Shown: positions 1-57,658 of the stretch, one piece after another | How the letters are laid out: each line of letters starts with the position of its first letter | How positions within the stretch are numbered: position 1 is the stretch's first letter | From: a virus | Virus record (IMG/VR): IMGVR_UViG_3300045256_000273 | Span: 1 to 57,658 of that record | Direction: 5' to 3' (one strand) | DNA: 57,658 nucleotides | Made by a program: the position numbers and the translations under genes | Notes under the pieces: model-generated | Database searches by the model: none | What the model saw: only the letters and a program-made list of their open reading frames with translations | Told to the model about the DNA's origin: nothing

Positions 1-1
1 A

Positions 2-32
2 GCGGCGGCCGAGCGGAAGGCTCGGCCGCCGC
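2..32 (-). terminator. Hairpin downstream of ardC
   Basis: A perfect 13-bp stem (2-14 with 20-32) closes a 5-nt loop 7 nt beyond the ardC stop codon. No T-tract follows inside the window, so it may be an intrinsic terminator without a U-run or an mRNA 3' stabiliser. Confidence 0.5.
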
Positions 33-38
33 GCCCGT

Positions 39-914
39 TTACTCGGCGGGAGTCCGATTCAGGATGTAGTCGGAGGCCTTTTGCGCCTGGGCTGCTGCCT
101 GAACGATCAATCTGCGATCGTCGCGCAGGCGCTGAAGCCAGCCGGCAACGTAAGCCGCCTGATTGTGGATGACTGCGTTCGAGATTCCGGTCTCGCCGCA
201 GAGAAACGCGGCTGAAAGCTCCGCGACAAGCTCCTCGCGGCTGTAAACTGCGCTGCCGAACGGCGCCACTTCGGTTATCCCTTCCCGTCCAAGGCGCTTT
301 TCGTGGCCGGTCGAATGACTCAGTTCGTGCAGCGTGGTCGCCGCGTCCTCGGCGGCCGACTCGAACAGTTCTCTCGGCGGCAGCGTAACGCGATCGGTGA
401 TCGGCGAGTAGTAGGCTTCCGAGCCGGCGCGCACGATCTCGGGCGGCTTCGGCATTCCGGCGATAATCTTCTCCACCGTTTCGATCGGATCATGCTGATG
501 AATCTCGATCTTCGGCAGCTTATCGAGCACGGCTTGCGGCAGGTCGCATTGTTCGAGGTTCCATACCCGATAGAACCTGAGCACGAACCGGCGGCGGTTC
601 TTTTCCTCCTTCGGCTCGGCGTCGAAGTCTTCGGTGTCGCTCTGTTCAGCGTCGTCTATCTTCCAAAACGTGACGATCGTGCTCTCCTCGCCTTTCCGGA
701 TCGATCCGCCAAGCTGGTTTGCCTGGCGCATCGTGAGCCAGAACGGCGACACGAATTTTGACGCCGAAAGCAGAAAGTGGTTGATGCCTCGATACGGCTT
801 CTTACTAACCAGATTGCGGGGCAATCCCGTTGAGGTCCACGGCCGGCGCCACGGCACCACGCCGCTTTCGAGCAGATTGATGATCTTCTCCGTCACAATC
901 GCGTAAACGTCCAT
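39..914 (-). CDS. ardC: ArdC-type antirestriction protein
   Basis: 291 residues. The N-terminal half (about residues 5-125) resembles the ArdC single-strand-DNA-binding domain. The C-terminal half is a zincin-like metallopeptidase domain with HELSH at residues 196-200 and a downstream Glu-rich helix (REELVAELSAAFL). The family protects incoming DNA of plasmids, ICEs and phages from restriction; that role is known for the family and inferred here. The start at 914 is chosen over the upstream GTG at 932 because AGGAGG lies 9 nt before it and the GTG overlaps that ribosome-binding site. Length is typical. The gene is the last of a short leftward pair. Confidence 0.88.
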   Translation of the reverse strand: MDVYAIVTEKIINLLESGVVPWRRPWTSTGLPRNLVSKKPYRGINHFLLSASKFVSPFWLTMRQANQLGGSIRKGEESTIVTFWKIDDAEQSDTEDFDAEPKEEKNRRRFVLRFYRVWNLEQCDLPQAVLDKLPKIEIHQHDPIETVEKIIAGMPKPPEIVRAGSEAYYSPITDRVTLPPRELFESAAEDAATTLHELSHSTGHEKRLGREGITEVAPFGSAVYSREELVAELSAAFLCGETGISNAVIHNQAAYVAGWLQRLRDDRRLIVQAAAQAQKASDYILNRTPAE

Positions 915-932
915 CGTCCCATGCCTCCTCAC

Positions 933-1142
933 TCAGTAGCCGTCTTCGTCGATCCGATGGGCGGCGAAGTCGCGCGCCGCTTCCTCGCCGTGGCCGCATC
1001 GGTAGCCGTAGAGGCTTCGATCTTCGGGGTAGTAGAACGCGCGTTCGCCCGGAATTATCGGCGCACCACAGCCGGACTTGGCGCATTTGGCCGGATACCT
1101 GGCGATAATCCACTTGGGGTCGCATTTGAACCTGCGTCGCAT
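933..1142 (-). CDS. Small Cys-containing protein upstream of ardC
   Basis: 69 residues, start supported by GAGGAGG about 9 nt upstream. Cysteines occur as C..C-x4-C-G and later C-G-H, spaced like a small zinc ribbon; the metal site is inference. It ends 18 nt before the ardC start, so the two are probably cotranscribed leftward. No family recognised. The final residues are acidic (HRIDEDGY). Confidence 0.6.
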   Translation of the reverse strand: MRRRFKCDPKWIIARYPAKCAKSGCGAPIIPGERAFYYPEDRSLYGYRCGHGEEAARDFAAHRIDEDGY

Positions 1143-1518
1143 CGTTGATCCTCCTCTGGCTTCGCCCGCTTCCGCGTACGCGGCAGGGCGCTTTGGTTCG
1201 TAAAACCCGAACCTTTCTTTCCCCCTCGGCCCTTCACCCCTGTTTGAGGGCGAGGGAGGAAAGAGACCCGGCTGCGGAGCGACCAATGAGCGAGGCGCAG
1301 CGATTCAAGGCCGCCGTGACAGAGCGCAGCGGTCCGAAGGACTGGCGCGGTGGTCTTGAGCTGAGCCGCGCAAGGCGGGGTCGGGCGGCGACTGATCATC
1401 CGCGCCGCAACAAAAGGCGGGAGAAATCGGAGACGTCAGGGAGAGGACCTCGGGCTAGACGAGGGGATGACCTAAGATGTAAGTTGTCATTGTAAGGAAA
1501 TACTGGAAGGGTAAGGAA
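1143..1518. other. Gap between ardC pair and vapBC, with direct repeat
   Basis: No convincing gene. A 10-bp direct repeat GTAAGGAAAT lies at 1492-1501 and 1511-1520 (period 19). The second copy supplies both the ribosome-binding site (AAGGA) and the first bases of the vapB start codon, so it is a plausible VapBC operator. A short plus-strand reading frame begins at ATG 1286 but has a random-looking composition and is not called. Confidence 0.4.
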
Positions 1519-1758
1519 ATGACGGCTTCCACGATCACGAGCAAAGGGCAGACGACGATACCTGGCGAGATCCGGCGGCATTTGAAACTCAAGGCGGGCG
1601 ACAGGGTCGAATTTGTCGTCGAAGCGGATGGCAAGGTGGTTCTGGTGCCCGCGACGGTAGACGTGCGCGAGTTGAAGGGGCTTCTGGCTCCAGCTCCCCG
1701 GCGGGTTTCGCTCGAAGAGATGGAGGCGGCCATCCGCAAGCGCGCGAGACGACAATGA
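1519..1758 (+). CDS. vapB: VapB/AbrB-type antitoxin
   Basis: 79 residues with a SpoVT-AbrB swapped-hairpin DNA-binding domain at the N-terminus (about residues 3-48; signature TSKGQTTIP followed by LKAGDRVEF). The Arg/Glu-rich C-terminal tail would occupy the toxin. Such proteins neutralise the partner PIN RNase and repress their own promoter (family knowledge). The stop overlaps the vapC start by ATGA, giving translational coupling. The GTAAGGAAAT repeat upstream is the likely operator. Confidence 0.88.
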   Translation: MTASTITSKGQTTIPGEIRRHLKLKAGDRVEFVVEADGKVVLVPATVDVRELKGLLAPAPRRVSLEEMEAAIRKRARRQ

Positions 1759-2147
1759 CGGGAATCGACACGAACGTACTCATCCGATATCTCGTGGAAG
1801 ACGATCCCGAGCAGGCGAGAAAGGCCACGCGGTTTATCACCAACGAGTGCTCGTCGGAGGATCCTGGATTCATCAACCGAATCGTTCTCTGCGAGCTGGT
1901 CTGGGTTCTAGAGACCGCCTACGGCTATGCGCGCGAGAACGTGGCGCTTGCGCTGGAGAAGATTCTTCGCACGACGCAGTTCAAGATCGAGGACCATCAG
2001 GAAGTGTGGTCGTCGTTCCGCGAGTATCAGAATGGCGCCGATTTCGCCGATTCCTTCATCGCCGCCGTTAATCGTCGTCACGGATGCGAGCGAACCGCGA
2101 CGTTCGACCGGAAAGCCGGCCGGCGTTCTGGGTTTTCCGCTCTATGA
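1755..2147 (+). CDS. vapC: VapC PIN-domain toxin
   Basis: 130 residues, full PIN domain. The acidic Mg2+-binding set is visible: D5 in GIDTNVLIR, E47 in LCELVW, D96/D99 in GADFADS and D118 in TFDRKA. VapC toxins are RNases that cleave tRNA or rRNA (family knowledge). The gene starts inside the vapB stop (ATGA) and higA begins 42 nt after its stop, suggesting a three-gene operon. The C-terminus is intact and nothing suggests inactivation. Confidence 0.88.
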   Translation: MTGIDTNVLIRYLVEDDPEQARKATRFITNECSSEDPGFINRIVLCELVWVLETAYGYARENVALALEKILRTTQFKIEDHQEVWSSFREYQNGADFADSFIAAVNRRHGCERTATFDRKAGRRSGFSAL

Positions 2148-2189
2148 GAGCGATCCGATACGACCGAATTGACGCAAGGACGGTTCAGT

Positions 2190-2573
2190 ATGGAGATTAA
2201 GCCCATTCGCAATGACGCGGACCACGGGGCGGCGCTGCGTGAGATCGAACGGCTGTGGGGCGCAAAAGAAGGGACGCCGGAGGGAGATCGTCTCGATGTG
2301 CTGACGACGCTGGTAGAGGCCTACGAGGATAAGCATTTTCCGATGGACGCGCCGGACCCGATCGAGGCGATCAAGTTCCGACTCGGGCAGCAGGGACTGG
2401 ATCATCGCGCGCTGGTCGGTGTGATCGGGGGTCGGAGCCGCATTTACGAGGTGATGCACCGCAAGCGGCGTCTATCGCTTGAGATGATCCGACGGCTCAA
2501 CCAGCGCTTCGGGATTCCGGCCGAGGTCCTCATCCGCCCGATTCAGGCCACGCGTCGGCGACGCGCCGCATAG
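2190..2573 (+). CDS. higA: HigA-type antitoxin, no HigB partner
   Basis: 127 residues. The N-terminal region IKPIRNDADHGAALREIERL and the central EAYEDKHFP segment match the HigA (COG5499) pattern. A Xre-type helix-turn-helix follows near residues 60-115 (GLDHRALVGVIGG, RKRRLSLEMIRRL). The ATG at 2190 is preferred over an upstream TTG because AAGGA lies about 9 nt before it. HigA normally follows a HigB toxin gene; here vapC is immediately upstream and no RelE/HigB-like frame exists nearby. It is therefore an orphan antitoxin, perhaps regulating the operon or giving anti-addiction. Confidence 0.82.
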   Translation: MEIKPIRNDADHGAALREIERLWGAKEGTPEGDRLDVLTTLVEAYEDKHFPMDAPDPIEAIKFRLGQQGLDHRALVGVIGGRSRIYEVMHRKRRLSLEMIRRLNQRFGIPAEVLIRPIQATRRRRAA

Positions 2574-2729
2574 AAGCGCTGGTCCACCAATGAAAGCTGC
2601 CCACTGGACGTTTAAGGGCGCGATCCCATCAGACAAGGGAGCTAAATGGGTAATTGTGCTAGATTGGCGATGGTGAGCGAGGCGGGGAGCCTTGTCGAAC
2701 GATAATCAACCGATAGCCGGGGCGAGGTT

Positions 2730-2921
2730 TTGTCAGGCGCGCTGTTCGGCGAGCCGATGCGCGTCGTTACCGTCGCTCCGGTCAATTCGGACACCTAGGA
2801 GCTCGGGCTGGTCGGCGTGTTAGAGAAGACCGGCGGCAGCCGTGGGGGCCGCCGCGCTTACTACGTGATGCCTGATCCTGAAGGCGTCAAGAGGGCCTTG
2901 CGAGAGTCGGGAATTCTTTGA
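2730..2921 (+). pseudogene. Degenerate reading frame with internal TAG
   Basis: A 64-codon frame begins at TTG 2730 behind GAGG and is interrupted by one in-frame TAG after about 22 codons. The first part (GALFGEPMRVVTV) recalls the extreme N-terminus of some SNF2/DEAD helicases. The second (GGRRAYYVMPDPEGVKRAL) recalls the C-terminal wing of a winged-helix regulator. The homology is tentative. The surrounding 2574-2994 DNA holds nothing else convincing. Confidence 0.35.
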
Positions 2922-2994
2922 TGAGGAGGGACTTCCCTCGCGAACTGGCGTGAGAGGATCGTGGTCCCGGCTAATACAGAGGGAGATTGGACAA

Positions 2995-4176
2995 ATGGCG
3001 CTCTCACCTGAGTCACAGAAACGCTACGACCTCATCAAAGCGATCGAAGCCGAGCGCGGAAGTAAGGTCATTACCTATTTTCTGGGAGACAGACAAAGTC
3101 CGCAGATGCCTCTATTGGCGCAGATTGCTGAGGATGCTGTTCGTCCAATTTATGATCATTTGCGAGCGCTTCCTAAAGCCTCGAAGGTCGATCTTTTTCT
3201 CTACTCTGTTGGTGGTCTAACAGAGGTCCCGTGGCGAATCGTAACGATGATCCGAGAATTTGCAGAAGAGTTCTCAGTCCTGGTTCCCTATAAGGCGGCC
3301 AGCGCTGCAACGATGATCGCGATCGGTGCCGACAAGATCGTGATGGGGCGGAAGGGTGAATTGGGACCGATAGACCCGCAACTACAAGTTCGCCGGAAGG
3401 GCGAAGGCGGCACTGTCGTTCAGGAACAGATCGCAGTGGAAGACATCATTTCGTATTTTCGCTTTGCGCGAGAGAAAGCAGGCTTATCGGACCAGTCGGC
3501 GCTTGTAGCGCCGTTCTCGGCGCTAACGGGCAAACTCGATCAGCCTTGGATACTCGGCGGGATCAATCGGATACATGCGCATATTCGGTCGGTTGCTCGA
3601 AAATTGCTGACGGCAAGAAAGCAGCCGCCGGATGAGCAGCGCATACAGGTGATAATCGACAGCTTGGCGGAAAAAACCTATCAACATGGCCACGCCATCG
3701 GTGCGAAGGAGGCAGAAGAGGTCGGTTTAAATGTCGCACGCCCAAGTGATGCTCTGGAGAAGATAATGTGGGACTTGTTCGAGTGCTACGAGTCCCTCAC
3801 TCGGTTGCGAGAGCCTTTTGATGCAAACACATACATACCGGATGGACAGGACGAGCGCACAGATCAGCTCGTCATGGGATGCATAGAGTCCGTGCTTCTG
3901 TCACATCATTTCAAGGCTGATCTGTATGGCCGCCACAAACGCCAGACGCCTCCCCAGCTCAATCTTACGCTTAACTTGAACTTGCAACTGCCGCCGACTA
4001 TTCAACCTCAACAACTGCCGGCAGGCGTTCAGCAGGCGGCGCAGCAGCTGCTCCAGCAGGTTCAACAACAGATTCAGACACTGATTCAACAGGAGCTGCA
4101 GAAGCAATCGCCGATCGTCGGCTTCGAGGGCCGACTACAGGGCGCGGCGTGGAGTAAAATGACGGACTGGCCGTAG
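2995..4176 (+). CDS. Serine protease of the SDH-protease (SppA/ClpP-fold) family
   Basis: 393 residues from ATG 2995, which has GGGAG 9 nt upstream (a GTG 15 codons earlier lacks this). The crotonase/ClpP fold is recognisable: YSVGG at about 70-74 (oxyanion loop), the nucleophile region KAASAAT with Ser103, and GELGPIDPQ at 121-129. This matches the serine dehydrogenase proteinase family, ATP-independent proteases often thought to be membrane-associated. The C-terminus (about 325-375) is a Gln/Leu-rich low-complexity helix. A paralogue remnant lies at 56911-57294. The last six codons belong to the direct repeat 4159-4311 / 57485-57658. Confidence 0.72.
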   Translation: MALSPESQKRYDLIKAIEAERGSKVITYFLGDRQSPQMPLLAQIAEDAVRPIYDHLRALPKASKVDLFLYSVGGLTEVPWRIVTMIREFAEEFSVLVPYKAASAATMIAIGADKIVMGRKGELGPIDPQLQVRRKGEGGTVVQEQIAVEDIISYFRFAREKAGLSDQSALVAPFSALTGKLDQPWILGGINRIHAHIRSVARKLLTARKQPPDEQRIQVIIDSLAEKTYQHGHAIGAKEAEEVGLNVARPSDALEKIMWDLFECYESLTRLREPFDANTYIPDGQDERTDQLVMGCIESVLLSHHFKADLYGRHKRQTPPQLNLTLNLNLQLPPTIQPQQLPAGVQQAAQQLLQQVQQQIQTLIQQELQKQSPIVGFEGRLQGAAWSKMTDWP

Positions 4177-4311
4177 GTTAGCGCTGAGAAAAGGATGGGA
4201 AGGAGAGAATCTCCGTCTGGGCGGTTGTATTCCCATCCAAGAGTCTGATGCTGTCTAGGTCCGCGGCTTGCGGCTCGGACGGCTGGGGTGCGGCTATGAC
4301 GACAAACGCTT
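4159..4311. repeat. Long direct repeat R1, left copy
   Basis: 153 bp starting exactly at ATGACGGACTGG recur at 57485-57658, which is cut by the window end. The only difference seen is a 21-bp tandem duplication in the right copy. The repeats enclose the whole phage region, so they may flank an insertion or allow excision of a 53.3-kb circle by homologous recombination. Confidence 0.9.
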
Positions 4312-4366
4312 CCAGCGTTCCAAACGGCACTATGCGGAGTTGAGCGCTGCCCGGCTTCTGATTCAT
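4178..4366 (-). CDS. Hypothetical 62-residue protein inside repeat R1
   Basis: No family recognised. The frame is convergent with the serine protease gene and has AAAGGGG about 9 nt before its ATG. Most of it lies in R1. In the right copy the 21-bp duplication is a multiple of three and only adds seven residues to the C-terminus (SFPSFS is repeated), which mildly favours a real coding frame. It could equally be chance. Confidence 0.35.
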   Translation of the reverse strand: MNQKPGSAQLRIVPFGTLEAFVVIAAPQPSEPQAADLDSIRLLDGNTTAQTEILSFPSFSQR

Positions 4367-4438
4367 GATGGTTCGCCCCTTTTATTTCTTACATCGTACG
4401 GGAATCTGTCAAGCAAAAGCAAATCCTGTGAGTTCTCC

Positions 4439-4710
4439 TCAAATCCCCACACGCTCGACTTCATCTAGCGTCACTTCGTCGGAGCGGCGGTCGTAAGGTT
4501 GCGTCGTGCGGGTGCTCGAATGGTTGGCCATGGCGGCGGCCTTCTCCAGCGGGCCGCCGTTCTCAAGATAGGCGGTGATGCCGGTGGCCCGGAACGAGTG
4601 GTTGCAGACTTTAGTTGCGAGTCCGGCCTGGCGCGCGCGTCCGCGAACCATGGCCCAGGCGTTGGCCTGGGGCAGGGGAGTTCGGGTCAGGGGCTTCGTT
4701 CTGCGCCCTC
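4439..4710 (-). pseudogene. C-terminal fragment of a tyrosine recombinase
   Basis: About 90 codons encode the C-terminal catalytic end of a phage/ICE-type integrase: LPQANAWAMVRGRA, then NHSFRATGITAYL (H-x-x-R box), MANHSSTRTT (second His box) and the tyrosine in TTQPYDRR. The N-terminal two thirds, including the first catalytic Arg, are missing, and no start or ribosome site is evident. It differs from the intact integrase at 16044-17150, so it marks an older integration or rearrangement at this end. Confidence 0.75.
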
Positions 4711-4790
4711 GCCCAACGACTTGCGGGCTTACGACAAGATGCTTGAACGATTATCGAGCGCAACGTTCCAAGCTTGATGTCGTCATTGAA

Positions 4791-4832
4791 GCGCGCGAGC
4801 AGAACCAACTACACAGCCAGAGCGCGCGAGCC
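4791..4832. repeat. Short repeat R3, left copy
   Basis: The stretch CGCGCGAGC...GCGCGCGAGCC recurs at 55656-55690 with a 6-bp deletion and one or two substitutions. It lies in the otherwise empty 4711-4936 gap. Together with R1 and R2 it shows that both ends of the phage region share scrambled homologous blocks. Confidence 0.6.
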
Positions 4833-4936
4833 TATGTATTACAGGGCGCTCGCCTCGTAAGCCTGGGTGGGCAACAGAGCGCTCGCCTTGGCGTTCCCGC
4901 CCGCGGACGCGCGACGAAAAAACCTCGCTCGGGGTA

Positions 4937-4965
4937 TTGACAAATATCCATCAATACGATATCGT
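4937..4965 (+). promoter_or_regulatory. Promoter with overlapping 18-bp operator (site A)
   Basis: TTGACA (4937-4942), a 17-bp spacer and TATCGT (4960-4965) precede the 4995 operon. The -35 box is the left half of an 18-bp element, TTGACAAATATCCATCAA (4937-4954), matching the recurring TTKAC-N8-GTMAA site with one mismatch. Binding there should block polymerase. Confidence 0.7.
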
Positions 4966-4994
4966 TTAGATATCGCATAGAGGAGGAAACGACG

Positions 4995-5189
4995 ATGGAT
5001 GAGCAAACACAATCGGTATTCGCAGCAATCGACCAGCTACCCGACGCGAGCGCAGAAGAGAAAGACGCGCTCAAGCAAATCTTCCAGGTCGAGGGTTTTG
5101 GTGGCGCCGAGGACCACGACGACCACGACGAGCTAGCACGCGAGCGCCTGGCGTGGTTGCGCCAGCAGCGCGCCGAAGGACTCCGCTAG
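4995..5189 (+). CDS. Small acidic hypothetical phage protein
   Basis: 64 residues, first gene of a rightward operon. GAGGAGGAAACGACG before the ATG is a strong ribosome-binding site. The sequence is mostly helical and acidic, with an alternating Asp/His stretch (EDHDDHDEL). No known domain. Driven by the promoter at 4937-4965, so probably expressed when the 18-bp site is free. Confidence 0.65.
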   Translation: MDEQTQSVFAAIDQLPDASAEEKDALKQIFQVEGFGGAEDHDDHDELARERLAWLRQQRAEGLR

Positions 5190-5203
5190 AAATCCTCGAC
5201 AGG

Positions 5204-5284
5204 GTGCGTCAATATCTCGAAGCCCGCATCCAGGCCGCCGCCGACCAGAGCGACGACGACGACTCGTCGCAGCTTAAGGATTGA
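5204..5284 (+). CDS. Possible 26-residue peptide
   Basis: GTG 5204 follows ACAGG and opens a frame reading VRQYLEARIQAAADQ then an acidic Asp run, ending 2 nt before the next ATG. The helical composition resembles its neighbours and the frame is open upstream for some 16 more codons. The call rests only on composition and position between two operon genes. Confidence 0.25.
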   Translation: MRQYLEARIQAAADQSDDDDSSQLKD

Positions 5285-5286
5285 AC

Positions 5287-5481
5287 ATGGCAGACGACAT
5301 CGCAAAAGACCGCGTAAAAGTCGTAGTCGAGCTCGACCGCGCGGATTACGAGGCGGCTCGGCAGAAGGCGAGGCGCGAGGACGACCGCAGCTTCCGCGCC
5401 CTGGTGCGCATGCTCATCAAGCGGTATCTGCGACGGGGCGGAAACGACGGCGCTGGCTCGGCTAGCGGTCGGCGCGGCTAG
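5287..5481 (+). CDS. Ribbon-helix-helix-like small protein
   Basis: 64 residues. A beta-strand (DRVKVVVELD) followed by two helices (ADYEAARQKARRED and SFRALVRMLIKRYLRR) matches the MetJ/Arc fold. This suggests a dimeric DNA-binding regulator or plasmid/phage copy-control protein. AAGGAT lies 6 nt before the ATG. The Gly/Ser-rich tail is encoded in part by the repeat block at 5448-5468 shared with 55466-55486. Confidence 0.6.
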   Translation: MADDIAKDRVKVVVELDRADYEAARQKARREDDRSFRALVRMLIKRYLRRGGNDGAGSASGRRG

Positions 5482-5493
5482 CGACCGTCGGAA

Positions 5494-5511
5494 TTGACCA
5501 AAATCCGTAAG
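5494..5511. promoter_or_regulatory. 18-bp operator-like site
   Basis: TTGACCAAAATCCGTAAG fits TTKAC-N8-GTMAR. It ends in the ribosome-binding site of the gene starting at 5524, so binding could affect transcript passage through the operon. Confidence 0.6.
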
Positions 5512-5523
5512 GAGAAAGACACG

Positions 5524-5697
5524 ATGAAACGCCTGGCCAATTTTCTCGCCCTCTGGTCGCCCAGCCTGACCGGCATCGCGCTCGGCCTGATGCTGCTCTA
5601 CGGCACCGTCAAGCTCGGCATCCTGTTGTCTCTGGTCACGGTCGCGATCGTCTGGCGGGACAACCAGTACGGGTCGCGCAAGGAGGTCCGACGATGA
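5524..5697 (+). CDS. Small membrane protein
   Basis: 57 residues, start set by AAGGAG 9 nt upstream. A hydrophobic stretch of about 30 residues ([19 protein letters not shown] then ILLSLVTVAIVW) gives one long or two short membrane spans; the C-terminus is basic (SRKEVRR). The stop overlaps the next start by ATGA. Its 3' two thirds are duplicated at 55486-55641. Function unknown; a superinfection-exclusion role would be a guess. Confidence 0.6.
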   Translation: MKRLANFLALWSPSLTGIALGLMLLYGTVKLGILLSLVTVAIVWRDNQYGSRKEVRR

Positions 5698-5730
5698 TGA
5701 CGTACGGATGGCCCGAGGAACCCCGCGAAC
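5572..5730. repeat. Direct repeat R2, left copy
   Basis: 159 bp covering the end of the membrane protein gene and the start of the next gene recur at 55486-55641 with about 95% identity by eye and a 3-bp deletion (ATGATG to ATG). A 21-bp block at 5448-5468 belongs to the same duplication; the right copy lacks the 103 bp in between. Confidence 0.85.
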
Positions 5731-6080
5731 AATGGCCGGAGGACGCGCGCTGCGCGACCTGCGGGCACGCCGACCGCTACCATTGCGCCCCCGAGCCTGA
5801 AGACCGCGAAACCGGATTGATGCTGGAGCGCTGGTTGCCGACGGGCGCGTGCTACGACTGCGAGGCCTGCATCGACAAGTTGCCGGCGGGATGGACGCGC
5901 AAGCGCTGGCTCTGCGAGAGCTGCCGCCGGACGGTCGATATTGAAGACTTCAGAATGCGCGGCGTGCGCTGGCCAGAGTGGAACGGCCCGCGCCTGGAAA
6001 TCACCCACCGCAGCTGCGGCGGCGACATTCTCGATCCGGCCGGCAAACACGCAGATGAGGAAATCGAGGAGAAGCTATGA
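5694..6080 (+). CDS. Cys-rich hypothetical protein with zinc-ribbon pairs
   Basis: 128 residues. C-x2-C motifs occur early (CATCGH), in the middle (CYDCEAC) and later (CESC), followed by HRSCGG, suggesting two treble-clef or rubredoxin-like zinc sites. It starts in the ATGA of the preceding gene and its own stop overlaps the next start, also ATGA. A truncated second copy of its first codons lies in R2 at the right end. Function unknown; a DNA- or RNA-binding accessory protein is plausible. Confidence 0.6.
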   Translation: MMTYGWPEEPREQWPEDARCATCGHADRYHCAPEPEDRETGLMLERWLPTGACYDCEACIDKLPAGWTRKRWLCESCRRTVDIEDFRMRGVRWPEWNGPRLEITHRSCGGDILDPAGKHADEEIEEKL

Positions 6081-6262
6081 ACATGGAGACAGGGGAAATG
6101 AACGAAATCCAGACCGAACTTCGGCTAGCCCTCATCAACGTGGCCGTCATGGCCTACCAGCGAGGCCTGACCGTCGGCTTTCGCGATGAAGCCGCCATCC
6201 TCGACGGCGCCCTTTCGCGATTCCTCGCAGAGGTCGATAATCTAGGCGAGTTAGATAATTGA
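6077..6262 (+). CDS. Small helical hypothetical protein
   Basis: 61 residues, overlapping the previous stop by ATGA. The sequence is almost wholly helical (ELRLALINVAVMAYQ, AAILDGALSRFLAEV). Last gene of the rightward operon, ending at the AT-rich gap. No family recognised. Confidence 0.6.
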   Translation: MNMETGEMNEIQTELRLALINVAVMAYQRGLTVGFRDEAAILDGALSRFLAEVDNLGELDN

Positions 6263-6531
6263 CCCGCTGAAAATTTCCTAACACCGACCACAAGACCCAA
6301 AAACCCTTAAGAATCAATAAGATAGAATATATATGTTAGATAGTTAGTTAGTTAGTCGTTTAGATAATAGAAAATCTTATTGGACGTTGTGCGACTCTTA
6401 TATATGGGGTGTGGGGCCGATTTTCTGACAGCGCGTGTGCGCGCACGTCTAATGGGTCATGTCTTATAAAAATTACCTACCTAACTAATTTTCTAACAAC
6501 CTGTAAAATCAAGGGGTTACGACGCTCGCGG
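6263..6531. other. AT-rich convergent gap, candidate replication origin
   Basis: A sharply AT-rich island in GC-rich DNA between two convergent operons. GTTAG is repeated three times in tandem at about 6341-6355 and appears inverted as CTAAC at about 6480-6495. TTAGATA occurs near 6247, 6336 and 6360. A 10-bp palindrome GTGCGCGCAC lies at 6437-6446. These look like iterons and an unwinding element. The region adjoins the 3' end of the primase-helicase gene, as phage origins often do. A bidirectional termination zone is the alternative. Confidence 0.45.
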
Positions 6532-8625
6532 TTAGGAAGCAACTAACATGTCGGGTTTTATGTCGAGAAGATAGACCTGGGTACGGTCCATGATGACCCT
6601 GACCTTGTAGCTCTCGAAGCCGAAATCGTGGCCGTTGCTGGCGAGGCAGCCCTGGTCGGCAATCAATTTCGTGAGCATCCTGACGCCGACGCTCGGGCGA
6701 GTGCCGTCCACCGCCATGTGATAGACGACCGAGTGCGCCACGTCGATCGCGAGCAGATAGCGGTCCTTTTCCTCGTCGATATAGAGGCTGCACGGCCCTT
6801 GCGGGGTGTAGGTGCCAGTCTTATCGGTCGCCCAGCCCCAAACGCCAGTCGCCGGCTTTGTGCCGTGGAGGGTGCGGGCGTGCGTCCGACCGGCGAGAAG
6901 CGCTTGCGCGTACAGGTCGAAGAAGCGCGAAACGGGATTTTGGTTCGCGCGCGCCTCTTTTCCCTGCTTCTTCGCCTTCTCGAAGAAAAGCGCGTCGCAA
7001 TCCGGGATTTTGATGCCCGAGAACTCTTGCCAGACTTCGAGGGTCGCCTGAAGCTCGGCTAGCGCCAGCGCCGTCCGCGGATGAGCATTGAAACCGCGCG
7101 CGACCTCGGCCGCCTGTCGCGCGATGCGCTTACGGATTTCCGTAAGCCTCGGAGCGAGCCATTTGATCCAACCGGCCATCGCGGCGCTCAAAACGCCCGT
7201 CTCGCCCGCCTGATGCAGCGCAATGAGCCGATCCAGGTCTAGGTCGCCGCGCGCGACCTCCAAGACGACCATGCGCGCCTCGAGGCTGCTGCCCCAGACA
7301 AATTCTTCCGCAGTCGCGAGGATCATGCCGCGCGGAGCCCGCGTCGGCTTTTCGTTCGCGTCGGCCGCCAGTCGTCCGCGACCCTGCCGATTACCTTGGG
7401 CGCGGAAAAGCCGCTCCGCCGCTTGTTGGAGACTCTTGTCGAGCCCGTGCGTAGCTGGCCGGAAATCGTCGATCACTAGCAGGGCATCCTTGGCGCGAAA
7501 GGCGAGATTTTCGTTGAAATTGACTGTGGACGCCCAGTTGCCGGGCAACCGCTCGCGGTCAAATCCGGCGCCAAAATGCCGCTGCGCGACAGCCGCAAGA
7601 CTGGATTTGTAGGTGCCGGTTTCGCCGACCAAAAAAACGGAAAAATCGGCTTCGGCGAGCGCGGCCCGCCAAATGGCGGCGAAAAGCGCGACCAGCTCGG
7701 CGCGCGCGCGTCCGGCCTCGAGCAGGCCCGCCGACGTACGCAGGCATTCGCGGAGCTCCGCCCCTTCCGGCGGCACCGGCAACCGAAAATCCGACAGGCT
7801 CGGCGGAAGTTCGGCTTGGATGTCGCCGCGCAGACCGTCCGCCGCGATCCCGCCGCCGCCGTGAAGGTACACCCAGTCGCCGTCGATTTCGCGCCATCCA
7901 GTATGAGTGTAGATGGTCCGTTCGAGCATCTGGCCGGACAATCGCTCGATTGCCTCGCGGAGCCGGTCGCGAATGCCCATGCCGGCCGAAATCACAGCGC
8001 CGCCGCGCAGCCTCGCGACCCAGTTCATCGCCGGAAACTGCGCAGCCGGGATCTCGACGGTCTGCGGCGACTTCCCGTCCACCTGAACGCGGAGCGTCAG
8101 AATGCGCTCCTGGCTCAAGCCGTCGTCTTTCAGGACATCCTCGATGATGCGCGCGTTGAAATTCGCCAATACCTCCTCGACGAAGACCTCGGTACGGCCC
8201 GACTTGATGGCCTTGCGGAAAATGGTTGAGCCGTCCTTGTGGATTTCGTACGGCCCCGCGACCGTCGGTGGGGTTTCGACCGTGCGCGCAGCTTCCTTTA
8301 GCAGCGCATCGAATTTCTCGCGGAAACCGGGCGGATCGTCGAGGTAGAGCGCCGAGGGATCCTTAAATCCGCTCGGTCCCATGAACAGCGTTTCGATGCG
8401 GCCGGCAAACCCGATTTCGCGAAGGCGCGCGGAGAGCGCGGCGGGAAACTTCTGGCCGGCGACGTCGGGCTCGCTGACGATAACGATGCGGTCAAAGCCC
8501 GCGACGTGCTCCGCCGCGAGGCATTTGACGTTGGATGAGCCGGGAATGCCGAGCGCGGGATATCCGTGATGCCAGAGCGTCCAGCAATCGGATTCGCCTT
8601 CAACTAGGATCAGATACGCCGCCAT
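6532..8625 (-). CDS. Primase-helicase, TOPRIM plus DUF927 ATPase
   Basis: 697 residues. An N-terminal TOPRIM domain has VEGESD at 8-13 and the acidic pair in VSEPDVAG near 50-56. The C-terminal half is a DUF927-type helicase ATPase with Walker A GETGTYKS (334-341) and Walker B LLVIDDF (382-388). It would synthesise primers and unwind DNA at the phage fork. ATG 8625 is preferred over the longer frame from 8718, whose extra residues are random Arg-rich sequence read over the upstream gene. GGAGG lies 4 nt upstream. The zinc-finger half normally fused in front is a separate gene at 9136-9636. Confidence 0.8.
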   Translation of the reverse strand: MAAYLILVEGESDCWTLWHHGYPALGIPGSSNVKCLAAEHVAGFDRIVIVSEPDVAGQKFPAALSARLREIGFAGRIETLFMGPSGFKDPSALYLDDPPGFREKFDALLKEAARTVETPPTVAGPYEIHKDGSTIFRKAIKSGRTEVFVEEVLANFNARIIEDVLKDDGLSQERILTLRVQVDGKSPQTVEIPAAQFPAMNWVARLRGGAVISAGMGIRDRLREAIERLSGQMLERTIYTHTGWREIDGDWVYLHGGGGIAADGLRGDIQAELPPSLSDFRLPVPPEGAELRECLRTSAGLLEAGRARAELVALFAAIWRAALAEADFSVFLVGETGTYKSSLAAVAQRHFGAGFDRERLPGNWASTVNFNENLAFRAKDALLVIDDFRPATHGLDKSLQQAAERLFRAQGNRQGRGRLAADANEKPTRAPRGMILATAEEFVWGSSLEARMVVLEVARGDLDLDRLIALHQAGETGVLSAAMAGWIKWLAPRLTEIRKRIARQAAEVARGFNAHPRTALALAELQATLEVWQEFSGIKIPDCDALFFEKAKKQGKEARANQNPVSRFFDLYAQALLAGRTHARTLHGTKPATGVWGWATDKTGTYTPQGPCSLYIDEEKDRYLLAIDVAHSVVYHMAVDGTRPSVGVRMLTKLIADQGCLASNGHDFGFESYKVRVIMDRTQVYLLDIKPDMLVAS
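7129..7146. promoter_or_regulatory. 18-bp operator-like site within primase-helicase gene
   Basis: CTTACGGATTTCCGTAAG is nearly a perfect palindrome (17 of 18 positions in pairs) and contains both consensus half-sites. Its place inside a coding region resembles a stoperator rather than a promoter operator. Confidence 0.55.
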
Positions 8626-9145
8626 GCAACCTCCGCAGCCCCTCCGCCAACTCGACGCACGCCGCCATCCGAAGATACCGCGCGCGAACCGCCTCTGCGT
8701 CCAGCCCGGCCGCCGCACAAGCCAATTCGAACGGCACCGGCGCGGGGTCGCCCATCACCCAGCTGATCAACGACTTCCGCTCAGCAACACGCTTCGGCGG
8801 TTTTCTGCGATAGTCCCACCACGCGAGCTCCAAGACTGCCGCAAACAATTGGCTCTCAGGGCTACTCGTCGGCTCACGGCGCGGGAGCTGGCATGGCAGG
8901 ACGAACTCGCTGAATAGCCCGTCGCCATAAAGAATGTCGGTCGCCGTCGCGGTCAAGCCTTGATTTTTACCGTGATTCGTAAATCCGACACGCGGAGCCC
9001 CCGCATCAACGCGCACCCGCTTTCCGGCCGCCTCGCGCTCCGCATATTGCCTTACCCGCTTGGCGTGCATCCATTCGCGATTGTATTTGCGCAACCGCTC
9101 GCGGTTTTTCTCAAGCCACGCCCGCCTTGCTTCGCTTATCGCCAT
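8600..9145 (-). CDS. Hypothetical protein inserted between the two primase halves
   Basis: 181 residues from ATG 9145 (GGAG 9 nt upstream), overlapping the zinc-half gene by 10 nt and the TOPRIM-helicase gene by 26 nt. The N-terminus (WLEKNRERLRKYNREW) is a basic helix like that preceding HNH domains in phage endonucleases, but no HNH or other nuclease motif is present. The C-terminal part (FELACAAAGLDAEAVRARYL) recalls a small helical domain common in phage replication regions. Function unknown. Its position suggests an insertion that split an ancestral primase. Confidence 0.55.
   Translation of the reverse strand: MAISEARRAWLEKNRERLRKYNREWMHAKRVRQYAEREAAGKRVRVDAGAPRVGFTNHGKNQGLTATATDILYGDGLFSEFVLPCQLPRREPTSSPESQLFAAVLELAWWDYRRKPPKRVAERKSLISWVMGDPAPVPFELACAAAGLDAEAVRARYLRMAACVELAEGLRRLHGGVSDPS
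8966..8983. promoter_or_regulatory. 18-bp operator-like site
   Basis: TTTACCGTGATTCGTAAA has exact TTTAC/GTAAA arms around 8 bp. It lies inside the gene between the primase halves. Confidence 0.5.
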
Positions 9146-9636
9146 TCTCGCAGTCTCCACAGTCCGTAGGGAACAACCGGCACGCCCGCTGGCCCGGTCC
9201 ACGACCATCCGTCCTTGCCGAGCGATGCCCGCTTGCGCAGTCTCGCATGCTGGCTGCCGTCCTCCAGGACGTACGCGATGGCGACGCCTGAGCCGTCAGG
9301 CAGGTCGTCGACGCCCTGTTCGCGTAGCCAGTCCTCGGGCAATCCCTTCGCGATCGCCAAGTCCGCCAGCGTCAACGGTTTCGGCGGCTCCGGCTCGCGG
9401 CGCTTGCGCGCAGGCTTCGCCTCGCGCGGCGGAAACAGGTCTTTGACCTCGATGCCGACCGCAGAACAGATCGCCTCGACCGAACAACCCGCGAAACATT
9501 TAAGTACGATGCCCTTAGCGCCCTGCGCGACCGACAAGGAATTGTCGTGGTCTTCGTGTGCGGGACAGCGCGCCGTGCGCTTGTCGTCGCTGCCGCGGAC
9601 GTTGGCGAGGCGCGCGAGAAAGTCTGAAAAGGTCAC
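9136..9636 (-). CDS. CHC2 zinc-finger half of a split primase
   Basis: 166 residues from GTG 9636, which overlaps the stop of the upstream gene as GTGA. The CHC2-type zinc site is visible: CPAH at 24-27 and CFAGC at 47-51, followed by a helix typical of primase template-recognition domains. The C-terminus ends with PYGLWRLREWR, the point where one-piece primases run on into TOPRIM. Longer frames upstream only read antisense repeats of the neighbouring gene and are rejected. Expected to act with the 6532-8625 product. Confidence 0.75.
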   Translation of the reverse strand: MTFSDFLARLANVRGSDDKRTARCPAHEDHDNSLSVAQGAKGIVLKCFAGCSVEAICSAVGIEVKDLFPPREAKPARKRREPEPPKPLTLADLAIAKGLPEDWLREQGVDDLPDGSGVAIAYVLEDGSQHARLRKRASLGKDGWSWTGPAGVPVVPYGLWRLREWR

Positions 9637-10319
9637 TTGAAAACCCCGCCAAACATCTCGTCGAAGTGTTCGCGCTGCCATTTTGTCTCGCCGTCCCACG
9701 CGGCGGCACGCGCGGCGGCACGCGCGGCGTCCCACGCGACGGCCCACGCGGCGGCCCACGCGGCGTCCCACGCGACGGCCCACGCGGCGGCCCGCGCGGC
9801 GTCCCACGCGGCGGCACGCGCGGCGGCACGCGCGGCGGCACGCGCGGCGTCCCACGCGGCGGCACGCGCGGCGTCCCACGCGGCGGCACGCGCGGCGTCC
9901 AGCACGTTCTCAGTAATCCGACCACGCGCGAAATCGCGCGCTGCCTCGACAGCTTTGCGCGGACGATCATCGCCTGGATATTTGCTCTCGTAGATGTGCA
10001 GCACCCGCTCAGCGCAATCCGCCGCGAACAGCCTCAATTCGCGCTCGACGTTCACGGCCTTAATAACGGTCAGCGACGCCGACACCCATTTGTCATTTTG
10101 CGTCTGGACCGCCTCGCCAGTCTCGACCAGACACGCTACCGGCCCCGGCGCGTATTGCAGCGCGTCCCATAGGGTCGGGCTGGCGTGGTAGCCGTACTCG
10201 CAAAGCTTGATATCGGCTTGTCGCCCCGCTGGTATCTTTCGCTCTACACCAATCTGCCAGGGCGGTTCATCACCCGCGCCGGAGCGCATGTCAGCCTGCA
10301 AAAACTTGTAACCCCTCAT
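9633..10319 (-). CDS. DUF7666-like phage protein with Trp/Ala repeat tail
   Basis: 228 residues from ATG 10319 (GAGAGGAAGCA upstream). Residues 1-140 resemble the phage/prophage protein type beginning MRGYKFL with a conserved YGYHAS-P-TLWDALQY region. Residues about 142-215 are a low-complexity helix of eight-residue units WDAARAAA with variants. The stop and the next GTG overlap. Function unknown; this tail type is common in phage genomes. Recognition of the family is from memory of its motifs. Confidence 0.6.
   Translation of the reverse strand: MRGYKFLQADMRSGAGDEPPWQIGVERKIPAGRQADIKLCEYGYHASPTLWDALQYAPGPVACLVETGEAVQTQNDKWVSASLTVIKAVNVERELRLFAADCAERVLHIYESKYPGDDRPRKAVEAARDFARGRITENVLDAARAAAWDAARAAAWDAARAAARAAARAAAWDAARAAAWAVAWDAAWAAAWAVAWDAARAAARAAAWDGETKWQREHFDEMFGGVFK
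9690..9903. repeat. Coding tandem repeats (24-bp units with 12-bp halves)
   Basis: Units alternate between GCGGCACGC-type and GCGTCCCACGC-type 12-mers and encode WDAA/RAAA. Unit order is irregular, as expected from slippage. All frames stay open here, which produces long spurious Arg- or Pro-rich readings on both strands. Confidence 0.85.
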
Positions 10320-10774
10320 TGCTTCCTCTCTTGCAGCGCATAGCGCGCCGCGTGCCACAGCAGCAGCTCAACCATTCTCGCGGCCCACGCCCTGTCCGGC
10401 GCCGACCACACCGGCAGTCCGTACTTCCACGTCCAGGCCAGCAACGGACTCATTATCTGTCGCGGCGTCAGCGTCGAATGCCGCGTGCCCGCCGCAATGT
10501 CACGCATCTCGCCCTCGACAACGAGCGCGCGCCAACGAATGCGCGAAAGTCGCTCAAGCTCGCGCTCGAACCGCTCGCGGCCCGCGCCGAGGCTCCCGAC
10601 GAGGTCCGCGACGCTCTTGCGCTCAATCGCGACGACATCGCGCAGGTCGAGGTTGCCCGCGCGCACGGAGTAGTCGCCGGTTTTGAGCGTGGCGCGCTCG
10701 CTGCGCAGCTCGCGAAAGCGCAGCGGAAGCTGCTCGCGCGAGTCGACGAGGATTGTGAGGTCAGCGGATTTCAA
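10316..10774 (-). CDS. ERCC4-domain nuclease
   Basis: 152 residues. The XPF/ERCC4 nuclease core is clear: LTILVDSREQ (GDxnERK-type Asp), TGDYSV, then VAIERKSVADL, the V/I-E-R-K-x3-D active site, with a following helix GRERFERELERL. Such proteins cut branched or flap DNA during repair and recombination. The start is TTG 10774, overlapping the RecD-like stop as TTGA; upstream codons belong to another frame. It overlaps the next gene by 4 nt (ATGA). Confidence 0.78.
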   Translation of the reverse strand: MKSADLTILVDSREQLPLRFRELRSERATLKTGDYSVRAGNLDLRDVVAIERKSVADLVGSLGAGRERFERELERLSRIRWRALVVEGEMRDIAAGTRHSTLTPRQIMSPLLAWTWKYGLPVWSAPDRAWAARMVELLLWHAARYALQERKQ

Positions 10775-12432
10775 TCTCGTTGTAGTAAGTTCGCAAGTCT
10801 CGTCCACCGCATCTGCGGCCTTACGCGCTGTATCATCGCCTGCATCGCGCCCTTGCTGCCGACCAGCACGCAGCCTTGTTTCGCCCGCGATATCGCGGTG
10901 TATAGCCACGCGCGGTCCGGCACCATCGCGCCCTGGCTCTCGTGAATCGGAATGACTACCCACTCCCATTCGCTGCCTTGCGCCTTGTGGACCGTCAGCG
11001 CCCAGCCGTGCGCGAGGTTGAGCGCGGCATCGGGTTTGTCCTCGGTGACTAATCGCTCCGGCGTATCGAATCGCACGACGAGATTGCGTCCGTCGCTGCG
11101 CACGACCGTGCCGATGTCACCGTTCATCACGTCAAGGTCGTAGTTGTTCGAGAGCTGAATCACGCGGTCGCCGGGCGCAAATGCCTGTGCGCTCTCCGTG
11201 TTGTTCCGAATGCGCAGTTGCGCGTTGAGATGCTTTGCGCTCAACAGCCCCCGCTCGCGCAATGCCGTGAGCACGACGATGTCGCGGTTGGGGTCCGCCC
11301 CGTACTTCGCGGGCAGCCGTTCGGCCGCAAGCGACACCACGAGGTCCGCAATGCGCATCTCGCTGCCGTCGTTGCCCGGCACTTCCATGAAGAAGAAATC
11401 CTTCGCGGCGGCGTTCGCGATGACTGGCGTGAGTCCCGCTTTTATCTGTGCGCAATTTTTCGCGATGAGTAGGTCCGGGTCGTGCCGCTTGAGCTGCGTC
11501 AGCTCGACGTTCGGCACTGCGCCGTTCTTCGTCAGGTCCGCGAGCACTCGCCCCGGCCCGACGCTCGGCAACTGGTAGATGTCGCCTACAAGAACGAGTC
11601 GGCAATCATCCGCAAGCGCCTCCAGCAAAGCGTTGAACAGCCAGATATCGAGCATCGAGGCTTCATCACACACAACGATGCCGCAGCTGAGGCGATTACT
11701 TGCGTTGCGTCGGAATCTGAATTTGCCAGTGCGCGAATCAATTCCAGCCTCAAGGAGGCGATGCACGGTTCGCGCGGGCTGTCCGGTTGCTTCTTCGAGT
11801 CGCTTTGCGGCTTTACCAGTCGGAGCACAGTACGCGATTTGGACATTGGGATTGGACTCCGCTAACGAGCGCACAAGCGTAGTCTTTCCGGTGCCGGGCG
11901 AGCCCAGCAGACAGAAGATGTTGGCGTGCTGGATGGCCGTAAGCGCCGCCACCTGGTCCTCGGCCAGGCCATTGCACAATATCGGTAAATCGCGCGGCGC
12001 TGGACGCGAAAGCATTGCCTTGACAAGAACCGCGGCGCGCTCCTCGGCGTGCAGCGTTTTCGTGCGCGACATCAAGCCATCGCGCTCAGTCACTCGCTCG
12101 TCGAACTCGCACCCACGCAACGCCTCGCCCAGCGCCTCGGTGACGCGCACGCCGAACTCCGCGACGGGAAGCGCGGTATGTCCGTCCTGCTCGGCTTCTG
12201 CGAGGACGTACACTGCGGCGGCAGCTTGGCGCACCGGCGAGCGCCGGTCCATCCCAAAGTGCAGCGCGGCGGCGTCCGCAAGCTTAAACCCGATTCCGGG
12301 AAGCTCCGCGAGCCGGTAAGGATCGTCGCGAAGGACGGACGGAAGCTCGCGCCCGAAACGGACCTCCGCGCGACGCGAGAGAGTTGCACCCCAGCCGGGA
12401 ACGTTCGCTAGCGGCTGAGCCAGAGCTGCCAT
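10771..12432 (-). CDS. RecD2-like SF1B helicase
   Basis: 553 residues. Helix-hairpin-helix segments at the N-terminus (NVPGWGATLS, LPGIGFKLAD) and SF1 motifs follow: Walker A GSPGTGKT at 177-184, PTGKAAKRL, Walker B CDEASMLD, motif III GDIYQLPSVGPGR, motif V VHKAQGSE, motif VI YTAISRAK. A 5'-3' helicase role in recombination or repair is expected. It lacks the long N-terminal region of chromosomal RecD2 (about 720 residues or more). It lies between nuclease and recombinase genes. A GTG four codons upstream is an alternative start. Confidence 0.82.
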   Translation of the reverse strand: MAALAQPLANVPGWGATLSRRAEVRFGRELPSVLRDDPYRLAELPGIGFKLADAAALHFGMDRRSPVRQAAAAVYVLAEAEQDGHTALPVAEFGVRVTEALGEALRGCEFDERVTERDGLMSRTKTLHAEERAAVLVKAMLSRPAPRDLPILCNGLAEDQVAALTAIQHANIFCLLGSPGTGKTTLVRSLAESNPNVQIAYCAPTGKAAKRLEEATGQPARTVHRLLEAGIDSRTGKFRFRRNASNRLSCGIVVCDEASMLDIWLFNALLEALADDCRLVLVGDIYQLPSVGPGRVLADLTKNGAVPNVELTQLKRHDPDLLIAKNCAQIKAGLTPVIANAAAKDFFFMEVPGNDGSEMRIADLVVSLAAERLPAKYGADPNRDIVVLTALRERGLLSAKHLNAQLRIRNNTESAQAFAPGDRVIQLSNNYDLDVMNGDIGTVVRSDGRNLVVRFDTPERLVTEDKPDAALNLAHGWALTVHKAQGSEWEWVVIPIHESQGAMVPDRAWLYTAISRAKQGCVLVGSKGAMQAMIQRVRPQMRWTRLANLLQRD

Positions 12433-12656
12433 AGCATCCCGCACACCATCATCGCGGCGACCAGGACCGTTGCGACGCTGACGCCCGGCGGCTGGTTGAT
12501 GTCTCCCCAGTCCGCGTCGTGCAAAGCGTCCGCCTCGCGTTCCCGACCCTCGCGCGCCACCCGCTCAAGCTGCCGATGAATCTCCGCGCGACGTTCCTGC
12601 GCTTCGCGTTCTGCCCGTGCCCGATGCTCCGAGAAGTCGATTACCAAAGCCCTCAT
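12408..12656 (-). CDS. Small coiled-coil membrane protein
   Basis: 82 residues. Residues 8-48 are a charged Arg/Glu coiled coil; residues about 58-80 are one hydrophobic span (VSVATVLVAAMMVCGMLWQL) near the C-terminus. Start overlaps the exonuclease stop (ATGA) and its end overlaps the helicase start. Function unknown. Confidence 0.6.
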   Translation of the reverse strand: MRALVIDFSEHRARAEREAQERRAEIHRQLERVAREGREREADALHDADWGDINQPPGVSVATVLVAAMMVCGMLWQLWLSR

Positions 12657-13309
12657 CCCACCCTCCTTTTCAGCACCTTGTCGTTCTCGTACGCCTCACG
12701 GAAAAGCAGAAATTGTCTGAATGCCAAATCTAAGATTTCCGGCCCGTAGTAGTGCTCGCTGAATGCGCCCGACTCCTTCGCGAACCGATAGAGCCTAAAG
12801 CCTTGCGCAGGCTGCCTTGGATGCGTCTCGTTCCAGAGTTGGCGATAGGCGGCGCCCTGGATCACGTGGTCGAGATAAACCGCGTTCGAGGTCTTCCAGT
12901 CGCCAACGTCGATTATCCCGTCGAATTCGACCATCGCGTCGGGCGTGCCGCCGAACTGGTATTCCTCGCTGACGAGCTGGACCTCCAGCGGCATGAAGAA
13001 TGCCTTGGTGCGGCGGACCTCACGCACGTAGTTCTCGAATCCGTTCCGCGCGGCATTCCGCATCTCGTCGGTGAACTCACGTGGGAACTCGGGCAGCGCA
13101 CGCCCGTGAAGGTCGGCTTCAACGCAGGCGTGAACATGCGTGCCGATGTCGGTCGCGGTGTCGTCGTAAAGCCGCACCGCGCCCTCTTTCCCGCGCTTGA
13201 ACGCCCAGAACAGCAGCGGCCCGGAGTCCTTGAAGCGCGAGATGATCGTGGTCGTCCCCGGCACCGGCGTGCCGTCCGCGAGCTTGTAGCCTTCTTTAGG
13301 GGTCGGCAT
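12653..13309 (-). CDS. PD-(D/E)XK exonuclease, RecB/Cas4-like
   Basis: 218 residues. GTHVHACVE (about 56-64) supplies the upstream His/Glu, GTPDA the first Asp (D124), and IIDVGDWKTS the D137-W-K139 core, followed by QGAAYRQLW (Q151), the RecB-family QxxxY signature. In phage recombination operons this acts as the 5'-3' exonuclease paired with a RecT/Bet annealase, which lies just upstream here. Start at ATG 13309 in TAATG with GAGGGCGG before it; longer frames read the zinc-ribbon gene. Confidence 0.82.
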   Translation of the reverse strand: MPTPKEGYKLADGTPVPGTTTIISRFKDSGPLLFWAFKRGKEGAVRLYDDTATDIGTHVHACVEADLHGRALPEFPREFTDEMRNAARNGFENYVREVRRTKAFFMPLEVQLVSEEYQFGGTPDAMVEFDGIIDVGDWKTSNAVYLDHVIQGAAYRQLWNETHPRQPAQGFRLYRFAKESGAFSEHYYGPEILDLAFRQFLLFREAYENDKVLKRRVG

Positions 13310-13485
13310 TAGCAACCGCCCTCGCAGAATGTCTCGTCGCACTCCGCGCATTGGAAGTGCGGATGGTTCCCGACGAGGTAAACAAAGAACTGGACGCCGC
13401 CGCATTCGCAGGTAAGAACTTTTGCGAGCGCTTCGTCGCCCGTCTCGCGTGAGGCAACCACAGCCTGTTGCCAAGTCGTAGGCAT
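13309..13485 (-). CDS. Small zinc-ribbon protein
   Basis: 58 residues with C-x-C-GG and C-x2-C ... C-x3-C (CECGG, CAECDETFCEGGC), a zinc ribbon. It begins in the TGATG overlap with the SSB-like stop and ends in a TAATG overlap with the exonuclease start. Likely an accessory DNA-binding protein; no specific family. Confidence 0.6.
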   Translation of the reverse strand: MPTTWQQAVVASRETGDEALAKVLTCECGGVQFFVYLVGNHPHFQCAECDETFCEGGC

Positions 13486-14081
13486 CAGAACGGCACCTTC
13501 TCGTCGTCGGCCTCGTCCGCGCCCACATCCGACCCCGACGCCGCCTGCCCGTTCTTGCGCGCCTGCCACGCCGCGAAGCTCTCGCGATACCGCTTCGCCT
13601 CTTGCGGACTCATCGGCTCGTATCCCGCGAACGCCACCCGCGCATCCGTTATCGGCTTCCCGTCCTTGCGCAGTTTCAGAGTGCCGTCCTTGTTCTTGCG
13701 CTGCTCGTGACGATCCACATCAACCCACCAATAGCTGCCGTCGAGTTCGTCCGGCTGGCAGTCGTGCGGCTCGTCGCCCTCGATGATGCCGGCGCGCGTG
13801 AAAATGATCTTGACGCGCTTCAACGCCTTCTCGCCGAACGACAGCGAATCCGTAATCCAACGACCCGCGAACTTGCCGTCAAGAATGGTCGCTTTGATGC
13901 CCCAGGATTCGTCTCCGGCGTTCGTGTGGCGAACAGCCGGCCGCCCTTCGGCGTCTTTGAGCGGATTGCCCTCGGCGTCGCGCTGGATGTTGTCCACCGC
14001 GAGAACGCACGGATACTTGCCGACCGGAAGCGGCTCGAAATTGTCGTTGTCGGCCACCTTGGAGAAATCAACGCGCGGCAT
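13485..14081 (-). CDS. SSB-like single-strand-DNA-binding protein (DUF669-like)
   Basis: 198 residues. The N-terminus (DFSKVADNDNFEPLPVGKY) and FAGRWITDSLSFGEKAL resemble the DUF669/phage SSB-like type. The C-terminus is acidic and ends DEADDEKVPF, closely like the SSB tip that recruits partner proteins. Position between recT and exonuclease genes agrees. Start at 14081 is favoured because AGGAG is 8 nt away; the ATG at 14087 would be only 2 nt from it. Confidence 0.65.
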   Translation of the reverse strand: MPRVDFSKVADNDNFEPLPVGKYPCVLAVDNIQRDAEGNPLKDAEGRPAVRHTNAGDESWGIKATILDGKFAGRWITDSLSFGEKALKRVKIIFTRAGIIEGDEPHDCQPDELDGSYWWVDVDRHEQRKNKDGTLKLRKDGKPITDARVAFAGYEPMSPQEAKRYRESFAAWQARKNGQAASGSDVGADEADDEKVPF

Positions 14082-15132
14082 TGGCATAGCTCCTTTCCAG
14101 TACGCCGAGAATCGCGGCCTGCTGCTCCGCCGTCAGTTCCGCGAGCGAGGCGGCTCCATACTTCGCGAGGGCGAGATTTACGCGCTTCGCGGGTACGTCA
14201 TGGACGCGAATGAACGTCTCCAGCGGCAGTTCGTCCGGGTCGATTTTTTCGAGGCCGGCGGCGCGCTGCGCCTCGGCGGCAGCGGGAGCGGGAGCTGGCC
14301 CCGAGCCTTGGGGGGTATCGCTCGGTGCCGTGGGTTCTCCCTGCTCGCCGCCGCCGCTTTGGCGTTCCTCCTCCGCCGCTTCCGTCCCCGCCGCCATCTC
14401 CGCACCGTCCGTCGCGCGAGGCGGGCGCCCGCGGCGCTTGACCTCGTGCTGCGCGCGATGCGCCTGACACAGATAGAACTCGCCAGCCTTCGTCTTGAAC
14501 TTGCCGATGGCGTTCTCGACGCATCCGGTGTGTTGACATTTATCCGTCAATTCGGCTGGCGTCGGCTCCGGCACGACCGGCGACGCCTCGACTACCTTCG
14601 CCGCCGCGATGCGTTCCGCATCGTCCTCGTCGATGACCTCAGTGATTCCGAACGTGAACCGCGCGCACTCCTGGAACGCCTTGGCGAACAAGCGATGCCG
14701 AGGATACTGCTCCCAGTTGGACTTCTCGCCCTGTTTCCCCGCGACCATCCACTCGTCCATCCAGGCGGTGTACTCGCCGGGGACCGCCCAATCCTTGCGG
14801 TACATCTTGACCGTGATCGCGGTCAGAACGCCTTGGTCGTTCAGGATCGGCGTGGCTTCGTAACCGTTGAACATCACATGCCGCGTCGCGATCTTGATCC
14901 AACCGTCAAGCCCGATCGTTACTTCGAGTCGCCCCTTGTTGATGAAGGCGTGGACCTCGCGCGCGAGCGGGTTCAGGTCGTACTTCTTCGCGATGGTGAG
15001 CAACAGCATGAGCTGCGCGTCGCTGGCTGCCCCGTCCTTAAAACAGCGTTGCTTGACGACGCTGACGAGTTGCGGCACGTCCATCTCGTGACGCTTCGCC
15101 AGTTCCGCAAGCAGAGTGCTCTCCGTGCCCAT
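14068..15132 (-). CDS. RecT/Bet-family single-strand annealing protein
   Basis: 354 residues. Residues 1-185 follow the Bet/RecT pattern (LLTIAKKYDLNPLAREVHAF, TIGLDGWIKIATRH, NWEQYPRHRLFAKAFQECAR, FGITEVID). They would anneal complementary strands with the exonuclease and SSB-like partners. Then comes an unusual insert with C-x4-C and C-x2-H (CQHTGC, LCQAHRAQH), a probable zinc finger, an Ala/Pro/Glu linker and a C-terminal helical domain (about 300-354). GGAGGG precedes the ATG. Confidence 0.82.
   Translation of the reverse strand: MGTESTLLAELAKRHEMDVPQLVSVVKQRCFKDGAASDAQLMLLLTIAKKYDLNPLAREVHAFINKGRLEVTIGLDGWIKIATRHVMFNGYEATPILNDQGVLTAITVKMYRKDWAVPGEYTAWMDEWMVAGKQGEKSNWEQYPRHRLFAKAFQECARFTFGITEVIDEDDAERIAAAKVVEASPVVPEPTPAELTDKCQHTGCVENAIGKFKTKAGEFYLCQAHRAQHEVKRRGRPPRATDGAEMAAGTEAAEEERQSGGGEQGEPTAPSDTPQGSGPAPAPAAAEAQRAAGLEKIDPDELPLETFIRVHDVPAKRVNLALAKYGAASLAELTAEQQAAILGVLERSYANAAR
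14533..14550. promoter_or_regulatory. 18-bp operator-like site within recT
   Basis: TTGACATTTATCCGTCAA, exact consensus arms. It is inside the recT coding sequence at the zinc-finger insert, so a stoperator role is more likely than promoter control. Confidence 0.6.
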
Positions 15133-15145
15133 TTCGACCCTCCGA

Positions 15146-15163
15146 TTGACCTAGTTTCGTAAA
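15146..15163. promoter_or_regulatory. 18-bp operator-like site at a gene junction
   Basis: TTGACCTAGTTTCGTAAA, exact arms, between the recT start and the end of the upstream gene, overlapping that gene's stop codon. Confidence 0.6.
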
Positions 15164-15348
15164 TCCCCGTGCGCGGCGTCTTCGTGCGCCTCCAGACACT
15201 CGCGACAGAGCGGCCCGAGCGCGCCGACGCCGCCAAGACCGTCTTTGTGCGGCCGCTCGCACCAGAACTTCATGCCTATCGCGTCGTGCGCGCCGATGCA
15301 GCGCCAGGTCGCATCCCGTTCTTGAGCCGCCATCACCACTGGCTTCAT
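15151..15348 (-). CDS. Small Cys/His-containing protein
   Basis: 65 residues, start set by GAGGAGGTCGC 9 nt upstream and the ATGA overlap with the preceding gene. Cysteines at WRCIGAHD, WCERPH and LCRECLEAH suggest a C-x-H/C-x2-C zinc site. No family recognised; member of the early replication operon. Confidence 0.6.
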   Translation of the reverse strand: MKPVVMAAQERDATWRCIGAHDAIGMKFWCERPHKDGLGGVGALGPLCRECLEAHEDAAHGDLRN

Positions 15349-15791
15349 TTCGCGACCTCCTCGCCGAGCACGCGCAGCAGAGCCAGCCGCTTCATTATTT
15401 CGTCGAATGGCTCCATCAACGGATGCACAAAGATGCCCTTCTCGTAATCCTTCGTAAGCAGCACGCAAGGCGCGCTGCGCTCGGGCGCGCGATTCTCCTC
15501 GATTGCCTCGATCGAATCGGCGCGGAACATCGCGCGGCGGCTACCGCTGAAATGCGAGATCGTGGCGTGCATCCAAACCCCGGGCAGCTTTCCGGCAAAC
15601 TCCTCGTACTTGTCGAGGACGACCCTCGGTCGAATGCTGCGCCCGCCTCCCTGTTCGTGGCTCTGCACACCCAGAACCGCGCCGCCCCGCCGCCCGGCAA
15701 TCCCCTCGATCACGTTACAGATGTCCTCTACCCGAATCGCAACCCGATGATCCGTTTCGTGCCCCAACTCCGTCACCGTCAGCCAACCCAT
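15345..15791 (-). CDS. Hypothetical first protein of the leftward early operon
   Basis: 148 residues. The opening (WLTVTEL, then VAIRVEDICNVIEGI) recalls the beta-rich fold of FlbD-like proteins, a very tentative resemblance. The rest (MFRADSIEAIEENR) has no match. GGAGG lies 5 nt before ATG 15791. It sits directly behind the promoter region at 15851-15876, so it is the first gene made from the replication/recombination operon. Confidence 0.55.
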   Translation of the reverse strand: MGWLTVTELGHETDHRVAIRVEDICNVIEGIAGRRGGAVLGVQSHEQGGGRSIRPRVVLDKYEEFAGKLPGVWMHATISHFSGSRRAMFRADSIEAIEENRAPERSAPCVLLTKDYEKGIFVHPLMEPFDEIMKRLALLRVLGEEVAK

Positions 15792-15850
15792 CACGCCCTC
15801 CGCCTTCGGCTAAATTTAAGCTAGATTTCGGCCTGCCGCACACGACCGTT

Positions 15851-15876
15851 TTTACACTTTTCCGTCAACCATTATC
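15851..15876 (-). promoter_or_regulatory. Leftward early promoter region with operator (site C)
   Basis: Reading leftward, GATAAT (15871-15876) is a good -10 box with no clear -35. Three bases downstream lies TTTACACTTTTCCGTCAA (15851-15868 on the plus strand), so the expected start near 15864 falls inside the operator. The late promoter at 53548-53574 has the same geometry. Confidence 0.6.
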
Positions 15877-15937
15877 GACAAAACGCCCGCGAAACCTACG
15901 AAATCCGCAGTAGAAACCTTTGCGAAACCGCGCCGGA

Positions 15938-15980
15938 CAGAATTAGGAATCCTGTGCTCTATCCGCTGAGCTAAGGGGGC
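15938..15980 (-). tRNA. 5' half of a tRNA-Arg(CCU), truncated
   Basis: Acceptor 5' strand GCCCCCT, D-arm GCTC/GAGC and anticodon arm CAGGA-TTCCTAA-TTCTG (anticodon CCT) are intact. T-arm and 3' acceptor strand are absent, so this is not a functional tRNA. It sits 64 bp beyond the integrase stop codon, where attachment sites usually lie, and probably marks the phage att core. Confidence 0.75.
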
Positions 15981-15985
15981 GACCC

Positions 15986-16020
15986 TTGATTTTACTGGAT
16001 TTTTGTGGTGCGCGGGATTT
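15986..16020. repeat. 35-bp direct repeat beside the tRNA fragment
   Basis: TTGATTTTACTGG...GGTGCGCGGGATTT matches 53763-53798 at 31 of 36 aligned positions. It adjoins the tRNA half and may be an integrase arm site or a remnant of an attachment region. Confidence 0.6.
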
Positions 16021-16043
16021 TTCACGCTCAATTTCGGCCAGAT

Positions 16044-17150
16044 TTAAGCGCGTCGCGCGTCTCGCGCCATGTCATTGCCGCGCTCCGTTGTTGTTATCGT
16101 GGTCGCGACCTTTCTTTCGTCCGGCAGCTCCGCCAGCCCCGCAAACGTCCGCTCGAATCCCCGCCGCAAGTCCTCCAGGTTCACGATCCGATACCGCGCC
16201 AGCATCGACATTGATTTATGCCCGCTCGCCCGCATCGCCAGCATCGGGTCAACCCCCTGGTTGATCATGTTGCGAACGCCGCTGCGCCGCAAACAATGGA
16301 GCACATGACCTTTGAAACCCGCAGCCTCGCAAGCGCGCCGCCATGCGACCCGCAAAGGTGCCTTACCGCCGCGCAGCCGAAAGGGCTCCCCGTCGCGATG
16401 GAACACAAACGGACAGTCGAGTCGCCGACGCATCTTCGCGCGCTCGATGACCTCCGCGAGCGGCCCGACGAGCGGGATGCGATGCGGGTCGCCCGTCTTG
16501 GTAGTCTCGCCCCGCGCCGTCACCACGCCCTCGCGCAGATTCACGTCGCGCCACTCCAACGCCGCAACCTGGCCCTCGCGCCAGCTCGACAGATACATGA
16601 ACGTCACAATGTCGCGCATGTCCTCGGGCAGTCCGTCACGGACCGAGAAAAAATCAGCCTGATTCAAGAAGTCCTGCCGGACGCGCAACGTCTTCGGAGG
16701 GAACAGCTTGACCTCGGGCTGGCGGGTCAGCCGGCATAGCCTGTACATCTGGCGCAACACGGCGAGCTCTTGGTTGATCGTCGCCCGCGCCGCATCCTCT
16801 TTCAGCCGCGCTTCTTTGTAGCGCTCCACCATGCCCGTCGTGACATCGACCAGACGCATTTTCGCGAACGCCCGCGCCAGATGCCGCGCTCGCTGGTCGA
16901 GATCCGTCGAGCGCAGATTGTGGTCGCGCCGGTGCGCGCGAATGCGCTCGATGCCGTCCTCGAACTTTACGCGGTCTTCGTCCGGCGTGTAGCCCGTCGC
17001 AGTCTTGCGAAGCTCCGCCGCGAGAATCCGGCGCGCAACCGCCTCGCTCGTCTGATGCGTGCTGCGACGGAACACGCGGCCGTTCAGCGAATAGCCGACG
17101 TAATAGATGCCCTTCGGCCCGACGCGAAACACTCTACCGGTCCCAGCCAT
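16044..17150 (-). CDS. int: Tyrosine-recombinase integrase
   Basis: 368 residues. An N-terminal arm-binding strand region and a SAM-like core-binding domain (about 60-150) precede the catalytic domain. Catalytic residues are all present: R191 (SSWREGQVAAL), K218, H285/R288 (HCLRRSG), H311 (SGHKS) and Y320 (ARYRI). AAGGAGG lies before ATG 17150. It is adjacent to the tRNA-Arg fragment and the excisionase gene, so it should integrate this phage at a tRNA-Arg(CCU) site. Confidence 0.9.
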   Translation of the reverse strand: MAGTGRVFRVGPKGIYYVGYSLNGRVFRRSTHQTSEAVARRILAAELRKTATGYTPDEDRVKFEDGIERIRAHRRDHNLRSTDLDQRARHLARAFAKMRLVDVTTGMVERYKEARLKEDAARATINQELAVLRQMYRLCRLTRQPEVKLFPPKTLRVRQDFLNQADFFSVRDGLPEDMRDIVTFMYLSSWREGQVAALEWRDVNLREGVVTARGETTKTGDPHRIPLVGPLAEVIERAKMRRRLDCPFVFHRDGEPFRLRGGKAPLRVAWRRACEAAGFKGHVLHCLRRSGVRNMINQGVDPMLAMRASGHKSMSMLARYRIVNLEDLRRGFERTFAGLAELPDERKVATTITTTERGNDMARDARRA

Positions 17151-17163
17151 GACGTTGACCTCC

Positions 17164-17559
17164 TTATGCCAGCCTGAGCTTAGGCAATACTCGCGTCTTG
17201 CGGTCGCCAACGCTGCGCTGCCGCTCCTCCTCGGCGATCCACTTGTCCAGCCCGGCCTCCGACGCCATCCAGCGCCCGCCAACCTTCGTGATGAAAGAGA
17301 ACTCGTCGCGATGCGCAATCAGCGTGCGCGGCGAGAGTCCGCCCATCCGCAATGCGGCCTCGTCAATAGGGATCAGCCGCTCGCCGCCCGTCGCGCGCTT
17401 GCGGCCCGCGCGGTCGGAAAGCAGCGCAAAACGCCCCAGCAGCGGCAGGATAATCGCATTCAGCAGCAACCACAACGCATCGCGCGTATCCTCTAGGTTC
17501 ATGTCCTGAATTGCGGCCGGATTCTGCATGATTGAGGAGGCCAAGTTAGCGAGCGTCAT
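17164..17559 (-). CDS. Excisionase-like helix-turn-helix protein
   Basis: 131 residues. The C-terminal half (IDEAALRMGGLSPRTLIAHR then GGRWMASEAGLDKWIAEE) is the MerR/excisionase-type winged helix. The N-terminus is a hydrophobic helix (LWLLLNAIILPLLGRFALL). It lies 13 bp upstream of int in the same operon, the usual place for a recombination directionality factor. AAGGAAC precedes the ATG. Confidence 0.62.
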   Translation of the reverse strand: MTLANLASSIMQNPAAIQDMNLEDTRDALWLLLNAIILPLLGRFALLSDRAGRKRATGGERLIPIDEAALRMGGLSPRTLIAHRDEFSFITKVGGRWMASEAGLDKWIAEEERQRSVGDRKTRVLPKLRLA

Positions 17560-17611
17560 GTTCCTTCCCCCCGGAACTCTGCAAAGTGTGCCTCAGCGAC
17601 GATTAGCGCAA

Positions 17612-17629
17612 CTGACTTAAAACTGTCAA
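17612..17629. promoter_or_regulatory. 18-bp operator-like site in the switch region
   Basis: CTGACTTAAAACTGTCAA: one mismatch in the left arm, exact right arm. It overlaps the leftward -35 TTGACA. Confidence 0.55.
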
Positions 17630-17632
17630 ACG

Positions 17633-17650
17633 ATTTCCGATATTCGTAAA
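17633..17650. promoter_or_regulatory. 18-bp operator-like site in the switch region (imperfect)
   Basis: ATTTCCGATATTCGTAAA: exact right arm GTAAA and the CGATATTC core shared with 30709-30726, but a poor left arm. It starts 4 bp after the previous site. Confidence 0.45.
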
Positions 17651-17735
17651 CCAATTTTTGTTAACAAGTTCTTGACTCACCCTTTGTATGTTGCAATCCT
17701 GCAACACGGGAACTGGCGGAAAGGGGGTATCCGCC

Positions 17736-18389
17736 ATGAAACGGCGATACGCAAAACCGACGCTTCAAAGCCTGCTTCGCGCCTACGGCCTTTCGATCGA
17801 TGAGCTTCCGATCGACCCGCCGTACTTGAACGCAGATCGCACTGGATTGGAGCTCCCGGAGCGACTGCGAGAGAAAACGATTCGCCAGATCGCGGCAGCC
17901 GCCATCTGGAACGATTCTGGCGGCTTCTCGGTCGGCGACATACATGAATGGGTCAAGCGGCACGAAAGTTCCGGCTCTCCGCTGAAATTCGAGCAGCTTC
18001 GCGAAATGTGGTACGAGGCCGGCTACAAGCGCCAGACCCTCTATAACTACTGCACCGCGTCGCGGAACTTCCCGCTCGGACATCGCATCGCCGGACTCTC
18101 GATGTGGTGCCACTATGCCGTGCTCGTGTTGAACCCGACGCTGCGCGAGCAAGTGCTGTCGCGAGCTAAGCGAGAGGGCTGGAGCCTGTCGCAAGTCTCC
18201 GCTGAACGGCGTAGGTTGCGTGGCGCCCCGGAAGATGCTGGCGTCGCTGCGGCAGTCCGGTTCGAGGGTGCCGTCGCCGACGTCCGGCGTGCGCGTTCGT
18301 TCTCGGCCGACCAGGCCGCCTCGCTGCGCAGCGGCGCAATCGAGGTTCTGAAGCTTGTGAAGAGACACCCCCCGAAACATCGCTCCTAA
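17736..18389 (+). CDS. Candidate immunity repressor / ParB-like DNA-binding protein
   Basis: 217 residues, start set by AAGGGGG about 9 nt before ATG 17736. The central part (KRQTLYNYCTASRNFPLG then SMWCHYAVLVLNPTLREQ and AKREGWSLSQVSAER) resembles the helix-turn-helix region of ParB/KorB-like and related phage regulators. It is the only sizeable gene transcribed away from int/xis, from the operator-rich switch region, where a lysogeny repressor belongs. Repressor function and binding to the 18-bp sites are inference. Confidence 0.5.
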   Translation: MKRRYAKPTLQSLLRAYGLSIDELPIDPPYLNADRTGLELPERLREKTIRQIAAAAIWNDSGGFSVGDIHEWVKRHESSGSPLKFEQLREMWYEAGYKRQTLYNYCTASRNFPLGHRIAGLSMWCHYAVLVLNPTLREQVLSRAKREGWSLSQVSAERRRLRGAPEDAGVAAAVRFEGAVADVRRARSFSADQAASLRSGAIEVLKLVKRHPPKHRS

Positions 18390-18413
18390 ACCACCGTCCC
18401 CTCCGGGGGTATC

Positions 18414-18431
18414 TTTACTAAAATTCGTCGA
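18414..18431. promoter_or_regulatory. 18-bp operator-like site (one mismatch)
   Basis: TTTACTAAAATTCGTCGA, with GTCGA in place of GTMAA. It lies 19 bp before the 18450 promoter. Confidence 0.45.
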
Positions 18432-18449
18432 GGTCTGTCAAGTGCCCTG

Positions 18450-18478
18450 TTTACAGATTTTGGTTTACAGTTTACAAT
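18450..18478 (+). promoter_or_regulatory. Promoter for a leaderless gene
   Basis: TTTACA (18450-18455), 17-bp spacer, TACAAT (18473-18478). The ATG of the next gene begins 8 nt beyond the -10 box, so transcription should start at or next to the A of ATG. TTTACA is repeated in the spacer. Confidence 0.65.
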
Positions 18479-18485
18479 CGTCGAT

Positions 18486-18665
18486 ATGGCGACGATTTCG
18501 ATTTCGCGGCGCCGCACCAACGAGAAATGTGCGCGGCGCACCTCGAGCGCGCTTATCCGTGTGACGATAGAGACGCACAAACGCTTGCTTGAATTGAAAC
18601 GCCGAACCCGCCGCTCGATGGCGGAGATCGTCGAGAAAGCGGTGTCGGCGGTTCGGGTGCGCTAG
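18486..18665 (+). CDS. Ribbon-helix-helix regulator, predicted leaderless
   Basis: 59 residues. A basic N-terminal arm precedes a canonical RHH core: strand ALIRVTIET, helix HKRLLELKRRTR, turn, helix SMAEIVEKAVSAV. Likely a dimeric DNA-binding regulator of the CopG/Arc type. No ribosome-binding site exists because the promoter puts the start codon at +1. Ends with a 4-bp convergent overlap with 18662-19204. Confidence 0.65.
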   Translation: MATISISRRRTNEKCARRTSSALIRVTIETHKRLLELKRRTRRSMAEIVEKAVSAVRVR

Positions 18666-19204
18666 GCCGCGCGCGGACCGCTAACCATTGCGCGCAGCCA
18701 CGCTCGCAATCCCGCCGGATCGACATCTTCGATGTCGGGCGGCGCGCACCGGATACCCGGCTGCCGCAGCCACTGGCAGACCAGCTCCGAGCACCATGCG
18801 GCGCGGCGGTCCTGAATCCAGTTGTGGACGAAGCCGATGCGTAGTCCGCGCGCCAGTTCGACCGGAATGAAGCCGAACAGGCCGAACACATCGTACCAGC
18901 GTCCGAGCCATTGCCGCTCGACGGCGTAGTACGCTAGCCGAGCCTGAAAGTCCGACACGTCGAGTTGGTACAGCTCGACCGTTGCGTCGCGGTAGGCATA
19001 CATCGGCGTGAGCGCAACCCGCGGCCAGACGGCTTCGAGGACGCGGCCATTCGGCGCGACCAGGAAGGCGTGCGAGGGCGGATTCGGGCCCTCGCCAGCG
19101 ATGTCCTCGGCCTCCTCGATGGCCCACGCGAGCGGGGATCGGCCCCACGCGAGTCCCACGGTGCCGACGGTCGCCTGCTCCCAAGTGACTATCCTTGCGT
19201 TCAT
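18662..19204 (-). CDS. Permuted papain-like (YiiX/NlpC-P60-type) hydrolase
   Basis: 180 residues. SHAFLVAPNGRVLEA gives the His, and WCSELVCQWL near residue 140 the Cys, in the permuted order (His before Cys) of YiiX/YaeF and other LRAT-like hydrolases. These act on amide or thioester bonds of lipids or peptidoglycan. Start overlaps the lipoprotein stop (ATGA). Last gene of the late leftward transcript. Confidence 0.6.
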   Translation of the reverse strand: MNARIVTWEQATVGTVGLAWGRSPLAWAIEEAEDIAGEGPNPPSHAFLVAPNGRVLEAVWPRVALTPMYAYRDATVELYQLDVSDFQARLAYYAVERQWLGRWYDVFGLFGFIPVELARGLRIGFVHNWIQDRRAAWCSELVCQWLRQPGIRCAPPDIEDVDPAGLRAWLRAMVSGPRAA

Positions 19205-19506
19205 TTGGTCGCGCTGATGGTCGGCCCGAGAACCAGGCCGCCAAGTCCGTAGTTGACCGGGCTGTTGGCCCACAGCGTAAAGGGCGTCGAACAGCTACCC
19301 GGCAGCGTCCCCACCACCTTGCCGTCCTTGTCCTGAATGATGGAGCCGCAGATGGTCGAGAACAGCGAGGTCCAATGCTCAAGGTCGGTGGCCGTCGCGC
19401 CGCCCGGCAACCGCACGACCGTCGTTGCGGGCCTGTAGAGAGACGCGCAACCGGAGATCGCCAGCGCCGCCATCAGCAAGACGGCGCTGGCGGCGCTACG
19501 CATCAT
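19201..19506 (-). CDS. Small lipoprotein
   Basis: 101 residues with a lipoprotein signal peptide (hydrophobic AVLLMAALAISGC, lipobox Cys20). The mature part has two further cysteines and no recognised fold. Placed in the envelope by the signal; with the adjacent genes it could modify the lysogen surface or serve as a spanin-like lysis component, though it lacks the Pro-rich o-spanin look. Confidence 0.65.
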   Translation of the reverse strand: MMRSAASAVLLMAALAISGCASLYRPATTVVRLPGGATATDLEHWTSLFSTICGSIIQDKDGKVVGTLPGSCSTPFTLWANSPVNYGLGGLVLGPTISATK

Positions 19507-20074
19507 GGGGAATCCGTGTCCGCGAAAGCATGCATGCTTTGCAGGCGCAGTAGCGCACTTCTCGCGCCGATTTCCACAAGAACGGTTGAACGCTATAGGG
19601 AATACGCAGCGGATGTTTCGGATGGCCCGCTTTCGTCACCCCGAGGCAGTACAGGTCAATGCCGTAGTCTCCGCAGAGTATCCGGATCGCTTCAGCCTCT
19701 CGATTGCGATAGGCACCGTCATCGCCCCACGCCGCGATCACCATGCGCGGCTGCCCGACGATTGCTTGCCACAGAGCGCGGTCCGCGTCCGGCCCCACGG
19801 GATCTTTAGCAACTCGCAGTTCTTTCGGATCGGTCGCGCGCAAAGTGAACAGGTTGGCGACGCGGATTTTCCCGCATCCCATCAGACGCGCCCGCCCCAT
19901 ACAGACACGGATCGTGGCATCGTCAACATGCGCGTCTGCAATGCTGGGATTCAGCATGATGAAGACGAGTCGGTCGCCAGCCTTATCCCACGAGCGCCAG
20001 AGCGCCGTTCGATAGCGGCCGCACGGCGATATTTCCGCGCCGCGTTCGATGAAAAGATCGCCGTTCATCGACAT
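19496..20074 (-). CDS. DUF1643-family protein
   Basis: 192 residues. Typical DUF1643 stretches are present: CGRYRTALWRSWD, LVFIMLNPSIADAHVDDAT, RVANLFTLRATDPKEL, VIAAWGDDGAYRNRE. The family is widespread in phages and bacteria; its role is unknown. A C-terminal CACKACM motif is an extra. GGAG precedes ATG 20074 by 7 nt, and the start overlaps the upstream stop. Confidence 0.8.
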   Translation of the reverse strand: MSMNGDLFIERGAEISPCGRYRTALWRSWDKAGDRLVFIMLNPSIADAHVDDATIRVCMGRARLMGCGKIRVANLFTLRATDPKELRVAKDPVGPDADRALWQAIVGQPRMVIAAWGDDGAYRNREAEAIRILCGDYGIDLYCLGVTKAGHPKHPLRIPYSVQPFLWKSAREVRYCACKACMLSRTRIPHDA

Positions 20075-20694
20075 GGCGACACTCCGGGAGCCTTGACGAC
20101 CCCCATCCAATCAAACGGCGGCTTGCCCTGTGGGTCAAAGTAGCTGGGAAACGTGAAGTCCGGCACGCATCGATCAAGCCCCTCGCCATTCTCGCCGCAC
20201 TCCAGCGCCTTGACTGGCTCGCTCTGGTTGTAGGTCAGGCACGCCACCGGATCGACTATCTCCTTGCCGTCGGCGCCGGGATCTTCCGCCATCTCGACTA
20301 TCTCGTGCTCCGCGTCGAGCAGCGCCTGTAGCGTGCCGCCGCCCTTCGGCCCCGAGATGGTCGGATCGCCGACGTACACAAAAGCTTCCGGCCCGTTGTC
20401 GTCGTCGTGCCACGCGACGCCGTTGCTGCTGGTCCCCGGCTCGAACGTCAGGGTAGCGTCGGCCGACCCGCCGAGCTGCACGCGCACATGCAGCCCCCAG
20501 TGCGGCCCCACATCTTGCGTCAACTGCGCGTTGGAGCGCTCCACGAAGGCCGACAGCACAGACGGGTTCCAGTAGGTAGTCGCCGCGGCGTCGTTGATGA
20601 CCGCGATGGTGCGGACCGGACCGCCGCCGGAGCCGCAGGCGGCGAGCGTTAGTCCAAGCATGAGTGGAAGTATCCGCACGCGACGCACAGCCAC
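20065..20694 (-). CDS. Lipoprotein with HExxE motif
   Basis: 209 residues. Signal peptide LPLMLGLTLAAC (lipobox Cys20). Around residues 125-137 LLDAEHEIVEMAEDP holds HExxE, seen in a family of secreted bacterial proteins with a metallopeptidase-like helix. Asp, Cys and aromatic residues follow (VACLTYNQ, FPSYFDPQGK). Catalysis is unproven. The GTG start has a weak ribosome site; an ATG 11 codons inside would give a very short signal. Confidence 0.6.
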   Translation of the reverse strand: MAVRRVRILPLMLGLTLAACGSGGGPVRTIAVINDAAATTYWNPSVLSAFVERSNAQLTQDVGPHWGLHVRVQLGGSADATLTFEPGTSSNGVAWHDDDNGPEAFVYVGDPTISGPKGGGTLQALLDAEHEIVEMAEDPGADGKEIVDPVACLTYNQSEPVKALECGENGEGLDRCVPDFTFPSYFDPQGKPPFDWMGVVKAPGVSPCR

Positions 20695-20747
20695 TTACAC
20701 CCGCTTCCGCGCCGCATCTGCGCGCCGCACCAAGGGCAAATCACCAC
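20649..20747 (-). CDS. 32-residue zinc-ribbon microprotein
   Basis: A GTG at 20747 opens a frame with CPWCG and CVACG pairs 17 residues apart, a minimal zinc ribbon, ending just inside the lipoprotein gene. GCGGGG lies before the start. The paired C-x2-C spacing is unlikely by chance, and cell-wall or DNA-bound phage microproteins of this kind exist. Confidence 0.45.
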   Translation of the reverse strand: MVICPWCGAQMRRGSGCKWLCVACGYFHSCLD

Positions 20748-20775
20748 CCCGCCGCAATGGCCGCGTCCGTATCGT

Positions 20776-21147
20776 TCACGCCTTGGTGAAATCGAGGTAA
20801 TACTCAGCCCCCGGCTCGAAGTAGTCGGCCGCGTCGGACTTGATCGCCATCGTCAGTTGGCCACTCGGCGTGGCATCCCAGAATGCCTTGTTTTCGTGCT
20901 TCGGATCGCTGGAATAGACAGGCCGCATTTCCACTTCAGCATTCATGCCGCTATTCCGGTCGTACCGTTTGATCGACAGAACTACGAATTTCGCCCTTAC
21001 CATGTAACCCTCCTTGGCCATTAAATTTCGCACGTCATTGACGAAGCGTTCAGTCATGCGCCGCAGTTTCTCAGGTGTCATCGGCGGATTACACATCGCA
21101 CAACCAGGCCCGCCAACTACATCGTGAATGCAATTCAGCGCGCTCAT
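20776..21147 (-). CDS. Hypothetical phage protein with N-terminal Cys cluster
   Basis: 123 residues. N-terminal CIHDVVGGPGCAMCNPP could bind metal. The C-terminal part (EVEMRPVYSSDPKHENKAFW then ATPSGQ, FEPGAEYYLDF) matches a beta-rich domain often seen as a stand-alone phage protein of unknown role. Start lies in a TGATG overlap with the phosphatase stop. Confidence 0.62.
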   Translation of the reverse strand: MSALNCIHDVVGGPGCAMCNPPMTPEKLRRMTERFVNDVRNLMAKEGYMVRAKFVVLSIKRYDRNSGMNAEVEMRPVYSSDPKHENKAFWDATPSGQLTMAIKSDAADYFEPGAEYYLDFTKA

Positions 21148-21683
21148 CACCACCCCGCCGCAACGGCCGCGTCCGCTGATGCCACATAGGTATGCGCTGG
21201 CGTCCCCGGTATCTCGACGCCGGGCAGCGCCAGCGGTCGCGCCGCCTTGATGAGCCCGATGGCTTGCAGCCGCGTGAGGCCGAACGCGCGCATGATCGCG
21301 TAGACGGTGGACGGGCCGCGGTCGTAGCCGTCGAAGCAGTGGACGTAGAGGATGTAGCCGGCAACGTCCAAGCAACCGACATGGCCCCCGACCGGATTCC
21401 ACTTTGCGCCATCGGCCGCCACGCCGTTGAGTGCGAAGTGGATCGAACGCCGGAACCAATCCGCAGGCTTCGGCTTTCCATCGTCGAGCGCAGGATTGTG
21501 CGTGTACCAAATGCCCGGCGGTATGGGCATCGGGTCGGGAACGTCGCACACATTCAGGACGTGGCTGACGCCCAACTTGAGCAGCTCTTGCCAGTCCTCA
21601 GCCGTGCGGGGACGCGAGCCCACGATGATGCGCTCGGTCACATGGTTGTAGTTGAGGGGCACGTCTATGTTGGGGAGGGTCAT
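21147..21683 (-). CDS. Cysteine-based dual-specificity phosphatase-like protein
   Basis: 178 residues. The PTP signature HC-x5-R is present as HCFDGYDRG (H115, C116, R122), preceded by a typical general-acid loop region (CDVPDPMPIPPG) and strand VSHVLNVCDV. The fold is that of dual-specificity or PRL-type phosphatases acting on phosphoproteins, RNA ends or inositol. In a phage accessory region it may alter host signalling; the substrate is unknown. Overlaps both neighbours (ATGA, TGATG). Confidence 0.72.
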   Translation of the reverse strand: MTLPNIDVPLNYNHVTERIIVGSRPRTAEDWQELLKLGVSHVLNVCDVPDPMPIPPGIWYTHNPALDDGKPKPADWFRRSIHFALNGVAADGAKWNPVGGHVGCLDVAGYILYVHCFDGYDRGPSTVYAIMRAFGLTRLQAIGLIKAARPLALPGVEIPGTPAHTYVASADAAVAAGW

Positions 21684-22045
21684 AGGCGCTCAGGGAATCC
21701 GTACCGCTCAGATGTGCGATTGAACTTCGCGCGAATCTCCGCAGCGAGGTCTATTCCGAGGCGCTGCGCCAATAGGTCGAGATAAAGGAAGGTGTCGGCC
21801 AATTCTTCGCCGATTTTCCCTATCGCCTCGCGCCTGCTCGAAATTTGGCGTTCAGGATCGTTGATGCTTGCGATCTCATCCTCGACCCGGCGAAGCTTCT
21901 TCACCGCGTTACACGCCTCGCCGGCTTCGCCAGCCATCGCCACGGCCCAGTCGCTGACGGACCATGCGGCGATGTTTCCCTGATGCCATCGCTCGCAACG
22001 GCGAAGGTTAATTTCAGACACTTCCCGAAAAGTTAGGTCTTTCAT
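21680..22045 (-). CDS. MazG-like nucleotide pyrophosphohydrolase
   Basis: 121 residues, all-alpha NTP-PPase. WAVAMAGEAGEACNAVKKL gives the ExxE part and IGEELADTFLYLDLLAQRLG the ExxD part of the Mg2+ site. It would hydrolyse non-canonical NTPs/dNTPs or lower (p)ppGpp-like signals during infection (family knowledge). ATG 22045 overlaps the previous stop; GGAG lies 5 nt away. Confidence 0.75.
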   Translation of the reverse strand: MKDLTFREVSEINLRRCERWHQGNIAAWSVSDWAVAMAGEAGEACNAVKKLRRVEDEIASINDPERQISSRREAIGKIGEELADTFLYLDLLAQRLGIDLAAEIRAKFNRTSERYGFPERL

Positions 22046-22329
22046 TGCCACTCCGCCGGTGGCATCCCGAAATTCACCACCGAATCATCCTCCAGCGTCA
22101 CGTCCCACGACCGCCTCAATTGCTCCGCCAGCGCATCCGTATCGACGCCCGCCGACAGCAACACGCGGCAGCGATTAGCCTGCGCTGGCGCGAGGTCCTG
22201 GATGGGATGAATCGCCGCGAGCGACACCGGATTCTGCTTGCAGAGATACCCGCCGCGCAGGAGCGAATCGGCCGCGTCGAGGTAGTGGGCGCCCAGCAGG
22301 ATGTAGGTTGTCGGCTCGCGGGTGGTCAC
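22042..22329 (-). CDS. Hypothetical protein
   Basis: 95 residues from GTG 22329, which overlaps the previous stop as GTGA. Contains ILLGAHYLDAADSLLRGGY and DTDALAEQLRRSWDV. No family recognised. Coupled with both neighbours, so cotranscribed in the late/auxiliary operon. Confidence 0.5.
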   Translation of the reverse strand: MTTREPTTYILLGAHYLDAADSLLRGGYLCKQNPVSLAAIHPIQDLAPAQANRCRVLLSAGVDTDALAEQLRRSWDVTLEDDSVVNFGMPPAEWQ

Positions 22330-22724
22330 GGCCCAACGTACTCGTTGAAGCACTGAACCCAGTCATGCAGGATGCAGCGCCGCGCGTCGTCGAGACTCAC
22401 CGCACCGTCACACACGAGCCCCCGCAGCTTCGTCTCTAGCCTGTCCTTGATGCGCGCCTGGTCTATCGGCTGCGCCCAGAGATTGTCGCTGCGATTGGTC
22501 CCGCCGAGCTCCAACGGACCGTCATGGTCGATTTCCCAGTGCGGCCCCGGACAGGCGGCGGCTTTATCGCGTTCGCATACGGCGCGCTTCATCGCCGGCG
22601 TGACATAGCGATAGACTCCTGTCCGAAAGTTTGACGCGCAGATGACGCTCTGCGTTAACTGCGGATTCCACGAGCCGGGGACCGGCGGCGTCGCGAGCGC
22701 CATGATGAATGCGACCGCAATCAC
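22326..22724 (-). CDS. Exported HNH-like protein
   Basis: 132 residues from GTG 22724 (GTGA overlap). A short signal peptide (VIAVAFIMALATPPVPG) is followed by EIDHDGPLELGGTNRSDNLW, the beta-beta-alpha HNH-like motif found in many secreted bacterial proteins (DH-x-PLELGG-x-N-x2-NLW), then KDRLETKLRGLVCDG. Nuclease activity is possible but not established for this exported group. Two cysteine pairs fit a periplasmic location. Confidence 0.65.
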   Translation of the reverse strand: MIAVAFIMALATPPVPGSWNPQLTQSVICASNFRTGVYRYVTPAMKRAVCERDKAAACPGPHWEIDHDGPLELGGTNRSDNLWAQPIDQARIKDRLETKLRGLVCDGAVSLDDARRCILHDWVQCFNEYVGP

Positions 22725-23467
22725 GCAGTTACCTGCACGAGGTCCGCCTGCAAGGCCGCGATATCCAGCCCGTTCGGCGCCTGGCCGTCCGCGTTCAGCC
22801 ACTCCGGCGGCAGCGTTACAAACATCTCGTCGCAGAACTGGTCCAGCGCGTCCCACGTCATCCAATACGAGCCGTCGCCCCACGACACGATGCCAAGCCC
22901 GTCATTTGCGACTGGCGGCGCCGAGAGAATCGCCCGCGGCGACCATATCGCGTGCCCGCCGGCAATCGGCGACAGCGCTGGCAGCCCGCGCCAGTGGTGC
23001 GTGTTGAACCACGCCTGCGGGAACGCCACGCCGATGAGCAAGCCGCCGAACAGCATCAGCGCGCTCATCACTTCGTCATGATTCTTCCAGTCCACGGCGA
23101 CGTAGGCGCCGATCTTGTTGCCCGCGATGCCGGTCTGCCGCATGAAGTTCAGGCCGGCCACCATTTCGGTGCCTTGGTCGCTGTTCGGATCGCTCGGGTT
23201 GTAGCCGGTGGCGGCGCTATAGGCCTCAAGCACCTGGTCGGTCGTCGGCACGATGATGTCGCCGCTGTTTGCGCTCCACGTCATGACGGCGTGCGCGCAC
23301 ATCGCCCAGAAGCAGTCTCCAACCTTGTCGTTGCCGTCCATACCCCAAGGCACCTGCACTGCGGAGGTCCAGTCGGCGAACGGGCCAGCCGCGGGGAGCG
23401 CCTTGAGGTACTTCGACAGCCTGAGCGTGCGCAGGTCGTGCCGCGCGGGCTTCTTGCCGAGTCTCAC
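22721..23467 (-). CDS. Papain-like cysteine peptidase-type phage protein
   Basis: 248 residues. VGDCFWAMCAHAVMTW gives the likely nucleophile Cys on a helix, AGGHAIW the His, and VSWGDGSYWMTWDAL the third site, in C1-peptidase order. No signal peptide. Homologous proteins occur in phages and prophages without defined function. GTG start overlapping the previous stop (GTGA). Confidence 0.6.
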   Translation of the reverse strand: MRLGKKPARHDLRTLRLSKYLKALPAAGPFADWTSAVQVPWGMDGNDKVGDCFWAMCAHAVMTWSANSGDIIVPTTDQVLEAYSAATGYNPSDPNSDQGTEMVAGLNFMRQTGIAGNKIGAYVAVDWKNHDEVMSALMLFGGLLIGVAFPQAWFNTHHWRGLPALSPIAGGHAIWSPRAILSAPPVANDGLGIVSWGDGSYWMTWDALDQFCDEMFVTLPPEWLNADGQAPNGLDIAALQADLVQVTA

Positions 23468-23688
23468 TTCTTGAGTTCCTTCGCGATCTCCGCCTCGATG
23501 GCTGGAATCTGCGTGCTCTGGTGCGGCATCTCCGACCGCAGCATCTTGAGCATCACGAGTCTGGCGAGCCGCGATGCGGGCGGTATCGGCTGATGGATCG
23601 AAACCGAGCAGCCTTCCGATTCGACGCCGTTGAGGAAACGCGAAACGCGATCCTCAGCTTCCTTGAGGACTTCCGCCGCCGTTGCCAC
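23464..23688 (-). CDS. Small helical hypothetical protein
   Basis: 74 residues from GTG 23688 with GGAGG 6 nt upstream, overlapping the holin-like gene. N-terminal and C-terminal charged helices (AEVLKEAEDRVSRF, IEAEIAKELKK). Function unknown; its place behind holin and endolysin suggests a lysis accessory. Confidence 0.5.
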   Translation of the reverse strand: MATAAEVLKEAEDRVSRFLNGVESEGCSVSIHQPIPPASRLARLVMLKMLRSEMPHQSTQIPAIEAEIAKELKK

Positions 23689-23857
23689 CGCCGCCTCCCA
23701 GATGCGCGCCCGTCGCCGCCGACACCAACGCGATGCCCAACGTCATCAAGTCGCCCGCATGCGCCTGGCCGAAGGCCGTCAGAACCGCCACACATGGCAA
23801 CACGATCAGCCCCAAGCCAGATGCGAAGATTCCGGCTTTGACGAGAAGTTCCCTCAT
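23654..23857 (-). CDS. Holin-like small membrane protein
   Basis: 67 residues. One or two hydrophobic spans (LVKAGIFASGLGLIVLPCVA and LMTLGIALVSAATGAHL) and a Gly-rich tail. It follows the endolysin gene with an ATGA overlap. Small, membrane and lysis-linked: a holin or phage-membrane protein is the natural reading, without specific homology. Confidence 0.55.
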   Translation of the reverse strand: MRELLVKAGIFASGLGLIVLPCVAVLTAFGQAHAGDLMTLGIALVSAATGAHLGGGGGNGGGSPQGS

Positions 23858-24345
23858 TGCGCTTGCTCCAAGCAGGCCTGCCGAAGCACCGCGAGGCGTC
23901 GGCGCAGCCCGCGCTGGATATTTTCGGGACTCGACACGGCGTAATGCCCCAGCGCGGCCGTGATGGCTACGTCTTGGCGCGTCGGTGCTTTTCCGGCCGC
24001 CTCAATCGTCAACGGCCCCACGTCGCCGTCAACCTGACCGTCATAAACGCCTAGCCATGCAAGCGAAGCCTGCGCGATTTTGACGCCCGCGCCGGACGGC
24101 AGATTGCTGGCCTCGACGAGGCAAAATGTGGCCCACGGCTGCGGCAAGCCGCCAAGCCGATACGGCTGCCAGTAAAACTCCCGCAGGAGTCCCTGCGTCT
24201 CCGCGTCTGTGATTTTCGCAACTGGCTGCGGCGGGAGGCTGTGACGGCGGCGATATTCGTCGTAAGTGGTCTGTTCGATACCGGCCGGTTCGCTCCCTTC
24301 GCAAACCAGCCAGACGGCAAACGACTTCGCGAAGTCGGCCCCCAT
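23854..24345 (-). CDS. GH108-type endolysin
   Basis: 163 residues. The glycoside hydrolase 108 pattern is present: catalytic Glu in WLVCEGSE near residue 16, TTYDEYRRRHSLPPQPV, ITDAETQGLLREFYWQPY, and a C-terminal peptidoglycan-binding part (VDGDVGPLTIEAA). It would cleave N-acetylmuramic acid linkages at lysis. The usual DPGG turn after the catalytic Glu is missing, so the N-terminal loop is shortened; activity may still be retained. Confidence 0.75.
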   Translation of the reverse strand: MGADFAKSFAVWLVCEGSEPAGIEQTTYDEYRRRHSLPPQPVAKITDAETQGLLREFYWQPYRLGGLPQPWATFCLVEASNLPSGAGVKIAQASLAWLGVYDGQVDGDVGPLTIEAAGKAPTRQDVAITAALGHYAVSSPENIQRGLRRRLAVLRQACLEQAQ

Positions 24346-24365
24346 GAATCTTATGCTTTGCGGGA

Positions 24366-24383
24366 TTTACGAAAGTTTGTCAA
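24366..24383. promoter_or_regulatory. 18-bp operator-like site upstream of the endolysin gene
   Basis: TTTACGAAAGTTTGTCAA, exact arms. It lies between the pilin terminator and the endolysin start, with no clear -10 in phase. Confidence 0.6.
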
Positions 24384-24396
24384 GTCTATGCAAAGA

Positions 24397-24427
24397 AGGC
24401 GCTCCGGCCATTTCGACCGAAGCGCCT
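24397..24427 (-). terminator. Terminator-like hairpin behind the pilin gene
   Basis: Leftward, AGGCGCTTCGG pairs with CCGGAGCGCCT around a 9-nt loop (one G-T/mismatch), followed by TCTTTG. It would end the pilin transcript before the endolysin gene. Confidence 0.6.
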
Positions 24428-24466
24428 CGCCTGCAAGGGGAGAGTCGTGCCCCGCAGACCGCAGAC

Positions 24467-24655
24467 CTAGGCGTTGCTTAGGGTTGAATCGACGCCGCTG
24501 GCCAACGTGCTGATGCTCTGACCCATGATCTCGTAGGCCGCGAACACGACGATCGCGATGGCGGCCAGGATGAGCGCATATTCCGTCATGTCCTGGGCGC
24601 GCTCGAAGCGGACCATACGCTCGCGAATCCTGATGTACCATGCCGTAATACCCAT
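24467..24655 (-). CDS. Flp-type (type IVb) pilin-like protein
   Basis: 62 residues. A short basic leader (IRIRERMVRFERA) precedes AQDMTEYALILAAIAIV: predicted prepilin-peptidase cleavage after Ala20 puts Glu25-Tyr26 at positions +5/+6, the Flp hallmark, followed by a hydrophobic helix and a short polar tail. AAGGAGGGG precedes the ATG. Flp pilins are exported and assembled by Tad machinery in the host (family knowledge). Own promoter and terminator mark it as a lysogen-expressed accessory gene. Confidence 0.75.
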   Translation of the reverse strand: MGITAWYIRIRERMVRFERAQDMTEYALILAAIAIVVFAAYEIMGQSISTLASGVDSTLSNA

Positions 24656-24691
24656 CGTTGCCCCTCCTTTCAGGGTGCGGATACAGCTAAA

Positions 24692-24720
24692 GAACTAGCG
24701 AAAATGCGTTTATGCGTCAA
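24692..24720 (-). promoter_or_regulatory. Leftward promoter of the pilin gene
   Basis: TTGACG (24720-24715), 17-bp spacer, TAGTTC (24697-24692). The -10 is weak; the -35 is good and the leader carries the pilin ribosome-binding site. Confidence 0.4.
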
Positions 24721-24740
24721 GTGCTTTGCGTGAGCACGTT

Positions 24741-24769
24741 TTGCACCATCGCGCGCGATATGCGATAAC
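24741..24769 (+). promoter_or_regulatory. Promoter for a leaderless gene
   Basis: TTGCAC (24741-24746), 17-bp spacer, GATAAC (24764-24769). The next ATG (24777) starts 7 nt after the -10, so the mRNA should be leaderless. Confidence 0.5.
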
Positions 24770-24776
24770 GGACGCC

Positions 24777-25007
24777 ATGAAAAAGGCCCTGTTAATCGGC
24801 GCAGCAATTCTGATGGCGCTGTACGGTGCGGGGTGGGGCGCGCTCTATCTGGCCAATCCGGCGTATCTGACGTGCGCCGAGTTTAAGCTGGGCGCGATTC
24901 CCGCAATCGACGCCTACTGCGCTCTCACGATATGGTGCGCGGACCATCCAGAGGCATCGGACCGCGCGTGCGCGTCGGCGGATTTCCCGCTGTCGCCGCC
25001 GCGCTAG
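24777..25007 (+). CDS. Small exported or membrane-anchored Cys protein
   Basis: 76 residues. MKK then a hydrophobic helix (ALLIGAAILMALYGAGWGALYL) as signal anchor, then a periplasmic part with four cysteines (TCAEFK, YCALTIWCAD, ACASAD). It is the only plus-strand gene in this stretch and is divergent from the pilin gene; the two form a bidirectional accessory unit. Weak ribosome site, consistent with leaderless translation. Function unknown. Confidence 0.5.
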   Translation: MKKALLIGAAILMALYGAGWGALYLANPAYLTCAEFKLGAIPAIDAYCALTIWCADHPEASDRACASADFPLSPPR

Positions 25008-25261
25008 TACCCGTTGCCCCGATAATAGCTGCCGTATTCGACTCGCTGAACACGCTCGTGGAGATTGTCCACGTCTGCGCGCATGACCGCGACCTTCTCA
25101 TGCGTCTCGGTCTGCTGTTCGAGAATCCTGTCGAGTTTGCGGTCGATCTCCTTGAGCCGCTGGCCCAAGAAAAACTTGCGGACGCCAGCAGCGACGACTC
25201 CGAGGCCAGCCAAAGCCTCGATCAGCGCCTCGCCGACTCTGTCGATCTGCTCAAGAAGCAT
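25004..25261 (-). CDS. Small membrane protein with coiled coil
   Basis: 85 residues. A hydrophobic segment (ALIEALAGLGVVAAGVRKFFLG) is followed by a coiled coil (LKEIDRKLDRILEQQTETHEKV, spanning about residues 36-75). This resembles an inner-membrane spanin or other phage membrane accessory, but no Rz-type detail is decisive. GAGGCGAG directly precedes the ATG. Confidence 0.5.
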   Translation of the reverse strand: MLLEQIDRVGEALIEALAGLGVVAAGVRKFFLGQRLKEIDRKLDRILEQQTETHEKVAVMRADVDNLHERVQRVEYGSYYRGNGY

Positions 25262-25267
25262 CTCGCC

Positions 25268-28057
25268 TCAATACATCATCCAGGCGCCGCCCGCGCCCGT
25301 GTTGACTTGCGCGGGCGCGATCACCAGTCCCGCTTCCAATCCGTCGAGGCCGGAGTAGATGGGGTTCACGCCATTCATCACGTCGTTGCCGGTCGCGCCT
25401 GCCGCGAAGCCCGTGCTGGCGACATGGAAGGCAAGGTCGCTCGCATTGTTTGATTCAAAGTTCGGTTGGTCGTCCAGCCAGCCGCCGAGGCCGTGCGATG
25501 CGTCCGAGTTCTCACCTTCGGCGAACATGAACTGCGTGAAGTAGCCGCCTGGGCTCGGCACGTTGAGGCCGGTGAGCGTGATGGGAGCGCTGACCGGACC
25601 GGGAACTACGGCGCTATTGGTCGGGGAACAAGTCGCGGCGTAGTTGTAGGTGACATAGTGCAGGAACGTACCACCGGCCCCAAAAGTGCCGTTACCGTCC
25701 GGCGTGATGCTCCAGCTATCGGACGATGGATCGCCCGCTCCGCGCTGGTGGCACCAGATTTTGCACTCGGCGGTGCCGTTAGGCCCGACCAGATCGAACA
25801 GGGTGCCGCCGAGGTCGGACGGCGCGATTACGCTGGTAAAGCTTCCGTCCCACATAAAATTGAAATCGCCACCCATCGTGTTGCACAGCTCGACCACCAC
25901 CGGCTCATTGGTGCTGATGCCGGATGGATAAAGCGCCGTGGCGGTGACGGGCGTAAGAGTAAATGGCGTCGTGTTGTTCACTCCCGACCACTGCGTAATC
26001 GCCCACGATGCGGTCGGCGCACCGCCAGGGTAGGTGATCGACAGATTCGTTTCGCTTCCGTTCGAGATTTTCCACAGAATGACTGAGTTGTTATGGATCG
26101 ATGTCAGAACGTGCCAGCCAGTCGGCACGTTGAACGGGCGATTGCCGACGCTGGCGGGATTCGTTCCAACCTCGGCGGCCAGCAGGATATTGCCCGAGGT
26201 CGGCGTCGCAACCATCGTGACGGTGCAGGGGGTCGCAGAGCAAGTCGATGTCGCCGAGTTGACGAATGCGACGGTGTCGCCCGGGCCGGTTGGATTGAAC
26301 GGGATGAGCGCCGAACCGCCCTGTGCGCCCGTTACCACCGTATCGGTATAGGGACCGTAATTGCCCGCCGCCGTCACGCTCTTGTCGGCGATGCTGATGC
26401 CGTAGGTCGATGCATCGCCCATGCTGACGCGCGACGTGAGGCCGGCGTCGGCGGTGATGGCCTCCTTGGCGAATGTGGTGGTGACATCGACAAGATGAAC
26501 TGGTACGGACCCCTGCCCTGTGATCGTGCCGTTCATCACACCAGTATTGTTGTTTTCCAGCTCCGCAATGCGCGCCGAGCTGGTGTTGTCAAACAGCGGC
26601 CACCAGTAGGTGGGCTGCGTTGCCAGCGCCTTTATCTGCGCATCAAAGGTGCCGTCGTTCATGTGGGAGAGGACGGAGGCAACCTGCGTGCTCGACAGCG
26701 CAGTGCTCATCCAGATTGCGACTTCGCCGATCCGCGCCTCGATGAAATTGCTGGTCGGTGGGTCTGCGGGGCTGTTGTTCGGAACGGAGCAGCCAATGGT
26801 CCAGAAGGCATTGCTATACGCGGTATAATTGGTGGTCGTCGATCCGACCTGTCCGTTCTCGTCGTAAAGGTGATCAACGGTTCCGTCGTACACCCGCGCA
26901 AAGCAATGATTCTGGCCGTCGTTATAGGTGTGCGTGCCGCTGGTAGTCTCGACTGAGACTGACCCGTTCCACTGGTCATCAACGATATGGCCGGTGTTAT
27001 CCATCCAAACACGGGCACTCTGAAGGTTGCCGTTGCAACCGTTGGTGGCGGAAATGATGAATCCACCCTGGTTGTACCCGCTCGGGACGTTCATGCAGAA
27101 CATCTCAGTAAATGGTGCGCTCGCGCTTTCGCCGATAGTGTTAACAGCCGTGGTCACGTAGTTGTCCACGCCGTTAAAGCCCATCGACAAGTCGGGCGAT
27201 GCGATGGTAGCATTCTGAAAGGTGTGAACCGCCGAATTGTACCCGACACTCTTGTACTGCGTACCGGTCGTATTCGTCGTCCAGTTATTATAGATGCCGA
27301 CGGGCGGAACACGCCCAACGGTGTTGTGGGTTCCGGCGTCGCCCGCCTTGATGGCGATCTGCTGAGAGTTAAACGGAATGCTGCCGTTGGTGATGACCGC
27401 CTGCGGAACCGACGCGCCGGCAACGTCCTGCGTCATGTAAGTGGCGGCGGCATTCGCGTTGCTGTAGAAAATCGGAATCTGCCCTTGCTGAAACGGATCG
27501 GCGTTCGTTACCGTGTCGGCTTGGCCGAAATTGTAATAGGCGATGACGAGTTCATCCGCCGCAGTCGTTGTGAGCGTGTCGGTCGTGCCTTGGAAGGAGG
27601 TTCCGTTGGACTTGCCGGCGCTGATGGCGTCAACTACCGGCACATTGCCGTCAGAATCCGCCACGTCGAATAGCTGGCAGGCTCCCAGCAGCGTGCTTGC
27701 GTTCGACACCGTGCAGCTTGCCTGTCCGCTTGTAACCGTGATGGCGTTCCCCTGCGCCTTGAACCAGCCCGACGTTCCAACCTCGGTCCATGCGGTCGTG
27801 CAGCCCGACGTGTTGGTGCCATTGCCGATGGTCGAGCCATGGCCGAAGTTCATTACGAGCAGGTCGTTTGCGCCCGCGACCGGACCGACGCCCTGGTGGT
27901 TATTGAACGGAAGCGTTCCGATGTTGAGGTAGCACGTCCCGCTGGTCGCATTATTAACATATGGCCCCTGCGACCAGTTGCGCAGATAGAGAGCGCCGGC
28001 AGCGTGCGCAACGGACGCCCACAGGAGGAACGCAATCAGCGCAAAAAACCGCTTCAT
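25268..28057 (-). CDS. Large exported LamG-like surface protein
   Basis: 929 residues. A clear Sec signal peptide (MKRFFALIAFLLWASVAHA, cleavage after AHA). The mature chain is Thr/Ser/Asn/Gly-rich beta-sandwich sequence. A concanavalin/LamG-like domain is suggested near 320-480 (SMGFNGVDNYVTT, HCFARVYDGTVDHLYDENG, IGEVAIWMSTALSSTQV). Cysteines come in pairs, as in periplasmic proteins. It looks like a phage receptor-binding or adhesin protein but carries an export signal, which ordinary tail proteins lack. Confidence 0.6.
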   Translation of the reverse strand: MKRFFALIAFLLWASVAHAAGALYLRNWSQGPYVNNATSGTCYLNIGTLPFNNHQGVGPVAGANDLLVMNFGHGSTIGNGTNTSGCTTAWTEVGTSGWFKAQGNAITVTSGQASCTVSNASTLLGACQLFDVADSDGNVPVVDAISAGKSNGTSFQGTTDTLTTTAADELVIAYYNFGQADTVTNADPFQQGQIPIFYSNANAAATYMTQDVAGASVPQAVITNGSIPFNSQQIAIKAGDAGTHNTVGRVPPVGIYNNWTTNTTGTQYKSVGYNSAVHTFQNATIASPDLSMGFNGVDNYVTTAVNTIGESASAPFTEMFCMNVPSGYNQGGFIISATNGCNGNLQSARVWMDNTGHIVDDQWNGSVSVETTSGTHTYNDGQNHCFARVYDGTVDHLYDENGQVGSTTTNYTAYSNAFWTIGCSVPNNSPADPPTSNFIEARIGEVAIWMSTALSSTQVASVLSHMNDGTFDAQIKALATQPTYWWPLFDNTSSARIAELENNNTGVMNGTITGQGSVPVHLVDVTTTFAKEAITADAGLTSRVSMGDASTYGISIADKSVTAAGNYGPYTDTVVTGAQGGSALIPFNPTGPGDTVAFVNSATSTCSATPCTVTMVATPTSGNILLAAEVGTNPASVGNRPFNVPTGWHVLTSIHNNSVILWKISNGSETNLSITYPGGAPTASWAITQWSGVNNTTPFTLTPVTATALYPSGISTNEPVVVELCNTMGGDFNFMWDGSFTSVIAPSDLGGTLFDLVGPNGTAECKIWCHQRGAGDPSSDSWSITPDGNGTFGAGGTFLHYVTYNYAATCSPTNSAVVPGPVSAPITLTGLNVPSPGGYFTQFMFAEGENSDASHGLGGWLDDQPNFESNNASDLAFHVASTGFAAGATGNDVMNGVNPIYSGLDGLEAGLVIAPAQVNTGAGGAWMMY

Positions 28058-28060
28058 TTA

Positions 28061-29650
28061 CTACCGCGTGACCTGCACGGACCAGGTGACGTTACCGCTG
28101 ACGGTTGCTGGTGCGTCGAGTTCGCATTTCTCGCCGGCTGCCGACGCATGGCTGCCCGTCGTAGTCGAATAGCTCGCCGCACACGACGTGCTGACGGTCA
28201 GGGTCGCGAGCGTCGTGCCGCCGCATTTCAGCGTATAGGCGTCGCTTTCGCTCGGATTTGTCGAGCAGCTTACGAAGGCATTGGAAGCGCCGAAGGTCGC
28301 GGGCCATGTGACCGCGATTGGCACGGGCAGGTGGGACACCTGACTGGCGGAAACAGCGCCGAATGGGAAAACAACACCGGTGGTCGTACCGGATAACGCC
28401 CCGGTCGGCACGTTCGAGCATGTCGGGACCGCATGACCAGCGGAGATCGCCGTCACCACCTGATTTGTGCAAGTTCCGCCGGTTACATGGCCGCCGCCAC
28501 CCGGTGCCGAGAGGGACGCAATCTCACCCGGCGGAAACAGATCGAAAGTGTAGGTTCCACCGGTCGCATTCGTGGACAGGACCGTTCCGATGAGCTGCGT
28601 GGTGGTCGGCTGAGACGTTCCGCAATCATGCAGCTCACCCGCAGACGTAGTTGACGCACAAACGAAATCGCCGGACGTGGTTGCTCCGTCGAAAACCCCC
28701 GACGCGAACCCCGTCACCTGTACGGTGGCCGTGCCTGTCGTTCCGCATCCGGTTTTACAGATTCCAAGGATACCGCTGGTATCGGCAGTGCTGATGGTTA
28801 CGGCCTGCCCAGAACCATTGTTCTTGATAAGTTTGCCGGTGGCCGTGCCGGTCACGCCGTCATTCGACCATAGCTCGTAAACCGACTTGGATTGCGTGGC
28901 GATATTGGCGTTCGAGGCCCCCGTAACATCGCCCGAAAGGGTGACGGTCCCTCCGGTCGATCCGCTAATCTCCGGCGAAAACAGGTCAACGGTGTACGTC
29001 CCCTGGCTGATGTTCGTGCTAAGAACTCGGCCGATGACCTGCCCCGACGCGGGATACGTCGCGCCCGCATCGTGGCAGGCTCCCGCTGTCGTCGAACTGA
29101 TCTGTACATAGTCGCCGGCCGTAGTCGCGCCGTCGAAAATGCAGGACGCGGTGCCCCCAAACTGGATCGTCGCGCTGCCGGTCGTCCCGCCATCCTGCGT
29201 CGTTATGCCGACTATCCCGCCCGTGTCAGTCGTAGCCGCTCGCACGGCTTTCGACGGAACGCCTGCCAACTTCGTCAGCGTATTATTGACGGTCCCGACA
29301 GAGGAATCGTTTGCGACGATAATTGTGGGCGCAATGAACGAAACCGGCTGCCCATTGAGTTCGTAGCCCTTGAGCGAATTGATGAATCCGTCGAACGTGC
29401 CAGTGTTCGACAATCCAATGTTGATCCAATTGCCGCCAGGAATGGTCAGTTCGTTGCTGATGGTGAGGTTATTGAATTGGCAGTTGAGCCCCCACCCGCA
29501 GGCATCGCCTTGCGTCGCGCCTTGCCCGAGCTGCTGGAGCAGAAAGCCGTTCGCGTTGGTGTTGGCGGTCCAAGGCGAGGACTGCGCGAATGCGACTCGC
29601 GCCGCAATCAGCAGCGCGAAAAGAAACAGCCCGACTCGCCTCAGCGCCAT
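28061..29650 (-). CDS. Exported fibre-like protein with internal duplication
   Basis: 529 residues. Sec signal peptide VGLFLFALLIAARVAFA with cleavage after Ala22. Two homologous units of about 100 residues (127-226 and 273-374) share KAVxxxTxDTxGIxGI, FDGATTxGD and IGxVLSTNxxxGTYTxDLFxP. This resembles phage fibre or decoration repeats. A C-terminal domain (450-529) follows. Like its neighbour it combines fibre-like content with a secretion signal. Confidence 0.6.
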   Translation of the reverse strand: MALRRVGLFLFALLIAARVAFAQSSPWTANTNANGFLLQQLGQGATQGDACGWGLNCQFNNLTISNELTIPGGNWINIGLSNTGTFDGFINSLKGYELNGQPVSFIAPTIIVANDSSVGTVNNTLTKLAGVPSKAVRAATTDTGGIVGITTQDGGTTGSATIQFGGTASCIFDGATTAGDYVQISSTTAGACHDAGATYPASGQVIGRVLSTNISQGTYTVDLFSPEISGSTGGTVTLSGDVTGASNANIATQSKSVYELWSNDGVTGTATGKLIKNNGSGQAVTISTADTSGILGICKTGCGTTGTATVQVTGFASGVFDGATTSGDFVCASTTSAGELHDCGTSQPTTTQLIGTVLSTNATGGTYTFDLFPPGEIASLSAPGGGGHVTGGTCTNQVVTAISAGHAVPTCSNVPTGALSGTTTGVVFPFGAVSASQVSHLPVPIAVTWPATFGASNAFVSCSTNPSESDAYTLKCGGTTLATLTVSTSCAASYSTTTGSHASAAGEKCELDAPATVSGNVTWSVQVTR

Positions 29651-29979
29651 ATCACGTCAACGGTGCAGGCTGTGTTGCCGCTTTCGAGAACGGCGGCCCA
29701 GCCGACTCCGAGGCCCGCATCCGCGCCGGACGCCGCGCTGCTCAGCGCATCGTGAAACGGAATCGCACTGTTTGGCGCCAACTCGTAAGTGTTGGACGGT
29801 GCGGCATTCGGGGGCGCGGCGGTGGTGTACGGAAAAATGAGGACCGGAACGGCGCTCGCCACCCGGTTCTTGATCCATAGCGCCGCAGCAACGAATCCCG
29901 GCGCCACGAGTGACACCGGAACCGTCGCCGAGTTCACGCTGACGGTCGCGACATTGACCGTAGGATTGTACGTCGCCAT
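29641..29979 (-). CDS. Hypothetical structural protein
   Basis: 112 residues, beta-rich (TVNVATVSVNSATVPVSLV, VPVLIFPYTTAAPPN). Overlaps the next gene by 10 nt. No signal peptide. Probably a small virion or decoration protein, from position between internal virion and fibre genes. Confidence 0.5.
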   Translation of the reverse strand: MATYNPTVNVATVSVNSATVPVSLVAPGFVAAALWIKNRVASAVPVLIFPYTTAAPPNAAPSNTYELAPNSAIPFHDALSSAASGADAGLGVGWAAVLESGNTACTVDVIWR

Positions 29980-29980
29980 C

Positions 29981-30244
29981 TCAGTTCAGAACCTCCGCCT
30001 TTTTCTTCGGCTTCGGTGCCGGCGGCTCGAACAGCGTCTCGAACACGCCATGCGGCATGACAAGGCGTTCGCCAGCGACGCTCACGATCCAGTCGCCTTT
30101 GACAATCGGCACGTTGCCGCGCGCGGTCGCGCATCGGAAATCCATCGGCCCGAAAGCCCAAGCGCCGTCAGGGTAAGGCTTCGCCGGGTCGAATTGGACC
30201 GCCTCGACGAGCGGAACGCCTGTCTTTGTCTGATAGGTCGCCAT
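29981..30244 (-). CDS. Small protein with PGDW-like motif
   Basis: 87 residues. GNVPIVKGDWIVSVAGERLVMPHGVFETLFEP matches, in part, a short phage domain built around a (P/K)GDW/Y turn and a terminal beta-hairpin, seen in many phage genomes without known function; only its pattern is cited here. Lysine-rich C-terminus. ATG 30244 in a TGATG overlap. Confidence 0.55.
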   Translation of the reverse strand: MATYQTKTGVPLVEAVQFDPAKPYPDGAWAFGPMDFRCATARGNVPIVKGDWIVSVAGERLVMPHGVFETLFEPPAPKPKKKAEVLN

Positions 30245-30477
30245 CACATTCTCCGTCCGCGACCGCGATGCTTGCGCCGGCGTGCGATCTTCCTCATGTT
30301 TTCGGCGAACACCGCCCGCTTGCGCGTCTTCGGATTTCGCGAGTGTTCAGCCTTGCGGATCTTCTTCTCGGTGAGGTGGCCGCCCATCTGGCGCGTGAAT
30401 GCGCCAACGGTGCCCTTGCGCTCCATACGCTCGCGCGCTTCCTGGAGGAACTTTCGCGTCCTCTTCTTGCGTGCCAT
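30244..30477 (-). CDS. Strongly basic small protein
   Basis: 77 residues, about 40% Arg/Lys (MARKKRTRKFLQEARERM, RKIARRRKHRGRGRRM). Highly basic helices suggest nucleic-acid binding, perhaps packaged with the genome. One of several such genes in this operon. Overlaps its neighbours by 1-3 nt. Confidence 0.55.
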   Translation of the reverse strand: MARKKRTRKFLQEARERMERKGTVGAFTRQMGGHLTEKKIRKAEHSRNPKTRKRAVFAENMRKIARRRKHRGRGRRM

Positions 30478-30644
30478 TACATTCTCCTTCCCGACTTCGC
30501 GCGCTGCTTGTCGCGTTTGCGCTGGATGAACTTGCGCTCGAAACTCGTACGCAATTCGCGCGCGCCGGTCGTCCGCTTGCCTTCGCCGCCCACTCGCGCC
30601 CGCTTGCGCAGAATGAGGTCTTCGGCGCCCGTGTCAAAAGCCAT
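30477..30644 (-). CDS. Strongly basic small protein
   Basis: 55 residues from ATG 30644 with GAGGAG 9 nt upstream; the longer frame from 30761 reads the neighbouring small gene. Basic C-terminal helix (FERKFIQRKRDKQRAKSGRRM). Likely nucleic-acid-binding virion component. Confidence 0.55.
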   Translation of the reverse strand: MAFDTGAEDLILRKRARVGGEGKRTTGARELRTSFERKFIQRKRDKQRAKSGRRM

Positions 30645-30786
30645 AGGTCTTGCTCCTCGTTTTCCGTGATGCGCGCAAACGCTTCCCGCGCGAGCGAAGA
30701 CTGCGGACCTTACCGATATTCGTAAGCTGACCGCGCAACCTGCGCACGCGATCGAGCGCAACGTCTCGGATCCGCCCGCGTCTCAT
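30634..30786 (-). CDS. Arg-rich 50-residue protein
   Basis: The frame from ATG 30786 begins MRRGRIRDVALDRVRRL and stays Arg-rich to its end at KTRSKTYGF. GGGAG lies 9 nt before the start, which overlaps the preceding stop as ATGA; the end overlaps the next gene. Short enough to be missed by size cut-offs, but well embedded in the coupled operon. Confidence 0.55.
   Translation of the reverse strand: MRRGRIRDVALDRVRRLRGQLTNIGKVRSLRSRGKRLRASRKTRSKTYGF
30709..30726. promoter_or_regulatory. 18-bp operator-like site
   Basis: CTTACCGATATTCGTAAG, a palindrome with the same core CGATATTC as the switch-region site 17633-17650. It lies inside the 50-residue Arg-rich gene. Confidence 0.55.
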
Positions 30787-30953
30787 TTTCTGCGACTCCC
30801 GCGCGAAATGCCGCGTCCTTTGCGTACGCGCCGCCGAATGCTGATTTGACCGCCGCGCCGTTCGCGACGCAGTTTGCGACCCTCTTTAGAGTTTGGGCCG
30901 AACTTCGCCATCAGAAACCGCCACTGGCGTCCAGTTACATCACTGTTGGGCAT
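30783..30953 (-). CDS. Strongly basic small protein
   Basis: 56 residues from ATG 30953 (GGAAGG upstream). Begins TGRQWRFLMAKFGPNSKEG and becomes Arg-rich (RRVRKGRGISRGSRRK). Overlaps the transglycosylase stop by 14 nt. First of the four adjacent basic-protein genes in transcription order. Confidence 0.55.
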   Translation of the reverse strand: MPNSDVTGRQWRFLMAKFGPNSKEGRKLRRERRGGQISIRRRVRKGRGISRGSRRK

Positions 30954-33036
30954 CGGCTGGCCCTTCCGCTTCGGCGCGCATCGCCGCGTTGAACGCCGCA
31001 ACCGCGAATCGCGCCGCCGTCTGGGAATCCTTGCTGGCTAACGCCTTCTCGAATAGCGCCATCGCCGGACGCGAATGCGCGACGATCTGATAGCCCTCGA
31101 TTCCAAGGAGGCCCGCGCCCGCAATCGTCGCTTCCTGGAAGCCGAATGTCTCGCCGCCCGCGATGAGCGCAGCACCCCATATCGCGCGATGCTGCAAATA
31201 ATGCGCAAGCGGCGCGAGCACTGGCGATTCGAGATATTCCCTGACCTTGGCTGCGACCGCCGCCGCCTCATCGGGATGCGCGAGTAGTTCCTTGTGCTTC
31301 GCCAGTACCTCGTCGGCGGTTCGCAACCATTGTTTCTTTGCGCCCGCCCCATACAGCTTGTTAAAGACTTCAGTATCGACGCCGCTGACAGTTTTCTTGA
31401 GGGCGCCCAGCCGGTCGGCCATGTTGTTCGCGCCTTCGCTTTCCGCCTTTTGGTAAAGACGCGTGGCAAATCCGCGGCGCAGCATTCCGAGCTGGCCGTT
31501 GACTTTCATTTGGTCGATGACTTCCGCGACGCGGCCGGTGTCGCCTTTCCCCGCTTTCAGAATGGCCTCAGCCGCCCCCGGCACCGTAAAAGCCTGACGC
31601 ACGCCACGGAGAGGAAAGCGCGCAACTTGGCGAGCGTAATAGGTATCCAGCGCACGCCGCTGCGTTGCCGCCGTTGGCCCGATAACCCTATCAATGTCGC
31701 CTTCGGCGGATTTCTGAAGTTCCCCGAGCACCGAAAGCGCGATGCGGTCTTTCTTGGGATCCAGATTGCGGGCGAGCTTCCGCATCTGGCTCAGGATGAA
31801 CTGTTCGCGCCGGACAGTCATCGGCGCGCTCTCGATCTGCTCTTGCAGGTACTTCCGCATCGGCTTGCCGACGAGTTTCAGCATCGGTCCACGCGCCGCG
31901 AATTTCTGCGCAAGGTCGTTCGCTGTGCGAACATGCGCGTACGGCGCAAGCAGCTTGTCGTACTCCGTCCCGAGATCGCGAAGTCCCCGCTCCGAAGTCT
32001 CCTCGTAAGGTTTCCGCAGCACGCTTGCAGGTGCCTGCTCAAGCTGCTTGGCGACCCGAGGGGAAGTCCCAAGGGTTCCTTCAAGTGCCGCCTCGGCTGT
32101 CCGCGCCTCCTCGAGCGCGTCGCGGAAACTTTGACCAGTTGCGCGCATGATTGCGGCAGCCTTGCGGAATCGCGGAACAAGAGGCAGCAGACCCCCGACC
32201 GCAGAACCAACGCCACCTACTGCCGCTTCTTCGCCAACGCTGACAGGCGGCAGTCCGTAGGCTGCACGGATTTTGTTCTCAGCTTCGGCGCCGGCCGCAG
32301 AGCCAAGCGCGCCGCCCGTGGTTGCGCCGACGTATTCCGGTACGCCCGTTTCGCCCGCACCAGGAATCGCGGCGCCACCTATCGCGCCAAGCGCCTCTCC
32401 GCCGAACTGCCCAACTGCGGGCAACCATCCGGCGAGACGCGCGCCCAACGGCTCCGATTTTTCGGATGACGTAGGAACCGCCGCCGGTACGGTCGTTTTT
32501 GTGATAGGCCCGTAATAGGGAACGAACTTCCCGTCTTTGTCTTTGACGTATCCGACCGGCTCCGCCGCGTAGGCCGTCCCTTCGCCCATGAGGCCGCCGC
32601 TGAGCACTTTCGGGAGCGTCAACACATTTGACGGTTGCGCCGCTTGGCCGACATCGGGCATCGCCTGACTGCGTATTAGCGACGGCATGTCGCCGCCGCC
32701 GCCCAAAACCTTGTTTGCGTAGGCCTCCGATGCCGCCGGCACGTCGCCCTTCGCAACGCGAGTCGGGCCTGCATTGTAGGCTTCAAGCGCCAGCCGCGCG
32801 TCTCCCTTGAAGCGTTTGAATAGATCGCGAAGATAGGACTTTGCCACGCGCCGATTCGTCGCAGGGTCTGTCAACTGCTCCGGCTTCACGCCGTACTGAC
32901 GCGCAGTCTGCGGCATGATCTGGAACAGACCAATTTCGCCCTTACGGCCGCGAGCGAACGGATTGCCCGAGGCGTCCTCAAGCATCCCCATGCGGTTGAG
33001 AAGGGTGTCGAGATCGAAATTTGGCATCGCGCCCAT
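30940..33036 (-). CDS. Internal virion protein with lytic transglycosylase domain
   Basis: 698 residues. Residues 20-110 are a soluble lytic transglycosylase domain: GEIGLFQIMPQTARQYGV, VAKSYLRDLFKRFKGD, ALEAYNAGPTRV. The remainder has Ala/Gly-rich hydrophobic stretches near 210-300 (SAVGGLLPLVP) and long helices. This matches ejection proteins that digest the cell wall as short-tailed phages inject DNA. Start in a TGATG overlap. Confidence 0.72.
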   Translation of the reverse strand: MGAMPNFDLDTLLNRMGMLEDASGNPFARGRKGEIGLFQIMPQTARQYGVKPEQLTDPATNRRVAKSYLRDLFKRFKGDARLALEAYNAGPTRVAKGDVPAASEAYANKVLGGGGDMPSLIRSQAMPDVGQAAQPSNVLTLPKVLSGGLMGEGTAYAAEPVGYVKDKDGKFVPYYGPITKTTVPAAVPTSSEKSEPLGARLAGWLPAVGQFGGEALGAIGGAAIPGAGETGVPEYVGATTGGALGSAAGAEAENKIRAAYGLPPVSVGEEAAVGGVGSAVGGLLPLVPRFRKAAAIMRATGQSFRDALEEARTAEAALEGTLGTSPRVAKQLEQAPASVLRKPYEETSERGLRDLGTEYDKLLAPYAHVRTANDLAQKFAARGPMLKLVGKPMRKYLQEQIESAPMTVRREQFILSQMRKLARNLDPKKDRIALSVLGELQKSAEGDIDRVIGPTAATQRRALDTYYARQVARFPLRGVRQAFTVPGAAEAILKAGKGDTGRVAEVIDQMKVNGQLGMLRRGFATRLYQKAESEGANNMADRLGALKKTVSGVDTEVFNKLYGAGAKKQWLRTADEVLAKHKELLAHPDEAAAVAAKVREYLESPVLAPLAHYLQHRAIWGAALIAGGETFGFQEATIAGAGLLGIEGYQIVAHSRPAMALFEKALASKDSQTAARFAVAAFNAAMRAEAEGPADAQQ

Positions 33037-34073
33037 CAGGGATTCGGCGCTCCGTAAATGGGCGTGCCGTCAGGGGTGTAGCCGATGATCGGCGGCTCAC
33101 TCGACTCACTCAGACGACCGGCCCGCACGAGAGTCGCGCGGTCCTGGCGCATGATCTGCCGTGCGGTATCGACGGCGCTCTTGAGCGCGGGGAACGTCTG
33201 CGCGTTATTGAGCCGACTCACGATCAAGTTTAATTCAGAATTGTTGATGCGACCTACACGCGCGAGCTCGCGCACATACGAAATGATGCCCGCTTTAGCG
33301 TGCTCGTATCCCGCATATCTGGGATCGACTTTCGCAAGGATGTACCGTTTCGCCGGATTGATCGCGATGTCGCGCACAGTCTCCCCGATTCCGGTCGGCA
33401 CTTTCTTGGGGAGGACCATTCCGCCTGCTTGAAGTAGCGTGTCGAGGTTCTTTTCGGCTGCAATCGAATTTGCGAACTGGTCGGCGTCCTTGTCTGTAAG
33501 AAGAATCCCGCCGCGCCTTGCCGCTTCGCCTACAGTCATCCTTGGATCGGGCCACGGCTTGCCGCCCGGCGTCAGCATCGTCCGCCCCGTCAACGCGCCG
33601 ATGGGCGTATTTTCGAACTTGGCCTGCTCCGGGAGCGCCGTCCCTTTAGGAAAGGCCTTAAATACGGTTTGGTCGCCAGTCGTTTCCAACAGACCAGGGA
33701 CGCCGTTCTGCATGAACACTTCACTATGCGTCAGTAGCTTCGGAGGCGCCGCCTTCTGCGCCCGTTTCCGCAGCACCGCCTCGTCGAGCTTCGGCTGAAT
33801 CGCCAAAAACTCGTCGCTCGAATACCCCAGCATCCGGTTCACGTCGTCCGGCGTCAGAAGGCCCTCATTGACGTATCCCTGAAGAATCCGTGGACGGTTC
33901 GCCTGCTCGAACTTTTCGCGCGCGCTCTTGTCGATGAAGCCCGCACCGGCGCTCGCAAGGCGCCCCAGCGGCGAGCGTCCGCCGAAAAGCGATCCGACGA
34001 GCCCGAGGATGTCCGCGCTGGTCGGCTCCTGAAACCTGGTCGGCTCCTGAAACTGCGTGCTGTCGTCAGCCAT
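33036..34073 (-). CDS. Putative internal virion / ejection protein
   Basis: 345 residues. The N-terminus carries a short duplicated motif (FQEPT twice), then Gly-rich SLFGGRSPLGRLASAGAG, then a mainly helical body. C-terminal part has GYTPDGTPIYGAP. No specific family; placed among internal virion genes between the transglycosylase and small core proteins. Confidence 0.5.
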   Translation of the reverse strand: MADDSTQFQEPTRFQEPTSADILGLVGSLFGGRSPLGRLASAGAGFIDKSAREKFEQANRPRILQGYVNEGLLTPDDVNRMLGYSSDEFLAIQPKLDEAVLRKRAQKAAPPKLLTHSEVFMQNGVPGLLETTGDQTVFKAFPKGTALPEQAKFENTPIGALTGRTMLTPGGKPWPDPRMTVGEAARRGGILLTDKDADQFANSIAAEKNLDTLLQAGGMVLPKKVPTGIGETVRDIAINPAKRYILAKVDPRYAGYEHAKAGIISYVRELARVGRINNSELNLIVSRLNNAQTFPALKSAVDTARQIMRQDRATLVRAGRLSESSEPPIIGYTPDGTPIYGAPNP

Positions 34074-34464
34074 TTCGCAGCCCTATCGGCGGAACGCCCA
34101 TCGGCACGCCAGTAAGTCCTCGCTGATACGAGGACTGAATGATCGATTGGAGATTCGGCATTACGCCGGTCGGCGCGGTCGGCGCGGATTCTCCACTGCC
34201 GCCATGCCCGGCGAGTTGCTGAAGCAGTTGCGGCAGAAACGAACTGGGGCCGCCCCCGCCAGCCGCCGTTTCGCCGATCTGCGATGCGAGCGTATTCACC
34301 TCGCCCGGCGAGAGTGTCGCAAGGCTGTCGGCGCCCGTTTGCGCGAAGTCGCCAAGCGTCATCCCGGCCAGCGCGGGATTTGCCGCGCCTGCTGCCGCGC
34401 CGGCGGTCGCGCCAGCGGTCGCGCCAGTCCCCAACCATGCGAAAAGAGATGCCAGAAAGCTCAT
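34066..34464 (-). CDS. Small Ala/Gly-rich virion protein
   Basis: 132 residues. N-terminal hydrophobic Gly/Ala segment (LFAWLGTGATAGATAGAAAG) like membrane-inserting ejection proteins, then a Ser/Pro/Gly linker and QSIIQSSYQRGLTG. Role in DNA ejection inferred from context only. Confidence 0.45.
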   Translation of the reverse strand: MSFLASLFAWLGTGATAGATAGAAAGAANPALAGMTLGDFAQTGADSLATLSPGEVNTLASQIGETAAGGGGPSSFLPQLLQQLAGHGGSGESAPTAPTGVMPNLQSIIQSSYQRGLTGVPMGVPPIGLRNG

Positions 34465-35174
34465 TGGAACAACGAGAATCCCGTCAGCGACGAACTGCCG
34501 CTGCTATTCTGGCCGATGAGCGCCGGTAGCCATGACGCCACCATGTTCTCCTCGCCCAGTCCCGCCATGAGTTGCCCAAGCCGCTGGTTGTACCGCGAGC
34601 TCAAGATGGCTTGCGCTTCCTGCTGCGGGATTCCGGCGGCCTGGAGCGCGTTCGCGAGATTCATGATGCCTTGGTTGAACTGCTGGCTGCCGACGCCGAG
34701 AAGCCCCTGGGCTCCTGTTTCTTGCGCTTGGATTCCCTGTTCGGCCAGCGGCAGCGCCATCAGCTCGCCAGCCATAGCCAGATTCTCGCCAAGCGCACCG
34801 GAGTTCCCCAGCCCCGCCAGCGCCATCTGAGACTCGACGGTTGGCGCGGTGATGTCCTGAAAGATTTTTTCGCCATAGGGCACCGTGTAATTCGCGCCGG
34901 ATGCAAGCTGCCCGTAGGCATTCGCGGCCGACTGCTCCGACGGATTCAGCGCAAACGGATTCTCGCCCAACCCGACGTACTGGTTGATGAGCGCCAACTG
35001 GTCGGACGTCAACGGCGCAATCTCCTGACGCGGGTAATCCTGAATGAACTGCCCCGGACTCGGCAGACCGTAAAGCGAGGCGAACTGATTGCTCGCCATG
35101 CTCAACAGCCCTTCAAGGCCCGGTGGGACCGAGGGGCTGGTCGAACTCGAACTCGAACCGCCGCCGAAGCTCAT
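34461..35174 (-). CDS. Putative internal virion protein
   Basis: 237 residues. Ser-rich start (MSFGGGSSSSSTSPSVPPG), then helices rich in Ala/Gln/Leu (AEQGIQAQETGAQGLLGVG, NQGIMNLANALQAAGIPQQ). Such composition is typical of podovirus core/ejection proteins. No defined domain. ATGA-type coupling with the next gene. Confidence 0.5.
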   Translation of the reverse strand: MSFGGGSSSSSTSPSVPPGLEGLLSMASNQFASLYGLPSPGQFIQDYPRQEIAPLTSDQLALINQYVGLGENPFALNPSEQSAANAYGQLASGANYTVPYGEKIFQDITAPTVESQMALAGLGNSGALGENLAMAGELMALPLAEQGIQAQETGAQGLLGVGSQQFNQGIMNLANALQAAGIPQQEAQAILSSRYNQRLGQLMAGLGEENMVASWLPALIGQNSSGSSSLTGFSLFQ

Positions 35175-35177
35175 TTT

Positions 35178-35747
35178 TCAGTTTCTCCTTGCCGCCAGCA
35201 GCGACGGCACGACAATTCGCCGGTCGGACGGCGCGGCCAGCTTCCCGGCCGAAGGCTGCTCGACCTCGAAATGCATCAAATGAAGCGCCTTTGGCTGCGT
35301 GAAGCCGAGCGGAGCCAAGTAGCGTGCCCACACTTCGGGATCCGCCGGACCGACAAATTCCATGCTGCTGAGCGGCGCGACTGCCGGAATATAAGGCACG
35401 CGCCCACGGAAAGCGTTGATTTCGTCGATCCACGCGCGGAGCTCGCCAGCCCACGCGTGCCGGTCCTCGCCGACCAACCCTTGCGCCTGAAACGCGAAAA
35501 TCGTCATCACGCCGAGCTGGTATGAGAGCCACGAGCAAACGTGCGCCCGCAACGCGCCGTCGCCATCACCGAATAGCCAATAGCCGCTCGCGACCGGCGT
35601 CATTGCAAAGCGCTGGCGAAGTTCCGTCGCAAGAAGCGCTGGCTGATGCGGGACGCCGACCTCCTTCGCGTACTCAAGCACGCGCTTCTCAAAGGCCGGA
35701 TATAGCCCCCAGCTTTCCAAGATGTCTCCGCGAATTCGCGTTATCAT
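35178..35747 (-). CDS. Hypothetical virion-region protein
   Basis: 189 residues from ATG 35747, which overlaps the previous stop (ATGA). Contains YWLFGDGDGALRAHVCSWLS and FVGPADPEVWARYLAPLGF, which distantly recall a GNAT-like acyltransferase core, but no acetyl-CoA loop can be fixed. Function open. Confidence 0.5.
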   Translation of the reverse strand: MITRIRGDILESWGLYPAFEKRVLEYAKEVGVPHQPALLATELRQRFAMTPVASGYWLFGDGDGALRAHVCSWLSYQLGVMTIFAFQAQGLVGEDRHAWAGELRAWIDEINAFRGRVPYIPAVAPLSSMEFVGPADPEVWARYLAPLGFTQPKALHLMHFEVEQPSAGKLAAPSDRRIVVPSLLAARRN

Positions 35748-36106
35748 CGGATCGCCACCCAATCGACGCTGAGATTGCCTGCTGGCGGACTGCTCAGCGT
35801 GGCCGAAAACCCAGTGGTATTTTTCGCTACCGAAGAAAAAGTCCCCATCGGCGCTAGGATAAGTGCGTAAGTGTTGTCCGGCATCGGCGCCGTAAACGTC
35901 GCGCTCTCCGTGGCGGTGTTGGCGGGGTACGTCAACGTTCCGTACTGAACCTGGGAGATCCCGAGCGTCACGAATCGCGCCATCATCGCGCCCCAGTTGT
36001 TTTGGAGCACGAACCTGACCTGCTGAACGGCCTCGTAGGCGGCTTGGTCTTGCGGACGCGGCGGCGCCGGCAGCGGGAGCCCCAATGGCGCTTGAACGCC
36101 CATCAT
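35744..36106 (-). CDS. Small beta-rich structural protein
   Basis: 120 residues. Pro-rich start (APLGLPLPAPPRPQDQ), helix, then a beta-rich C-terminal half (TATESATFTAPMPDNTYAL, SATLSSPPAGNLSVDWVAI) like a small fibre or decoration domain. Overlaps the tail protein stop by ATGA. Confidence 0.5.
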   Translation of the reverse strand: MMGVQAPLGLPLPAPPRPQDQAAYEAVQQVRFVLQNNWGAMMARFVTLGISQVQYGTLTYPANTATESATFTAPMPDNTYALILAPMGTFSSVAKNTTGFSATLSSPPAGNLSVDWVAIR

Positions 36107-37653
36107 TCGACCCCTTCGCCCGTCAGGTTATAGACGCCCTTGTTCACGACGTTGACCTGGACGTAAGCCCCAATAAACGCAAGGCTCCCCGGCGACGTGC
36201 CGCTGAGCGCAACTTGAATCCAGTTGTAGAAAGTCGAGCCAGGGGCGTCCACGCCGGGCGCGGAAATTACTTGAAAATCGCTTTCTTTGTAGGACATCAG
36301 GTAGGCCGGACTGAGGTCTTCGATGTTCCCGATGGGCGTTCGCAGACCGTACACGCGAAACGTAAGGATGTCCTTCGCGCTCGACGGCTCTATGAAAGCC
36401 TCGACGGCCTGAATCTGCATTTTTTCAAGCGATGCAGTGCTCCGAGGCCCCCAAACTGCTGTAAACGGAATCTGCGCGCCGTTGTCTCCGGTGTCGGTGT
36501 CGTACTCGTAAAGCTTGCCTAAGCCATCGCCGATGAATGCGGTTGGCCGATAGGTCGAAGTCGCCCCACCGAACGGCCCGCTGAAACCGCAAGTGAATGC
36601 TTGCTGGTATTTCGCCGGCGGCTCCCAGCGATTGAAATCGAGCGAATAATAGACTGCCTGATCGGGGTCGCTGCCGGTGGTCGGGAAATGGAATCGAACG
36701 TGACGGTCGGACGGGGAATAGAACGCAAAGGACCGCCCGATGTTCGCAAAGTTGATGTTGTCGAGAACGTACGACTGGATCGGAATGCCGAAGTTCTGCG
36801 GGGCGAGCCCATTGAATGTCCAGATGCGGCCGTCATTACCGAGGAAGTAGTGCGTACCTTCGATTGCGACGATGGCGGCGGTGCTGGCCGGCCCGACGAC
36901 ACCCTCGCCCAACGCAAACTCTTGAAACGCGAAGGCGTTGGCGTCGTCGCCGACCTGGGCGTTCATCTGCCACAGATTCTGCTCCATGTAGATGTACGCG
37001 CTCAGGTTGCCGAGACGGACCGCCGCCGCGATTCCGCTGCCAGGGTCAACGAGATCCGCGACTGCCTGCACCGGGAAACTTGTCGGATTATTGAACGCCG
37101 ACCAGCGCACGCGATTGGGATAGAACACGCCGCCCTCGGTCGTGCCGACGACCACAAGCCGGTTGGCGAGCACGAAAATGTCAATCGCGTTCTCGAAGGG
37201 CAATCCTCCGACCTGGGTGATGCTCGCGCTTCCCGGCGTCCACGAAATCAGGCCGTTTTGGCCGTCCACCGCATAGAGCGTATCGGTGCCATTGACAAAA
37301 ATGACCGCGAACTCCGTGAAGTGGTCGGCCGACCCGCTGAGATTGCCGGATAGCTCCGTAATCGTGCCGGTCGCGCCGCCGCTATAGCTCCACCAACGAT
37401 TCAGTCCCGCCACGACCGTCCGCACCGCGCCATTCACGCCAACCCAGCTAATCCCGCCTGTGAACCGTTGTCCGGCCTTGCTGTCCGCAAGCAACGAGTA
37501 GCCCGAGCGCACGCGAAGCATGCCGGTCTGGTCGCAGAAGACGTTGTACGACCCCGCCGCCAGCATTGCGGGGCTGAGCTTGTGGGCTGGCAGGTCGAAA
37601 CGAGCGCCCTCGACCGGCGACACGATCTCGACGGTTTTGGTCCCGCGCGGCAC
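36103..37653 (-). CDS. Tail hub / DNA-stabilisation protein (P22 gp10-like)
   Basis: 516 residues. The opening (FDLPAHKLSPAMLAAG then NVFCDQTGMLRVRSGY) and repeated blade-like strands (YAVDGQNGLISWTPG, YFLGNDGRIWTFNG) suggest the beta-propeller tail protein that plugs the portal in P22-like and related podoviruses. Size fits. Assignment is by pattern, not search. Confidence 0.6.
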   Translation of the reverse strand: MPRGTKTVEIVSPVEGARFDLPAHKLSPAMLAAGSYNVFCDQTGMLRVRSGYSLLADSKAGQRFTGGISWVGVNGAVRTVVAGLNRWWSYSGGATGTITELSGNLSGSADHFTEFAVIFVNGTDTLYAVDGQNGLISWTPGSASITQVGGLPFENAIDIFVLANRLVVVGTTEGGVFYPNRVRWSAFNNPTSFPVQAVADLVDPGSGIAAAVRLGNLSAYIYMEQNLWQMNAQVGDDANAFAFQEFALGEGVVGPASTAAIVAIEGTHYFLGNDGRIWTFNGLAPQNFGIPIQSYVLDNINFANIGRSFAFYSPSDRHVRFHFPTTGSDPDQAVYYSLDFNRWEPPAKYQQAFTCGFSGPFGGATSTYRPTAFIGDGLGKLYEYDTDTGDNGAQIPFTAVWGPRSTASLEKMQIQAVEAFIEPSSAKDILTFRVYGLRTPIGNIEDLSPAYLMSYKESDFQVISAPGVDAPGSTFYNWIQVALSGTSPGSLAFIGAYVQVNVVNKGVYNLTGEGVE

Positions 37654-38021
37654 TACTCAGCCTCTCCGGCGCCGTATAGGATTCGCTGGAGCGCCTGAAG
37701 CCACTTCGGCGTCTGGTCCTCAGTGATCTTCAATGACTGATTGACGCCAAGCTTCCGCAATGGTTCTAGCGTCCTCGCCAATGTCCCGTTATCCACAAGG
37801 TACTGACCATATCGGTTGTTCGCGAGCGGAGAACCGATCAACCGCAGGAGCGCCATCTGCGCAGCAACTCGCGCGGCTGTCGCCGGACCGAACACTACAC
37901 CGGTCGCCAATCCCGTGACTGGATCGATGGTCGGTGCCTGCAACGCTTCCTCGTCGGCAGTCGGAATCCCCGGCGTTCCGGCCATCTTTTGAAGGTGGTC
38001 CATGATGTCCGCCAGCGGCAT
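37653..38021 (-). CDS. Hypothetical structural protein
   Basis: 122 residues from ATG 38021 (TGATG overlap; a GTG one codon earlier is possible). Helical, with PVTGLATGVVFGPATAARVAA. No family. In the head-tail gene block between two structural genes. Confidence 0.45.
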   Translation of the reverse strand: MPLADIMDHLQKMAGTPGIPTADEEALQAPTIDPVTGLATGVVFGPATAARVAAQMALLRLIGSPLANNRYGQYLVDNGTLARTLEPLRKLGVNQSLKITEDQTPKWLQALQRILYGAGEAE

Positions 38022-39157
38022 CACTGACCCCCTTGCGGCTGCGCCTCAAGGTACATCTGGCTCGAAAACTCAACTGCGCCGTTCGTACGCGTAAGCTGAA
38101 GTTGCAGGTAGTAGCGTCCTGTGTACGGAAACCAGCCGCTGCCGCTCGTGCAGTAGGCGTAATAGCCGTCGGGCGCGAGCGTCAGGTCTTGGCTTTGGGT
38201 CGTGCCGTCCGGCCGCGTCAGCAGTAGCTTGATCTGGCTGTAGAGTGCGGTTGAAAAGAGCGACCGCGGCCCCGCCTTGTGCGCCGGCCAGACTCGAAGC
38301 AGATAGCCGACGCTATTCGCGATGACTCGCGGCTCCTGCGAGTACACATAGCCGTACTCGGCGGGGTTCAGATCGAGCGAGGTGTAAAGATCGATAGTCT
38401 GATTGGGGATGTAACCGTTGTCCGGCCACAACGAAAGCGCGTGCGTGACGAGAGGCGTCTGGATGGTCGTGCCGGTCCAATCCGCGCCGGTTTGCAGCCC
38501 CGATGACACCACCGATATGTCGGCGAGCGCAATCGCGATTCCGCTGCCGTTGGCCGTCTGGAGTCGCGAAGTATAACCCGTTGGCACCGTCAGGCTCGCC
38601 CAGCCGGGCGTCGCCAGCACTGCCAGTTCGAAATCCGCAACGTTCGCAAAGAGGTCGGGCACGACCGCCGATGACACGGGATTGAACGGGCCCGCCGTCT
38701 CGGTTTGCTGCGACGCGCTGAACGACAGCGTTAGCGGCGGCAGATTCAGCAGCGAATGATTTCGAATGGCAACCGCCTGGCTGACATTCTCGTAAGCTGC
38801 GGTCAGCGCAACGCCCGCAATCGACCCCGGCGCGGCGCCGATGACAGCCGTTGGCGCGCTCAGCACCGGAAAGACGTAAGGCGGGTCGTCCGCCGGCGTC
38901 ACGAAATGCGTAAACACCGCATACGAGATGCTGATCGGTGCGGGATTCTGTGCTGCCGCCAGCGTGGAATCGACCGTCGAGAAGGCGTCAACCTGATTCC
39001 AGCCGGGCGACGACCAGATGCCGCCCGCGCTCGGCGCTGCGAACACCGCAATGAGAAAGTCGCCAACCTGCACGCCGGCGGGCTGGTCGATCTTCCAGAA
39101 ATTTTGCGCCGTGTTGAAATCCGCCTCGACGGCGCTGCGGAACGCGATAGTCGCCAT
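38021..39157 (-). CDS. Putative virion structural protein
   Basis: 378 residues, beta-rich with many Ala/Ser/Thr/Pro (VQVGDFLIAVFAAPSAGGIW, ISISYAVFTHFVTP, IAIALADISVVSSG). C-terminal domain (285-378) looks like an immunoglobulin-like sandwich (GRYYLQLQLTRTNGAVEF). Probably a tail or fibre component. Confidence 0.5.
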   Translation of the reverse strand: MATIAFRSAVEADFNTAQNFWKIDQPAGVQVGDFLIAVFAAPSAGGIWSSPGWNQVDAFSTVDSTLAAAQNPAPISISYAVFTHFVTPADDPPYVFPVLSAPTAVIGAAPGSIAGVALTAAYENVSQAVAIRNHSLLNLPPLTLSFSASQQTETAGPFNPVSSAVVPDLFANVADFELAVLATPGWASLTVPTGYTSRLQTANGSGIAIALADISVVSSGLQTGADWTGTTIQTPLVTHALSLWPDNGYIPNQTIDLYTSLDLNPAEYGYVYSQEPRVIANSVGYLLRVWPAHKAGPRSLFSTALYSQIKLLLTRPDGTTQSQDLTLAPDGYYAYCTSGSGWFPYTGRYYLQLQLTRTNGAVEFSSQMYLEAQPQGGQ

Positions 39158-40077
39158 CAGAGAATCCGCGCGCCCGGCGGCCCTTCAAAGTCGATCTGCT
39201 GGATGATTTCGTAGCCGGGACGATAGTTCTGTCCCTGCTTTTGGCCCTGCCGTTCGATGTCGTCGTTGATCGCGCGCTGCCGCTCCTCCTGGTAACGCTT
39301 GTCGGCGGCCTGCGCGGCGTTCATCCAATTGGCGCTCCCCTGCGAAGCGTACAGCGCCAGATAGCACAAGCTGAGCGCCTTGTTTTCGAGGACACTGACG
39401 GGAATCTGCGGCCAGTCGTTATCGGCGACGAGCGGCTTGAACCGCTCGCGATACTCGATCACGAAGGACTGCACGCCGCCGGGGCGCAACCAGAGCTCCA
39501 GCCTGACGTTGCCTTGGTTGTCGTATCCGCCGATGGCCCATGCGACCGAAGGCGTTGAAGTGCCGGCGAGCCGCGCGGGATCGAGTAGGTGCAGCATGAA
39601 GCGCGACACCGGCAGCACTGGCAGGATTTGCCGAACTAGGTAAACCTGCGCGCCGCCCGGAACGGAATAAAACTGCGGACGCAGATCGAAATTGACGTTG
39701 CTTTGCGACACGTCGCCCCACGGCTCGCTAAGCTCAAGCTCGGTCGGCGACACGAAACGCTCGACGTTGAGCGGCATATACTGCGAGCCCAGCATGACAA
39801 CCCAGTTCTCAGGCGGGCAGTAGTCCGGCAGGCTGTCGGGCATCGGAAAATTCGTCTCGTAGCCAACGACGGTCTTCGAGCCGTTCGTCAGGCTGACGAC
39901 GCCATTGACGTTATCGGGAATGCCCCAGATGACGCCGGTCTTGAACAGGGCCGACCACTGCCACGACTCGATTTCTTCCTCGAGCGCCTGGTTGACGAGC
40001 GTGCCGATGTCCGCGTCCGCAAGCTGCCCCATCGTTAGGACTTTGAGGCGATTTCGGACTTGCTTAAAGGTCGGCAT
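39157..40077 (-). CDS. Putative head-tail connector / tail accessory protein
   Basis: 306 residues. The N-terminus (KQVRNRLKVLTMGQLADADI) and C-terminal helix (AQAADKRYQEERQRAIND) flank a beta-rich centre. Similar two-part proteins follow the portal/capsid block in podoviruses as the adaptor ring or tube protein. Assignment by context and composition. Confidence 0.45.
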   Translation of the reverse strand: MPTFKQVRNRLKVLTMGQLADADIGTLVNQALEEEIESWQWSALFKTGVIWGIPDNVNGVVSLTNGSKTVVGYETNFPMPDSLPDYCPPENWVVMLGSQYMPLNVERFVSPTELELSEPWGDVSQSNVNFDLRPQFYSVPGGAQVYLVRQILPVLPVSRFMLHLLDPARLAGTSTPSVAWAIGGYDNQGNVRLELWLRPGGVQSFVIEYRERFKPLVADNDWPQIPVSVLENKALSLCYLALYASQGSANWMNAAQAADKRYQEERQRAINDDIERQGQKQGQNYRPGYEIIQQIDFEGPPGARIL

Positions 40078-40086
40078 TGTTCTCCC

Positions 40087-40584
40087 CTAGAACGGCACGC
40101 AAGTCGTGATTTCCGCGGGCGCTTGAGCGCCCACGCCGGGGTCGTACGCGCGAACCTGATTGCAGACCAGCCGAGAGACTGGCGACCCGAAGCACACGTG
40201 AAACTCGCGATGCGAAGACGGCGCGGCGGGCGCGAAGGAGCAATCGCGTCCGTCTGACATATCGCACGTTGCGCGAGAAACGCTTTCGTACTGAAGAGTC
40301 AGATAGTATTCGTCGGCCGCCCCCGCCGGCGTGAGATAGCCCGCACCGCGGCCTTGCACAAAGATATTGCCACGCTGCCCGAGAATTTGGCCGTCGTAGG
40401 TGGCGTCGAACGTCAGCGTGAGGTCGTCGTTAACGACCAGACGCTCGACCTTGGAATGCTGCCCGATATACGGTGCTTCGGGGTACGAACGCTGTCCCCA
40501 GACTTGGCAAACAAGCCGAGTTGCCGCCGCAGCCGTCGGAGCGAGCCCGAGGACGAACGATAGGGCTAGCGCGACGCGCCTCAT
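40087..40584 (-). CDS. Exported Cys-rich small protein
   Basis: 165 residues from ATG 40584 (TGATG overlap). Sec signal VALALSFVLGLAPTAAA with cleavage before ATRLVCQ. The mature part has six cysteines in pairs and is beta-rich (RLVVNDDLTLTFDATYDG). A periplasmic, disulfide-bonded partner of the preceding fibre-like protein is the simplest guess. Confidence 0.6.
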   Translation of the reverse strand: MRRVALALSFVLGLAPTAAAATRLVCQVWGQRSYPEAPYIGQHSKVERLVVNDDLTLTFDATYDGQILGQRGNIFVQGRGAGYLTPAGAADEYYLTLQYESVSRATCDMSDGRDCSFAPAAPSSHREFHVCFGSPVSRLVCNQVRAYDPGVGAQAPAEITTCVPF

Positions 40585-42524
40585 CACGACGCCCCGTTCG
40601 GCACTCGGTAGCCCTGCACTTGCAGCCACAGCGCCTGCCCGGTCGTATTTGTCGTTCCTAAGTCCCACTTGTAGTACGGACCGCCGGAAATGTACGGCAG
40701 CTCGATCCACCCCGAAGTTCCGCCCGCATTCGCGTTCGAGATCGCGGCAACGCGAATGTTGAAGAATGCCGTCGAGACGTTCAGCGTGCCGCTTACCAAG
40801 GCGATATAGACGGCCATGTCGCCGCCGGTCGTCCCCGGCGTCCAAAGCGCTCCGTAGAACAGCTCGTATTGCGTGGCCGTCGAGGGCACGAAGGATGCGA
40901 TCGGGACGTTCGTCGAAGTCGTCGCGGAACCGGCGTTCAGTAGCGCCTGGTTCTGCTGGTAGTACACCGTGTTGCCGCGAACGTACATTGACAGGAGATT
41001 GCCGGAGCCGTCCGTCAAAAACGTGCCGAGGTAGGCCCAAGCGGTGTAGTTCGTCGGCAGCGTCGGCCCGGTCGGCGGCGCCGTCAGGGACGCCAGCAGC
41101 GCGGCCGGCTGCCCGCTGCCCGTAATCGCGTACAGGTGAAAAAAGACGTTGTTCCCGAAGGCCGCCGCCTGATCGCGACCGTTCGCTTGCGAGCCCGTTT
41201 GCGCGCCCACGACGAGGTCGTTTGCGCTGAACGAAGTAGTCAGCGTCGCGACCTTAGTGGTGGGATTGATCGTGATGACCCGGTCCGCCGTCACGTCAAA
41301 TGTGGTCGTCGGATTCGTGCCATCGTTCGCACCTTGCAGATTTACCGATCCGTAACTCAACGGCGGCGCGGCCCAAGACGTTACCCCCGAGCCATCAGTT
41401 TGAAGCATTTGGCCGCTACTGCCGTTCGTCGTCGGAAATTCAAACGTGGGAGTCCCCGCCGCAGCGGGCACCGTCAAGGTCGCCTGCCCCGAGCTCGACC
41501 CGGGGAGCACGATCTGCGGCGTGTTCACTTGCGCTGAGGCCGTAATCGTCGTACCGGATATGCGTCCGGCGCTTATCTGTCCGGTCGTATTGATGGTCGG
41601 CGGCGCGGCCCCTGGCGCTGCGGACCCGGTATCCTTGTAGGTCGCGGTCCCGACGGTCGCGAGCAACCCGAGCGACCCCGCAACCCGCCCGTACACGTTA
41701 TACCCGCCGTGGCACGCGGAGTTCCCCGTCCACGTCAACGTGTTAAAGTTGCTCGCCGAAAGGCTGGCCGCATTCGTGACCGTCTGGCTCGCTGACGGTA
41801 CGGACTCCCCCTCGTCCCCGACACAAGTGATCTCGTAGGTGTAAGTCGTGGTGCAGGTGCCCGTACACGTTCCGCCCGCCGAAAGCGCCGGCGCGGTCAA
41901 CACGCTCAAATCGAGCTGGTTGATGTTGATCCCGCTCCAATTGTTGAAGTTGAGCGTGTTCGTGATGGCGAGATTGCCGGGCGGCCCCGAGCTCACCAAC
42001 CAGTCGCCTAGCGTCGCGTCAACCAGCGTCGCTGCCGCGTTCTGGATGTTCAGCGCGAAGCTTGAGCCGCCGTTAATCTTGTCCGAGCCCGCCGGCGTGA
42101 TCGTGCAGGCGTTCGACGTGCTGTCGGTCTTAAAGACGTAAATAGTAACGCCCAGTCCGCCGGACGCCGGCAAATCGACCGCGATCGGTCCGGTGGCCGC
42201 GTTGCAATCGACGATGGCCGACGTGACCGCACAGGGCGAGGTCGTGCAGGTCTGCGCCGTCAGATGCGTGCCGATGATGTGGAAAATCCCCGGCGACACC
42301 AAGCTTACGTCGCCGGTCGGCACCAACAGCGAATAGCTGAACTGAGTGTTGCCGAAAGGTATCGTCTCGTACGGCGGATTCGCCAGAGACGTAAGCGAGT
42401 TGAGAAGCTGATTGTTGGCTTGGTAGGTCGAAGTGCCGGTGGACGGCGGCGACTGCGCGCGCACGCCCCACGCCAGCAAGGCGAGCGCCAGAACCGTCGT
42501 CGCAGTCAGGATGAGTTTCTTCAT
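40584..42524 (-). CDS. Exported tail-fibre-like protein
   Basis: 646 residues from ATG 42524. Sec signal MKKLILTATTVLALALLAWG, cleavage after VRA. The mature chain is Thr/Ser/Ala/Gly-rich with fibre-like repeats. A fibronectin-like segment lies near 220-305 (CTTTYTYEITCVGDEGESVP), a trimer-type neck (GQISAGRISGTTITASAQVNT) follows, and the C-terminal domain binds or caps. It lies just behind a strong terminator, so expression may need read-through. No typical ribosome site precedes the ATG. Confidence 0.6.
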   Translation of the reverse strand: MKKLILTATTVLALALLAWGVRAQSPPSTGTSTYQANNQLLNSLTSLANPPYETIPFGNTQFSYSLLVPTGDVSLVSPGIFHIIGTHLTAQTCTTSPCAVTSAIVDCNAATGPIAVDLPASGGLGVTIYVFKTDSTSNACTITPAGSDKINGGSSFALNIQNAAATLVDATLGDWLVSSGPPGNLAITNTLNFNNWSGININQLDLSVLTAPALSAGGTCTGTCTTTYTYEITCVGDEGESVPSASQTVTNAASLSASNFNTLTWTGNSACHGGYNVYGRVAGSLGLLATVGTATYKDTGSAAPGAAPPTINTTGQISAGRISGTTITASAQVNTPQIVLPGSSSGQATLTVPAAAGTPTFEFPTTNGSSGQMLQTDGSGVTSWAAPPLSYGSVNLQGANDGTNPTTTFDVTADRVITINPTTKVATLTTSFSANDLVVGAQTGSQANGRDQAAAFGNNVFFHLYAITGSGQPAALLASLTAPPTGPTLPTNYTAWAYLGTFLTDGSGNLLSMYVRGNTVYYQQNQALLNAGSATTSTNVPIASFVPSTATQYELFYGALWTPGTTGGDMAVYIALVSGTLNVSTAFFNIRVAAISNANAGGTSGWIELPYISGGPYYKWDLGTTNTTGQALWLQVQGYRVPNGAS

Positions 42525-42530
42525 CGCTTT

Positions 42531-42572
42531 AAAAAAATGCCCCCAGGCCGGGAGGAACGTCAGCCTGGGGGC
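42531..42572 (-). terminator. Strong intrinsic terminator before the fibre gene
   Basis: Leftward GCCCCCAGGC ... GCCTGGGGGC forms a perfect 10-bp stem with a 14-nt loop, followed by A-T then seven T (42537-42531). It ends 7 nt before the fibre start codon, inside the late operon. Confidence 0.88.
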
Positions 42573-42632
42573 CGGTCGCGCCTGCCCCGTAAACACGACG
42601 CAAGGCGTTAGTGACCTGTAGCCGCAGCGCGA

Positions 42633-42710
42633 CTACATCTCCCGCTTCTTGCCACGGTGACGACGCCGTCCGCCGTGATGACGACGGGCCTTATGACTCC
42701 TGCGCGCCAT
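42633..42710 (-). CDS. His/Arg-rich 25-residue microprotein
   Basis: An ideal AAGGAGGTCGC precedes ATG 42710 and the peptide is almost only Arg, His, Lys and Gly (MARRSHKARRHHGGRRRHRG). The strong ribosome site makes it credible. It is the last gene before the terminator and overlaps the glycosyltransferase stop by 20 nt. Nucleic-acid condensation or metal binding is possible. Confidence 0.6.
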   Translation of the reverse strand: MARRSHKARRHHGGRRRHRGKKREM

Positions 42711-43506
42711 TTGCGACCTCCTTTTTCGGATTCTCGAATCTGACCATCTGCATCGAGCCATCGACGCCGGTGATCAGAAATTCGCTCTTGGCTGTGTTCT
42801 GCTCGTCGATGTCCCAGCCCCACTCGTTCTTGCTGTTCCAGACGTGCGCGCCGAAGTGGTTGATCTCGACCGCGCGCGTCGCGAACACGCGGAGTCCGAG
42901 CGCGTGGCACTGCCGCGCGAAATTCCAGTCCTCGGGCTCGCAGCTCGGCTTCCACTCGCCGTTTTCGTCGGCGTAAATCTCGTCGTTGATGTGGAAACAG
43001 ACTTTCTCGACCCAAGGCTTTCGGAAATCCACGAGCATCAGTCCGGTATTCGTCAGGAGCTGGTCGCAAGTCCAGGTGACGGGCAGCGTCTTGGCCTGCT
43101 TCTGCGTGATGCGGACCGGATGCCACTTGTTCGTGTCGAGCGCGGTCGAAGTCACGCCGCGGGCATCCTTGATTGGCACGATGGCCGAAAGCACATCGGC
43201 CTGCGCCTTCTCCATCTCGCCCAACATGATGTCGATCCAGGGCGGATCCATGTTTTCGGGTTTGATGTCGGCGTGCATCAGCAGGAAATGCGTCAGGCCG
43301 GCCTTACGCGCGTTCAGCCCCCAACACCAGCAGGTGTTAAACGACGCCGTAAGGATCGAGCCCGTCATCTCGAAGAACGCGACGCCCTTGAGCCGCTTCG
43401 ACTGGCTGAGCTTGAGGAGCGCGCCGCCGCTGACGTGGCCCGGACCGTAGCTCGGCACCGCAATGCCGAGAACGACGTTTTTCTGATCGTCGTGCGCTTC
43501 TACCAT
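42691..43506 (-). CDS. GT-A-fold glycosyltransferase-like protein
   Basis: 271 residues. IAVPSYGPGHVSGG start, then THFLLMHADIKPENM (DxD-like region), DVLSAIVPIKDARG, TGLMLVDFRKPWVEKVCFH and an acidic loop ADENGEWKPSCEPEDW. This follows the pattern of family-2-like transferases in phage genomes that sugar-modify virions or DNA. Substrate unknown. It sits between capsid-region and fibre genes. Confidence 0.6.
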   Translation of the reverse strand: MVEAHDDQKNVVLGIAVPSYGPGHVSGGALLKLSQSKRLKGVAFFEMTGSILTASFNTCWCWGLNARKAGLTHFLLMHADIKPENMDPPWIDIMLGEMEKAQADVLSAIVPIKDARGVTSTALDTNKWHPVRITQKQAKTLPVTWTCDQLLTNTGLMLVDFRKPWVEKVCFHINDEIYADENGEWKPSCEPEDWNFARQCHALGLRVFATRAVEINHFGAHVWNSKNEWGWDIDEQNTAKSEFLITGVDGSMQMVRFENPKKEVANGAQES

Positions 43507-43862
43507 CCGATCGCCATGAATTGCGCGGTGTACGCCGACAGGTCCGTGTTGTTAGCGACCTGCGGGAATGCCGCCCCGCTCGTATTGGAGCTGCCGAACG
43601 CGAGAATCGCGCCGTTCGCCGCACCGCCGGTAGCATTCGGATACGCGACCGACAGAACGTACGAGTTCGGCGTTCCGTTGACTGCGGTCGGCCCGATGTC
43701 GAGGTAGCTCAGTTCTTCGAGGCCAAATTGGCTGAGCGTGAAAGTGTCGCCGCCCGCCTGATAGTTGCTCGACATCGTGATCGTGCCGAACACGACCTTG
43801 CGCGAGCCGAAGTAATCAACCGGCTCGGTGGTATTCGAGACTGCGACCGTGATCGCGCCCAC
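43500..43862 (-). CDS. Small capsid-region structural protein
   Basis: 120 residues, beta-rich (FGTITMSSNYQAGGDTFTL, SYVLSVAYPNATGGAANG). Positioned downstream of the major capsid gene with a second small beta protein: a decoration or head protein pair is likely. No signal peptide. Confidence 0.5.
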   Translation of the reverse strand: MGAITVAVSNTTEPVDYFGSRKVVFGTITMSSNYQAGGDTFTLSQFGLEELSYLDIGPTAVNGTPNSYVLSVAYPNATGGAANGAILAFGSSNTSGAAFPQVANNTDLSAYTAQFMAIGW

Positions 43863-43872
43863 AACGACCCCC

Positions 43873-44151
43873 TTAGAAAATCAGCACGTCCACGCTGGTC
43901 GGCGCGGTCGAAACCCAGAGGTTGAAGTTCACCACTCCGTTGCTCTGGTTGATCGAGGCGTTGTCCGCATACGCAATGGCGCCCGAGGCGTTGTCGTACG
44001 GGAAGCACCAGATGTGCGACGGGGTCCATCCGCCATCCGGCGGAAAATCGCTGACGCTGATTGCGTTCGAGCCGTTCGCCAGTCCGGTGATGTTGTAGAG
44101 ATACCCCACCACCGGGACCGAGTTCTTGAGCAAGGTTGCCGTGATTGCCAT
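43873..44151 (-). CDS. Small capsid-region structural protein
   Basis: 92 residues, beta-rich (TATLLKNSVPVVGYLYNI, GVVNFNLWVSTAPTSVDV). Immediately downstream of the major capsid gene. Probably a head decoration or stabilising protein by position. Confidence 0.5.
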   Translation of the reverse strand: MAITATLLKNSVPVVGYLYNITGLANGSNAISVSDFPPDGGWTPSHIWCFPYDNASGAIAYADNASINQSNGVVNFNLWVSTAPTSVDVLIF

Positions 44152-44166
44152 TGCGGATGCCTCGCG

Positions 44167-45171
44167 TTACGAAACGTTCTGGATGACAGCCTGGAATCGC
44201 GGACCGGTTACGATGAGGTCGCCGTACACGATGAACTGGTCGATGTAGGCGTCCTGGTTGAAGACCGCGAATCCGTCTTTGCCGAGCGTCCGGCCACGAC
44301 GAACGAAATCGTAGCCCTTCATGATCCAGAGCTGGATGAAGTCGGTGTTGAGCAGATAGATGGTGTTGGCCGGACAGTAGTCATCGACCACGACCTCGGC
44401 GCCGTTGAACCGGATAGTGTCGAAGCCGATGTCACGCACCGGACCGGGCTGGTTGCGCTCAGAAGGCTGGGAGCGCGCCCACCACTTCTGCCAGATATCC
44501 AGCGTCGTGATGATGAGGTCCGGCTTGATCTTGCCGAACGTCACGTTCGCCATCGCCTGGTTGACCATCGAGAAGGAAAACGGACCGCCCGTCGAATTGA
44601 CGTAGGCCTTGATGGTGCTGCCGGGGTCGCCCGCCGTGCTGGACCGCGTGATGCCGCCGTAGGTGCCCGACGCCGACACGCCGTTGCCGAGCCCGTCGAA
44701 GTTCTTGCCGTTGTTTCCGGTGCCGTCGCCGAAGAACATGCTGTCGAGCTGGTCGGCCAACGACATCGCGGCGTTCTGCGCGAGCGCGCGATCATACTTG
44801 ATGATCTGCGTGAGCGAACCGGCGTTTTTCGCGAGGTCCAGCGCGTCCACGTTGATCGGCGCGTAGGCCCGCTTCCACTGGAACACCATCGCGGTCAGGA
44901 AGTTGGTGAATCCGGTGTAGAAGGTGTCACCCTTGCCGTAGGAGGCCGCCGGGAACTTGTTGTAGAGGATGTTCGCGCGGATGTACTCGCCGCCGTCGAA
45001 CACGACCGTCGGCTCGCCGGCCGCGCCGTAGTCCTCGTCGCGGAACCGCGAGTACAGCAACCCGATCAACGGAATACGACCGTAGATCGAGTCCACGACC
45101 TCGGGCAGAACCGCATCGAAGGTCGTCGCGAAGACGTCCGATATTGGAAAGTTGTAGGACGGTAGCGCCAT
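44167..45171 (-). CDS. Major capsid protein
   Basis: 334 residues, HK97-type order. An N-terminal arm with VVDSIYGRIPLIGLLYS and YIRANILYNKFPAASYG (E-loop-like) precedes the helical spine ALAQNAAMSLADQLDSMF. The central P-domain contains PDLIITTLDIWQKWW and RFNGAEVVVDDYCPANTIY. It lies directly after the scaffold gene and is of usual size. A weak match to the operator family (45199-45216) lies 28 bp upstream. Confidence 0.78.
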   Translation of the reverse strand: MALPSYNFPISDVFATTFDAVLPEVVDSIYGRIPLIGLLYSRFRDEDYGAAGEPTVVFDGGEYIRANILYNKFPAASYGKGDTFYTGFTNFLTAMVFQWKRAYAPINVDALDLAKNAGSLTQIIKYDRALAQNAAMSLADQLDSMFFGDGTGNNGKNFDGLGNGVSASGTYGGITRSSTAGDPGSTIKAYVNSTGGPFSFSMVNQAMANVTFGKIKPDLIITTLDIWQKWWARSQPSERNQPGPVRDIGFDTIRFNGAEVVVDDYCPANTIYLLNTDFIQLWIMKGYDFVRRGRTLGKDGFAVFNQDAYIDQFIVYGDLIVTGPRFQAVIQNVS

Positions 45172-45198
45172 CGTTCAGCTCGCTTTGTGTGGATTCAT

Positions 45199-45216
45199 TT
45201 GACAGATATCCGTCAA
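45199..45216. promoter_or_regulatory. 18-bp operator-like site upstream of the capsid gene
   Basis: TTGACAGATATCCGTCAA, exact arms and the most symmetric core (GATATC). It overlaps the scaffold stop codon. Confidence 0.65.
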
Positions 45217-46040
45217 ATTACGGGGATTGACTCCCAAATCCCCGGAAATTTCGCACCGAGCGCTTTGACCAGGCTCGCCACGCTGTCGGCCGGTTTCTGG
45301 GCCGTCAGCGGCAGCGTCCCGGCACTGCGACCGTCGAGGAGGGCTTTCACGCGGCTCTCGTCGTTCTGCTGGGTCTTTTCGGCCAGCTTCGCGGCGACCT
45401 GGCGCTCGACTTCCTCGGCAAGGGTCGCCTCTTTGATTCTCGACTGAACCAGCCTGTCGAGAAGCTGATCGGCGGGCAGCTTCGCGAGGTCTGCGCCCTC
45501 CGCGATCACCTTGTCGAAATCGACGTTTGGATACTTCGACTTGAGATCGAGAACGTGCGCAAAAAGGTTCATCTGGTCGTGAAGCGCCTTCACCGACTGG
45601 TTGAAGCGCGCCTCGTAGCCCTTCGCGACGTCTTCGATCTGCTTCTTGGTCAGGCCGGTGAGTTCGTCGCGCAGCTTGTCGCGTACCGGCGCGAAGATCG
45701 CCTCGTCGGGGTCGTCGGCCGCCGACTGCGTCGCCACCTTGTCGCGCCCGTTTTTGGCGAACCCCTCGTAGGCTTTCCAGTCGGCGTCGTTGAGAACTTT
45801 GAGTTCGCCCTTGGCGACCTTCTCGATGAGCGGCGCGTAGGTCTTACCCCACTTCACCAGCTCCTCGATCTCCTCGGGCTTGCCGTACTTGGAATAGGCG
45901 TCGAGCATCTTGGCGCGAGGCTCGTACTCGCTGCGGAACTTCTCGAACTCGGTCTTGGTGTTGAGGTACTGCTTGGCAATCTCCTCGGGCGACTTGCCCT
46001 TGAGATCGTCCGGCATTACGAAATCGCCGCCCTCGGCCAT
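45213..46040 (-). CDS. Scaffolding protein
   Basis: 275 residues, charged and almost wholly helical (EEIAKQYLNTKTEFEKFRSE, RIKEATLAEEVERQVAAKLA) with a short C-terminal capsid-binding-like end. It lies immediately upstream of the major capsid gene. GAGGAGG precedes the ATG. Confidence 0.72.
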   Translation of the reverse strand: MAEGGDFVMPDDLKGKSPEEIAKQYLNTKTEFEKFRSEYEPRAKMLDAYSKYGKPEEIEELVKWGKTYAPLIEKVAKGELKVLNDADWKAYEGFAKNGRDKVATQSAADDPDEAIFAPVRDKLRDELTGLTKKQIEDVAKGYEARFNQSVKALHDQMNLFAHVLDLKSKYPNVDFDKVIAEGADLAKLPADQLLDRLVQSRIKEATLAEEVERQVAAKLAEKTQQNDESRVKALLDGRSAGTLPLTAQKPADSVASLVKALGAKFPGIWESIPVI

Positions 46041-46052
46041 CGTCGCCTCCTC

Positions 46053-46217
46053 CTACTGAGCCTTGAACTTGCGGTGCGTTCGGCGGATCTTCGTGCGCTC
46101 GCCCTCGTTGGGCCGCATCCCGTCGGGATACTTGCGCGCCATCACGCCCTTGACCGCGAAGGTGCCAGCGCGACCCGTGATCCGGCGCTTGTTGCCGCCG
46201 CCTCGTCTCATTGCCAT
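46053..46217 (-). CDS. Strongly basic small protein
   Basis: 54 residues from ATG 46217 in a TAATG overlap with AAGGAG 7 nt upstream. Gly/Arg/Lys-rich ends (MRRGGGNKRRITGRAG, KIRRTHRKFKAQ). Another member of the basic-protein series; probably nucleic-acid binding. Confidence 0.55.
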   Translation of the reverse strand: MAMRRGGGNKRRITGRAGTFAVKGVMARKYPDGMRPNEGERTKIRRTHRKFKAQ

Positions 46218-46615
46218 TAGAGAGCTCCTTCGCCCCGCCCGGTCGCCGAATACAGCTTTGCGAGCAGCGCGAGAAATCCAGGGTTTGCATCGCCAAGCAG
46301 CGCGGGCGTTCCGCCAGCGCCGCCAACCGGAAGGCCCGGTGCTCCGCGAGAAGCACCAAGCATCGAAAGAAGTCCCTGCGCCTGAGAGGGCGGCTTCTTG
46401 TCGCCGCTCTTTTCGGGCCGCAGGTCTTTTACCGCCTTCGCGAAATTGTGGAAGCCGAGGCCAGCCAGAAACAGCATGATGGACTGCCCCATGCCGCCGC
46501 CAGGCTTCTGCGGGGGACGCATCATCGCGAGCGCCGCAGAAGGGGGAGGAGCGGGCGACGGGGGGGCGCCCGCTCCCATTGGAGGAATCCCGCTGGCCGG
46601 AGGCATCGCTGCCAT
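46217..46615 (-). CDS. Pro/Gly-rich virion-region protein
   Basis: 132 residues. Pro/Ala-rich N-terminus (PPSPAPPPSAALAMMRPP), a hydrophobic helix (QSIMLFLAGLGFHNFAKAV), then Gly/Pro/Leu-rich C-terminus. No family. Between portal and scaffold genes. Start uncertain between 46615 and an ATG at 46606. Confidence 0.45.
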   Translation of the reverse strand: MAAMPPASGIPPMGAGAPPSPAPPPSAALAMMRPPQKPGGGMGQSIMLFLAGLGFHNFAKAVKDLRPEKSGDKKPPSQAQGLLSMLGASRGAPGLPVGGAGGTPALLGDANPGFLALLAKLYSATGRGEGAL

Positions 46616-46660
46616 GCCTCAAGCTTTGCGGGAAAAATCACTATCGCCGCAATAGCGGAC

Positions 46661-46690
46661 TTGACAATCTTCGGTAAAACAACGTAATTA
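46661..46690 (+). promoter_or_regulatory. Promoter overlapping an 18-bp operator-like site
   Basis: TTGACA (46661-46666), 17/18-bp spacer, GTAATT/TAATTA (46684-46690). TTGACAATCTTCGGTAAA (46661-46678) has exact TTGAC and GTAAA arms. The ATG at 46698 follows the -10 by 7 nt. Confidence 0.65.
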
Positions 46691-46697
46691 CTTGCTC

Positions 46698-46874
46698 ATG
46701 CGGGGAAGTCAACGACAGGAACGGTATCTGTCGGCAAAAGAGGTCGGCGCAATCATCGGCCTTAACGAGGATACTGTCTGCCGACTGCTGAAGTGCGGAA
46801 AGCTGAAGGGCGCGAAAATCGGACGGTCGTGGAGAGTCAGACCGAGCGACATCGACAGGATGTTCGAGCGGTAA
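46698..46874 (+). CDS. Excisionase-type HTH regulator, predicted leaderless
   Basis: 58 residues. YLSAKEVGAIIGLNEDTVCRLL then GKLKGAKIGRSWRVRPSDIDRM is the helix-turn-helix plus wing of the HTH_17/excisionase family. It is transcribed against the late operon from its own promoter and is convergent with the portal gene, one base apart. Likely a small DNA-binding regulator or recombination directionality factor. A second such protein lies beside int (17164-17559). Confidence 0.75.
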   Translation: MRGSQRQERYLSAKEVGAIIGLNEDTVCRLLKCGKLKGAKIGRSWRVRPSDIDRMFER

Positions 46875-48713
46875 TTATTTCTTTTTCGACTTCTGGGCGC
46901 CCGGCGGCGGCAGCAATCCAAGTTGCTGACGCATCATCGCTTCTTCGGCTGCTTCTTTAGCGAGATCCTGCCAGTTCGAGAATCCGGCCTCTTCGAGCAC
47001 CAGTCGAGAAGGAATCCATCCCAGTTCCGCGAGCTGCGCGAGTGTGCGACCGCGCGCTTCGCGAGCCGCCGAGAGCGACGACAACGGCGCAATCTTGAAT
47101 TTGAACTCGCGCCACGCCCCGCGCAATGCCTGCTCGATAGCCACGCGAATCGTCCGCATGTTTGCTTCGCGGTCGTCCTTGAGTCGCGCCGCAACCGATT
47201 CGATCGCCGCCTTACGGATTTCTCCGCGTAACTTTTCGGCCTCGAAGTGAAAGCTTGTGGCGCGTCCGTCGTTGCCGATGTACGGAATAAAACGGTCTGC
47301 ACGATAGAACTGAAAAATGCGCGAGATGACTTTCGTGAAGACGCGCTCGAGGAACGATTCCAAGCGGCGCGCTTGCGCGTTCACGAGCGGATGGGAGCTC
47401 TGCTCAAGCCCGAACAGCAGCGACAGCGAACGCACTTCCGCCCGCCCCTGCCCGCGAATCGGCGAATCGCCGATCCCGATGGCGGAATCCATCAGTTGCT
47501 GCACGAGATTGATAAACGCGATACCGACCTGCACCGGATTTTCGGCGGGAATGCGCGAGACTTCGAGGCCGCGCATCTTGCTGATGATGGCGTCGCCGAA
47601 ATCCTTGAGACGTTCGAGCACTTGCGGCGGAAGCGCGCCCGTGTCGGCCACGACGAACGGAATGTTCTTGACGAGATAGCGCATCATCATGTGGCCGGCG
47701 CGGTTTAGGGCTTCTTCGAGGCGCCGCACGTCCTCGACCTCCGACGAGCCCCAAGGCGAGTCGATGTCGGGACGATTGTCGTACATCTCGAAGGCCCACA
47801 GCCCGTCAAAATAGGGGTTCCGCGACTCTTCGGGCGCCGGATTCATTATCGTCGCTTTGTTGCCGCTGCCGACGATGTAGAGCACCCGACCATCGGGATA
47901 AAGCGGTTCGCCATCCTGGTGTGCCGGGTCCGCAAACCAGAACTCGCGAAACCGAACGTAGGGAATGGGGCTGACCGCGCCCGGCTCGCCGCTGCCGCCG
48001 CGCATGCCGGCAAGATAGTAGTTGAGCGGGCTGCGGATGGTCCGCGACGACCAGCGGCGTCCCTGCGAGGCTTCCTGCTCCGGCAGTGACGGCGGCGGCG
48101 CGCTGAAATCCTGGACGTCGCGATAGGTGCGCGGAAAATTCTCCGCGACCCAGCTGAACGGCACGACCGACTCGTGAATAATTACGAGGCTTTTGTCGAT
48201 ACCGTAGGCGCGCAGCGTGTAGGGGTCGAGCGCGATCGCGCGCGGGTCTATCTCGCCAATGGCAATGTCGCCCAATCCGTGAAGCGCGGAGCGGTCCCAG
48301 ACGATTTTGAAAAACGCGCAGCCGAACGGACGCACGAACGCCGAAAGCTGCTCAAGCTTCATCTGGACGTTCCAAGCGTCCCAGCCCGCATGAATCGTGC
48401 GCTGGAGAAGTTCGGCGGTCTGCGCGAGGCCGTTGCGCAGCGGCAGCACGTTCATCTCGGGCTTGGCCGCCGTCATCATCGCGGCTTTGCGGTCGAGTTT
48501 CGCGCGCGCCAGATTCGTTTTGAAGAACGGATTGCCTTCTTTCTTCGTGTCCCAGTTGTTACCGCGGTAGATTTCGGCGTTGCGCGACCAGCCCTGCGTC
48601 CAACGGTCCTTGTAGGAGATCGCGGCGGCGTGCAGATTCTCGCAGAACTTCAGGAGGGCGGCATAGTCCTGCGGAACGTAAGAGCTGCGGGTGACTTCGC
48701 GCTGGGCGGCCAT
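46875..48713 (-). CDS. Portal protein
   Basis: 612 residues, podovirus-type portal. KDRWTQGWSRNAEIYRGNNW, LDRKAAMMTAAKPEMNVLP, VRPFGCAFFKIVWD and SSEVEDVRRLEEALNRAGHM are typical of P22-like and related large portals. Lys-rich end (PGAQKSKKK). It lies between terminase and scaffold genes. The start has no good ribosome site (GACACAATAAAAAA before ATG). Confidence 0.78.
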   Translation of the reverse strand: MAAQREVTRSSYVPQDYAALLKFCENLHAAAISYKDRWTQGWSRNAEIYRGNNWDTKKEGNPFFKTNLARAKLDRKAAMMTAAKPEMNVLPLRNGLAQTAELLQRTIHAGWDAWNVQMKLEQLSAFVRPFGCAFFKIVWDRSALHGLGDIAIGEIDPRAIALDPYTLRAYGIDKSLVIIHESVVPFSWVAENFPRTYRDVQDFSAPPPSLPEQEASQGRRWSSRTIRSPLNYYLAGMRGGSGEPGAVSPIPYVRFREFWFADPAHQDGEPLYPDGRVLYIVGSGNKATIMNPAPEESRNPYFDGLWAFEMYDNRPDIDSPWGSSEVEDVRRLEEALNRAGHMMMRYLVKNIPFVVADTGALPPQVLERLKDFGDAIISKMRGLEVSRIPAENPVQVGIAFINLVQQLMDSAIGIGDSPIRGQGRAEVRSLSLLFGLEQSSHPLVNAQARRLESFLERVFTKVISRIFQFYRADRFIPYIGNDGRATSFHFEAEKLRGEIRKAAIESVAARLKDDREANMRTIRVAIEQALRGAWREFKFKIAPLSSLSAAREARGRTLAQLAELGWIPSRLVLEEAGFSNWQDLAKEAAEEAMMRQQLGLLPPPGAQKSKKK

Positions 48714-48763
48714 TTTTTTATTGTGTCAGCGACAACAAGGTGCGATAGGCCCCGTCGTACTCA

Positions 48764-49378
48764 TCAACGTATGATTGTTGCGGTCGGCGTCCCCGCGTCG
48801 CGTCCGCCGGTCGTCGGCTGCGGCGCCTGCGGCGGCTCCTGCCCATTCAATTCCTCGAACCATTCCTCGGCGGTCTTGAAGAATCCCTCGGGATACTCCG
48901 TCGCCTGCTTCGGAGCGGTCGGCGGGAAATGTTTGCTCGCGCAATCGTTCGAGCAACACACTTGACCGGGGTACGCGCGCCGGAAAATCTGCGGGCGCCC
49001 GTCGGCGTGCGGAACCGGACATCGCCCGTGCATGACCGCGAGCGGATCGGCGGCCGTTTTCTCGCCCGGCTGCCCCACGTCGTATCCATTGATGAGCTGA
49101 AGTTGAAGGCCGTTATCGAGAATGATCGCGATGTACTTGAGAACGCGTTGGCCCGGCCCCATGCCGTGTTCCGCCGCGCAAGCTTCGTCGCGCTCGCGCC
49201 ACGCGGGTTCGGCCGCGTAGATATGCTCCAGCAGCTTTTTGGCGGCTGCGTCGAGATCGGAGTCCTTTGCGGGCGCAGCCTCGGCGGCGGCGACTTCCGC
49301 CTCGGTCGGCGGCGACGCAGCGGTCTTCTGCCTGTTGGCCGCTACGATGTCGGGGTCGAACTTGAATTTGTTTGACAT
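48764..49378 (-). CDS. Hypothetical protein between terminase and portal
   Basis: 204 residues. Acidic/Ala-rich N-terminus, helical middle (LLEHIYAAEPAWRERDEACA), and a Cys cluster (GRCPVP, GQVCCSNDCASKHF) near 120-150 that could bind zinc. No family. A consensus operator-like site overlaps its start codon. Another frame past its stop looks coding (48719-48780). Confidence 0.55.
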   Translation of the reverse strand: MSNKFKFDPDIVAANRQKTAASPPTEAEVAAAEAAPAKDSDLDAAAKKLLEHIYAAEPAWRERDEACAAEHGMGPGQRVLKYIAIILDNGLQLQLINGYDVGQPGEKTAADPLAVMHGRCPVPHADGRPQIFRRAYPGQVCCSNDCASKHFPPTAPKQATEYPEGFFKTAEEWFEELNGQEPPQAPQPTTGGRDAGTPTATIIR

Positions 49379-49389
49379 TTTTCCGTCAA
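49372..49389. promoter_or_regulatory. 18-bp operator-like site behind the terminase gene
   Basis: TTGACATTTTTCCGTCAA, exact arms, spanning the terminase stop and the ATG of the next gene. Confidence 0.65.
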
Positions 49390-51284
49390 TCCCATCCTTT
49401 CAGCGAGCCCACCGCCGCGCTCAAGCCGTCGTGCTCGCCGCTCCCTGGCTCGAAATTATCAACCGCCCAGTCTCCCTGCGCAATGGCTCTCGCGACTTCC
49501 AGCTCTCGCAACCGTCGCTGCTCCGTCGGATCGGCCCGCTGCTGTTTCGCCTGCGGAAGATTATCCCCAAAGTCTTCATCGTCCGCCGCCACCAGCGCGA
49601 AATTCCACGCCATTACGGCGTCGTCGTCGCCAGTCTCAGCGTAATACTGGTCCTGAATGAAGCCCGGCGCAACGACGAAATCCCGAAGCTCGTCCAGCAG
49701 CACTTGTGAGCGGATTATTACGCCGTCGTGGTTGAGCAGCGACCGGCTGACTCCGATGAGGTATCGCTTGGACTCGTTCGACGTTTTCCAGCCGGTCAGA
49801 TTCGTAATTTTCGGGGCGACGCGCTCGCGATTCTTCCAGAAATACAGGTTCGGATATCCGTTCTTCTTGAGGCGCGCGTCTGTGTTGTAGCCCGGCCCGG
49901 TCAGCTCCGTGTTGATCTGCGCCTCGTTGTAGTACATGCCGAGCGAAAACATCAGCCAGCCGAGGTCGTCGGGATCGACGAGAATGTGGGCTTCTGCGAC
50001 CTGCTCGCGCGTTTCGCCATCAATAACCTCGCCGACCGACCAGTTGCGTCCCTCGATGCCGAGGCTCACGTCGATGCCCAGATAGTACCGCCGACCGGGC
50101 TGCGGCTCCTTCCAGATCGCGATGTACTCTTTACCGGCGGCGATTTCGGTATCGGTGCGCAGCGCATTAAACAACTGCGGCTTGATGACATTCCCGGCGT
50201 GCGACGGCTTCAATTCGGCGTACCATTTCGGCGGTCGGATGTTCGCCTCCTGGCGTTCGAGCGCGTCGAGCGGATACACGTTCACGTCCATCCGCACCCA
50301 GGCGTCTTCGTAGCGGTGTGGATACTCTTGTGCGAACAGCCGCTCGCCGTCGGCGCGGTCCGCGATGGTGATGCGGCGCCACTTCAACTGCTCAAACGTC
50401 AGCTCCCACGGCGGCAGCCCCCCGTCGCATTGCTTCGTGCCTTGCGCCGCAAGCTTGATGAGCGCGCGTTCCTCGGCGTTCGGTCTGAACTTCTCACCCT
50501 TGTCGAGCGCGACCGAATACGTCGGGTCATACCACCACGGCACGAACAGAAAAAAATACGATGTTTTACCGCTGCGCGCCGCATCGCATTTTTCGCGAAA
50601 GTAATTGCCGCGATAGAACGCCGTCGATTCGTCGAGATGAATCGTGCCTGGTTCAAGATGAAGCGCTGGCAGCAAGGTGTTTTCCAGCATCGTGCAGGCG
50701 TTTTCCGGCCATTTCGACGTTTCGCTCGTGTGCAACCCTTGGAGCGTCGCCGCCGTGCCGGTTACTTCCTTCGCGACCGCGAACGTCATGCGCGAGTTGT
50801 TCCCGGGATCGATGTGACGGCTTTTGGGGTTCGGATTCTCGAAAACGAGCTCCGACTTTGAGGCGTATCGCGTCAGCGGCTTGTAGTCCGGTCGAAGATT
50901 GTCGTAGGCGAAACGCGCGATGTTGAAGATCAGCTCGGTCGTCGGTTTGTCGTTCGCGATGAGCAGCGAGTTGAAGTTGCGCGTCAGCACCGCGCCCTGA
51001 AGCATCCGATTTTCCGAGTACGTCGAAAGTCCCTGCTGGCGGGCCTTGACGCAGCGCCCGCGAACCCAGCCGCGCGTCCGCGCCTGCTCCTCGATCTTCT
51101 TGTGGAATGCGAGCTGCGCCGGCCGCTGCGTGATGTCGAGCGAACAAATCTCGCCGGGCCGCTTGCCGCGGATGCGGATTTGCTCGCGCGCGAACGCCTC
51201 GAAATTGCGCCGATAGAACTCTTTGCGGAGCGCGACTTGAAGCAGACGCTGCTGCTCAGCTTGCGCTCGATTCGCCGTTCGCAT
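49386..51284 (-). CDS. Large terminase subunit
   Basis: 632 residues. ATPase domain with a Walker-A-like KARQQGLST (80-88) and LLIANDKPTTELIF following. The C-terminal RNase-H-type nuclease has RRYYLGIDVSLGIEG (first Asp), a middle region TELTGPGYNTDARLKKNG and DDDAVMAWNFAL as last acidic cluster. It would package DNA into the prohead. A likely small subunit gene precedes it. Confidence 0.85.
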   Translation of the reverse strand: MRTANRAQAEQQRLLQVALRKEFYRRNFEAFAREQIRIRGKRPGEICSLDITQRPAQLAFHKKIEEQARTRGWVRGRCVKARQQGLSTYSENRMLQGAVLTRNFNSLLIANDKPTTELIFNIARFAYDNLRPDYKPLTRYASKSELVFENPNPKSRHIDPGNNSRMTFAVAKEVTGTAATLQGLHTSETSKWPENACTMLENTLLPALHLEPGTIHLDESTAFYRGNYFREKCDAARSGKTSYFFLFVPWWYDPTYSVALDKGEKFRPNAEERALIKLAAQGTKQCDGGLPPWELTFEQLKWRRITIADRADGERLFAQEYPHRYEDAWVRMDVNVYPLDALERQEANIRPPKWYAELKPSHAGNVIKPQLFNALRTDTEIAAGKEYIAIWKEPQPGRRYYLGIDVSLGIEGRNWSVGEVIDGETREQVAEAHILVDPDDLGWLMFSLGMYYNEAQINTELTGPGYNTDARLKKNGYPNLYFWKNRERVAPKITNLTGWKTSNESKRYLIGVSRSLLNHDGVIIRSQVLLDELRDFVVAPGFIQDQYYAETGDDDAVMAWNFALVAADDEDFGDNLPQAKQQRADPTEQRRLRELEVARAIAQGDWAVDNFEPGSGEHDGLSAAVGSLKGWD

Positions 51285-51618
51285 TTTCCGCTGCCGCCGC
51301 CGCTACCGTCGCCGTTGCACTGGCCGCTTCTTCGGCTTCCCGCGCCGCCCGCTTGGCCTCCATCGCGGCGTGCGCCTTTTCCAGATTCTTGAGCGCGACC
51401 CCTCTCATTTTCTTGTGTCGGTCGAGCGTCCGCAGCTCCCGCAACAGCAGAAACTCGATGTATTCGTGGGTGCTCAGGTGTCGCTCCGCCGCAAGCTGGC
51501 GGACTTGCAGGTGTTGCTCCGGCGTAAGCCAGACCGAATGGTTGACACGCGTGACCGTCACCTTCGTCCCATAGGACTGCTGCTTCATGCTTTCGAGCCT
51601 GCCGCGCGTGAGATACAT
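51256..51618 (-). CDS. Candidate small terminase subunit / RHH-like protein
   Basis: 120 residues from ATG 51618 (GGAGG 8 nt upstream, TGATG overlap). Strand KVTVTRVNHSVWL and helices TPEQHLQVRQLAAERH and STHEYIEFLLLREL resemble a ribbon-helix-helix DNA-binding unit; then an Ala/Glu coiled coil. Its position directly before the large subunit gene is where TerS belongs. Function otherwise unproven. Confidence 0.5.
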   Translation of the reverse strand: MYLTRGRLESMKQQSYGTKVTVTRVNHSVWLTPEQHLQVRQLAAERHLSTHEYIEFLLLRELRTLDRHKKMRGVALKNLEKAHAAMEAKRAAREAEEAASATATVAAAAAENANGESSAS

Positions 51619-51761
51619 CAGAATCGCCTCCAGCGATGTTCGCGCATGTCGAGAACCGGACGCCGCGCGTCCCACGGACGACGCCGGCGGCGCGAGGCCG
51701 GATTATTCGCCCGTAAACGCTGCATCTGCATGAAGCGGCGCTGCTCAGGCGTTACCGCCAT
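51618..51761 (-). CDS. Arg-rich 47-residue protein
   Basis: The frame from ATG 51761 has GGAG 7 nt upstream and overlaps both neighbours (17 nt and TGATG). Sequence starts MAVTPEQRRFMQMQRLRANN and has a five-Arg run plus an Arg/Trp/Phe end. Too small for default gene callers but clearly in the coupled operon. Confidence 0.55.
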   Translation of the reverse strand: MAVTPEQRRFMQMQRLRANNPASRRRRRPWDARRPVLDMREHRWRRF

Positions 51762-52092
51762 TCAGCTGCTCCATGATTGCCGCCACTTCGTCCGTCGTCG
51801 GCGCGGGCTCGCGGAACGTGCCGCGTCCCATTCCGGCCACATCATGCGGAAATTGCACGGCGGGCTGCTCGCGCGATTGCGGCGGCGGCGGGGTCGCGAA
51901 GGTCGCCGGCTTCTCAGGCATCATCTCCGCCGCGGCGGGCGCCAGCACGCGATTGAGCGCGCGCAACGCCGGCCACAACTGCATCAGGTCGCTCAACGCC
52001 TGTGCCTGCCGCTGCACCCAGTACGCGATGTATGCGAGTTCCGCGACCGCAGCCACCGCGATGACCAAAATCAGTAAGCTAAGATTCGACAT
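51745..52092 (-). CDS. Single-span membrane protein
   Basis: 115 residues. N-terminal hydrophobic span (LSLLILVIAVAAVAELAYI), helix, then a Pro-rich tail (FATPPPPQSREQPA). No cleavable signal evident. Early in the late transcript; function unknown. Confidence 0.5.
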   Translation of the reverse strand: MSNLSLLILVIAVAAVAELAYIAYWVQRQAQALSDLMQLWPALRALNRVLAPAAAEMMPEKPATFATPPPPQSREQPAVQFPHDVAGMGRGTFREPAPTTDEVAAIMEQLNGGNA

Positions 52093-52990
52093 CCGCCGTC
52101 CCTCCGTTTTTCATCTGCCGCTCCAGTTCCTCGTCGCTCAGCGTCGATACGTCCTTTACGGGAAACGCCTGTCCCGGTATCACCGCCGTCGGCGCCGGCG
52201 CCGGCTGCTCCGCCGCATACTTCAGCAGCCGCGTATAAATCTCCACCGCCTCCTCGAGCCGCCCCTCCTGAACGTAATAGACCGCGAATCGCTCCAGCGC
52301 CCTCGCGTACCGCCCGCGCTGCTCCCCGAGCCATTCCGGCGGCACCCGCGTCCGCAGCGTCGGCAGCCGCAACTTTTTGGGAACCGGCAGTCCGCCCTGT
52401 CCGTCACCATCCACGATGTCGTTCAAATCCTCCGCGAGTCGCGCACGCCGCAGCAGCTCGTCCTGGATCGCCGCGACGGGAATCTCCACCATTCTGCCGC
52501 CCAAGCCGCCCGGATCCTCGTCCGGCTGCGGCTCCGTGCCCTTCAGGATGTCGCTGAAGGCGCTCGGCTCCCCCCGCGGCCAGTCGCTCACTTGCCCGAG
52601 CTGGCCGTTGACCCATTTCAGCCGTTCCCACAACTCGCGCCGAACCAACAGAACCAACTCCCGCCGAAGCGCCTTCTCGCGCCGGCCAGCCGAATCCAAC
52701 GTCGCGCGCGCCTTTTCGAGACGCCGCACGCCATCCGCATCCAACGCGAAAACGTCCCGCTCCAGCTCGGAAATCTCGGCCCGCGCGCGCTCCGCGCGCT
52801 CCTGCTCGCGCCGTATCCCCTTCGCGATGATGCGACGCTTCTTCTCGAACGTCCGGTCGCTCGGCGTGCCCCCGTGCCAGTCGATCGCGCGCGCCCGCTG
52901 CCGCGCCTCCAGCCCCACCATCGCGCGCATCCACACCATTCGGTCCGCATACAGCACCGCGCGTATCTGCTCGGACGTCGGTAATTCCAT
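52079..52990 (-). CDS. Coiled-coil hypothetical protein
   Basis: 303 residues. Long charged coiled coil at about 45-125 (EKKRRIIAKGIRREQERAER, REKALRRELVLLVRREL), a middle acidic/Gly region, and a helical repeat near 230-265 (ALERFAVYYVQEGRLEEAVE) like a TPR hairpin. No enzyme motif. Abuts the methyltransferase stop. Confidence 0.5.
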   Translation of the reverse strand: MELPTSEQIRAVLYADRMVWMRAMVGLEARQRARAIDWHGGTPSDRTFEKKRRIIAKGIRREQERAERARAEISELERDVFALDADGVRRLEKARATLDSAGRREKALRRELVLLVRRELWERLKWVNGQLGQVSDWPRGEPSAFSDILKGTEPQPDEDPGGLGGRMVEIPVAAIQDELLRRARLAEDLNDIVDGDGQGGLPVPKKLRLPTLRTRVPPEWLGEQRGRYARALERFAVYYVQEGRLEEAVEIYTRLLKYAAEQPAPAPTAVIPGQAFPVKDVSTLSDEELERQMKNGGTADVES

Positions 52991-53524
52991 TCACTTCGAC
53001 AGCCCCCGAAAGTTCCTCACCGCCCAAATGCTGTCCGGCAGCCGCTCCCATTCCCCCACCGTCTCCGCCAGTGCCCGCCGCACGCTCTCGTACCCCTCGT
53101 CATGCCCCGCCAACACCCCGCCACGCGCCACCCGCGCCCCGTACCCCCTCACATCCGCCAACACCGCCTCGTACGAATGGTCCGCGTCAATGAACACCAG
53201 GTCGAAAAACGGCAGCTCCCGCTTCGCCGCCTCCACCGACCGACACGGATGCACCACCAGGCGGTCCAAAATCCCAAACCGCCCCACCGCCGCCAAAAAC
53301 CCCGGAAACTCCGCCGGCGGCCCGTCCCCGCTCAGCAAATCCCCAAACGTGTCCACCACATGCACCGTCAGCCTCCGCGCCCGCACGATGTCTGCCACGC
53401 TACACAGACTCCGCCCTCGCCACGCCCCAACCTCACAGGCCACCCCGCCCTCGGGCACCCCACCATACAACCCCCGATAACTCTCAATATCCCCGCCCGA
53501 AAAGTACCCCTGCGGCAATTCCAT
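52991..53524 (-). CDS. Class I SAM-dependent methyltransferase
   Basis: 177 residues. Rossmann-type core with motif I VACEVGAWRGRSLCSVA (E-x-G-x-x-x-G), VHVVDTFG as acidic loop of motif II, and FDLVFIDADHSYEAVLADV then GGVLAGHD, typical of Methyltransf_24 (small-molecule or glycan methylation). First gene of the late leftward transcript. GGAAAAC lies before the ATG. Confidence 0.75.
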   Translation of the reverse strand: MELPQGYFSGGDIESYRGLYGGVPEGGVACEVGAWRGRSLCSVADIVRARRLTVHVVDTFGDLLSGDGPPAEFPGFLAAVGRFGILDRLVVHPCRSVEAAKRELPFFDLVFIDADHSYEAVLADVRGYGARVARGGVLAGHDEGYESVRRALAETVGEWERLPDSIWAVRNFRGLSK

Positions 53525-53547
53525 CTCAGTTTTCCTGATTCTTCCCG

Positions 53548-53565
53548 TTGACCGTCTTCCGTAAA
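53548..53565. promoter_or_regulatory. 18-bp operator-like site at the late promoter
   Basis: TTGACCGTCTTCCGTAAA, exact arms, 3 bp downstream of the late -10 box, the same spacing as at the leftward early promoter. Confidence 0.65.
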
Positions 53566-53762
53566 ATCCCTATACACCCACACCGCACCAAAAACTAGCC
53601 AGCGGCCACGCGAAAAACTAGCCAGCGGCCACACAGCTCGCGCGAAACGAAAACCCCCCAAGGGGGTCCGGCCTGGTCAAAATCGTCGAGCGCCAGGGGC
53701 CGCGAGCGCCCGCCGGCGGGCCGAAATCCCTAGCCGAATCCGCGCTTAGCGGCTATAACCTA

Positions 53763-53798
53763 TTGATTTTACTGCGGTTTTTGCGGTGCACAGGATTT
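53763..53798. repeat. 36-bp direct repeat, right copy
   Basis: Partner of 15986-16020 (31 of 36 positions identical, one gap). It is followed by an 8-bp-stem hairpin CACAGGAT/ATCCTGTG that resembles the anticodon stem CAGGA of the tRNA-Arg fragment. Confidence 0.6.
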
Positions 53799-53994
53799 AT
53801 TATCCTGTGTCCGTCCCTCGATTCTCGTGCATTTCGAGGCGCGTGGTCGTCAATATTCACTGCGCAGCATCCTTTCCGTTCAGAACGGGTGCTATTCAAC
53901 TCTCGCGCCGAAAGAGCGCCGCGCATCGACACGGTGTCGAGCGTGGCTCGCCGCGCACCCCGAGGCGGTCGAGGCGAGAAGGGCGGATTGACAC

Positions 53995-54030
53995 TTGACG
54001 CGAAGGCGGTAAGTACGATACAAGTTGTAT
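53995..54030 (+). promoter_or_regulatory. Promoter and palindromic operator for a leaderless gene
   Basis: TTGACG (53995-54000), 16/17-bp spacer, GATACA/ATACAA (54017-54023); ATG at 54031 is 7 nt beyond. ATACAA-G-TTGTAT (54018-54030) is a perfect 6+1+6 palindrome covering the -10 and start site, a likely autoregulatory oper­ator. Confidence 0.55.
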
Positions 54031-54198
54031 ATGCGCACAAGCATACAGACGTATATTGAGCTGACGCGCGACGAGTATCGCGAGTTGCGCGTGCGCGCGC
54101 TCCAGCGTCGCGAGACGCTCGCCGCGCTACTGGCGCGACTCGCGCGCGACGAGCTGCGCAGAGCGCGCGACGAGAAAATCAAAAACAACGCGCAGTAG
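54031..54198 (+). CDS. Small ribbon-helix-helix-like protein, predicted leaderless
   Basis: 55 residues. Strand RTSIQTYIEL followed by helices TRDEYRELRVRALQRR and ETLAALLARLARDELRRARD fits a compact RHH protein with a basic C-terminus. No ribosome-binding site; the start codon lies at the expected +1. The palindrome at its start suggests self-repression. First gene of the right-end plus-strand group. Confidence 0.55.
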   Translation: MRTSIQTYIELTRDEYRELRVRALQRRETLAALLARLARDELRRARDEKIKNNAQ

Positions 54199-54225
54199 GA
54201 CGAAATGCGCGATGAAATTTTTTTT
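54189..54225 (+). terminator. Intrinsic terminator
   Basis: CGCGCA (54189-54194) pairs with TGCGCG (54206-54211) around an 11-nt loop that contains the stop codon of the preceding gene; ATGAAA and eight T (54218-54225) follow. Confidence 0.6.
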
Positions 54226-54235
54226 GCCCACCCCC

Positions 54236-54264
54236 TTGACAAGCGATACGATATGTGCTATATT
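54236..54264 (+). promoter_or_regulatory. Strong promoter
   Basis: TTGACA (54236-54241), 17-bp spacer, TATATT (54259-54264): close to the sigma-70 consensus. Drives the 54304 operon. Confidence 0.75.
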
Positions 54265-54303
54265 TGTAGCATCGAAACGAAAAAGCGCGAAAGGAGAAGG
54301 ACA

Positions 54304-54537
54304 ATGTCACACAAACACAACTGCTTGGAGTGCGGGAAAGTCATCAGCGAGGGCAATTTCGATTGCGAATTCGACACAGACCACGACTTCGCGCTCTGCC
54401 CCGCATGCGCCGCCGAGCAGGCGGCGGCGGAACGGGCAGCGGCGGAGGCGGAGGAGGCGCAGCTCCAGGAAGAGCTGCGTCAGCAAGAGGAGGCGGATCA
54501 TCGCCTCCGGGGAGGGCGTTGCGTATGTCAAAATTAA
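54304..54537 (+). CDS. Zinc-ribbon protein with Glu/Ala-rich tail
   Basis: 77 residues from ATG 54304 (AAAGGAGAAGG upstream). CLECGK and CPACA form a C-x2-C pair set; the tail is an Ala/Glu/Gln helix ending with GRCVCQN. Its start follows the strong promoter at 54236. It overlaps the next gene by 13 nt. Function unknown, small phage zinc protein. Confidence 0.6.
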   Translation: MSHKHNCLECGKVISEGNFDCEFDTDHDFALCPACAAEQAAAERAAAEAEEAQLQEELRQQEEADHRLRGGRCVCQN

Positions 54538-55004
54538 TTAATCTCACCCCGCACGCGGTGGTCCTTGAGTCCACCGCGTGGGGCAAAACCAGTCGGGTGA
54601 CCGTGCCCGCGAGCGGCACGGTCGCCAGGCTCACGGAGACCACCACGCACGAAGGCGTGGTGGTGGTCGACTGCGACAAACCCGTCGCAGTCATCAGCAA
54701 AAGGTTTGGGCAGATCGAAGGTCTGCCCGAGGCAGAGCAAGACACGTATTTCATCGTCTCCCTCCCCGTCGCCACCGCCGCGTGGTCGACGGGGAGGACG
54801 GACGTCCTCGCCATCGGCGAGGCCGTCCGCGACAACGAAGGCCGCATCGTGGCTGCGCGCAGCCTCGCGTGCAGCCCGGACATCCCGCACGGGCGGGATG
54901 TCTGCAGCTGGTGCGGGTGGGACAACGGGGAGAACAGCGAATTCTCTCCGTGGGGGCGCTGGAGGGGGGCGTCCTTCGAGTGCGTAAAGTGCGAGGGGAA
55001 CTAA
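54525..55004 (+). CDS. LTPH-type phage/plasmid protein with zinc ribbon
   Basis: 159 residues from ATG 54525. Its opening LINLTPHAVVL, then VPASGTVARL, IEGLPEAEQDTYFIVSLPV and RTDVLAIGEAVRD matches a small protein type common in phages and plasmids, function unknown. The C-terminus adds CSWCGW ... CVKC, a zinc ribbon. No strong ribosome site; probably coupled to the preceding gene. Confidence 0.6.
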   Translation: MSKLINLTPHAVVLESTAWGKTSRVTVPASGTVARLTETTTHEGVVVVDCDKPVAVISKRFGQIEGLPEAEQDTYFIVSLPVATAAWSTGRTDVLAIGEAVRDNEGRIVAARSLACSPDIPHGRDVCSWCGWDNGENSEFSPWGRWRGASFECVKCEGN

Positions 55005-55292
55005 CCCCTCCCCGCCGGGCGGTGCTGCGTCAAGCACACCGCGCCAGCCTGGCGGCCAGTCCGCGCCGCGCGGCCCGCGCTCGAGAAGCTGTTGCCCAAC
55101 TTTTCCGAAGCCGCTCGTTTCGTTGAGCTTCCGCGCGCGCCCCCAAAACTCCTGGAGTAGCTGCGCGTAATAGTTTCCCGTGTCGCCCGCGCTGCGTGCC
55201 AACACGCTGCACATGCGATAGAGAATGACCTTGCGCTCGAGGCGGAAGGGCGGCTTGGCAAGCTGCTTGTCGCGGCCTAAGGAGAGCAAAAC
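55005..55292. other. Gap before the right-end C2H2-like gene
   Basis: No plus-strand gene. The minus strand stays open and reads plausible protein such as FRLERKVILYRMCSVLARS and NYYAQLLQEFWGRARKLNE, perhaps a gene fragment, but no start or ribosome site is evident. CTAAGGAG at the right edge belongs to the next gene. Confidence 0.35.
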
Positions 55293-55724
55293 ATGGAATT
55301 CAAGATAGCGTGCGCCATGCCGGAAAGCTCCGGCAAGATCTGTCACGAAACGTGCAGCAGCGAATATGCGCTTCGCAAGCATCTGGTCGAGGCGCACGGG
55401 TACCGCGCGCTGAAGGCGCGGTGTACAGCCTACGCGCGCTGGTGCAAGGGCCAGGCGGAACTCCGCGGCGCTGGCTCGGCTAGCGGGCATCGCGCTCGGC
55501 CTGATGCTGCTCTACGGCACGGTCAAGCTCGGCATTCTGCTGTCTTTGGTCACGATCGCGATCGTCTGGCGAGACAACCAGTACGGATCGCGCAAGGAGG
55601 TCCGACGATGACGTACGGATGGCCCGAGGAACCCCGCGAACGGCTTGAACGATATCGCGCGAGCAACTACGCAGCCAGAGCGCGCGAGCCTTCGCTCCGA
55701 GCGTTTCCCGCCATTCATAAGTAG
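55293..55724 (+). CDS. C2H2-like small protein, chimeric 3' end
   Basis: ATG 55293 has AAGGAG 8 nt upstream. About the first 57 codons look natural: [20 protein letters not shown] carries C-x3-C ... H-x4-H as a zinc-finger-like unit. From about 55466 the frame runs through the scrambled copy of 5448-5730 in a foreign frame and then stops in the IS end. The original C-terminus is lost or very short. 143 codons in all, of which the last 85 are probably not native. Confidence 0.4.
55466..55641. repeat. Direct repeat R2, right copy (rearranged)
   Basis: 55466-55486 matches 5448-5468; 55486-55641 matches 5572-5730. The 103 bp between these blocks at the left end are deleted. It thus carries only the end of the membrane protein gene and the first codons of the Cys-rich gene. 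Confidence 0.85.
55656..55690. repeat. Short repeat R3, right copy
   Basis: Partner of 4791-4832, joined here directly to R2, whereas at the left end the order is R3 then R2 with about 600 bp between. It abuts the IS3 element. Confidence 0.6.
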
Positions 55725-56572
55725 AGTCGGTCGGTTGTTTCGCCCTCCTGGGGCGTTTGTACTTCCCGTTCTTTTAGCGCTGCGAACTCGGCCGGCGTCA
55801 AGGCGCCGAGGCTCGAGTGCGGGCGGCGGTGGTTGTAGTCGAGCCGCCACGCCTCGATGGTCTCGCGCGCTTCCGCCAGGCTCAGGAACACGTGCTCGTT
55901 GAGGCACTCGTCGCGCAGCCGGCTGTTGAATGATTCGATGAACGCGTTCTGGATCGGCTTGCCGGGCTCGATGAACTGCAGCCGCACCTGGTTGTCGTAC
56001 GCCCATTGGTCGAGCACGCGACCCGTAAACTCCGGGCCGTTGTCGGACTGAATCAGCGTCGGCAGGCCACGTTCGAGACCCAGGCGATCCAACACTCTGG
56101 TCACGCGCTCGCCGGTGAGCGACACGTCCACCTCGATCGCCAGGCTTTCGCGGCTCCATTCATCGATCACCGCCAGGGCGCGGAAGCGTCGGCCGCTCAT
56201 CAGACTGTCGTGAACGAAATCGAGCGCCCAAGCTTGGTTCGCCGCCGCCGGCCGTGGCCGCACTACGCGCAGATGGCTCCGTCGCTTGCGCCGTCGGCGC
56301 CGGCGCAGTGACAGCCCTTCCTCGCGATACATGCGCTCTATACGTTTGTGGTTCACCCGCCAGCCTTCCCGCCGGATGATTCGATAGAGCATCGGACATC
56401 CCCAGCGCCGCCGCTCCTCAGCTAACTGTTTCAGCCGCTCACGCAGCTTAAGGTTGCGATCCGGTCCCGGCGCGCGCCTGAAGGTGCGTCGCGTGATTCC
56501 GATCAGCCCGCAGGCGCGACGCTGCGACAGACCGTGCGTGGAAATTACCTCCACCACCATCTCTCGCTTCAC
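55715..56572 (-). CDS. IS3-family transposase OrfB (DDE integrase)
   Basis: 285 residues. HTH_21-like start, then the rve/DDE catalytic core: Asp in [10 protein letters not shown], Asp in [12 protein letters not shown] and Glu in [14 protein letters not shown], with the C-terminal [22 protein letters not shown] start overlaps the OrfA stop as GTGA. Intact; normally made as an OrfAB fusion by -1 frameshifting. Confidence 0.9.
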
Positions 56573-56847
56573 CGCGGGCCGTAGCCGTTTTTTGCCAACA
56601 CGTCTTTCAACGCCCGAAGGTCGAGCGCCTGGTCTGCCACGATCGCCTTGAGCCGCCGGTTCTCCTCCTCGAGCTGGCGCAGCCTACGCATCTCGGAGAC
56701 CTCCAGCCCGCCGTACTTGTTGCGCCAGGTGTAGAACGTGGCGTCCGAGATCCCATGGCGCCGGCACAGCTCGGTCACTTTCGCTCCGGCCTCGGCCTCC
56801 TTCAACACGCCGATGATCTGTTCCTCACTAAACCGTGCGCGTTTCAT
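56569..56847 (-). CDS. IS3-family transposase OrfA
   Basis: 92 residues. Helix-turn-helix ([37 protein letters not shown]) and leucine-zipper ([17 protein letters not shown]). A slippery A-AAA-AAC lies near the end (56593-56587), where -1 frameshifting would join OrfB. Upstream GGAAAGGAAGG is the ribosome site. Confidence 0.9.
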
Positions 56848-56910
56848 GTCTGCCTTCCTTTCCGGCAGACACTAACCTATCAGTGGGATACTTCGAGGGG
56901 GTAAGGCCAC

Positions 56911-57294
56911 AAGGAAGATCTGGGTCTGAAGGTCAAGACCGACCTACCGCCCGATTTGGAGGCCAAGATATGGGAACTCTACAAAGAGTATGAGACGGAA
57001 TTTGAGAATCAGGAGATTTTTCATCCGGCCGGCGACTTGGCGTCTATGCGGTTCGCGCAAGGGCCAGCGTCAGCGCCGACCGGGGTGCAACCTCCGTCGC
57101 TTGCGCAGCAATACGACCTGCTACACGCAATGATCGAGAGCAGTAGATTGTCGAGTAAGTTTGTGACCGTGCGCAGATACGAACTGCTTCAGGCCGGACA
57201 ACCGCCTATGCTGCAGATCCCACAGGCTCCGCCCCAACCAGTATTGAAGGAAGACATTTTGTCCCAAGGGTGGCGCCATTCGAGGGTTCCGTAG
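56911..57294 (+). pseudogene. 3' remnant of a second SDH-type serine protease
   Basis: 128 codons, in frame from the IS edge to TAG. EDLGLKVKTD...EAKIWELYKEYE aligns by eye with EVGLNVARPSDALEKIMWDL of the intact gene at 2995-4176, and a Pro/Gln-rich end follows. The catalytic core is missing and no start remains, so it is non-functional. The IS3 element provides the breakpoint. Confidence 0.65.
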
Positions 57295-57484
57295 CTTCCG
57301 GGGTCAGGTCGTAGGATGTCGTCATTGGCTGAGGGTGCTCTAGTGGGCGCGGGGAAGAAACGGGATATTGAGGGCACGGGGTCCCCACTTCGGCGGGTAT
57401 GGAACGGAACCCGCCCAGCGGCATTGCTGGAATCATCACTGTGCGGAGAATGATTGGCTTCATCACCAGACATCCTAACATTCT
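57295..57484. other. Noncoding gap
   Basis: No gene or clear signal; separates the protease remnant from repeat R1. Confidence 0.4.
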
Positions 57485-57658
57485 ATGACGGACTGGCCGT
57501 AGGTTAGCGCTGAGAAAAGGATGGGAAGGAGTGAGAAAAGGATGGGAAGGAGAGAATCTCCGTCTGGGCGGTTGTATTCCCATCCAAGAGTCTGATGCTG
57601 TCTAGGTCCGCGGCTTGCGGCTCGGACGGCTGGGGTGCGGCTATGACGACAAACGCTT
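57485..57658. repeat. Long direct repeat R1, right copy
   Basis: Matches 4159-4311 except for a 21-bp tandem duplication (TGAGAAAAGGATGGGAAGGAG repeated once, near 57511-57552). It continues to the window edge, so its true length is unknown. Confidence 0.9.

Follow-up and report, generated by a model that had tools for sequence, protein, structure and literature searches.

The window analysed here, a whole stretch of 57,658 nt, carries copies of an 18-bp palindrome, TTKAC-N8-GTMAA, which raises the question whether these copies are operators and, if so, which protein reads them. The preliminary description listed 16 such sites, and all of its coordinates are correct as sequence. Its tally of imperfect sites was too low, as seven of the 16 deviate from the consensus, among them 5494 (one mismatch) and 7129 and 30709 (two mismatches each).

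Exact matches to the pattern are found nine times in the window, against 0.04 expected from dinucleotide-preserving shuffles, and the reversed pattern, scanned over the same window, gives 0 matches. The density of sites is thus not reproduced in shuffled sequence. So that a motif picked by eye was not judged alone, all palindromic dyads with 5-base arms, one degenerate position and gaps of 0-20 were ranked blindly (161,280 tests). TTKAC-N8-GTMAA takes the top rank (9 observed vs 0.13 expected, log10 p about -13.5), with a GC-rich runner-up (log10 p -6.7) about seven orders of magnitude behind. As a control of the method, the blind scan was run on the annotated Synechococcus phage Yong-M3-232, where it recovered two site pairs flanking the annotated cI gene, and it is therefore able to find operators.

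Sites were graded with a symmetric 24-bp matrix, with E as the number of hits expected per genome at an equal or better score. Twelve sites have an E-value of 0.01 or lower. Eleven of these are strong sites (4937, 5494, 8966, 14533, 15146, 15851, 24366, 45199, 46661, 49372, and 53548), and the twelfth, 39627, is a further, weaker and only possible site with a poorer centre that was absent from the earlier list. The individual sites are as follows.

4937-4954, site: covers the -35 box and spacer of a rightward consensus promoter (TTGACA-17-TATCGT) upstream of genes 4995-6262; one mismatch, top matrix score
5494-5511, site: gene junction of 42 bp, where it overlaps the ribosome-binding site of gene 5524-5697; one mismatch
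7129-7146, possible site: within gene 6532-8625; CTTAC-N8-GTAAG variant, two mismatches, E 0.33
8966-8983, site: within gene 8600-9145 of the leftward early operon; exact
14533-14550, site: within the RecT-like gene 14068-15132; exact
15146-15163, site: junction of genes 15151-15348 and 14068-15132; exact
15851-15868, site: just past a GATAAT -10-like box, in the leader of the leftward early operon; exact, promoter by inspection
17612-17629, probable site: contains the -35 box of the xis/int promoter (TTGACA-16-GCTAAT, minus strand); one mismatch, E 0.07, promoter by inspection
17633-17650, weak site: ahead of the LmbU-like gene, 21 bp away from 17612; two mismatches, E 2.2 genome-wide
18414-18431, weak site: between the LmbU-like and ribbon-helix-helix (RHH) genes; one mismatch, E 1.4
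18450-18467, weak site: over a promoter-like TTTACA-17-TACAAT of the RHH gene; E 0.52
24366-24383, site: upstream of the endolysin-like gene 23854-24345 (minus strand); exact
30709-30726, probable site: 295-bp late intergenic gap; CTTAC-N8-GTAAG, two mismatches, E 0.07, identical in a 97.8% identical relative
39627-39644, possible site: within gene 39157-40077; E 0.01, identical in the same relative
45199-45216, site: 41-bp junction ahead of the major capsid gene; exact
46661-46678, site: over the -35 box (TTGACA) of a putative rightward promoter of the HTH_17 gene 46698-46874; exact, promoter by inspection
49372-49389, site: across the terL stop codon and the start codon of gene 48764-49378; exact
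53548-53565, site: just past a TATAGG -10-like box at the head of the late region; exact, promoter by inspection

The proposed network of about 16 sites thus holds for a core of eleven strong sites far above chance, whereas 17633 and 18414 score at chance level genome-wide, are not significant singly, and may each be fortuitous. By arithmetic from the matrix E-values, scores of their type are expected about 0.007 and 0.003 times in the gaps of 176 bp and 96 bp that flank the regulator gene 17736-18389. They gain weight because they lie in these short gaps on either side of that gene, together with 18450. Three direct TTTACA repeats are found at the 18450 site. Another dyad of the region, GTTGCA-N4-TGCAAC at 17690, occurs only once and was left outside the network.

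The placement of the sites was assessed on a gene map from a simple codon-based prediction, in which intergenic DNA makes up 9.7% of the phage. Of the 12 matrix sites, nine lie at least partly in intergenic DNA or at a gene junction or boundary; for randomly placed sites the share is 12.8% (p=1.4e-6). This enrichment is not explained by composition, since intergenic DNA of its own composition is expected to hold 0.015 exact dyads. The two exact intragenic sites (8966, 14533) likewise exceed synonymous-codon reshuffling (0.077 expected, P=0.003), and four sites sit in tight junctions (5494, 15146, 45199, 49372). Promoter-like sequences overall are not in excess over shuffles. The reported overlap with -35 boxes is borne out at 4937, where the promoter is a consensus one, and by inspection at 17612 and 46661; the position of 15851 and 53548 just beyond -10-like boxes is also seen, again by inspection. 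One could argue that words resembling a -35 box (TTGAC) simply recur by chance in this AT-poor genome, as TTGAC belongs to the -35 consensus and seven of the 16 listed sites are imperfect, but this reading is hardly credible, being rejected by the shuffles, the blind dyad ranking, the intergenic-composition control, and the synonymous-codon control. The sites exceed chance by far, are concentrated between genes and at their junctions, and extend over most operons, and there is good support for a network of dispersed operators read by a single dimeric regulator.

The genome that carries this network is circular. A contig that is 100% identical to the window (L014) continues from position 57658 into position 4312 via an overlap of 127 bp that has the look of an assembly k-mer. 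Because it joins these two positions, the phage genome is a circle of about 53.3 kb. Positions 1-4184 are another assembly branch, and no sites were found there when this part was scanned. The interval of 4.9-53.6 kb, earlier described as one regulatory unit, is simply most of the circle, so that this wording needs to be changed. The phage is known only from metagenome contigs. The relatives of its terminase and capsid are for the most part Proteobacteria phages, including several podoviruses, and it is from these structural-gene relatives only that the host, and with it the earlier label of Gram-negative, is deduced. The features that bear on lifestyle and regulation are given below.

15914-15980, minus strand: degenerate tRNA-like sequence adjoining int, probable attP core (Rfam tRNA 19 bits, gathering score 29)
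16044-17150, minus strand: tyrosine integrase (PF00589 2e-14, phrog_1 2e-46)
17164-17559, minus strand: HTH_17/excisionase-like protein, divergent from the candidate repressor (E about 0.02)
17736-18389, plus strand: candidate repressor of 217 aa, remote LmbU-family homologue (NF038070 profile, tblastn, hhalign)
18486-18665, plus strand: ribbon-helix-helix (Arc/CopG-like) protein of 59 aa, rival binder (PF01402 E 0.013, phrog_3180 E 0.004)
46698-46874, plus strand: HTH_17/excisionase-like protein of 58 aa, possible regulator (PF12728 E 1.8e-10)

Because an integrase is accompanied by a tRNA-like sequence that is a probable attP, the phage is classed as temperate. Sites lie over its early and integration promoters (4937, 15851, and 17612, the latter two promoters by inspection only). 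In our reading, with a probability of roughly 0.6, the sites are operators for a lysogeny repressor that the phage itself encodes, most likely the product of 17736-18389.

This gene is transcribed divergently from the xis-like and int genes and takes the immunity position between weak sites, and the sites adjoining it are the weakest of the set. Its product matches the NCBIfam profile of LmbU regulators (NF038070) with an E-value of 2.5e-9 over residues 86-177; the score of 37.3 bits is below the curated family cut-off of 125. Streptomyces LmbU is matched by tblastn (2e-5) and by hhalign profile comparison (97%, residues 34-157), and the homology spans the central HTH region. Neither the protein nor its profile gave a sequence match in the PDB, and a single-sequence AlphaFold model was poor (pLDDT 53) and unfit for a structure search. 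LmbU acts as a homodimer and contacts a palindrome with its central HTH (PMC6510168), a mode of binding that fits a symmetric site of 18 bp. The homology is thus remote, and it is the central HTH, the homodimer, and the palindromic site of LmbU that our proposal for the phage has in common with it. The site reported for LmbU in Streptomyces (CGCCGGCG) is unlike TTKAC-N8-GTMAA, and LmbU regulates antibiotic clusters, whereas the protein studied here sits in a phage and below the family cut-off. We found no report in the literature of a phage repressor role for the LmbU family. LmbU-like proteins were also found in two Synechococcus phages, but they adjoin the terminase and a separate cI or HTH-XRE repressor gene is present, so they are not the annotated repressors there.

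Of the two binders named in the preliminary description, 17736-18389 is the stronger candidate. The same operator network could have another phage binder, either the RHH protein (18486-18665) or one of the HTH_17 proteins (17164-17559, 46698-46874). The RHH protein matches Arc-like repressors and the promoter of its gene overlaps weak sites and the TTTACA repeats, while site 46661 lies on the putative promoter of the HTH_17 gene 46698-46874. The RHH matches are weak, however (E 0.004-0.013). RHH proteins mostly recognise short half-sites set close together, and the spacing seen here suits an HTH dimer; for HTH_17/Xis proteins, the usual targets are direct repeats in the vicinity of att. On such general knowledge, both the half-site spacing and the usual Xis binding mode speak against these binders, which we regard as rather doubtful.

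A different role for the sites would be partition, silencing or replication, with a ParB/KorB-like protein loading at dispersed sites to segregate or coat DNA instead of repressing promoters one by one. The HTH of LmbU has been modelled on Spo0J/ParB (PMC6510168), and KorB of plasmid RK2 loads at its OB sites and exerts silencing over a distance (PMC11790492). This role is nevertheless quite improbable: an integrase and a probable attP are present, the subset of proteins scanned contained no recognisable ParA, the profile of the 17736-18389 product finds no ParB or KorB among solved structures, and the sites are at promoters and gene junctions.

Only two contigs, both of the same phage lineage and one of them 97.8% identical, were found to share the network, and they were also all that IMG/VR scans with the capsid and terminase returned. 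In the 97.8% relative, six of six covered sites keep both arms, which is not significant at about 2% divergence. An IMG/VR scan with the tight form of the site yielded 49 stretches; in the 46 contigs that are unrelated, there were 1-3 matches each and no network. Among 79 terminase cousins there were six matches in 902 kb and no network, and the motif network is also absent from helicase cousins. Single-protein scans of IMG/VR with the 17736-18389 product and with RecT gave nothing, and neither did a scan with the LmbU profile. No LmbU match was found in 100 Nitrospirota genomes, in a search run without a working positive control. A match to a Nitrospira genome (L013) was dismissed as chance similarity around the search peptide IWNDSGGF. 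Because the network was found only in this lineage, the comparative test of protein against site is lost. The sites could instead belong to a host-encoded regulator exploited by the phage, which would have picked up the host's operator motif at many of its promoters. Such an operator would be expected in other phages of that host as well, so its absence both from the other IMG/VR contigs with the motif and from the 79 terminase cousins disfavours this reading and favours a lineage-specific phage regulator; the phage also has candidate regulators of its own. We therefore consider a host regulator unlikely.

Dispersed operators are known from several systems. In phiC31, conserved inverted repeats are bound by the phage repressor. 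Phage P1, a Gram-negative temperate phage, has 22 dispersed operators for C1 (PMC8546580). One repressor with dispersed operators is the shared feature, but the C1 sites are asymmetric 17-mers (ATTGCTCTAATAAATTT) and the network site is an 18-bp palindrome of different sequence; no relationship between the two was seen. MrpR of SPbeta is a master repressor acting at about ten promoter sites (SPBRE) across the prophage (PMC10516654). It has a tyrosine-recombinase fold and a 15-bp motif at promoters, whereas the network also extends into junctions and genes and its candidate binder is LmbU-like. RK2 KorB is a dimeric global repressor of dispersed palindromic operators in a Gram-negative element (PMC11790492), but it is a ParB-CTPase clamp on a plasmid, and such a domain was not recognised in the phage. 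The cluster A mycobacteriophages (L5, TipsytheTRex) have many sites genome-wide at promoters and in short intergenic gaps; these sites are 13 bp long, asymmetric, bound by a monomer, and need the correct orientation (PMC9283540). With regard to a repressor of the gp71/TipsytheTRex type, neither the 17736-18389 product nor its profile had a sequence match among PDB entries. The suggested likeness to L5 stoperators therefore stands for the dispersed layout, with its eleven strong sites, and fails for site symmetry, the network site being longer and palindromic, as the preliminary description had stated. On the form of the site, we do not class the network as an L5 stoperator system. With P1 C1 and SPbeta MrpR as precedents, the former in a Gram-negative phage, the dispersed layout is not new; what is new is that a palindromic site, placement at junctions and in genes as well as at promoters, and an LmbU-like candidate occur together.

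If the sites are indeed operators of the phage's own lysogeny repressor, a homodimer would bind a pair of TTKACGGA half-sites spaced by about ten base pairs. Initiation from the early-left, right, xis/int, late, and small-regulator promoters would then be blocked in the prophage, and the 17736-18389 product may autoregulate via 17612/17633. At junction and intragenic sites, the bound repressor would probably be a roadblock that cuts read-through, and the placement of these sites is no more than suggestive of such an effect on elongation. The full proposal, in which an LmbU-family homodimer is the phage master repressor and palindromic, orientation-independent sites are both operators and elongation roadblocks in a symmetric stoperator system, is put forward as a tentative possibility. 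Binder identity, repression, and the role of the network in lysogeny are what we infer from sequence.

If true, this phage would be an independent case of whole-genome prophage silencing by one repressor, and the LmbU family, known from actinomycete antibiotic clusters, would gain a role as phage immunity protein. Its symmetric set of sites could then be used to separate steric roadblocks from orientation-specific termination.

A 127-bp exact repeat joins positions 4185-4311 to the end of the window (57532-57658). Position 57658 runs directly into 4312 in contig L014, which is 100% identical to the window; window 1-4184 is thus a different assembly branch. This branch carries the following genes:

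39-914, ArdC-like antirestriction gene
1519-2147, MazE/PIN toxin-antitoxin pair
2995-4176, SDH-type protease

We also found a 159-bp duplication (5572-5730 versus 55486-55641, 94% identity). The accessory region contains IS3-type transposase pieces:

55715-56263, transposase piece
56569-56847, transposase piece

A degenerate tRNA-like sequence (15914-15980, minus strand) adjoins the integrase stop and is probably the core of the phage attachment site, attP. By eye, its 5' half resembles tRNA-Arg. The stretch at 15986-16022, near attP, is similar to 53764-53800, near the putative late promoter (TTGATTTTACTG...TTTTTG.GGTGC), a likeness that may point to a second att-like site. Upstream (5') of this promoter, aaaaactagccagcggccac is present in two tandem copies (53590-53632).

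The leader of the LmbU-like gene, a candidate repressor, contains a perfect dyad (GTTGCA-N4-TGCAAC, 17690-17705) that occurs only once in the window and is possibly a separate autoregulatory site. Synechococcus phage Yong-M3-232 (L161) also encodes an LmbU-like protein, 5' of the terminase small subunit:

L161 42061-42603, LmbU-like protein

In the same genome, pairs of RATAC-N5-GTATY sites with a spacing of 25 bp (29842 and 29867; 30641 and 30666) flank the annotated cI gene and are likely operators.

Follow-up and report, generated by a model that had tools for sequence, protein, structure and literature searches.

Genomic Context of the Signal-Bearing Genes

The window, meaning the whole stretch of DNA that was analysed, is a single IMG/VR virus record of 57,658 bases with a G+C content of 62%. 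Its late genes, from terminase through the fibre slot, all lie on the minus strand. An initial annotation had singled out four of them as fibre-like or adhesin-like genes with Sec signals, and all four open reading frames are present on the minus strand where it located them. They are named below by their lowest coordinate and listed with the features that place them.

49386–51284, minus strand: terminase large subunit (family match)
46875–48713, minus strand: portal protein (phrog_156, 2.9e-13)
44167–45171, minus strand: major capsid protein of the Mx8/BUCT555 type, a core gene without a signal (capsid similarity)
40584–42524, minus strand: predicted exported fibre-like protein of 646 aa, between the capsid and tail-tube genes, 8 mature Cys
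42456–42524, minus strand: predicted Sec signal peptide of the 646-aa protein, 23 aa, cleavage after VRA
40665–41423, minus strand: C-terminal module of the 646-aa protein, residues 368–620, with homology to a podovirus tail fibre
40087–40584, minus strand: predicted exported protein of 165 aa, 6 mature Cys
40522–40584, minus strand: predicted Sec signal peptide of the 165-aa protein, 21 aa, cleavage after AAA
36103–37653, minus strand: virion structural protein phrog_3287 (6.6e-26); the label tubeB-like comes from its position
30940–33036, minus strand: ejection-type protein with an SLT transglycosylase domain and 0 Cys, preceding the fibre slot
28061–29650, minus strand: predicted exported fibre-like protein of 529 aa with two repeat-domain copies, 14 mature Cys
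29585–29650, minus strand: predicted Sec signal peptide of the 529-aa protein, 22 aa, cleavage after AFA
28970–29287, minus strand: first repeat-domain copy of the 529-aa protein, about residues 122–227
25268–28057, minus strand: predicted exported fibre-like protein of 929 aa in the tail-fibre slot, 14 mature Cys
28001–28057, minus strand: predicted Sec signal peptide of the 929-aa protein, 19 aa if cut after AHA
16044–17318: integrase

Judged by its capsid, tubeB-type protein and gene order, the window is a Mx8/Pr-like podovirus. The capsid protein matches 16 phage records at 22–28% identity, including Stenotrophomonas BUCT555, Bradyrhizobium ppBjS10J-1, and Myxococcus Mx8 and Mx9, and both the homologous capsid and the tubeB-type phrog_3287 protein of the Mx8/Pr-like structural module are present. 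The gene order (terminase, portal, capsid, tubes, internal proteins, fibres) also matches that module; in the Mx8/Pr lineage, according to an excerpt of the published description, internal virion proteins and next fibres are encoded downstream of the tube genes (PMC10386132). The integrase and a Bet-like annealing protein, also encoded in the window, suggest a temperate phage. Near-DNA searches with the window against phages and plasmids gave no match.

The four genes form two pairs about 10 kb apart, so the single late operon dedicated to exported adhesins that had been proposed is not supported. Genes 40584 and 40087 lie between the capsid and tail-tube genes; the start of the latter overlaps the end of the former, and a terminator-like hairpin immediately precedes 40584. 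Genes 28061 and 25268 occupy the tail-fibre slot. Two further fibre-like genes, judged by eye to be without a signal, lie at 38021–39157 and 35744–36106. Exported proteins therefore need not be the sole receptor-binding proteins of this phage.

Signal Peptides and Start Codons

Signals were called with a home-made scorer, not SignalP, that requires a positive n-region, a hydrophobic core and conformity to the −3/−1 rule. All four genes carry these Sec/signal peptidase I features, including an A-X-A-type site, by this scorer, in keeping with the clean cleavable signals first described; these, like the gene slots, can be read directly from the sequence. The predicted cleavage after AFA, AAA and VRA also fits, whereas for 25268 the scorer preferred AGA, three residues past the proposed AHA. 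Among the 26 genes from terminase to the fibre slot, a set that excludes two doubtful reading frames (46053–46622 and 51256–51675), only these four score at the called start. Across the window, six of 60 genes are positive at their called starts, the other two being a 67-aa holin-like protein (23654–23857) and a lipoprotein-like protein (20065–20694). The scorer also fires at two internal GTG codons within 29641–29979.

It is very improbable that these N-termini are hydrophobic segments of cytoplasmic fibres rather than working signals, whether through start errors, as membrane tethers or by chance. In favour of that reading, the scorer is home-made, the N-termini of 28061 and 40087 begin with paired arginines, and longer readings are possible for two genes: 40087 could start at a TTG and would then overlap the preceding gene, and 40584 could start at a GTG and would then cross the terminator-like hairpin. 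In 25268 and 28061, however, no start codon lies between the preceding stop and the ATG, and none is found in codons 2–60 either, so their signals cannot be mis-assigned starts. The scorer's background is also low in the survey described below: none of 67 tubeB genes and one of 97 cysteine-free downstream genes of at least 300 aa are positive, as are two of 36 opposite-strand reading frames. Moreover, the hydrophobic core of the signals is conserved in a close contig (97.5–99.2% identity), with the signal changes L10I in 28061 and T7I in 40584. Against this contig, dN/dS is 0.09 for 28061, 0.15 for 40584 and 0.12 for 40087, the last from four changes; the comparison yielded no value for 25268.

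Homologues of the Four Proteins

The fibre-like nature ascribed to the four proteins is borne out for two of them. Residues 368–620 of 40584 match the C-terminus of an annotated environmental podovirus tail fibre (35.8% identity, 6e-15), with equal identity and score in four environmental records; that tail fibre has a different N-terminus and no signal. The repeats of 28061 are shared with exported tailspikes of soil phages. For 25268 and 40087 no homologue was detected; neither Pfam, PHROGs nor the PDB sequences gave a match for 25268, and the PDB sequences were likewise negative for 28061 and for 40584, each searched singly. Searching phages by tblastn with 36103 and with 28061 also produced no match. 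Among the four proteins, neither Pfam nor PHROGs revealed a catalytic family.

Scans of viral contigs with single proteins retrieved near-identical contigs only, and it was an alignment of the two 28061 repeats (A1) that opened a wider set of homologues. The repeat domain occurs in five further viral contigs and one Acidobacteriaceae metagenome-assembled genome (MAG). All seven 28061-repeat loci have a signal at the N-terminus (six when the near-identical contig is left aside), and two of the homologues align with 28061 over about 270 residues at 44–46% identity. The structural model of 28061 (mean pLDDT 40.7) is too poor for disulfide geometry. In this low-confidence model, the repeat scores Z 7.3 to a phi29 prohead chain (60 aligned, 2.4 Å), 6.6 to the head fibre gp8.5, 6.1 to SHP and 5.3 to gpD, compared with up to 5.5 for an unrelated designed protein and 4–4.6 for MoeA/gephyrin. 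A resemblance to phage decoration or head-fibre domains is thus suggestive only.

Signal-Bearing Genes in Uncultured Relatives

A search for homologous exported proteins in related phages, as advised at the outset, found signal-bearing genes both in the 28061-repeat loci and in loci surveyed through tubeB. In contigs G001, G003 and G005, cysteine-free proteins, presumed to be internal virion proteins, are followed by three consecutive signal-bearing, cysteine-containing genes, and G002 also has three signal-bearing genes in a row. The "internal virion proteins" and "capsid" of G001–G005 were named by position and mutual likeness, without family matches. One signal-bearing gene in G002/L016 matches the phrog_4636 tail spike (3.5e-21) and the phrog_23837 virion structural protein (8e-31). 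Neither phrog_3287 nor profile A2 matched any of the six records G001–G006, which therefore resemble the window in organisation without sharing a detectable tubeB; the link from 36103 to the survey loci is weak (L099, 9e-5).

Survey loci were picked by similarity to the tubeB-type proteins of G001, G003 and G005, not by signals, although the clade was entered via contigs that themselves bore exported genes. The best 80 of at least 507 confirmed tubeB relatives were taken, and merging 12 near-duplicates left 68 clusters. Among these 68, 40 loci have at least 5 kb downstream. Counting signal genes of at least 150 aa, 28 of the 40 have one or more downstream and 15 have two or more; the other 12 have no scored downstream signal gene. 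Position varies: in L045, L068, L075, L076 and L085, for example, a signal gene lies before rather than after the cysteine-free proteins. Signals and cysteines go together, since among downstream genes of at least 300 aa a signal is present in 35 of the 50 with five or more cysteines, compared with one of the 97 without cysteine (p = 8e-21). By eye, a signal can be made out in several of the 15 cysteine-rich genes scored signal-less (e.g., L040, L047, L051, L072, and L081); these were kept as misses. On this sequence evidence, the exported-fibre pattern appears to extend to many uncultured relatives.

Cysteine Content and Parity

The cysteines of the four window proteins fit the periplasm, as had been suggested. 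Their mature parts hold 42 cysteines in 2181 residues, compared with 28 in the 5951 residues of 22 other late genes (p = 5e-9), and the mature number is even in each (8 in 40584, 6 in 40087, and 14 in both 28061 and 25268). Folding under oxidising conditions should leave cysteines in pairs, and an even count is thus a sign of real oxidative folding. Among 62 complete signal-bearing proteins with cysteine, 55 have an even mature count (30 of 32 encoded downstream and 25 of 30 upstream), as do 22 of 23 when one protein is taken per sequence cluster (p = 3e-6). In signal-less plus-strand genes, used as the control, the count is even in 186 of 406. We take this parity to be the best evidence for working signals; even counts track the signals, which speaks against hydrophobic segments of cytoplasmic fibres. 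Export of the signal-bearing proteins is well supported by these sequence features.

A Head-Binding Domain at the Mature N-Terminus

A profile detected 54 copies of one N-terminal domain across the fetched loci. Half of them (27, with L069 counted twice) have a scored signal; the predicted mature start sits at profile position −3 in 13 of these and within −5 to −1 in 20. The other 27 were scored signal-less; five (L047, L050, L051, L081, and L115) show a signal by eye, and in all of the remaining 22 a start codon lies 0–4 residues upstream of the domain. The mature start thus coincides with the signal-less start, and cleavage would regenerate the N-terminus of the cytoplasmic form. This coincidence, in which signals end where signal-less homologues begin, also argues against the N-termini being hydrophobic segments of cytoplasmic fibres.

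Several comparisons identify the domain. The signal-less copy L113 matches Pan3 tail complex chains (9vyg, 1e-6) and the Pam1 "tailspike head-binding domain" (7eeq, 1.5e-5), and profile A6, built from exported proteins, matches 7eeq at 3e-5. An AlphaFold2 monomer model of the predicted exported protein L075:10883–13057 (mean pLDDT 62, 67–86 over most of the domain) gives Z 8.9 to 9vyg (88 aligned, 4.9 Å) and Z 7.6–7.8 to the P22 tailspike and its head-binding domain, Z values under 8 being weak on their own. Another part of the model gives Z 8.3 to a tailspike depolymerase. The best Foldseek row (6o38) was not used, its TM score being 0.14. By sequence profile and model, then, the N-terminal domain of many exported relatives is a P22/Pam1-type tailspike head-binding domain. 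In phage records with this domain, all 11 annotated genes start at Met without a signal, eight of them from phages with named hosts (12 of 33 records examined). Searched against the six-frame translation of the window, the head-binding profile gave no match at E up to 1.

The same arrangement recurs in two other settings. A family encoded between the capsid and tubeB, absent from the window, has 39 matches, and the main cluster of exported members accounts for 20 of them. Six signal-less members (L044, L045, L046, L058, L115, and G005, the last at an internal Met) begin where the exported ones are cleaved, and most of these six loci have exported genes downstream. At L062, a signal-less head-binding protein adjoins two exported ones. 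In Mx8, the signal of p64 is immediately followed by an N-terminal domain of tail-fibre type, whose counterparts in BUCT555 and ppBjS10J-1 begin at Met or close to it; predicted mature p64, cut after ASA so that T29 comes first, reads TRNSVGTYTLPGGNP and the BUCT555 protein MPRNGSGTYLLPTGINP.

Homologues without N-terminal signals had been named as evidence that would undo the export reading. Such homologues do exist, but they start with Met at the position where the exported ones are cleaved, so the signals are best seen as a lineage-specific addition. The docking domain at the cleavage site can be read from the relatives' alignments directly, and they indicate that in these phages the signal was prepended to it.

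Matches in Acidobacteriota Genomes

The phylum of the Acidobacteriaceae MAG was sampled with 396 Acidobacteriota genomes. The head-binding profile A7 matches three of them, two with a signal and one (G199) without. In G247, one of the two genomes with a signal, the gene lies on a 6.4-Mb contig; after it come another gene with a scored signal and, by eye, a third. Profile A3 matches two of the 396; G199 has no scored signal gene in the stretch read, and the G224 contig ends at the match. Profile A4 matches three, some apparently in bacterial secreted proteins, and its match L038 is a short locus with no scored signal. Acidobacteriota genomes also encode large secreted proteins with homologues of the 28061 repeat, in surroundings that are not clearly those of a phage.

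Proposed Route of the Exported Proteins to the Virion

The four proteins are probably late virion-surface proteins of the fibre or spike type that are exported by Sec, lose their signal, are oxidised in the periplasm and dock at lysis. In this scheme, the capsid, portal, tail tube and ejection proteins would remain in the cytoplasm, where the DNA-filled particle would be built, while the four proteins would pass Sec, be trimmed of the signal peptide and acquire disulfides in the periplasm. Once the holin opened the inner membrane, finished fibres and particles would meet, and the fibres would dock as the last step. Translocation, cleavage, disulfide formation, timing and docking are each conditional here, as is the carry-over of the relatives' behaviour to the window's four. 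We infer incorporation into the virion chiefly from those relatives: of the two options first raised, surface display or acquisition by virions outside the cytoplasm, the second is favoured because the relatives keep a virion-docking domain at the mature N-terminus, a domain that the window's four do not have. Counting against the scheme are the signal-less proteins at L062 and in the six post-capsid loci, the 12 survey loci with no scored downstream signal gene, the repeat homologues in secreted bacterial proteins, and the terminator-like hairpin before 40584.

The prospects are about even that such two-compartment morphogenesis is general to many uncultured tailed phages, some of Acidobacteriota, and to Mx8-like Myxococcus phages. 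Head and tail appendages would then be Sec-exported, oxidised and docked at holin opening, with completion of the infectious virion coupled to lysis.

The exported proteins may instead have no place in the virion. Made late or by lysogens, they could hide receptors, stop re-adsorption to debris, block superinfection, or serve as host adhesins, a reading that is unlikely overall and strongest for the window's four, which have no head-binding domain and signal-less fibre-like genes (by eye) alongside. It predicts signals and oxidative folding equally well, and the large secreted bacterial proteins with 28061-type repeats suit it. The relatives' genes, however, adjoin and mostly follow the presumed internal cysteine-free proteins, where fibres are encoded, and a head-binding domain at the mature N-terminus would be of little use off the virion. 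It would also leave the virion few signal-less fibres, as a looser signal rule leaves only four of 47 low-charge downstream proteins with at least three cysteines signal-less; this rule fires falsely on nine of 67 tubeB genes and was not used in the main counts.

Finally, spikes might be exported mainly as enzymes, for instance to weaken the capsule or outer wall from inside before lysis, with a minority reaching virions. Some exported relatives have tailspike-like bodies (by eye and in the L075 model), and phages do export endolysins via signal peptides, as excerpts of two reports describe (PMC8951688; PMC8878798). With no catalytic family detected by Pfam or PHROGs for the window's four, and with a docking domain that would hardly be retained for such a role, this reading is quite improbable. 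Docking of exported spikes to the virion at lysis remains the preferred account.

Comparison with Known Systems

The assembly of tailed phages, including the production and attachment of spikes, is understood as cytoplasmic. The tailspikes of the podoviruses P22, Pam1 and Pan3 resemble many of the exported relatives, which carry their head-binding domain at the mature N-terminus; they differ in that the domain in the phage records examined starts at Met without a signal, and they differ from the window's four in having the domain at all. Streptococcal PblA and PblB are phage proteins that resemble tail fibres and have a proposed role on the bacterial surface; they are not known to have a signal peptide, and their host is Gram-positive. 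Filamentous virions are assembled at the membrane. Their coat protein G3p is a receptor-binding virion protein with a Sec signal sequence, as stated in an excerpt of PMC8310372, whereas the window phage and its relatives are tailed phages.

Signal-peptide endolysins, e.g., of the J5a clade and UFJF_PfDIW6, are likewise late phage proteins sent through Sec before lysis, but they are lysis enzymes, not fibres (excerpts of PMC8951688 and PMC8878798). Signal peptides have also been counted in two Bacteroides phages and, in the excerpt concerned, were not tied to fibres (PMC5723332). The open-access literature searched, as far as its excerpts extend, reports signal peptides for endolysins and gives no account of Sec signals on tailed-phage fibres.

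If the docking account is true, Sec-exported spikes would couple virion maturation to lysis. Disulfide-stabilised receptor-binding proteins would become possible, and a receptor binder would be present in the periplasm before lysis. In uncultured soil phages, fibre genes could then be recognised by their signal peptides, which may also give a clue to the host, and "hypothetical secreted proteins" on viral contigs would be explained.

Mx8 p64 offers a cultured case in which the exported-fibre idea can be examined. Like the exported relatives, it has a signal ahead of a tail-fibre-type domain, and by capsid Mx8 belongs to the same podovirus lineage as the window; unlike the window's four, to which it is not homologous, p64 is encoded away from the structural cluster. 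It is annotated as hypothetical, and its Mx9 homologue as a putative tail fiber protein.

Exported Proteins in Related Loci

In related loci, a family with a prepended signal is encoded between the capsid gene and tubeB, the tail-tube-type gene used to select the survey loci (L040:7144-8160 and 38 further matches), and is a possible exported head fibre. Six members without a signal contain 0-3 Cys, and exactly four Cys occur in 16 of the 30 Cys-containing exported proteins encoded upstream of tubeB. In Myxococcus phage Mx8, p66 (L010:38169-38822) is a second signal-bearing, Cys-containing protein near p64. The repeat domain of the exported protein 28061-29650 is present too in large proteins, most with signals, on bacterial contigs from Acidobacteriota genomes (L036, L037, and L038), possibly reflecting adhesin traffic between phage and host.

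Genes and Signals Around the Exported Genes

Two features lie ahead of the exported pair 40584-42524 and 40087-40584:

42691-43506, minus strand, glycosyltransferase-like protein, assigned by eye
about 42533-42575, minus strand, terminator-like hairpin, CCCCCAGGC...GCCTGGGGG, then T7

The glycosyltransferase-like gene sits within the structural region, and a Pfam search of its product returned no match. The hairpin directly precedes the start of 40584-42524 and is identical in the close relative, IMGVR_UViG_3300005529_000088; the pair may be transcribed separately. This relative carries about 140 additional bases at 33619/33620 compared with the window.

Downstream of the exported fibre genes are the lysis genes, with further genes nearby and near the window's end:

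24467-24655, minus strand, Flp/Fap pilin-like protein, 62 aa (Pfam 4e-5, under the curated cut-off)
23854-24345, minus strand, GH108/peptidoglycan-binding endolysin (lysis)
23654-23857, minus strand, holin-like protein, 67 aa (lysis)
21147-21683, minus strand, dual-specificity/tyrosine phosphatase-like protein (PTP-SAK 2e-4, under the cut-off)
55715-56847, minus strand, two genes resembling an IS3-type transposase pair

A search of 42 further virus records, many of which are fragmentary, gave no match to the pilin-like protein. Its gene, between the fibre and endolysin genes, has a good ribosome-binding site; it would be unusual for a phage to encode a Tad-type pilin.
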